Source: Lachnospiraceae bacterium
GTDB lineage: Bacteria > Bacillota > Clostridia > Lachnospirales > Lachnospiraceae
Length of the DNA: 33,965 nucleotides
Direction: 5' to 3'
Assembly: GCA_017443065.1 (NCBI GenBank)
Contig: JAFSPF010000007.1
Location: 1-33,965, forward strand
In this document: positions 1 through 33,965 of the stretch, piece after piece
Numbering within the stretch: position 1 is the first letter of the stretch
How the letters are laid out: each line of letters begins with the position of its first letter
Notes under the pieces: model-generated
What the model was told of the DNA's origin: nothing
The model's input: only the letters and a program-made list of their open reading frames with translations
Databases searched by the model: none
Made by a program: the position numbers and the translations under genes

Positions 1-262
1 CCGCGTGTCACGGGCAGTCCACGTGTGCGTAGTGACGGTTGGCCGTTTCGTATTCGATGTGCGCGGTGGAAATCGTGATGCCACGTTCTCTCTCTTCAGG
101 CGCTTTATCGATCATATCGAACGGAACCGCCTCACCGGATCCGGACCTGTCATGCAGGACGGTTGTGATCGCGGCTGTGAGTGTCGTCTTACCGTGATCG
201 ACGTGCCCGATCGTGCCAATGTTGCAGTGCGGTTTGGTTCTGTCAAATTTCGCCTTTGCCAT
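1..262 (-). CDS. tuf: Elongation factor Tu, N-terminal part; cut by window edge and by an in-frame TGA
   Basis: Translation GTPase that delivers aminoacyl-tRNA to the ribosome. The start ATG (260-262) follows an AAGGAGG-type ribosome binding site at about 270-277. Visible are the start [20 protein letters not shown], the P-loop GHVDHGKT, the switch I segment [10 protein letters not shown] and the beginning of the G3 box, VDCP. The next codon should be the invariant Gly of DCPGH but reads TGA (plus positions 8-10), after which His-Ala continues in frame. A single base, plus position 10 (A where C would give GGA), accounts for it. fusA, rpoC and trmD stop normally at TGA, so this is not a recoded Gly. 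It is either a real nonsense mutation or, more likely, a base error near a contig end; tuf is often duplicated and breaks assemblies. Identity is certain, intactness is not. Confidence 0.93.
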
Positions 263-341
263 TTCTGATTTCCTCCTTCAGCATATAAAGTTGCAACTTT
301 GAAATTTCTTTTTTTTATCGCGCTTACGCGTGAACGCTACT

Positions 342-366
342 ATTTTACTAAATAATCCGCTTGATT

Positions 367-370
<4 letters not shown>
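342..370 (-). promoter_or_regulatory. Candidate sigma-A promoter for tuf
   Basis: On the minus strand TTGAAA (365-370) is separated by 17 bp from TAAAAT (342-347). The -35 box overlaps the fusA stop codon, so tuf could be transcribed both from the str operon and separately. Found by eye only. Confidence 0.5.
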
Positions 371-2484
<2,114 letters not shown>

Positions 2485-2516
2485 GTCTCTTCTCCTTCTT
2501 CTCCTCGATCGTCACC

Positions 2517-2987
2517 TTAGAACCGGTAGTGACTGAAGGCCTTATTCGCCTCTGCCATCTTATGCATATCTTCTTTTCTCTTCACGGATGCGCCGGTGTT
2601 GTTGTACGCGTCCATGATCTCTCCCGCCAGGCGGTCGATCATCGTCTTTTCGCCGCGCTTGCGGGAAAAGGTGACCATCCAGCGCAGGGCCAGTGCCTGC
2701 CTGCGGTCCGGGCGCACCTCGATCGGCACCTGATAGGTGGCGCCGCCGATACGTCTCGCCTTGACCTCCAGGGCCGGCATGATGTTGTTGAGCGCCTGCT
2801 CAAAAATCTCCAGCGCGGGCTTGCCGAGCTTCTCCTCGGACTTCGCAAAGGCGCCGTAGACAATGCGCTGCGCGACGCCCTTCTTGCCGTCGAGCATGAC
2901 ACCGTTGATGAGTTTTGTTACGATCTGGTTCTGATAGAGCGGATCCGCTAAGACCTCTCTTTTGGCAATATGACCTTTTCTTGGCAC
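2517..2987 (-). CDS. rpsG: 30S ribosomal protein S7
   Basis: Primary 16S rRNA binding protein that starts assembly of the 30S head, 156 residues as usual for bacteria. It begins [18 protein letters not shown] and contains the conserved segment [15 protein letters not shown] (seen here as [15 protein letters not shown]). AAGGAGGGAAGAAAG precedes the start. It is in the str operon between rpsL (278 bp upstream) and fusA (32 bp downstream). The gap to rpsL is longer than usual and may hold its own promoter and a leader. Confidence 0.98.
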
Positions 2988-3029
2988 GACTTTCTTCCCT
3001 CCTTGCGTTTTGTTTCACCCTCCCGCTCA

Positions 3030-3058
3030 TTTATACCGTTTTCTGCTCGTCTGCACAA
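3030..3058 (-). promoter_or_regulatory. Possible internal promoter and leader of rpsG-fusA
   Basis: Minus strand TTGTGC (3053-3058), 17 bp, TATAAA (3030-3035), about 45 bp before the rpsG start. The 278-bp rpsL-rpsG gap also holds a small hairpin, TGTAGC-GCT-GCTACA (3085-3099). In E. coli S7 represses translation from the rpsL-rpsG spacer; whether that happens here cannot be told. No convincing gene is in the gap. Confidence 0.35.
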
Positions 3059-3265
3059 ACAGCTGCTTCGTCATCGTCGGTCAATGTAGCGCTGCTACAC
3101 CTCCCTCCTCTTCCTCGCATCTGATCGTGCATCCGTCGCATAAAACCGGCATCACTCGCGTCGGGCGAAACTGGTAAGTAGTTTCTAGTGATTCTCAGGT
3201 ACTCATACCATACGAGATGGCATGTGTGTGCGTAATTAGAGAATATATGAAGTTGTTAGAACTGC

Positions 3266-3679
3266 CTATTTTTTAGGACGCTTTGCACCATATTTACTGC
3301 GCGCCTGCTTGCGGTTCGCGACACCGGCGGTGTCCAGCGTTCCGCGGATGATGTGGTAACGCGTACCGGGCAGGTCCTTCACACGGCCGCCGCGGATCAG
3401 CACCACGCTGTGCTCCTGTAAGTTGTGGCCTTCGCCCGGGATGTAGCTCGTCACCTCGATGCCGTTCGACAGACGCACACGGGCGATCTTGCGCAGCGCG
3501 GAATTCGGCTTCTTCGGCGTGGCGGTTTTTACAGCCGTGCACACACCGCGCTTCTGCGGGGAGGCCGATGCCGTTGTCCGCTTGCGCAGGGAGTTGAATC
3601 CCTTCTGCAGTGCCGGTGCCGTCGATTTCTTCACCGAGCTCTGGCGCTCTTTTCTGACCAGTTGGTTAAATGTAGGCAT
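3266..3679 (-). CDS. rpsL: 30S ribosomal protein S12
   Basis: Decoding-centre protein of the small subunit. The start is set at 3679 ([13 protein letters not shown]), preceded by AAGGAGAACC; an upstream ATG at 3730 has no good binding site and adds unrelated residues. The product is 137 residues, with the extra N-terminal stretch (about residues 18-47) typical of Firmicutes S12. The streptomycin-region motif [10 protein letters not shown] (residues 55-64) is wild type, as is the later loop with [12 protein letters not shown]. First gene of the str operon, with its own strong promoter just after rpoC. Confidence 0.97.
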
Positions 3680-3732
3680 TGCTTGGTTCTCCTTCGTAAA
3701 TGACCAGATGCTCCTTTTAAGCAGCATCAAAT

Positions 3733-3761
3733 ATTATACGGATACGCAGATCGCTTGTCAA
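3733..3761 (-). promoter_or_regulatory. Perfect-consensus sigma-A promoter for the rpsL-rpsG-fusA operon
   Basis: Minus strand TTGACA (3756-3761), exactly 17 bp, TATAAT (3733-3738). This matches the consensus at all 12 positions and at the optimal spacing. It lies between the rpoC stop (3769) and the rpsL start (3679). No terminator is visible after rpoC, so read-through from rpoBC is also likely. Confidence 0.85.
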
Positions 3762-3768
3762 GCGGTTT

Positions 3769-7596
<3,828 letters not shown>

Positions 7597-7602
7597 AACC
7601 GC

Positions 7603-11451
<3,849 letters not shown>

Positions 11452-11661
11452 GTGGTCCTTCTCCTTAAAAAAAGCCAATGCATTAAAAAAACCCGCACAA
11501 AAAGCATGCGTTTACGTGCGTCGCACAAAAGGTAATCGACGATATAAAACCAAGCGTCGGTACATGAAATATCATCACTCCGTTTGATCAGTAATTATAG
11601 GAAAGATAGTAGAATTCCCTTTCAGGGTGTAAAATAGCCTGCGCGCAATAAAGCAACGTAC

Positions 11662-11691
11662 AGTCTACCACAAGACTGGCAAGCATGTCAA
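11662..11691 (-). promoter_or_regulatory. Candidate promoter for rpoB-rpoC
   Basis: Minus strand TTGACA (11686-11691), 18 bp, TAGACT (11662-11667). The -35 is perfect and the -10 matches 4 of 6. It implies an rpoB leader of about 200 nt. Confidence 0.5.
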
Positions 11692-11721
11692 GAAGAATAA
11701 TATTAAATAACACGCGTTTTT

Positions 11722-11849
11722 CCGCCGCGCCGCGTGACCGCATGGATTCCGGGGAGCGTCTTGTTCGCCACGGAGCCGAGACTACAGGCTCGGCGGAGTG
11801 TTTGGCGAAATCAGAGCGAGACGGAATCATCGGTCACGCAGGCAGGCGG
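11722..11849 (+). repeat. Palindromic repeat element, copy 1 (intergenic)
   Basis: A 128-bp imperfect palindrome. Outer arms are CCGCC/GGCGG, then CGTGACCG (11731-11738) with CGGTCACG, then GATTCCG with CGGAATC, then TTCGCC with GGCGAA, and a central hairpin GCCGAG-ACTACAGG-CTCGGC. It starts 13 bp after the tpiA stop, so it would fold in the tpiA 3' untranslated RNA. It shares 70 of 71 bases with copy 2 in trmD over 11760-11830 and is clearly related to copy 3 in carB. It has no transposase gene. Boundaries are set from the shared ends of copies 1 and 2. Confidence 0.85.
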
Positions 11850-11861
11850 TATCATGTCTAC

Positions 11862-12608
11862 TTAATAGTTCACAATCTTCCCAAACTCTTCCTTCAGGCT
11901 CGCACCCCCGACAAGCCCGCCGTCGATGTCAGGCTTTGCGAAGAGCTCCGCCGCGTTGCCGGCATTGACCGAGCCGCCGTACTGAACGCGGATGGCCTCG
12001 GCAGTGGCGTCGTCATAAATCTCACGGATGAGATCGCGGATGGCCTTGCAGACCTCCTCCGCCTGATCGGACGTGGCCGTCTTGCCGGTGCCGATCGCCC
12101 AGATCGGTTCGTAGGCGATCACCGCCGTCTTCGCCTGCTCCGCCGTCACGTTCAGGAAGGCGATCTTGATCTGCTTGCGGACCCAGTCGATCGTGATGCC
12201 CTGCTCGCGCTGCGTCAGGGTCTCGCCGCAGCAGACGATCGGGGTGATGCCGGTCTCAAAGGCCTTCAGGACTTTTTTGTTGACCGTCTCATCCGTCTCC
12301 GCAAAGTATTCCCTGCGCTCGGAGTGGCCGATGATCACGTATTTCACGCCCGCTTCCTTTAACATGCCGGGGGAAATCTCTCCCGTGAAGGCGCCCTTGT
12401 CCTCAAAGTACATGTTTTCCGCGCCGATCTCAATGTTCGTTCCCTTTACGGCCTCCACCGCGGGGATGATGTCGATCGCCGGCACGCAGAACACCACGTC
12501 CACGGCATCGCTCTTCACGAGCGGCTTTAAGGTCTCGATCAGCTTGACCGCCTCGGAGGGCGTCATGTTCATTTTCCAGTTGCCTGCGACAATTTTGCGT
12601 CTTGACAT
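11862..12608 (-). CDS. tpiA: Triose-phosphate isomerase
   Basis: Interconverts dihydroxyacetone phosphate and glyceraldehyde 3-phosphate in the cytosol. The 248-residue length is normal. The catalytic residues are present: Lys12 in GNWKMN, His95 in IGHSERRE and Glu167 in [14 protein letters not shown]; the phosphate-binding GGSVNAGN follows. An AGGAGGT site precedes the start. It is 14 bp behind pgk, as the last gene of gap-pgk-tpiA. A palindromic repeat follows directly after its stop. Confidence 0.98.
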
Positions 12609-12622
12609 TGTTTTACCTCCTG

Positions 12623-13846
12623 TTATCGATCATCCGCCGCCACAACGCCCGGGAGCTCCTTGCCTTCGAGGAATTCCAGCGAAGCGCCGCCGCCGGTGGA
12701 AATGTGGCTCATCTTGTCCGCGAAGCCCATCTGGTTGACGGCCGCAGCGCTGTCGCCGCCGCCGATGATGGTCGTGGCATCCGTATCCGCCAGCGCCTGC
12801 GCGACGGCCTTCGTGCCTGCCGCCAGCACCGGATTCTCGAAGACGCCCATCGGTCCGTTCCAGACGACGGTCTTTGCGTTCTTTGCCGCATCCGCGTAAA
12901 GCGTGCGCGTTTTTTCGCCGATGTCCAGGCCCTGCATGTCCGCGGGAATGGCCGTGGCGTCCACCGTCTGCACCTCGATCGACGGGTTATCGATCGGATC
13001 CGGGAAGGATTTCGCGATCACGGTATCGACCGGGAGCAGCAGCTTCTTGTCGTTCTTTTCCGCCTTTTCGATCATTTCCTTACAGTAATCAATCTTCGTG
13101 TCATCCACGAGGGACTGTCCGACCTCATGACCCTGCGCCTTTAAGAAGGTGTAGGCCATGCCGCCGCCGATGATGAGCGTATCGCATTTCTCCAGCAGGT
13201 TGCTGATGACGTTGAGCTTGTCCGCCACCTTCGCGCCGCCTAAGATGGCGACAAAGGGACGCACCGGGTTTTCCACCGCGTTGCCCAGGAAATCAATCTC
13301 CTTCTGCATCAGATAGCCGACCGCGCAGGCGCCGCCTTTTTCGCGGACAAACTTTGTCACACCCTCCACGGAGCAGTGCGCACGGTGCGAGGAGCCGAAG
13401 GCATCACAGACATAATCATCACAGAGTTCCGCAAGCTCCCTGGAGAAGGCCTCGCCGTTTTTCGTCTCCTCCGGACGGGAGCGCGTGTTCTGCAGAAGGA
13501 TCACGTCGCCCTCTCCCATCGCGTCCACGGCCGCCGTGGCCTCCGGACCCGTCACGGTGTCGATCGCGACGAACTTCACTTCCTTTCCGAGCTTTTCGGA
13601 AAGGCGCTTCGCGACCGGTGCAAGGGACTCTCCCTCGTTCGGGCCGTTCTTGACCTTGCCTAAGTGCGAGCAAAGGATCACCTTGCCGCCGTCCTTCATC
13701 AGCTTTTCGATTGTCGGCAGTGCCGCGACGATGCGCGTTTCGTCCGTGATCTCCCCGCCCTTCAGCGGCACGTTGAAATCACAGCGCAGCAGCACGCGGC
13801 GTCCCTTGACGTTGATATCATCAATGCTTTTTTTGTTCAAACCCAT
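12623..13846 (-). CDS. pgk: Phosphoglycerate kinase
   Basis: Transfers phosphate from 1,3-bisphosphoglycerate to ADP. It is 407 residues, slightly longer than the usual ~395. The substrate-binding DFNVPL is at residues 24-29 and the nucleotide-binding GGGDSAAAV plus [13 protein letters not shown] are near the C-terminus. TTGGAGGACAG precedes the start. It lies between gap (56 bp upstream) and tpiA (14 bp downstream). A strong hairpin with a T tract lies in the gap-pgk spacer and its T tract abuts the pgk binding site, so pgk expression may be lowered relative to gap. Confidence 0.98.
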
Positions 13847-13857
13847 ATCCTGTCCTC

Positions 13858-13892
13858 CAAAAAAGAAGGCCCGGCCCTTTGGGCCGGGCCTT
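13858..13892 (-). terminator. Rho-independent terminator or attenuator between gap and pgk
   Basis: A perfect 12-bp stem, AAGGCCCGGCCC/GGGCCGGGCCTT with a 3-base loop (13866-13892), is followed on the minus strand by CTTTTTT. It lies 10 bp after the gap stop codon. The T tract runs straight into the GGAGG of pgk, so the element could end most transcripts after gap or protect the gap mRNA 3' end. Confidence 0.8.
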
Positions 13893-13902
13893 GTGTCAAC
13901 CC

Positions 13903-14937
13903 TTATTTCAGTTCCGAGAAGTATTTGATCGTCCTGACCATCTGGCTGGTGTAGGAGTTTTCGTTGTCATACCAGCTGACGACCTCGACCAGGGTCTTGC
14001 CGTCGCCCGCGGGCGTGACCATCGTCTGCGTGGCATCGAAGAGCGAGCCGTAGGTCATGCCGATGACATCGGAGGAAACGATCTCATCTTCGTTGTAGCC
14101 GAAGGTCTCCGGATCGGAAGCCTTCTTCATGGCCGCATTGATCTCTTCCTTGGTGACGCTCTTGTTGACGACCGCAAAGAGGAGGGTCGTGGAGCCGGTG
14201 GCCGTCGGCACGCGCTGTGCGGCACCGATCAGCTTGCCGGACAGCTCCGGGATGACCAGGCCGATCGCCTTGGCGGCGCCGGTGGAGTTCGGAACGATGT
14301 TCAGCGCGGCCGCGCGGGACCTGCGCAGATCACCCTTGCGCTGCGGGCCGTCCAGGACCATCTGGTCACCGGTGTAGGCGTGCACCGTGCACATAATGCC
14401 GGATTCGATCGGCGCAAAGTCATTCAGCGCCTTGGTCATCGGCGCGAGGCAGTTCGTCGTGCAGCTCGCGGCGGAGATGATCGTGTCTTCCGGCTTTAAG
14501 GTCTCATGGTTGACGTTGTAAACAATCGTCGGCAGGTCATTGCCCGCAGGTGCGGAGATAACAACCTTGCGCGCGCCGGCGTCGATGTGCGCCTGCGATT
14601 TTTCCTTGGAGGTGTAGAAGCCCGTGCACTCCAGAACGACGTCCACCTTGAGCTCACCCCAGGGGCAGTTCTTTGCATCGGCTTCCTTATAAATCTTGAT
14701 CGTCTTGCCCTTGACGGTGATCGTGCCGGCATCATCATCCGCGGTGATATCCCCGACATGATCCACATCCACGTAACGACCCTGCGTCGAGTCATACTTT
14801 AAGAGATGTGCCAGCATCTTGGGGGAAGTCAGGTCGTTGATTGCGACGATCTCATAACCGTCCGCCTCAAACATCTGACGAAACGCCAGTCTGCCGATTC
14901 TGCCGAAACCGTTGATTGCTACTCTTACGTCTGCCAT
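13903..14937 (-). CDS. gap: Glyceraldehyde-3-phosphate dehydrogenase, type I
   Basis: Oxidises glyceraldehyde 3-phosphate to 1,3-bisphosphoglycerate. The start is placed at 14937 ([15 protein letters not shown]), preceded by AGGAGG; the frame is open 27 codons further but without a binding site. The product is 344 residues. The NAD-binding NGFGRIG is at 10-16, Asp35 favours NAD over NADP, the nucleophile Cys159 is in SAASCTTNC and the catalytic partner is His186. It is the first gene of gap-pgk-tpiA, with a promoter in the divergent gap before the PHP phosphatase gene. Confidence 0.97.
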
Positions 14938-15023
14938 GTGAAAAACCTCCTGTGAATTATATTGTAGAAACACTGTGGTACGACCTAAGCGCCGCCGCGG
15001 GCATGACCGCGTCGGCAAATCCT

Positions 15024-15052
15024 ATTGTAGCGCGATTTTCGGCAAAAAGCAA
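15024..15052 (-). promoter_or_regulatory. Candidate promoter for gap-pgk-tpiA
   Basis: Minus strand TTGCTT (15047-15052), 17 bp, TACAAT (15024-15029), giving a leader of about 80 nt. A TATGAT (15063-15068) on the plus strand could be the -10 of the divergent phosphatase gene, but its -35 is poor. Confidence 0.5.
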
Positions 15053-15088
15053 CAAATTATGGTATGATAGTTGCCGGAGGTTTTACAG

Positions 15089-15961
15089 ATGATTACGGCT
15101 GACTGTCACGTACATTCGCATCATTCGGGGGATTCCGAGGCGCCCATGCGGGCGCTGGTCGAAGAGGCCCTGCAGAAGGGGCTGGATACGCTGACCTTTA
15201 CGGAGCACCTGGATGTTGATTTCCCGACAACGCATGAGCCCGCGGGCACCTTTGATCTGGATGTGCCGCCCTATCTTGCGGAGCTTCAGTCTTTGCAGGC
15301 GGAATACGCGGGGCGCATTTCGCTTCTCTTCGGCACGGAGATCGGCCTGCAGACACACTGCACGGAGGCAAACCGCGCCTTTGTGCATGCGCATCCCTTT
15401 GATTTCGTGATTGCCTCCCTGCATCTGGCCTACGGACAGGACCCTTATCATAAGGAATACTGGCAGGAGATGCAGCGGCGTGCCGCCGCGCGCGTTCCGG
15501 GCGCGGATGCGGAGGTCCTGCGCACCGAAGCGGAGCGCGAGGGCATGGCCCTGTATCTTGCAGCGACGCTGGAGAATCTGCAGTGCTATGAGGATTACGA
15601 TGTGCTGGGGCATCTCGATCTTGTGAACCGCTATTTCGGGGACGGCCGCACGGCCTATGACCACGCCTCCCATGCGGCGGTGATCGATGAGATTCTGCGG
15701 CTTCTGGTTGCAAAGGACAAGGGGCTGGACTGCAACACGAATCTGATCTGGAAATACGGCGCGGAGGAAATGAATCCCTCCCGCGAAATCCTTGCGCGCT
15801 TCCGCGAACTGGGCGGAAGGATCATCACCTTCGGGACGGACGCGCATGAGGCGGCGCATGTCGGCGAGGCCCTGGACAGCGCAAGGGCGATCGCCAGAAG
15901 CTGCGGCTTTACGGAGTATTGCGTGTTCCGGGGCAGGGTGCCGGAATTTCGACCATTATAA
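15089..15961 (+). CDS. PHP-domain phosphatase, histidinol-phosphatase (HisJ/HisK) family
   Basis: Metal-dependent phosphoesterase of the PHP superfamily; relatives remove phosphate from L-histidinol phosphate in histidine synthesis. The start ATG at 15089 (MITADCHVHSHHSGDS) follows GGAGG at 15076-15080; upstream codons back to a TTG are rejected. The protein is 290 residues, a little above the usual ~265. PHP metal-ligand motifs are visible: HVHSHHS (7-13), TEHLD (38-42), GTEIG, ASLH, GHLDLVNRY and TDAHE near the C-terminus. No other his genes are nearby, so the substrate is inferred from family only. It is divergent from gap and 67 bp before the sugar genes. Confidence 0.85.
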   Translation: MITADCHVHSHHSGDSEAPMRALVEEALQKGLDTLTFTEHLDVDFPTTHEPAGTFDLDVPPYLAELQSLQAEYAGRISLLFGTEIGLQTHCTEANRAFVHAHPFDFVIASLHLAYGQDPYHKEYWQEMQRRAAARVPGADAEVLRTEAEREGMALYLAATLENLQCYEDYDVLGHLDLVNRYFGDGRTAYDHASHAAVIDEILRLLVAKDKGLDCNTNLIWKYGAEEMNPSREILARFRELGGRIITFGTDAHEAAHVGEALDSARAIARSCGFTEYCVFRGRVPEFRPL

Positions 15962-15999
15962 TACGTAATTACGTGTTCGGTATTTCGTTTATTTAGCGG

Positions 16000-16005
16000 T
16001 GTAAT
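16000..16005 (+). promoter_or_regulatory. Weak candidate -10 box before the nine-carbon sugar genes
   Basis: TGTAAT, 18 bp after a poor -35 match (TTCGGT, 15976-15981). The same spacer contains a perfect 12-bp palindrome ACGTAATTACGT (15963-15974) directly after the phosphatase stop, which could be an operator or nothing. Confidence 0.25.
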
Positions 16006-16028
16006 ATCGTCACATCAGGGAGCATATC

Positions 16029-17306
16029 ATGCACACACTTGCCATCATCACCGCGCGCGGGGGGAGCAAACGGATCCCGCGCAAAAACATCCGGGATTTC
16101 TGCGGAAAGCCCATGATCGCATGGTCCGTCGGGGCGGCGCTTGAAAGCGGCGTTTTTGATACGGTCATGGTTTCGACGGATGATGAGGAGATCGCGGAGA
16201 TCGCAAAGCGCTGCGGCGCGGCGGTCCCCTTTCTGCGCAGCGCGGACACGGCGGATGATTTTGCGACGACGGCGGATGTGATGCAGGAAGTGCTTGCGCA
16301 GTACGAAGCGCAGGGGGAACGTTTTGATCTCGTCTGCTGCCTCTATCCCACCGCACCCTTTGTGAAGGCCGGGGTGCTGCGTGATGCATATGAGCGTTTT
16401 GCGAAAAGCGACGCGGACTCTTTGATTCCCGTCGTGCGTTTTTCCTATCCCGTGCAGCGCGCCTTTGTGGAGGAGGACGGGCTGCTCGTCATGGCGCATC
16501 CGGAGTACCGCGATACGCGTTCACAGGATCTGACACCGCACTTTCACGACGCGGGGCAGTTCTATTTTTTCCGTCCGGAGAGCCTGCGTAAATACGGGAG
16601 CTTCCTGCAGGGGAAGATTTTGCCGCTGGAGCTGCCCGAAACAAAGGTACAGGACATCGACACGGAAGAGGACTGGGAGATCGCGGAGATGAAATTCCGT
16701 CTGCTGCGGGAGGCGGAGGGAGGCGCTTCTGTTGCCGGACCGGGCGTTTCGGCTACGGGCGGGGGAGCGTCTGCGGATGAGGCAAGGCCAGCACGGCACG
16801 GCGCACAGCCGGCGGATGAGGCAGAGCCCGCACGGCACGGCGCACAGCAGGCGGATGCACCGCGGCTGACATTGCGTGAAGCCGCCATGACGGATGCTTC
16901 GCTCTTGTATGCCTGGCGCATGGAGCCTGCGACACGTGCCGCCTCTTTTCACGCGGAGGATTTTTCTTACGAATCACATCTTGCCTGGCTGGAACAGCGT
17001 CTGCCGCGACCGGGGATCTGGATCCTGCTTTGCGACGGCGTTCCGGCGGGAACGATGCGTGTCGAAACGGAAGGAAGCGAAGCGCAGCTTTCTTATTCCG
17101 TCGATCCCGCGTACCGGGGGCGCGGCTTTGGTGCTGCCCTTCTGCGGCTGACGGAAGAAAAAATAAAAACAACCTTTGCCGGCAGCGTGCACAGCCTGGT
17201 CGCGCAGGTCAAAAAAGACAATCTGCCCTCCCGGCGGATGCCGGAAGCCTGCGGTTTCACGGCGGAAGAAAAGGACACGTACATCGAATACCGCAAGACA
17301 ATATAA
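16029..17306 (+). CDS. pseF: CMP-nonulosonic acid (pseudaminic-type) synthetase fused to a GNAT acetyltransferase
   Basis: 425 residues in two parts. Residues 1-229 form a CMP-sugar synthetase: ARGGSKRIPRKN at 9-20, the STDDEEIAE segment near 49-57 and the DAGQFYFF region near 174-181, a style closest to PseF, which activates pseudaminic acid with CTP. Residues 280-425 form a GNAT fold, with acetyl-CoA loop RGRGFGAA at 363-370. It resembles the acetyltransferases that work in pseudaminic or legionaminic acid synthesis (PseH-like). Between them lies a Gly/Ala-rich linker (about 230-279) with two copies of a 13-residue repeat. The start has AGGGAG about 9 bases upstream. It is followed by pseI and pseG, supporting the pathway. 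The exact sugar is inferred; related CMP-legionaminate enzymes cannot be excluded. Confidence 0.85.
   Translation: MHTLAIITARGGSKRIPRKNIRDFCGKPMIAWSVGAALESGVFDTVMVSTDDEEIAEIAKRCGAAVPFLRSADTADDFATTADVMQEVLAQYEAQGERFDLVCCLYPTAPFVKAGVLRDAYERFAKSDADSLIPVVRFSYPVQRAFVEEDGLLVMAHPEYRDTRSQDLTPHFHDAGQFYFFRPESLRKYGSFLQGKILPLELPETKVQDIDTEEDWEIAEMKFRLLREAEGGASVAGPGVSATGGGASADEARPARHGAQPADEAEPARHGAQQADAPRLTLREAAMTDASLLYAWRMEPATRAASFHAEDFSYESHLAWLEQRLPRPGIWILLCDGVPAGTMRVETEGSEAQLSYSVDPAYRGRGFGAALLRLTEEKIKTTFAGSVHSLVAQVKKDNLPSRRMPEACGFTAEEKDTYIEYRKTI
16773..16859 (+). repeat. 39-bp tandem repeat encoding the inter-domain linker
   Basis: Two nearly identical 39-bp units (16773-16811 and 16812-16850) and the first 8-9 bases of a third. 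Each encodes 13 residues, ADEARPARHGAQP and ADEAEPARHGAQQ. The repeat is in frame and forms the middle of the linker between the synthetase and GNAT domains. It is too short and too few in copy number for a CRISPR array. Confidence 0.85.
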
Positions 17307-17366
17307 CACAGAGGATACCGGAATGTGTCACTCCGGTGATTTCACGGGCACAAAGGAAGCAGTCAC

Positions 17367-18431
17367 ATGAATCACAACATCCGAATCGGCAAAAACAACA
17401 TCGGCGCGGATGCGCCGGTCTATATCATCGCCGAGATGAGCGGCAATCACAACGGCGAACTCCACCGCGCCATGCGCATCATCGAGGAGGCCGCGGCCGC
17501 CGGCGCGAACGCGGTCAAGCTGCAGACCTATACCGCGGACACGATCACCCTGGACTGCAACACGCCGGATTTCCGCATTGATTACGGCTCTCTCTGGGAC
17601 GGGCGCACCCTGCATGATCTCTACCGCGAAGCGGCCACGCCCTGGGAATGGCAGCCGCAGCTCGCCCTGCGCGCGCGGGAGCTCGGCATGGACTGCTTCT
17701 CCTCTCCCTTTGACTTTACCGCCGTGGATTTCCTGGAGGACATGCGGGTTCCGGCTTACAAGATCGCCTCGTTTGAAATCACGGACATCCCCCTGATCCG
17801 CAGGGTGGCAAAAACCGGAAAGCCGGTGATTATTTCCACCGGCATTGCGCACCGGGAGGAGATTGCGGAGGCCGTTGCGGCCTGCCGGGACGCGGGCAAT
17901 GAGCAGATCATTCTTTTGAAATGCTGCTCCGCCTACCCCGCGCCCTATGAGGACATGAACCTCCGCACCATCCCGCAGCTCGCGGAGGACTTTGACTGTC
18001 TTGCCGGGCTCTCCGATCACACGCCGGGGCACACGGTGCCGGTGGCCTCGGTCGCCCTGGGGGCCTGCGTGATCGAAAAGCATCTGACGCTTTCCCGCGA
18101 AGACGGCGGCGTGGACAGCGCCTTCTCCATGGAGCCCGCGGAGTTTAAGGAAATGGTGCAGGCCGTCCGGGACGCGGAAAAGGCGCTCGGCCGCGCCACT
18201 TATGACCTCACAAAAAAGCAGGAGGACAGCCGCTGGCTGACCCGCTCCCTCTATATCGCCGCCGACATGAATGCCGGCGACGTGCTGACGGCGGACAATC
18301 TGAAGAGTGTGCGTCCCGGGCACGGCATGCACACGCGTTACTATGACGATCTGCTCGGAAAAACGGTGAACCGCAACCTGCGCGCCGGCACGCCGATGGC
18401 CGCAGAATACATCGACGGGTACTCCGCATGA
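17367..18431 (+). CDS. pseI: Pseudaminic acid synthase (NeuB family)
   Basis: Condenses a 6-deoxy-di-N-acetyl-hexose with phosphoenolpyruvate to give the nine-carbon sugar. 354 residues, the usual size. A TIM-barrel N-terminal domain begins with IIAEMSGNHNGE (20-31). Further NeuB hallmarks are KLQTYTADTITL, KIASFEI, GLSDHTPGH and EKHLTLSR. A C-terminal SAF/antifreeze-like domain covers about 290-350. An AGGAAG site precedes the ATG. It overlaps pseG by 4 bp (ATGA). The AEMSGNHNG and TYTADTIT segments favour PseI over sialic acid synthase NeuB, an assignment made by eye. Confidence 0.88.
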   Translation: MNHNIRIGKNNIGADAPVYIIAEMSGNHNGELHRAMRIIEEAAAAGANAVKLQTYTADTITLDCNTPDFRIDYGSLWDGRTLHDLYREAATPWEWQPQLALRARELGMDCFSSPFDFTAVDFLEDMRVPAYKIASFEITDIPLIRRVAKTGKPVIISTGIAHREEIAEAVAACRDAGNEQIILLKCCSAYPAPYEDMNLRTIPQLAEDFDCLAGLSDHTPGHTVPVASVALGACVIEKHLTLSREDGGVDSAFSMEPAEFKEMVQAVRDAEKALGRATYDLTKKQEDSRWLTRSLYIAADMNAGDVLTADNLKSVRPGHGMHTRYYDDLLGKTVNRNLRAGTPMAAEYIDGYSA

Positions 18432-19627
18432 GCCGCATCTTCTTCCGCGCGGATGCGAACGCGCAGATCGGCGGCGGGCATATGATGCGCTGCCTGACGA
18501 TCGCGGAGGCGCTGGGCGCTGCGGATATCGTCTTCGTGTGCGCGGATGAGGAGAGCGCCAGGCTGCCGCGGCAGGCGGGGTTTGAGACGCGGGTGCTCGG
18601 GACGGATTATCGCGACATGGAGGCGGAGGTGGCTGCACTGGTTTCAATGTGTCTTGAGCCGCCTGCCTCGATGGACGACGTCCCTGACACAATCATTGTG
18701 GATAGTTACCACGCTACGGATGTGTATCTCTGTGCGTTGCGTGAGCATGCGCGTGTCGTATTGATCGAGGATGCGCTGACGCATGCAAGACCTGCGGACG
18801 TCATCATCAACTACAATCTGCATGCGTCGGGATGTGCCTATCAGGACGCGTATCCTTCTGGCGCGAGAGATGCGGAAAGCGGCACAGCGGTCAGGCCGCC
18901 GCTGCTGCTCATCGGCTCGCGGTATGCACCGGTGCGCGAACAGTTTACAGAATGTCGGGCCGTCATCAGGGACGAGGTGCGGGACATCCTGATCTTGTGC
19001 GGTGCCTCGGATCCGCTGAATGCGGCCACGCAGATTTATCACGCGCTTTCTGCAAACCTTATCTCCGGGCGGGCGACCGGCGTGCATACCGGCGCCCCAT
19101 CGATGGCGTCGGATCACTCTTCTTTGACATCAACAGGCGTGCTGTGTCATCCGCGTTTTCACATCGTCTGCGGTGCGTACAATCCGCACATGGATACACT
19201 GCGCGAACTCGCGAAGCAGGACGACAGGCTGATTCTGCATGAACGGGTGGAGGATATGGCGGCGCTCATGTGCGACTGCGATCTCGCCGTCACGGCCGCA
19301 GGCTCCACGATCTATGAACTGTGTGCGGTGGGACTGCCCTTCGTGGCCTTTTCCCTCGCGGACAACCAGGACCCGATTCTCTCCGCCCTCGAGGCAGAGG
19401 ACATCGCATCCTGCGCGGGTCTCTTTTACCGTGACGCCGCCGGGGCGCTGCAAAGCATTTCCCGTCATGTCACGGAACTGTCTTCGGATGTTTCCCTGAG
19501 AAAAAAAAGAAGCGAGGCGCAGCGCCTGCTCGTCGACGGACAGGGGGCCGCGCGCATCAGCCGGGAGATCCTGCACGGCGCATCCGACGGCTCCGCGGAC
19601 AGCCTCCGTGCAAGCGGAAGCCTGTAA
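18428..19627 (+). CDS. pseG: UDP-2,4-diacetamido-2,4,6-trideoxy-beta-L-altropyranose hydrolase (PseG)
   Basis: Releases the free sugar from UDP to feed PseI. GT-B-like fold: the N-terminal loop GGGHMMRCLTIAEAL has the expected catalytic His18, IIVDSYH is at 89-95, and the C-terminal nucleotide-binding stretch TAAGSTIYELC...SLADNQ is at 289-314. At 399 residues it is longer than typical (~280-340). The extra length appears as loops near 72-87, 138-160 and 213-241 and as a tail after 380. The stretch 18640-19200 is less GC-rich than its surroundings. It overlaps pseI by ATGA and ends 18 bp from the convergent rimM. The last gene of the cluster; pseB and pseC are not in the window. Confidence 0.88.
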   Translation: MSRIFFRADANAQIGGGHMMRCLTIAEALGAADIVFVCADEESARLPRQAGFETRVLGTDYRDMEAEVAALVSMCLEPPASMDDVPDTIIVDSYHATDVYLCALREHARVVLIEDALTHARPADVIINYNLHASGCAYQDAYPSGARDAESGTAVRPPLLLIGSRYAPVREQFTECRAVIRDEVRDILILCGASDPLNAATQIYHALSANLISGRATGVHTGAPSMASDHSSLTSTGVLCHPRFHIVCGAYNPHMDTLRELAKQDDRLILHERVEDMAALMCDCDLAVTAAGSTIYELCAVGLPFVAFSLADNQDPILSALEAEDIASCAGLFYRDAAGALQSISRHVTELSSDVSLRKKRSEAQRLLVDGQGAARISREILHGASDGSADSLRASGSL

Positions 19628-19645
19628 CGAAGGCGGCCGTGTCCC

Positions 19646-20251
19646 TTACAGATCCAGCAGCCCGTCCAGCAGATGGACGGTCATCACGCGGCGTTCCATA
19701 TCCACGTTTAAGATACATTGTTTGATCGCGGGCAGGAGAACCTCCTTGTCCCTTTCGTGATGCCGCATCACATAGACATCATTGGCCGGTGCGGAGATCA
19801 CGTCCTTGAGCGTCCCGATCTCCCTGCCGTCCTCATCTTCGATGGAAAGACCGATCAGGTCGGCGATGAAGTATTCGCCCTCCTCCAGCGGGATCGCGTC
19901 TTCGCGGGAGACAAAGAGATCGGCGCCCTTCAGCTTCTCCGCCTCCTCCACGCTGTTCACCTCTTTGCATTTCACAAGGACAAACTTACCGCCCGCGCGC
20001 GCCTGCGTAACATGCAGCTCCGTGATCGCGCCGGATGCACGGGAGCGCACGCCCTCCGGCCTGCCGGCATCTCCTTTGCCTCCGCCCTGCGGGCCGTCCT
20101 TCTTTGCATAAAGCGTCAGTCCCTTCACAAAGCGCTCCGGGTCATCGGTCGTGGGAAAGACACGCATCTCCCCCTTCAGGGCATGCGCCCCCGAAACCAC
20201 TCCGACGTGAAAAAATTCCTTTGTATCGGCAAGCATTTCCGCTGTGATCAT
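19646..20251 (-). CDS. rimM: Ribosome maturation factor RimM with an extra loop
   Basis: Helps assemble the head of the 30S subunit and binds S19. 201 residues against the usual ~165-175. The N-terminal RimM barrel shows VGVVSGAHALKGEMRVFPTTDDPERF; the C-terminal PRC-barrel shows YFIADLIGLSIEDEDGREIG and VLLPAIKQCI. A Gly/Arg-rich insertion of about 25-30 residues (around 50-77) splits the N-terminal domain between two strands; its DNA (about 20030-20105) is very GC-rich. The start overlaps the stop of the upstream HTH ORF as ATGA and its own binding site is weak, so translation may depend on coupling. Normally rimM lies between khpA and trmD; here it is about 4.5 kb downstream of trmD. Confidence 0.95.
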   Translation of the reverse strand: MITAEMLADTKEFFHVGVVSGAHALKGEMRVFPTTDDPERFVKGLTLYAKKDGPQGGGKGDAGRPEGVRSRASGAITELHVTQARAGGKFVLVKCKEVNSVEEAEKLKGADLFVSREDAIPLEEGEYFIADLIGLSIEDEDGREIGTLKDVISAPANDVYVMRHHERDKEVLLPAIKQCILNVDMERRVMTVHLLDGLLDL

Positions 20252-20508
20252 GTACGAGTCTCTTTCTGTTTCTGATTGTTTTTTCCCGCTGTTTTCCGAT
20301 AGTTTTTCAATCTATGCAATCTGTATATGCTTTGGTTTGTCTCTCCTTCCCTATAAACAATACTGTTATCCACAAGCATCGTCAGATAACGTAAGACCGT
20401 TCTTGTTGATCTTCCAGTAGCCTGCTCTGCTTCCCTTGGCGTGATACATCCCTTCTCTTCCAAAACGCGAACAATGGGTGTAATCTTTTTCAAATTCTTC
20501 TCTGACAT
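20248..20508 (-). CDS. Small winged-helix DNA-binding protein, probably the 3' remnant of a larger regulator
   Basis: 86 residues from ATG 20508, or 90 from a TTG at 20520; neither has a convincing binding site. Residues about 10-65 form a helix-turn-helix (CITPREAEQATGRSTRTVLR) followed by a wing, and the C-terminus is Lys/Gln-rich. The frame stays open upstream, without a start, at least to position 20661. It encodes a Lys/Arg/Asn-rich stretch like that before the C-terminal HTH of AlbA/RecG-like ATP-binding regulators. That suggests a truncated gene whose 5' part was lost where the lipoprotein gene now ends. The A+T content is higher than in rimM. The stop overlaps the rimM start (ATGA). 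Confidence 0.55.
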   Translation of the reverse strand: MSEKNLKKITPIVRVLEEKGCITPREAEQATGRSTRTVLRYLTMLVDNSIVYREGETNQSIYRLHRLKNYRKTAGKNNQKQKETRT

Positions 20509-20624
20509 AACTTCGGACAAACTTCCGCCATTTTTTTCTCTTTTTTGTCCGGAGTTTTTACGCTGATCAGCCTTGTTTTCCCGCTTTTTCCTGGATTGTA
20601 TGCTTACTCCTGTTGGTGCCTCGT

Positions 20625-21929
20625 TCAGTTTATGCGCACGATTGCATACGCATCCTCGCTTTCAAAGGTCTCGTCATTTAGCTCACCGTTATATGCTGTC
20701 CAAAAGGAACTGCCAAGATATGTGTATTCTGCAATGGCATCAAATTCCCTGACGGAAATCACGCGATCGCTTTCCGCAGAAAACTGATCTCTCGTACTGT
20801 CTGTAATCACATAGACAAGATCGTGCTCACTGTCATACATCACATCTGTCAGAATCAGGTCTCCCTCTGTAGTAGACTGTGCCACCCGGATAAAAGCATC
20901 TTCTTTTCTTTCATAGCGAGATACAAACTCGCTGTAAGTATAGTCGTTATGCACCATAGCGCCGACGACAAAGCATCCATCCGTCTGCGCCCGATCTGAA
21001 TTATAATCATCCGCCAGTTTTCGGATATCCTGATAATCCTTTGTTACCTTTTTTTGATAGATACGATCCAATAGGTCGATATGATCAAACTCAGATTCAG
21101 AACTGACAGCATGGGCGGTACCGTCTGCCTCCAGAATGAACACGGCGTATGTATTTTCCTTTTCAATTCTGTATCGCCCCGGCTCCAGCTCCCCATACAT
21201 GATAAGATCGCATTTTGCTTCGGCAGAGTCTCCGGTCTGGAGAATATTCGCAACACTTATAAAACTATAGTTTGACATCGCAACAGGAAGCTTTACCCAT
21301 TCACCGTCAATTTCCTTATCCAGTGTAAATGGTTCACCGTAGGTAACCTCCGTTTCGGTCAAATTATCAAGCCGCACCGTTGCAACTGTCCCATCCAAAT
21401 CGAGGAATGTCATGCGGATACTCTGATTGATATCCTCGTCGCCTGTCTTGCCGTAGTAATTCGCATTATACTTAGCGAGTATCGCCGCATTCGGTATCGC
21501 GCTTCCATCTTTTGAAAGCCAATCTTCCTCTGTATCTATGCGCTCATACAAACCAGCCAGATCATATTCCGCCGTGTAAACACGACCGCCTTTTACCAGC
21601 CAGATGCCGTTACCATAAGAAAGCCATATGTCATATCCGTCCTTATCCCGTATACTGATTCCGTAGCATGTATCCGGCCAGTCTGACAGTAATGATGGTT
21701 CGCCGGACACAGTAGGAAGCTTATTGATTTCTTTAATAATCCGTTTCTCCTCGGTTTGATCATAGAGCCACTTTACATATGTCGTCTCCCCGTCAAAACG
21801 GTAGAAGCACATGGCGCTGTTTTCGGGAGAAGCATTTTCCAACATGGAAATCTCGCCTCTGCTTCCACATGCAGTCAAAATGCAACAAAACAAAATGCTG
21901 ATCACATACCTTGCTTTTCTAATAATCAT
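20625..21929 (-). CDS. Predicted lipoprotein of unknown function
   Basis: 434 residues. The start at 21929 is preceded by GGAGGT with good spacing; an ATG two codons earlier sits right against that site. The N-terminus is a lipoprotein signal: basic start MIIRKAR, hydrophobic core, and lipobox LTAC with Cys21 as the likely lipidated residue. The rest is predicted extracytoplasmic. A segment near residues 200-260 (TYGEPFTLDKEIDGEWVKLP through GELEPGRYRIEKE) resembles an Ig-like beta domain seen in Firmicutes lipoproteins. I do not recognise a function. It is A+T-rich relative to its surroundings and is flanked downstream by the HTH remnant, so it may have been acquired. Confidence 0.75.
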   Translation of the reverse strand: MIIRKARYVISILFCCILTACGSRGEISMLENASPENSAMCFYRFDGETTYVKWLYDQTEEKRIIKEINKLPTVSGEPSLLSDWPDTCYGISIRDKDGYDIWLSYGNGIWLVKGGRVYTAEYDLAGLYERIDTEEDWLSKDGSAIPNAAILAKYNANYYGKTGDEDINQSIRMTFLDLDGTVATVRLDNLTETEVTYGEPFTLDKEIDGEWVKLPVAMSNYSFISVANILQTGDSAEAKCDLIMYGELEPGRYRIEKENTYAVFILEADGTAHAVSSESEFDHIDLLDRIYQKKVTKDYQDIRKLADDYNSDRAQTDGCFVVGAMVHNDYTYSEFVSRYERKEDAFIRVAQSTTEGDLILTDVMYDSEHDLVYVITDSTRDQFSAESDRVISVREFDAIAEYTYLGSSFWTAYNGELNDETFESEDAYAIVRIN

Positions 21930-21956
21930 TGTCATACCTCCTATCGCTAAGCATCC

Positions 21957-21985
21957 CATATATGTATGACAACTATTTCGAGCAA
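21957..21985 (-). promoter_or_regulatory. Candidate promoter for the lipoprotein gene
   Basis: Minus strand TTGCTC (21980-21985), 17 bp, TATATG (21957-21962), about 28 bp before the start codon. Confidence 0.4.
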
Positions 21986-22253
21986 ATCTTACATTTTTCA
22001 CAGCAACTCATTGCCGGTCTCCAAAGAAAACCTCATCCATCGAAGCAGCACTTTATAACCGAATTGCTTTCATTCTGAGTCTGACATAATCAGCGTACCA
22101 GGTTCCATTTATATATAAATCATTTCTCAAACTTCACATAAACCTCCCAAAGCAATTTCTACATTTTTCTCTTTTTAACTGTTCCGGACAATCTCCATTG
22201 TCTATCATAACATGAATTCAACAGTTTTTATATGGACTTACCAAAACACATAC

Positions 22254-22282
22254 TTGACACCCGCGTTTCAATCTGATATCAT
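22254..22282 (+). promoter_or_regulatory. Sigma-A promoter of the SPFH operon
   Basis: TTGACA (22254-22259), 17 bp, TATCAT (22277-22282). The -35 is perfect and the -10 matches 5 of 6 positions. The -10 box lies inside a tandem repeat (22274-22295). Confidence 0.7.
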
Positions 22283-22295
22283 ATTGATATCATAA
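22274..22295 (+). promoter_or_regulatory. Tandem 11-bp operator-like repeat over the SPFH promoter
   Basis: Two direct repeats, TGATATCATAT and TGATATCATAA, identical in 10 of 11 positions and one helical turn apart. Each contains the perfect palindrome TGATATCA. The first covers the -10 box and the second the likely transcription start. Closely spaced short sites like this are typical of ribbon-helix-helix repressors, and one is encoded in the operon. Confidence 0.5.
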
Positions 22296-22318
22296 AGATT
22301 TCTGTGGAGGAAAACGAC

Positions 22319-23398
22319 ATGACAGAAAAAGTGCTTACCAAAAACAAAAACGGCATGGCGATGCTGCTCGTCTGCATCGCGGAATATCTGATCGGCATTG
22401 CGATCTTCGTGACCGGCATCGTGCTGCTGTCCTCCGGGGAAAACCCGGATCTTCCGATCAACCGGCTCCATACGGTGCCGGGCGGCATCCTGCTTGCGAT
22501 CGGCATTGTCTGGCTGTTCCTCGGCTGGATTCCCTTCTGCGGGCTGAAGGTGCTGCGGCCGCAGGAGGCGCTGGTGATCACGCTCTTCGGCAAATACACG
22601 GGCACCTTAAAGGACGCGGGCTTTTATTACGTGCATCCCTTCAGCACCGCGCTGAACCCGGCGGCGGGGACGAAGCTGCGGCAGTCCGGCGAATCGGAGC
22701 GCGCCAAAGGGACGGCGGAGTCCCTTCTCCTCGGCGGGGCGAACGCCGCCCTGCAGCAGGCAGCCGCGGCAAAGTACGCAGCCGGCAAGAAGATTTCCCT
22801 CAAGGTGATGACCTTAAGCAACGCGCGCCAGAAGATCAACGATGTCCTCGGCAATCCGGTGGAGGTCGGCATCGCCGTGATGTGGCGCGTGGTGGATACG
22901 GCCAAGGCCGTGTTCAACGTGGACAATTACATGGAATACCTGGACCTGCAGTGTGATTCCGCGTTGCGTGACATCGTGCGGCTCTACCCTTACGACGTGG
23001 CGCAGGGCGTCGACACGACAGGCGACGGCCAGGAGGATGACGGTTCTCTTCGCGGCTCCTCCACCGTTGTTGCACAGCGGATCAAAAACCGCATCCAGGA
23101 AAAGGTAACGGAGGCCGGCATCGAGATCATCGACGCCAGGATCACCTACCTCGCCTACGCGCCGGAGATCGCGGCGGCCATGCTGCAGCGCCAGCAGGCG
23201 AGCGCCATCGTGGATGCGCGCAAGCTTATCGTGGACGGCGCGGTCGGCATGGTGGAGATGGCGCTGGACCGCCTCGGCGAAAAACAGATCGTGGACCTTG
23301 ATGAGGAACGCAAGGCCGCAATGGTGTCGAATCTGCTGGTGGTGCTCTGCGGCAACGCGGAGGCGCAGCCCATTGTGAACACAGGGAGCCTGTATTAA
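22319..23398 (+). CDS. SPFH/band-7 domain membrane protein
   Basis: 359 residues. The start ATG at 22319 ([12 protein letters not shown]) follows GGAGG at 22306-22310; a GTG at 22304 overlaps that site and is rejected. There are two transmembrane segments, about 14-37 and 54-74, then an SPFH domain (about 76-310) from [18 protein letters not shown] to the helical region [22 protein letters not shown] proteins form membrane scaffolds; the role of this subfamily is not known to me. An Ala/Gly-rich insertion (about 120-157) interrupts the first part of the domain. Its stop overlaps the start of the ribbon-helix-helix gene by one base (TAATG), so the two are translationally coupled. Confidence 0.9.
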
Positions 23399-23592
23399 TG
23401 GCCGAAAAGAAACAAATCCCGCTCCGCCTGAGCGAAAAATTATACAACGCCATCGCCGCCTGGGCGGAGGATGACTTCCGCTCCGTCAACGGACAGATCG
23501 AATATCTGTTGACGGAGTGCGTCAGGCAACGCAAGAAGGACGGCAAATACGTCGGGCAGCACATCGACGAGCCGCCGGAACTGGATGTGTGA
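23398..23592 (+). CDS. Small Arc-like ribbon-helix-helix protein
   Basis: 64 residues. The pattern [19 protein letters not shown] then [20 protein letters not shown] fits a beta strand and two helices of the Arc/MetJ/CopG fold, and the tail is acidic. Such proteins are dimeric DNA binders. It begins on the last base of the SPFH stop and is followed closely by the DUF1648 gene, so all three are probably one operon. It could repress the operon through the tandem sites at 22274-22295. A purely structural role, as a partner of the SPFH protein, is possible too. Confidence 0.8.
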
Positions 23593-23593
23593 T

Positions 23594-24121
23594 ATGCGGA
23601 TCAGGATTATGTTTTCAAAAATCAGCATGTCTGAGAGGCGGATTACATTTGCGTTAGTCCTCAACATCCTGAGCATCCTGCTGCTTATCGCGACGACGAT
23701 CATCGTCATCGTGCGGTACAACATGCTTCCCGCGGACGCGCAGGTTCCGACGCACTGGGGCGCTTCGGGCGAGGCGGATGCCTGGAGCGGCAAGGGCTCT
23801 CTCTTTGTGCCGCTGGCGCTGGCTTATTTCATGTGCCTGATTACTATGCCGCTGTCCTTTATGAAGCCCTACGAGATGCTGAATATGCCGGGCACCTTAA
23901 AGGAGCGCGCCTTCGCCAAAAACCCCGTCGCCTTCAACAACACGGTGCGGGGCTTCCTGGCGCTTATGTCCTTTACCGTCGTCTTTGTCTTCAGCTGGTC
24001 GGCCATCGCGAGCAGTTTCCAGCTGCAGCTCGGCATCTGGTTTCTCCCGGTCGTCATCTTACTGGTCGTCGTACCGTTCGTTGCCCTGATCGTGCGGCTG
24101 GTGTTGATCGCGAGGGGCTGA
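23594..24121 (+). CDS. DUF1648-domain membrane protein
   Basis: 175 residues from the ATG at 23594; starts at 23585 and 23609 are nearly as plausible because no binding site is strong. Four hydrophobic segments are visible, at about 17-41, 68-92, 116-140 and 143-173. After the first comes LPADAQVPTHWGASGEADAW, the pattern of the DUF1648 family, often found in proteins near transporters or SdpI-type immunity proteins. No function is assigned. It is two bases after the ribbon-helix-helix gene and appears to be the last gene of that operon, since a new promoter follows. Confidence 0.75.
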   Translation: MRIRIMFSKISMSERRITFALVLNILSILLLIATTIIVIVRYNMLPADAQVPTHWGASGEADAWSGKGSLFVPLALAYFMCLITMPLSFMKPYEMLNMPGTLKERAFAKNPVAFNNTVRGFLALMSFTVVFVFSWSAIASSFQLQLGIWFLPVVILLVVVPFVALIVRLVLIARG

Positions 24122-24134
24122 GGCGTCGTAACGG

Positions 24135-24164
24135 TTGATTCTCCCTGTCCTTCGGGAGTATAAT
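24135..24164 (+). promoter_or_regulatory. Promoter for the small membrane protein gene
   Basis: TTGATT (24135-24140), 18 bp, TATAAT (24159-24164). The spacer itself contains CTCCC...GGGAG, a small inverted repeat. The predicted transcript starts about 15 nt before the start codon. Confidence 0.55.
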
Positions 24165-24184
24165 TCTTCTTCGGAGGAAGGAAC

Positions 24185-24412
24185 ATGCATCCTTATGTGA
24201 AAAAAATGATCGCGCCGCTGGCGATCACCTGTCTGACAGTGATTCTGTATTCCGTATACATTGTTCTCGCCATCCGCTATGCCTTCCCGACGCTTCTGCA
24301 GGTTGCGGTGACGGTAGGTGCACTGGCGATGATCGGCGGTATGATTTATATTTGCTACACGCGATACAAAGAGATCATGTCCGGTGAGGAAGATGATCTT
24401 GACAAGTATTAA
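24185..24412 (+). CDS. Small membrane protein of unknown function
   Basis: 75 residues, started by ATG after GGAGGAAGGAAC. Two transmembrane segments are predicted by eye, about 9-31 and 37-58, with a short basic linker and an acidic tail (GEEDDLDKY) probably in the cytoplasm. I do not recognise a family. It is 32 bp before the YbjQ-family gene on the same strand and may be co-transcribed with it. Confidence 0.7.
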   Translation: MHPYVKKMIAPLAITCLTVILYSVYIVLAIRYAFPTLLQVAVTVGALAMIGGMIYICYTRYKEIMSGEEDDLDKY

Positions 24413-24444
24413 GATTCCACAAAAGGCAAAGGAGGTAACACAGC

Positions 24445-24756
24445 ATGCTGTACGTCACAACCGATTACATTCCCGGAAAAGAAGTGGAAGCACTCGGACT
24501 GGTCAAGGGGAGCACCATCCAGTCGGTGAACGTCTTCAAGGACATCGGCGCCGGCCTGAAAAACCTTGTTGGCGGCGAGCTGACCAAGTATAACGAGATG
24601 ATGGACAAAGCGAGAGCCCTGGCCACCAAGCGCATGGTAGAGGAAGCCGAACGGCTGGGTGCCGACGCGATTATCGGCATGCGCTACTCTTCCGCTTCCG
24701 TCACGCAGGCCGCCGCGGAAGTGATGGCCTACGGCACCGCGGTCAAATTCCGCTGA
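24445..24756 (+). CDS. YbjQ/UPF0145 family protein
   Basis: 103 residues beginning MLYVTTDYIPGKEVEALGLV, with the family's signature ending in EAERLGADAIIGMRY and an internal region (about 25-50) with DIGAGLKNLVGGELTKY. Members form small oligomeric beta-alpha proteins sometimes called heavy-metal-binding domains; the role is unknown. An AAGGAGGT binding site precedes the start. Its 3' end overlaps the 3' end of trmD on the other strand by 14 bp, and no terminator separates them. Confidence 0.88.
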   Translation: MLYVTTDYIPGKEVEALGLVKGSTIQSVNVFKDIGAGLKNLVGGELTKYNEMMDKARALATKRMVEEAERLGADAIIGMRYSSASVTQAAAEVMAYGTAVKFR

Positions 24757-25648
24757 TTCTGTCCAATAAGTCCGGGCGCATGGTGCGGGTGCGTTCCAGG
24801 GATTGTTCCCTGCGCCATGCGTCAACTTTGGCGTGATCGCCGGAGAGCAGGATCTCCGGCACACGGCGCTCGCGCCAGATCTCCGGCCGCGTGTACTGCG
24901 GGTATTCCAGCAGTCCGTCATCAAAGGATTCCGTCTGCGCACTCTCCTCATTGGACAGCACGCCCGGCACCAGACGCGCCACCGCGTCCATCAGTACCAT
25001 CGCCGGCAGCTCTCCGCCGGACAGCACATAATCCCCGATCGAAATCCGCTCCGCGTCGATCTCCTCCAGCACGCGCTCATCCACACCCTCATAATGCCCG
25101 CAGAGCAGGATGATGTGCTCCGCCTGCGCGAGCTCGCGCGCGGTCTGCTGACTAAAGACTTTTCCCTGTGGTGTCAGGTAGATCGTGCGGAGCGTTGTGT
25201 TATGCCGCCTGTCTGCGTGCTGCATGATTCCGTCTCGCTCTGATTTCGCCAAACACTCCCCCGAGCCTGTAGTCTCGGCTCCGTGGCGAACAAGCCGCTC
25301 GCCGGAATCCATGACATCACGCGACGCGGCGGCCGAATACTGTGCATCGTGAGCGCCATTGCGCGAAGCGGAATCATCGGCCGTCGAGGCAGGCGGTTCA
25401 CCATCTGTCCCGGACGCCTTCGACAGCACATGCCTGTAACAGTCGTACACCGGCTGCGCGCGCATCAGCATCCCCGCGCCGCCGCCGTAGGTGTAGTCAT
25501 CCACCTTGTGATGTTTTTCGTCATCGGAGAAATCCCGGATCTGATAGGTGTCCATTGCAATCAGGCCGCGCTCCAAGGCGCGGCCGATCACGGACGTGTG
25601 CATCACGTCAAACATTTCCGGAAAAAGGGTCATGATGTGAAAATGCAT
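24743..25648 (-). CDS. trmD: tRNA (guanine37-N1)-methyltransferase with an in-frame palindromic-element insertion
   Basis: SAM-dependent enzyme that methylates G37 of tRNAs, dimeric, cytosolic. The start is at 25648 (MHFHIMTLFPEMF), overlapping the khpA stop by one base (TAATG). It is 301 residues against the usual ~240-250. The N-terminal part (1-80, with DDYTYGGGAGMLM) and the knot region (154-232, IYLTPQGKVF and CGHYEGVDERV, then IGDYVLSGGELPAM) look normal. Between them, about residues 81-153 have no counterpart in the family and are encoded by one full and one partial copy of the repeat. The insertion lies just before the SAM-binding knot, in a loop that varies in other TrmD proteins. 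The C-terminus is short. The frame also runs upstream through khpA, but that is a shadow. Confidence 0.95.
   Translation of the reverse strand: MHFHIMTLFPEMFDVMHTSVIGRALERGLIAMDTYQIRDFSDDEKHHKVDDYTYGGGAGMLMRAQPVYDCYRHVLSKASGTDGEPPASTADDSASRNGAHDAQYSAAASRDVMDSGERLVRHGAETTGSGECLAKSERDGIMQHADRRHNTTLRTIYLTPQGKVFSQQTARELAQAEHIILLCGHYEGVDERVLEEIDAERISIGDYVLSGGELPAMVLMDAVARLVPGVLSNEESAQTESFDDGLLEYPQYTRPEIWRERRVPEILLSGDHAKVDAWRREQSLERTRTMRPDLLDRISGI
25204..25333 (-). repeat. Palindromic repeat element, copy 2 (inside trmD)
   Basis: 130 bp, in the orientation opposite to copy 1, bounded by GCCGCC and GGCGGC. It codes for TrmD residues about 106-149, including DSGERLVRHGAETTG. In the copy 1 orientation it shares two exact runs of 34 and 36 bp with copy 1, separated by one mismatch. 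That makes it the closest relative and probably a recent copy. Confidence 0.85.
25343..25396 (+). repeat. Partial palindromic repeat beside copy 2
   Basis: Right-hand part of an element in the copy 1/copy 3 orientation: GCGCGAAGCGGAATCATCGG followed by the conserved tail GGCAGGCGG. It codes for TrmD residues about 85-102, with DDSAS as in CarB. It probably marks an older insertion at the same site. Confidence 0.65.
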
Positions 25649-25875
25649 TATTTGATATCCACGTCTACGCGCAGATTCTCCTTTGTGGACGCCGCCTTGA
25701 CCACGTTGCGGATGGCCTTGGCGATGCGGCCCTGCTTGCCGATGACCTTGCCCATGTCCGCCTGTGCGACATGCAGCGTCACGAGCACGCTGTTTTTCTC
25801 GCGCTCTTCCGTCACCACGACTTCGTCCGGATTGTCCACCAGCGCCTTTGCAATGACTTCGACTAACTCTTTCAT
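25648..25875 (-). CDS. khpA: KH-domain RNA-binding protein KhpA
   Basis: Small RNA-binding protein, 75 residues, start MKELVEVIAKALVDNPDEV after AAGGAGCGCCC. The single KH domain is visible, with the GxxG loop in VIGKQGRIAKAIRNVVKA. In Firmicutes KhpA pairs with KhpB and affects cell division and small-RNA biology. It sits between rpsP (14 bp) and trmD (one-base overlap), where rimM would normally follow. Confidence 0.95.
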   Translation of the reverse strand: MKELVEVIAKALVDNPDEVVVTEEREKNSVLVTLHVAQADMGKVIGKQGRIAKAIRNVVKAASTKENLRVDVDIK

Positions 25876-25889
25876 AGGGCGCTCCTTCC

Positions 25890-26135
25890 TCAGCCTTTTT
25901 TGATGCCGGCCTGTTTGAAGAGCTTGCTGACGGTGTTCGTCGGCTGCGCGCCCTGCGAAAGCCACTTCTTCGCCTTTTCCTCATCAATCTTTACCGTGCC
26001 CGGATCCGTGTTGGGATCATAGGTGCCGATCTGCTCGATGAAGCGGCCGTGAATGGGCTCTCTGGAATCGGATACGATGATTTTGTAGAAGGGAACCTTC
26101 TTCTTGCCGATTCTGCTTAATCTGATCTTGACCAT
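25890..26135 (-). CDS. rpsP: 30S ribosomal protein S16
   Basis: 81 residues, [20 protein letters not shown], with the conserved [19 protein letters not shown]. Structural protein of the 30S body. AGGAGGATACAAAGCA precedes the start. It is 35 bp behind ffh and 14 bp before khpA. Confidence 0.98.
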
Positions 26136-26170
26136 TGCTTTGTATCCTCCTGTATCTTTATAGTAATGAA

Positions 26171-27529
26171 TTAAAAACCTTTGAAACCTCTTCCGCCGAG
26201 TCCGCCGAGCATCCCCGCGAGCCCTCTTTTGCCGCCGCCGAACTGCTTCATCATCTTGGAGGTCTGCTCAAACTGCTTGATGAAGCGGTTGACCTCCGCG
26301 ATGTCATTGCCCGAACCCTTTGCGATGCGGGCCTTGCGCGTCGGACTCATGAGCTTGGGATTCTGCCGCTCCTTCGGCGTCATGGAGAGCACGATCGCCT
26401 CCATCCTCGCCAGCTGCTTTTCATCGGGGAGCATACTCTCGTCGATCTTCGGACCCAGGCCCAGCATGCCTAAGATGGAACCCATGCCGCCCATGCCGCG
26501 CATTTGCTTCATGCTGGCAAGATACATTTCGAAATCCATCTTGCCCTTGCGCAGCTTCTCCTCCATCCGGCGCTCTTCTTCCTCTTCCATCTGGATGTTG
26601 GCTTCCTGCACCTTATCGATCAGCGTCAGCACGTCACCCATGCCGAGGATGCGGTTTGCCATGCGGTCCGGATAAAACTGCTCCAGATCAGAAAGCTTTT
26701 CGCCCATACCGACGAAGAGGATGGGCTGTCCCGTGACGGCCCTTGCGGAAAGTGCGGCACCGCCCCTGGTATCGCCGTCCATCTTGGAAAGCACAAGGCC
26801 CGTTAAGCCGATGCGCTGATGGAAGGTCTCCGCCACGTTGACCGCTTCCTGACCGGTCATCGCGTCCACCACGAGGAGCGTCTGGTGCACCTCCACGGCC
26901 TCCTTGATGTCCGCGAGCTCCTGCATCAGCTCTTCATCAATCTGCAGGCGACCGGCGGTATCCAGGATCACGACGTTTTTGCCGTGCTCCTTTGCATAGA
27001 CCATGGACTGCTTTGCGATTTCCACGGGCGAAATGTCCGTGCCCATCTCAAAACAGTCCACCTCCACCTTCTGCGCGTTGACCTTCAACTGCTCGATGGC
27101 CGCGGGACGGTAAACGTCACAGGCGACCAAAAGCGGCGCCTTGCCCTTCGAGCGGATCTTAGCCGCGATCTTGGCGGCGGAGGTTGTCTTACCGGAGCCC
27201 TGCAGGCCGCACATCATGATGACGGTCGTGGCGCCGCTCTTTAACTGCAGCTCCGTCGTCTCCGATCCCATGAGGGAGGTCAGCTCTTCGTCAACGATCT
27301 TAATCACCATCTGCGCGGGATTGAGACCGTTCATGACGTCCGCGCCGACGGCACGCTCCTGCACCGTGTTCACAAACTGCTTGACCACCTTGAAGTTCAC
27401 GTCCGCTTCGAGCAGCGCCATTTTGACTTCCTTGCAGGCAGCCTTGACATCCTCCTCCGAAAGGCGGCCCTTGCCGCGGAGGTTTTTGAAAACGTTTTGC
27501 AGTTTTGCGGTTAAGGATTCAAATGCCAT
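26171..27529 (-). CDS. ffh: Signal recognition particle protein Ffh
   Basis: SRP54 GTPase that recognises signal sequences on the ribosome and docks with FtsY. 452 residues, the usual length. An N-terminal helical bundle is followed by the G domain: P-loop GLQGSGKTT (108-116), DTAGR (190-194) and SKMD (248-251). The Met-rich M domain (about 300-452) includes [13 protein letters not shown] and ends Gly-rich. Its ATG overlaps the ylxM stop by one base (TAATG), so the two are coupled. rpsP follows. Confidence 0.98.
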
Positions 27530-27837
27530 TACAGTTCCTTCCGGATCCTTTTCGTCAGGCGCGCCGCGTCCGGGGAGGCGGCGTCAATCTCATCACAGAG
27601 AGCATCGATCGTTTTGAAACGCCGGATCATGCCCAGTTTTTCTTCGTATTCCGCAAGGGTCTTTGTGGAGCGCTTCAGCAGATCGGCGACGCCCTGTCGG
27701 GAGATGCCGCGGTTTTCTGCAATCTCCGCAAGCGACAGGTCATGATACACCGTGTCCTCGTAGATCTCACGCTGCCGGTCCGTCAGCAGTGCCCCGTAAA
27801 AATCATAGAGCATCCCTTTGTCGACGATTGTTTCCAT
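27529..27837 (-). CDS. ylxM: YlxM family SRP-associated helix-turn-helix protein
   Basis: 102 residues from METIVDKGMLYDFYGALLTD; the start at 27837 has AGGGAG upstream, and an ATG 20 codons earlier is rejected as part of the promoter. The sigma-70 region 4-like HTH reads LSLAEIAENRGISRQGVADL. YlxM is a conserved partner of ffh in Firmicutes and may stimulate or sense SRP GTPase activity. It is the first gene of ylxM-ffh-rpsP-khpA-trmD. Confidence 0.93.
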   Translation of the reverse strand: METIVDKGMLYDFYGALLTDRQREIYEDTVYHDLSLAEIAENRGISRQGVADLLKRSTKTLAEYEEKLGMIRRFKTIDALCDEIDAASPDAARLTKRIRKEL

Positions 27838-27868
27838 AAAAAAACTCCCTGCCAAAACAGCAAGGAGT

Positions 27869-27897
27869 ATCATAGCACGCCGTCCGCCCGCTGTCAA
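27869..27897 (-). promoter_or_regulatory. Sigma-A promoter of the ylxM-ffh operon
   Basis: Minus strand TTGACA (27892-27897), exactly 17 bp, TATGAT (27869-27874); 11 of 12 consensus bases. The transcript would start about 25 nt before ylxM. Confidence 0.75.
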
Positions 27898-27915
27898 GTG
27901 TTATCACTTGACAGC
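27890..27915. promoter_or_regulatory. Perfect palindrome over the -35 box of the ylxM promoter
   Basis: GCTGTCAAGTG-TTAT-CACTTGACAGC, an 11-bp perfect inverted repeat with a 4-base loop. It lies 17 bp after the carB stop and contains the ylxM -35 box. It could be an operator or the carB 3' hairpin; it lacks the T tract of a normal terminator. Confidence 0.6.
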
Positions 27916-27932
27916 CTTCCGCATCACAAAGC

Positions 27933-30900
27933 TCATGCACCGTGCCAGGACTGGAGGGACTGCAGGGTGCCGGCCCCCTGCCGCTGCACGTATTGCAGCC
28001 CTTCCGCGGCGGCCTTTGCGGCGGCCATGGTGGTCAGGTACGGGATGCGCAGCTTGATCGCGTTTTTGCGCAGATAGGAATCATCATGTGCGCTCTGCTT
28101 GCCGACCGGGGAATTCACGATCAGCTGGATCTCTCCGTTCGTCATGTAATCGATGATGTTGGGTCTGCCCTCATAGATCTTTTTGACGCGCGTCACCGGG
28201 ATGTCACAGCTCTCGATCAGATCGCAGGTGCGTCCCGTCGCCATCAGTTGAAAGCCGCAGTCATGGAAGATCTTCGCGACCTGCGGCACCTCCGGCTTGT
28301 CCTTGCGGTTGACGCTGATCAAGACCGTGCCGCTCTCCGGCAGCGGCGTGCCGGAGCCCTCAATCGCCTTGAGGTAGGCTTCGCCCGCGGTCTTGGCAAG
28401 GCCCAGGACCTCACCGGTGGAGCGCATTTCCGGTCCCAGGAGCGGATCCACCTCCGGGAACATGTTGAAGGGGAAGACCGCTTCCTTGACGCCGTAATAC
28501 GGAATGTCCTTCCGCTGCAGCGAGGGCACCGGGGAAGGCTCTCCCGTAAGCGGCGCGCAGATCACGTCGATCGCGAGCGGCACCATGCGGATGCCGCAGA
28601 CCTTGGACACCAGCGGCACCGTGCGCGAGGCCCTGGGATTGGCTTCCAGACAATAGACGATATCATTTTCGATCGCGTACTGCATGTTCATCAGACCGAC
28701 GACATGCATCTCCTCCGCGATCTTGCGCGTGTATTCCTCGATCGTGCGCAGGAGGTCGCCCGGAATATGACGGGAAGGAATGATGCAGGCGGAGTCACCG
28801 GAATGAATGCCCGCGAGCTCAATATGCTCCATCACCGCGGGCACAAAGGCGTGATCGCCGTCCGCGATCGCGTCCGCCTCGCACTCTAAGGCATGCTCTA
28901 AAAAGCGGTCGATCAGGATCGGGCGGTCCGGCGTGACGCCGACGGCCGCCTTCATGTAATCCGACATGCTCTCGTCATCATAGACCACCTCCATGCCGCG
29001 GCCGCCCAACACATAGGACGGGCGCACCATCACGGGATAGCCGATGCGCTTTGCGATCGCAAGCGCCTCCTCGACGGTGGTGGCCATGCCGCTCTCCGGC
29101 ATCGGAATGCCGAGCTTGTCCATCATCACGCGGAACTGGTCGCGGTCCTCGGCAAGATCAATCACCTCCGGCTGCGTGCCGAGCAGCGTGACGCCGTTTT
29201 CCTTGAGGGAATTCGCCAGGTTCAGCGGCGTCTGTCCGCCGAACTGCGCGATCACGCCCGCCGGGTTTTCGTGCCGGTAGATCGAAAGCACATCCTCCAG
29301 CGTCAGCGGTTCAAAGTACAGACGGTCGGAGGTGTCGTAATCCGTCGAGACCGTCTCCGGATTGCAGTTGACGATGATGGTCTCAAAGCCTAAGCGGCGC
29401 AGCTCCTGTGCCGCATGGACGCAGCAGTAATCAAACTCAATGCCCTGCCCGATTCTGTTCGGTCCCCCTCCTAAGATCATCACCTTGCGGGATGCGCCTT
29501 CCGCCGCCGGAGCAGGCGGCGTGTCCGTCGCCGCGTACGTCGAATAATAATACGCGCTGTCCTCGGTTCCGGAAACATGCACGCCCTCCCAGCGCTGCAC
29601 GATCCCTGCCGCCTCCCGCGCCTCACGCACTTCCTGTTCCGTGCAGTGGAGAATCTGCGCGAGATACTTGTCAGAGAAGCCGTCTGCTTTAGCGCGTTGA
29701 AGGATCTCTGACGAAAGCGTGAATTCATCTGTCGTGCCCTGCGACTGCATGTTTTCCGCTGAGTGGCTTGTGCGCCACGAAGCCGAGACCTCAGGCTCGG
29801 CGGAGTGCTCGGCGCAATAGAGCGAAGCGGAATCATCAGTCGCAGAGTCCGGCAGATGCATCATAGCCTCCTCTTCCTCCACAAGCTCCCGCATCTGCTC
29901 CACAAACCACGCCTTCACCCCCGTCGCGCCGTGAATCTCCTCCACCGTCGCTCCCTTGCGCAACGCCTCGTACATGATGAAATGCCGCTCGCTCGACGCT
30001 TCGGAAAGCATCTGCATCAGCTCATCTTTTGTGCGCTCATGAAAGTCTTTGACAAAGCCTAAGCCGTAACGGTCCTTTTCCAAAGAGCGGATCGCCTTCT
30101 GGAACGCTTCCTTGTAGGTCTTGCCGATCGCCATCACCTCACCGACGGCGCGCATCTGCGTGCCGAGATGATCCTCCACGCCCTTGAATTTCTCAAAGGC
30201 CCAGCGCGCGAATTTGACGACGACATAATCCCCGTCCGGCACGTATTTGTCCAGCGTCCCGTACTTGCCGCAGGGAAGCTCTTTTAAGGTCAGTCCCGTC
30301 GCGAGTTTGGCGGAAACGAGCGCAATCGGAAAGCCCGTGGCCTTTGAGGCCAGCGCCGAAGAACGCGAGGTGCGCGGATTGATCTCGATGACAACCACGC
30401 GGTCAGACTTCGGATCATGCGCAAACTGCACGTTCGTGCCGCCGATCACGCCGATGTGCTCCACGATTTTGTAAGCCTGCTCCTGCAGCTTCTTTTGCAG
30501 CTCTTCCGAAATCGTCAGCATCGGCGCGGTGCAGAAGGAATCCCCGGTGTGCACGCCCACGGGATCCACGTTTTCGATGAAGCAGACCGTGATCATGTTG
30601 TTCTCTTTGTCACGCACGACCTCCAGCTCCAGCTCCTCCCAGCCGAGGATGGATTCCTCCACGAGCACCTGCCCGATCAGCGAGGCCTGCAGGCCGCGCG
30701 CGCAGACGGTCTTTAATTCTTCGCGGTTATACACAAGGCCGCCGCCGGCGCCGCCCATCGTGTAGGCCGGACGCAGCACAACCGGGAAGCCCAGCTTGTC
30801 CGCGATCGCAAGCGCCTCCTCCACCGTGTAGGCGACCTCGCTCCTTGCCATCTCCACGCCGAGGCTTTCCATCGTCTCCTTAAACTCGATGCGGTCCTCG

Positions 30901-31277
30901 CCGCGCTCGATCGCGTCCACCTGCACGCCGATCACCTGCACGCCGTACTTGTCCAGCACGCCCTGCTTGTAAAGATCCGCGCATAAATTTAAACCGGACT
31001 GTCCGCCTAAATTCGGGAGGAGCGCGTCCGGTTTTTCTTTTTCGATGATTTGTGTGAGACGTTCGACATTCAGGGGTTCGATATAGGTGATGTCTGCGGT
31101 CTCCGGGTCCGTCATGATCGTCGCCGGATTGGAATTGACGAGGACGATTTCATAACCGAGACTCTTCAACGCCTTGCAGGCCTGCGTCCCGGAATAATCA
31201 AACTCACAGGCCTGGCCGATGATGATCGGTCCCGAGCCGATGATCAGGATCTTGCGGATATCTGTTCTCTGTGCCAT
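27933..31277 (-). CDS. carB: Carbamoyl-phosphate synthase large subunit with an in-frame palindromic-element insertion
   Basis: Makes carbamoyl phosphate for arginine and pyrimidines. 1114 residues against about 1060-1075 in relatives. Two ATP-grasp halves are complete: RPAYTMGGAGGG near 169-180 in the first; ILGGGPNRIGQGIEFDY near 601-617 and RPSYVLGGRGMEVVYD in the second; then the allosteric MGS-like domain at the end. Residues about 473-519, in the oligomerisation domain between VEEEEAM and LSSEILQRAKADGF, are extra and encoded by repeat copy 3. The start at 31277 has a GGGGGG-rich site. carA is not adjacent, although carAB is usual. The 3' end has the ylxM promoter palindrome. Confidence 0.97.
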   Translation of the reverse strand: MAQRTDIRKILIIGSGPIIIGQACEFDYSGTQACKALKSLGYEIVLVNSNPATIMTDPETADITYIEPLNVERLTQIIEKEKPDALLPNLGGQSGLNLCADLYKQGVLDKYGVQVIGVQVDAIERGEDRIEFKETMESLGVEMARSEVAYTVEEALAIADKLGFPVVLRPAYTMGGAGGGLVYNREELKTVCARGLQASLIGQVLVEESILGWEELELEVVRDKENNMITVCFIENVDPVGVHTGDSFCTAPMLTISEELQKKLQEQAYKIVEHIGVIGGTNVQFAHDPKSDRVVVIEINPRTSRSSALASKATGFPIALVSAKLATGLTLKELPCGKYGTLDKYVPDGDYVVVKFARWAFEKFKGVEDHLGTQMRAVGEVMAIGKTYKEAFQKAIRSLEKDRYGLGFVKDFHERTKDELMQMLSEASSERHFIMYEALRKGATVEEIHGATGVKAWFVEQMRELVEEEEAMMHLPDSATDDSASLYCAEHSAEPEVSASWRTSHSAENMQSQGTTDEFTLSSEILQRAKADGFSDKYLAQILHCTEQEVREAREAAGIVQRWEGVHVSGTEDSAYYYSTYAATDTPPAPAAEGASRKVMILGGGPNRIGQGIEFDYCCVHAAQELRRLGFETIIVNCNPETVSTDYDTSDRLYFEPLTLEDVLSIYRHENPAGVIAQFGGQTPLNLANSLKENGVTLLGTQPEVIDLAEDRDQFRVMMDKLGIPMPESGMATTVEEALAIAKRIGYPVMVRPSYVLGGRGMEVVYDDESMSDYMKAAVGVTPDRPILIDRFLEHALECEADAIADGDHAFVPAVMEHIELAGIHSGDSACIIPSRHIPGDLLRTIEEYTRKIAEEMHVVGLMNMQYAIENDIVYCLEANPRASRTVPLVSKVCGIRMVPLAIDVICAPLTGEPSPVPSLQRKDIPYYGVKEAVFPFNMFPEVDPLLGPEMRSTGEVLGLAKTAGEAYLKAIEGSGTPLPESGTVLISVNRKDKPEVPQVAKIFHDCGFQLMATGRTCDLIESCDIPVTRVKKIYEGRPNIIDYMTNGEIQLIVNSPVGKQSAHDDSYLRKNAIKLRIPYLTTMAAAKAAAEGLQYVQRQGAGTLQSLQSWHGA
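29729..29855 (+). repeat. Palindromic repeat element, copy 3 (inside carB)
   Basis: 127 bp, same orientation as copy 1. Its arm TGCGACTG (29740-29747) pairs perfectly with CAGTCGCA (29837-29844); TGCGCC pairs with GGCGCA; the central hairpin is GCCGAG-ACCTCAGG-CTCGGC. The arms differ from those of copy 1 but remain complementary. On the minus strand it is read in frame as part of CarB (about residues 475-517), including CAEHSAEPEVSASWR. Confidence 0.85.
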
Positions 31278-31303
31278 GGAAGCCCCCCGGATAAATTTTT
31301 TCT

Positions 31304-31332
31304 ATTTTACCACAACATTTTGGGTATGGGAA
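31304..31332 (-). promoter_or_regulatory. Weak candidate promoter for carB
   Basis: Minus strand TTCCCA (31327-31332), 17 bp, TAAAAT (31304-31309). The -35 matches only 4 of 6. No pyrimidine-type attenuator is visible in the short leader. Confidence 0.3.
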
Positions 31333-31376
31333 GGGGGGATTTCCATATATTTGGGGCACAGGAGTTCGGCTACTAA
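31313..31376 (+). pseudogene. Remnant of a second CAP-domain gene, 3' end only
   Basis: In the plus frame that stops at 31374-31376 the sequence reads HNILGMGRGDFHIFGAQEFG, then Tyr and stop. The intact CAP gene on the other strand ends with HAANIL..., VGM and WAQEFGY. The last six residues are identical, with one synonymous codon change (CAG/CAA). The rest of the gene is missing. It forms the left arm of the inverted repeat at 31352-31471. Confidence 0.5.
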
Positions 31377-31471
31377 GCAGGCCGCATCGCAAAAAAAACC
31401 CGCCGCGCTTATGCGTGGCGGGTTTTGTTGCGATGTTTGCGGCTTGCTTAGTAGCCGAACTCTTGTGCCCA
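31352..31471. repeat. 120-bp inverted repeat around the CAP terminator
   Basis: Left arm 31352-31408 and right arm 31411-31471 are inverted copies: about 29 of 32 bases agree in the outer part, with one gap, and the inner part keeps GCCGC, ATCGCAA and AACCCGCC. The right arm is the last codons of the CAP gene plus its 3' untranslated region; the left arm is the same for the gene remnant. Confidence 0.8.
31391..31424 (-). terminator. Rho-independent terminator of the CAP gene
   Basis: Stem AACCCGCC/GGCGGGTT (31397-31404 with 31417-31424), followed on the minus strand by a run of T (plus A tract 31391-31398). On the plus strand the same stem is followed by TTGTTG, so it may work both ways. Confidence 0.8.
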
Positions 31472-31999
31472 GTACCATTTGTTGTTGGTCTGGTAAATGC
31501 TCATGCCGACAGTTTTGAACTCGGAATCAAGGATGTTGGCGGCGTGTGTAGGAGAGTTCATCCAGGCCGTCACGACCTCGGGGGCGGAGCCGTAAAGCTT
31601 TGCGAGGTTCTCGCCCCACTGCACATCCGAATTGACGGTCCACCACTGGGTTCCGTTCGGTCTGGTATGGGAGAACTTCTGCACAATTTCCTGTGCACGC
31701 ACCTTGGCCGCATCGGCAAGATTATTATCCCATCTGAGCGCCTTCAAATTCCTTGCAGCTCTCTGATCGTTGCAAAGATTGTATGCATCCTCCAGTGCGA
31801 GATCCATGGTCTTGGTCGTCGTCGCACGGGAGGCTAAAGCAATGGCGCCCGGATCAATGTAGTACTCGCCGAGGCCCTCCTCTCCTCTGACTGCCGCCGC
31901 TTCCAGCAAGCTTCCTTCCTGTACGGCGCTGCATGCGATGACAGCACCCATCATCGCTGCCAACAGTAACGCTGATAACCATCTCGCTTTCTTTTTCAT
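31448..31999 (-). CDS. Exported CAP/SCP-domain protein
   Basis: 183 residues from MKKKARWLSALLLAAMMGAV; the start at 31999 follows AAGGAGAGTCATC, and upstream in-frame ATGs are rejected. A signal peptide with VIAC at its end suggests a lipoprotein, though ordinary signal peptidase cleavage is possible. The CAP domain covers about 65-183, with the expected His in FSHTRPNG, Glu in WGENLA and His in SPTHAANIL, and ends WAQEFGY. Bacterial CAP proteins are secreted or surface proteins of uncertain activity. No LPxTG or NPxTN sorting motif is present, so it is not an obvious sortase substrate. It lies 115 bp downstream of the sortase gene and has its own promoter and terminator. Confidence 0.9.
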   Translation of the reverse strand: MKKKARWLSALLLAAMMGAVIACSAVQEGSLLEAAAVRGEEGLGEYYIDPGAIALASRATTTKTMDLALEDAYNLCNDQRAARNLKALRWDNNLADAAKVRAQEIVQKFSHTRPNGTQWWTVNSDVQWGENLAKLYGSAPEVVTAWMNSPTHAANILDSEFKTVGMSIYQTNNKWYWAQEFGY

Positions 32000-32033
32000 G
32001 ATGACTCTCCTTCCTAACATCCGTGTTGGAATC

Positions 32034-32062
32034 ATAATATCATGTATCTTTTGAATAATCAA
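32034..32062 (-). promoter_or_regulatory. Promoter of the CAP gene
   Basis: Minus strand TTGATT (32057-32062), 17 bp, TATTAT (32034-32039), about 35 bp before the start codon. Confidence 0.55.
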
Positions 32063-32114
32063 GAGAAAATATGATAGTTTATAATCTTTTCACATTTTCT
32101 CCGAATCACGCTGT

Positions 32115-33965
32115 TTACGGCTCCTCCGTAGCCTCCTCGCCGGCTTCTTCTCCCGGTTCCTCCGCTTCCTCTGTCTCAAGCGGGAGGTCGTCCCTGACTC
32201 CCGTCAGGAGGATGCGGCTTCTGTCGCCGAAATCCGAGCAGGTGGACAGTGACAGCATCCCCGGTCTCCCTTCGAAGGGATCTCCGGAAACAAGACGGAA
32301 CTCGTTATGCTCCTTCATGTATTCCGTGACCCTGTCGTAATCCGTATCCGAACGGACGATGGAGTAAACGATGGTGTCCTCGCCCGCTGTCTGGTCCGAT
32401 GCGGACGGCGCCTCCGCCTTGTAATAAGCGGCCGTCTTGTAGCGGTTGGTTCCCTCTTCCGTTGCCACGTAGAAGTAAGGATTTTCCGCCAGCGCCATGG
32501 ACAGGTTTTCCTCCTCCAGGATCAGGTCGCCGACCGGACCAAACATGGAGCCGTCCCGGATATAATGCGCGTATATGAAGTCGCTTCTTCCGGCGAACAG
32601 CTCATCGCTCTCAACATCCGTAAAGACGGTCCCTGCCGAATCCCGCTCACCAAAGAAGCTTGTGTCAACGTACGCATCCGTTTCCGGTTCCCTTACCACC
32701 GGATAGGACATTTCTAACGCCGGGAAATACAACCAGGCGCTGACGTCTTCGTTGATCTCACGAAGACCGTCAAAATCAACTTCTAAAGTTATATCGGCAG
32801 GATCAGGCGATTCATTAACCTTCACATATTCATCTTTTAATGTAGTAAACTTCGCACTCTCGCTCAGCTCGCCCGCATCCAGGGTGCTCCAGACATGATC
32901 CTTCAGCGTTCCCACGATGAAGCGCGCATCGCCGCCGAAGGTGGAGCAGGTGGAAAGAATCAGCAGGTCCGGCCGCGAGGTCAGGTCATAGGACATCGGT
33001 GCGCTGTAAACATTATTCTCCTCAATGTAACTCGTCACGATGTCATATTTTTCGGGATCCGCGCCGACGTTCTGATACACCGTCGCATTCTTCATCGTTT
33101 CGCAGAAGGCAAAGACGCGGTAGCGGTACACACGGTCCCGCATATAAACATACACATAAGGATCCCCGTCCACGGGGGAGGAGTCCTCCACCAGGTCCGG
33201 CAGCTTTCCGAACATCGTCTTGTTGCGCATCTTGTGCCCGAAGACAAAGTCCACCATGCCGCCGAACTTCGCATCGCTCCACAGATCCATGAAGATGGAT
33301 CCTGCCGTCAGCGGCGTTTTGTAGATCGTGGTGCGCAGATACTCGTCGATGTAGTTTTCCTTGACCATCGGATAGGAAATGCCGAGCGCAGGGAAATACA
33401 GCCAGCCGATGAAATCGCTGTTGAGCTCCGCCAGCTTCTCAAAATCAATGATCAGATCGGGATAGGTCTCCGTATCCTCTTCCACGAGGACGCCGTCCCC
33501 GCTGATGGAATACCCCTTCTGACCCGTGGCGCTTCCGCCGCCCGTCTTGACGTATTCCCCTTCCAGCGTGGCGTATTCGTCGATTGCCTTCTGGTATTCG
33601 ATGCGGGAAGAGATGATCTCATAACCCTCATAGAGCACGACAATGATGCAGATCGCGATCGCGACATAGCGGATCGCCGCCAGTACCATGCGGCCGCCGA
33701 CCAGCTTCTGCTTCGGCTCCTTCTCCTTCGCCTTCTTTGCGGCCTTTTCCTTCTTGCCCTCTTCCGCGGCTTCCTCAATCTCATCCAGCAGCGAGGCCGG
33801 TGCCGTCTCCTCCGCGACTTCCGCTTCGGGTTGCGGCGTTTCCTCCGGCAGCTCGACAAATGCCGGCTCCGGCGCGGGGGCCGCTGGCTGCGGTGCTTGT
33901 GCCGCAGGCTGTGCAGCCGCTGCCGCAGGTGCAGGCTGCTGCGCAGGCGCGGGCGCTGCCGCCGG
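32115..33965 (-). CDS. Tandem class B-like sortase with a long cytoplasmic N-terminal region (5' end beyond window)
   Basis: 616 residues are visible and the frame is open to the window end, so the true start is outside. The Met at 33689 is internal. Counting from that Met: a transmembrane helix at about 3-20; sortase domain 1 at about 75-265 with His152 (FGHKMRNKTMFG), Cys248 (LSTC) and Arg256; sortase domain 2 at about 300-500 with His375 (AHYIRDGSMFG), Cys484 (LSTC) and Arg492; then a Glu-rich tail. Both catalytic triads look complete. The 92 residues before that Met are Ala/Pro/Gln-rich, then Glu/Lys-rich, and should be cytoplasmic. Class B sortases attach proteins to peptidoglycan or build pili. 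No substrate gene is visible. Confidence 0.88.
   Translation of the reverse strand, partial: PAAAPAPAQQPAPAAAAAQPAAQAPQPAAPAPEPAFVELPEETPQPEAEVAEETAPASLLDEIEEAAEEGKKEKAAKKAKEKEPKQKLVGGRMVLAAIRYVAIAICIIVVLYEGYEIISSRIEYQKAIDEYATLEGEYVKTGGGSATGQKGYSISGDGVLVEEDTETYPDLIIDFEKLAELNSDFIGWLYFPALGISYPMVKENYIDEYLRTTIYKTPLTAGSIFMDLWSDAKFGGMVDFVFGHKMRNKTMFGKLPDLVEDSSPVDGDPYVYVYMRDRVYRYRVFAFCETMKNATVYQNVGADPEKYDIVTSYIEENNVYSAPMSYDLTSRPDLLILSTCSTFGGDARFIVGTLKDHVWSTLDAGELSESAKFTTLKDEYVKVNESPDPADITLEVDFDGLREINEDVSAWLYFPALEMSYPVVREPETDAYVDTSFFGERDSAGTVFTDVESDELFAGRSDFIYAHYIRDGSMFGPVGDLILEEENLSMALAENPYFYVATEEGTNRYKTAAYYKAEAPSASDQTAGEDTIVYSIVRSDTDYDRVTEYMKEHNEFRLVSGDPFEGRPGMLSLSTCSDFGDRSRILLTGVRDDLPLETEEAEEPGEEAGEEATEEP

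Follow-up and report, generated by a model that had tools for sequence, protein, structure and literature searches.

Palindromic repeats in bacterial genomes

Reports of protein-coding palindromes concern Rickettsia, Wolbachia, and one archaeon, as far as the available text of the sources goes. The Rickettsia palindromic elements (RPEs) are described as palindromes of ~150 bp that have integrated in frame in many genes, where they add peptides to the encoded proteins (PMC10969869). Those of Rickettsia africae are treated in PMC2694212, and PMC2996958 cites further coding palindromes, from Wolbachia and Methanocaldococcus. REPs are 20–40 bp in length, carry a GTAG or CGTC tag, and are reported from other phyla (PMC3733652). 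In the mitochondria of Nematomorpha, a mirrored evolution of the arms of coding palindromes is described (PMC6649704). PMC13155455, in which hairpins of 118,019 genomes were surveyed, mentions neither Lachnospir nor Clostridi nor Butyrivibrio in its available text.

The element treated here was found in a stretch of 33,965 nt (the window, which is contig C25) of a draft genome of 2.83 Mb in 144 contigs, 94% complete, from a rumen bacterium of the genus Butyrivibrio as drawn by GTDB. It is one lineage of a Lachnospiraceae-wide hairpin family that is apparently undescribed. The Rfam 14 paper reportedly names a skipping-rope RNA. No gathering match to Rfam 15 was obtained in the window, and at E≤1 the two matches among 12 loci did not fall on the element. 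The original prediction, in which no family with this sequence was known to be described in Clostridia, thus agrees with Rfam 15 and the open-licence literature, where none was found.

The parallel with RPEs, also drawn in the original prediction, holds for a palindrome of similar size (128 or 165 bp and 33 copies, compared with the multicopy RPE palindrome of ~150 bp) that, as read from the sequence, lies in open frames of unrelated genes at 14 of 30 loci. The element differs from RPEs in belonging to another phylum and to rumen bacteria, whereas RPE hosts are intracellular parasites, in having a bulged tip that is conserved across genera of one family, in arms of up to 122 bp that are homogenised within copies in one genome (G191), and in the nesting of copies inside tips. 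By analogy, the element may work like RPEs and is yet better kept as a separate family, the two having been compared by description and not by sequence. MITEs are small inverted-repeat elements without a transposase gene. The element resembles prokaryotic MITEs in all three respects, the absence of a transposase noted at the outset being borne out by a length of 128 bp that cannot accommodate such a gene, and differs from them in that neither conserved termini nor, by eye, a target duplication were seen. With REP/REPIN sequences and their RAYTs it shares the nature of multicopy palindromes often located near gene ends and sometimes in genes; it differs by its 128-bp unit, by ends of the form CCGCC...GGCGG (read by eye in most copies of the host genome), and by a host genome without a match to Y1_Tnp. 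The Nematomorpha palindromes likewise have perfect arms that evolve together inside coding genes; there, however, the arms encode conserved host sequence, while the element is inserted and dispersed.

Copies in the window and in the host genome

The window contains three full copies and one fragment, within a base of the positions first given, and the following features were delimited:

11722..11849, plus strand: copy 1, full 128-bp element, intergenic, between tpiA and rpoB
11751..11822, plus strand: tip (core) of copy 1, short form, match to tip model R2 with E 1.3e-15
25205..25332, minus strand: copy 2, full 128-bp element, in trmD, read in sense
25232..25303, minus strand: tip (core) of copy 2, R2 match with E 4.0e-13
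25333..25397, plus strand: element fragment in trmD, adjoining copy 2, with its 3' arm at 25363-25396
29729..29855, plus strand: copy 3, full 127-bp element, in carB, read in antisense
29758..29828, plus strand: tip (core) of copy 3, R2 match with E 4.9e-14
24743..25648, minus strand: trmD, host gene of copy 2
27933..31277, minus strand: carB (large subunit), host gene of copy 3
7603-11478 and 11862-12608: rpoB and tpiA, the genes flanking copy 1

The element is a near-palindrome of 128 bp, and copies 2 and 3 are 91% and 78% (122 aligned) identical to copy 1, respectively. Compared with 200 dinucleotide shuffles per strand (six tests for the three copies), folding z-scores on the two strands were −6.2/−7.2 for copy 1, −3.3/−4.0 for copy 2, and −5.1/−5.3 for copy 3; in one test a single shuffle out of 200 reached the folding of the element, and in the other five none did. 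All three placements (one between genes, one in trmD, one in carB) hold, the location of copy 2 in trmD included, with its ends corrected from 25204-25333 to 25205-25332. The frame through trmD reads the element in sense and that through carB in antisense, and both are open, so that the genic copies can indeed be read from opposite strands. The 3' arm of the fragment is preceded by letters that resemble, by eye, the apical hairpin of a second form of the element: besides the 128-nt form there is one of ~165 nt with an additional apical hairpin.

Another palindrome of the window (31354-31470) has 33-bp arms around a terminator-like hairpin (z −14.1) and no tip. One arm consists of the final codons of an ORF at 31448-32062, CAP-like by eye, and the other of their inverted copy; it looks like a terminator hairpin that was extended outward through template switching.

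In the host genome, BLASTN with copy 1 gave 40 full and partial matches at E≤1. A covariance model built from 20 copies of this genome (R1) found 30 copies at E≤2.2e-14 plus one weak one, which scores 1.4e-24 with a tip model (R2) built from 30 sequences (9 from this genome, 21 from genomes of the same genus); R2 found 33 copies, its training sequences matching by construction and those of other genera not. The element thus belongs to a dispersed family, as had been proposed, with further copies throughout these searches. One contig of 25.5 kb (C118) carries at least five full copies, and C118 and C65 begin with an element (L004, L029). Breaks in the assembly therefore appear to coincide with copies, and the genome likely holds more than the 33 found. 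A target site duplication was not seen by eye at 23 copies of this genome, one of them without a left flank.

Insertions in genes and their absence in relatives

Thirty loci of the host genome were screened for frames that are open across the whole element. Family support was sought for ten translated frames with Pfam and for nine of these and TrmD with NCBIfam, and CarB is supported by its homologues. Fourteen of the 30 copies lie in open frames of supported genes, ten being read in sense and four in antisense, and no placement in a supported gene resulted for the remaining 16 loci. The hosts are DUF6020 proteins (two), an MBL-fold hydrolase, YfhO (two), YgfK (three), a response-regulator/DegV/Hpt protein, a histidine kinase/Hpt protein, a DUF512 radical-SAM protein, a DUF362 protein, TrmD, and CarB, the weakest case being DUF362, where the model covers one side of the element only. 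TrmD is an essential protein; to our knowledge, most of the other hosts in this genome are not known to be essential, and the view that the element enters essential genes stands for TrmD.

In 13 of the 14 genic copies the phase at the tip anchor is 0, which amounts to one frame per strand. The exception, L046, has at its two ends the frame of the remaining sense copies (by eye), and an antisense copy (L034) has the common frame at the tip and a different one at its entry. The sense frame that is used is open in 19 of 30 copies and frame 2 in 22 of 30, so avoidance of stops alone fails to explain the choice of frame. In genes, the insert would be plainly translated as a spacer; splicing or bypassing does not need to be invoked, the genic copies being open.

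The alignments of TrmD and CarB called for by the original prediction gave clean presence and absence. Of the 61 genus genomes, 56 gave a TrmD match; in each of the 55 relatives among them the match to the query is interrupted at the insert, and the insert is absent from 29 of 29 aligned relatives, in which the loop is variable in length. At E≤1e-20 the host genome (94% complete) has no TrmD match other than this trmD gene. The CarB insert is likewise absent from 29 of 29 aligned relatives, and the relatives examined thus do not share the two insertions. A further case was found in G402, where a copy lies 3' of a gene whose counterpart in G482, the closest relative that was found for this site, is 90% identical and has no element after it. 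By eye, no element was seen within the 190-260 or fewer bases past that gene in 16 further inspected loci and G482, the more distant of which may be paralogues. The right-hand part of the query matches another contig of G482, and this empty site is therefore anchored on the left gene only. A pre-existing hairpin was not demonstrated at any empty site.

In G482 (L307), a long terminator-like hairpin with ~30-bp arms occupies, by eye, the place after the same gene. A further before/after pair, at ygfK, was set aside, as the copies of the host genome and of G078 lie in the same loop at a different point. The insertion points of the two species differ slightly within this loop (L046, L051), and some protein loops may thus be repeat targets.

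A conserved tip across the Lachnospiraceae

When sequences are compared between species, the tip is the conserved part of the element, and arms and ends vary. Its consensus is approximately GCCAYGGAG-nnGAGACC, an apical hairpin, and GGCTC-nnCGGARTG-yyyGGC, with conserved bulge letters and internal loops and with paired positions that covary. Changes on both sides were observed for 18 of 44 pairs in the alignment of the host genome and for 22 of 29 pairs in the cross-species alignment. The covariation score was reached by none of 500 shuffles, a control in which related rows may exceed shuffles without structure. Structures slid along the alignment scored 0.015-0.048 versus 0.263 (host genome) and 0.038-0.110 versus 0.501 (cross-species). 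The count of further pair types was not extreme, being reached by 14 and 28 of 500 shuffles.

A BLAST survey of 60 relatives had suggested a species-specific element, which was overturned by the covariance models. With R1, 22 of 61 genus genomes were positive; with R2, 23 of 397 family genomes at E≤1e-4 and three of 391 class genomes, all three in Lachnospiraceae (host genome included each time; nine candidates scored each for R2). A deeper R2 search of 11 positive genomes gave 28, 31, 5, 4, 33, 15, 30, 8, 12, 71, and 4 copies, and none in the expected negatives G015, G001, and G053. A search of genome contigs with a tip pattern matched 33 loci, whose titles give Butyrivibrio, Lachnospiraceae bacterium, or Hungatella. 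The proposed search of relatives by BLASTN and covariance models thus led to a family that spans the Lachnospiraceae; its tip is conserved, and its arms are far longer in some genomes. Carriage by viruses or plasmids was rejected. One strict pattern gave no viral contigs; two from a looser pattern were not matched by R2 (E≤0.01) and were taken as chance. BLASTN searches of plasmids and phages with the G402 element, and of plasmids with copy 1, found nothing.

Nine cores surveyed in G315 lie between convergent genes (six), between tandem genes (two), and in a short ORF (one). A survey of 62 loci, for which a crude ORF caller was used and the core was assumed at base 1501, placed 35 between tandem, 9 between convergent, and 3 between divergent genes, 5 at a contig edge, 6 in ORFs of <200 aa, and 4 in longer ones. 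Three apparent genic cases were rejected: L061 overlaps no real gene as read, a jag-like ORF ending nearby on the opposite strand (by eye), L109 lies upstream of a DHFR-like ORF (by eye), and the core of L122 is not at the assumed place. The sole supported genic copy outside the host genome is L051, in ygfK of G078. The orientation of copies relative to replication, inspected by eye among the copies listed for two genomes, gave no clear picture.

Arms and nesting

In G191 (71 copies), 20 copies were measured, and their arms pair over 68-122 bp beyond the model. The arms are 98% self-complementary within a copy and 57% identical between copies, with a median between-copy identity of 0.57 versus 0.48 for shuffled sequence in the 60 letters adjoining the tip. 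The 1724 paired columns contain 35 mismatches (17 A.C, 15 G.T, 3 other) and 6 gaps, and 11 of the 20 copies are perfect. A.C mismatches are as frequent as G.T, which argues for copying of arms at the DNA level over selection on RNA. We read the arm pairing as a reflection of such arm-to-arm copying, with separate selection on the tip. Pairing is not uniform across the family: many copies of G315 pair well over ~12-38 bp, and pairing is imperfect in G402 and in the host genome. Copies of G402 have near-identical cores and a length of ~330 bp (by eye).

In the host genome, copies are nested inside the tips of other copies. The outer 5' halves stop at position 46-58 of the element (the exact point varies with the aligner), and where the 3' half was matched (an array on C59) the outer element resumes at 91; two outer 3' halves on C114 are plain by eye; outer 3' halves at L014 and L009 were recognised by eye and not by BLAST. 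As the outer halves break off and resume around the tip, the inner element replaces the outer tip, with short linkers between. The linkers are often ACCTTGAAG before and CTCACA after the nested copy. Some G315 copies are flanked by like letters (AACCTTGATG, CACAACCT, by eye), and the linker letters may thus be the true ends of the element. One G191 locus (L208) shows, by eye, two arm layers.

Possible mechanisms

The reading that we favour, with a probability of roughly 0.55, is that of a mobile hairpin that is non-autonomous, represents one lineage of the Lachnospiraceae family, and has its arms rebuilt by copying. The transposing unit would be a folded strand, which a candidate enzyme acting in trans may recognise through the bulged tip. 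New copies would land in hairpin tips, at gene ends or, in the lineage of the host genome, in tolerant protein loops. The second arm would then be rebuilt from the first, by fold-back synthesis or template switching, leaving arms that are identical within a copy while copies diverge. Mobilisation by a RAYT was rejected for the host genome (94% complete), which has no match to PF01797 (Y1_Tnp) at E≤0.001, whereas 5 of 14 control genomes were positive.

A serious competitor, which we nevertheless consider rather unlikely, is an ordinary double-stranded MITE that is moved by an unrecognised cut-and-paste transposase and whose arms are kept alike only through generic template switching at palindromes. 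Its size, palindromy, and dispersion would fit, and template switching has been proposed to perfect quasi-palindromes (PMC6649704, available text). The tipless palindrome of the window, whose arms extend over a terminator and a gene end, and the many tipless palindromes of G402 also agree with a general process of this kind. In ten stretches around G191 copies (195,548 bases), however, 12 palindromes whose arms are ≥25 bp long and 12 tips were counted, and each of these palindromes holds one tip; without a tipless one, arm correction does not appear to be general there. Long palindromes thus accompany the tip in the G191 stretches. Six G315 stretches with 11 tips have a tip in seven of nine long palindromes, one of the others spanning two opposite copies and one being tipless. 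In four G402 stretches the tip is present in 5 of 24, and this genome has another palindromic repeat. A MITE would, moreover, leave the interspecies conservation in the tip instead of the variable arms and ends to be accounted for, as well as the lack of a duplicated target (by eye).

Near the element in G402 (L306, L242-L245) there are a second repeat of ~235 bp and many tipless palindromes of ~117 bp, and some of the nearby repeats have the end motif AAATTAGTATTT in common (by eye).

Improbable, in our view, is a multicopy structured RNA (an sRNA or terminator-like) whose fold is under RNA selection and which was spread by duplication. The strong covariation, the conserved internal loops, and the largely intergenic location in other species (judged with the crude ORF caller) speak for it. 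Selection on a folded RNA should give more G.U than A.C, and this is the case in two Butyrivibrio sets (33/6 in A2 and 28/7 in A4), where the G.U cells are concentrated, 24 in two columns of A2 and 19 in three columns of A4. In two family-wide sets, whose alignments were fitted to the model, G.U is not commoner than A.C (13/13 and 19/18), nor is G.T in the G191 arms (15/17). The lack of a relevant Rfam 15 match and the fourteen copies within open gene frames further weigh against an RNA. Chance, an assembly artefact, or contamination can practically be dismissed: the draft assembly has 144 contigs, of which two begin with the element, yet it holds 33 copies, two single-contig genomes carry 28 and 31, and the insertion boundaries at the protein level in TrmD and CarB as well as the shuffle controls argue otherwise.

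Implications

Beyond the mobile hairpin element with rebuilt arms, a bolder proposal, which we put forward tentatively and with the odds against it, is a new class of transposable hairpins: the bulged tip would serve both as recognition structure and as preferred landing site, one arm would be resynthesised in each round, palindromes would grow as nested layers, and, in this Butyrivibrio, new peptide segments would be fed into proteins.

We know of no described mechanism by which protein-coding palindromes move. With tens of copies in several genomes, named Butyrivibrio strains, and a conserved tip that may be used as bait for an enzyme, the question of movement becomes testable, as it does through species-specific sites that are absent in relatives. 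Palindromes of ~250-350 bp are unstable in E. coli, and the arms of G191 are a natural record of bacteria that build and keep palindromes of this length.
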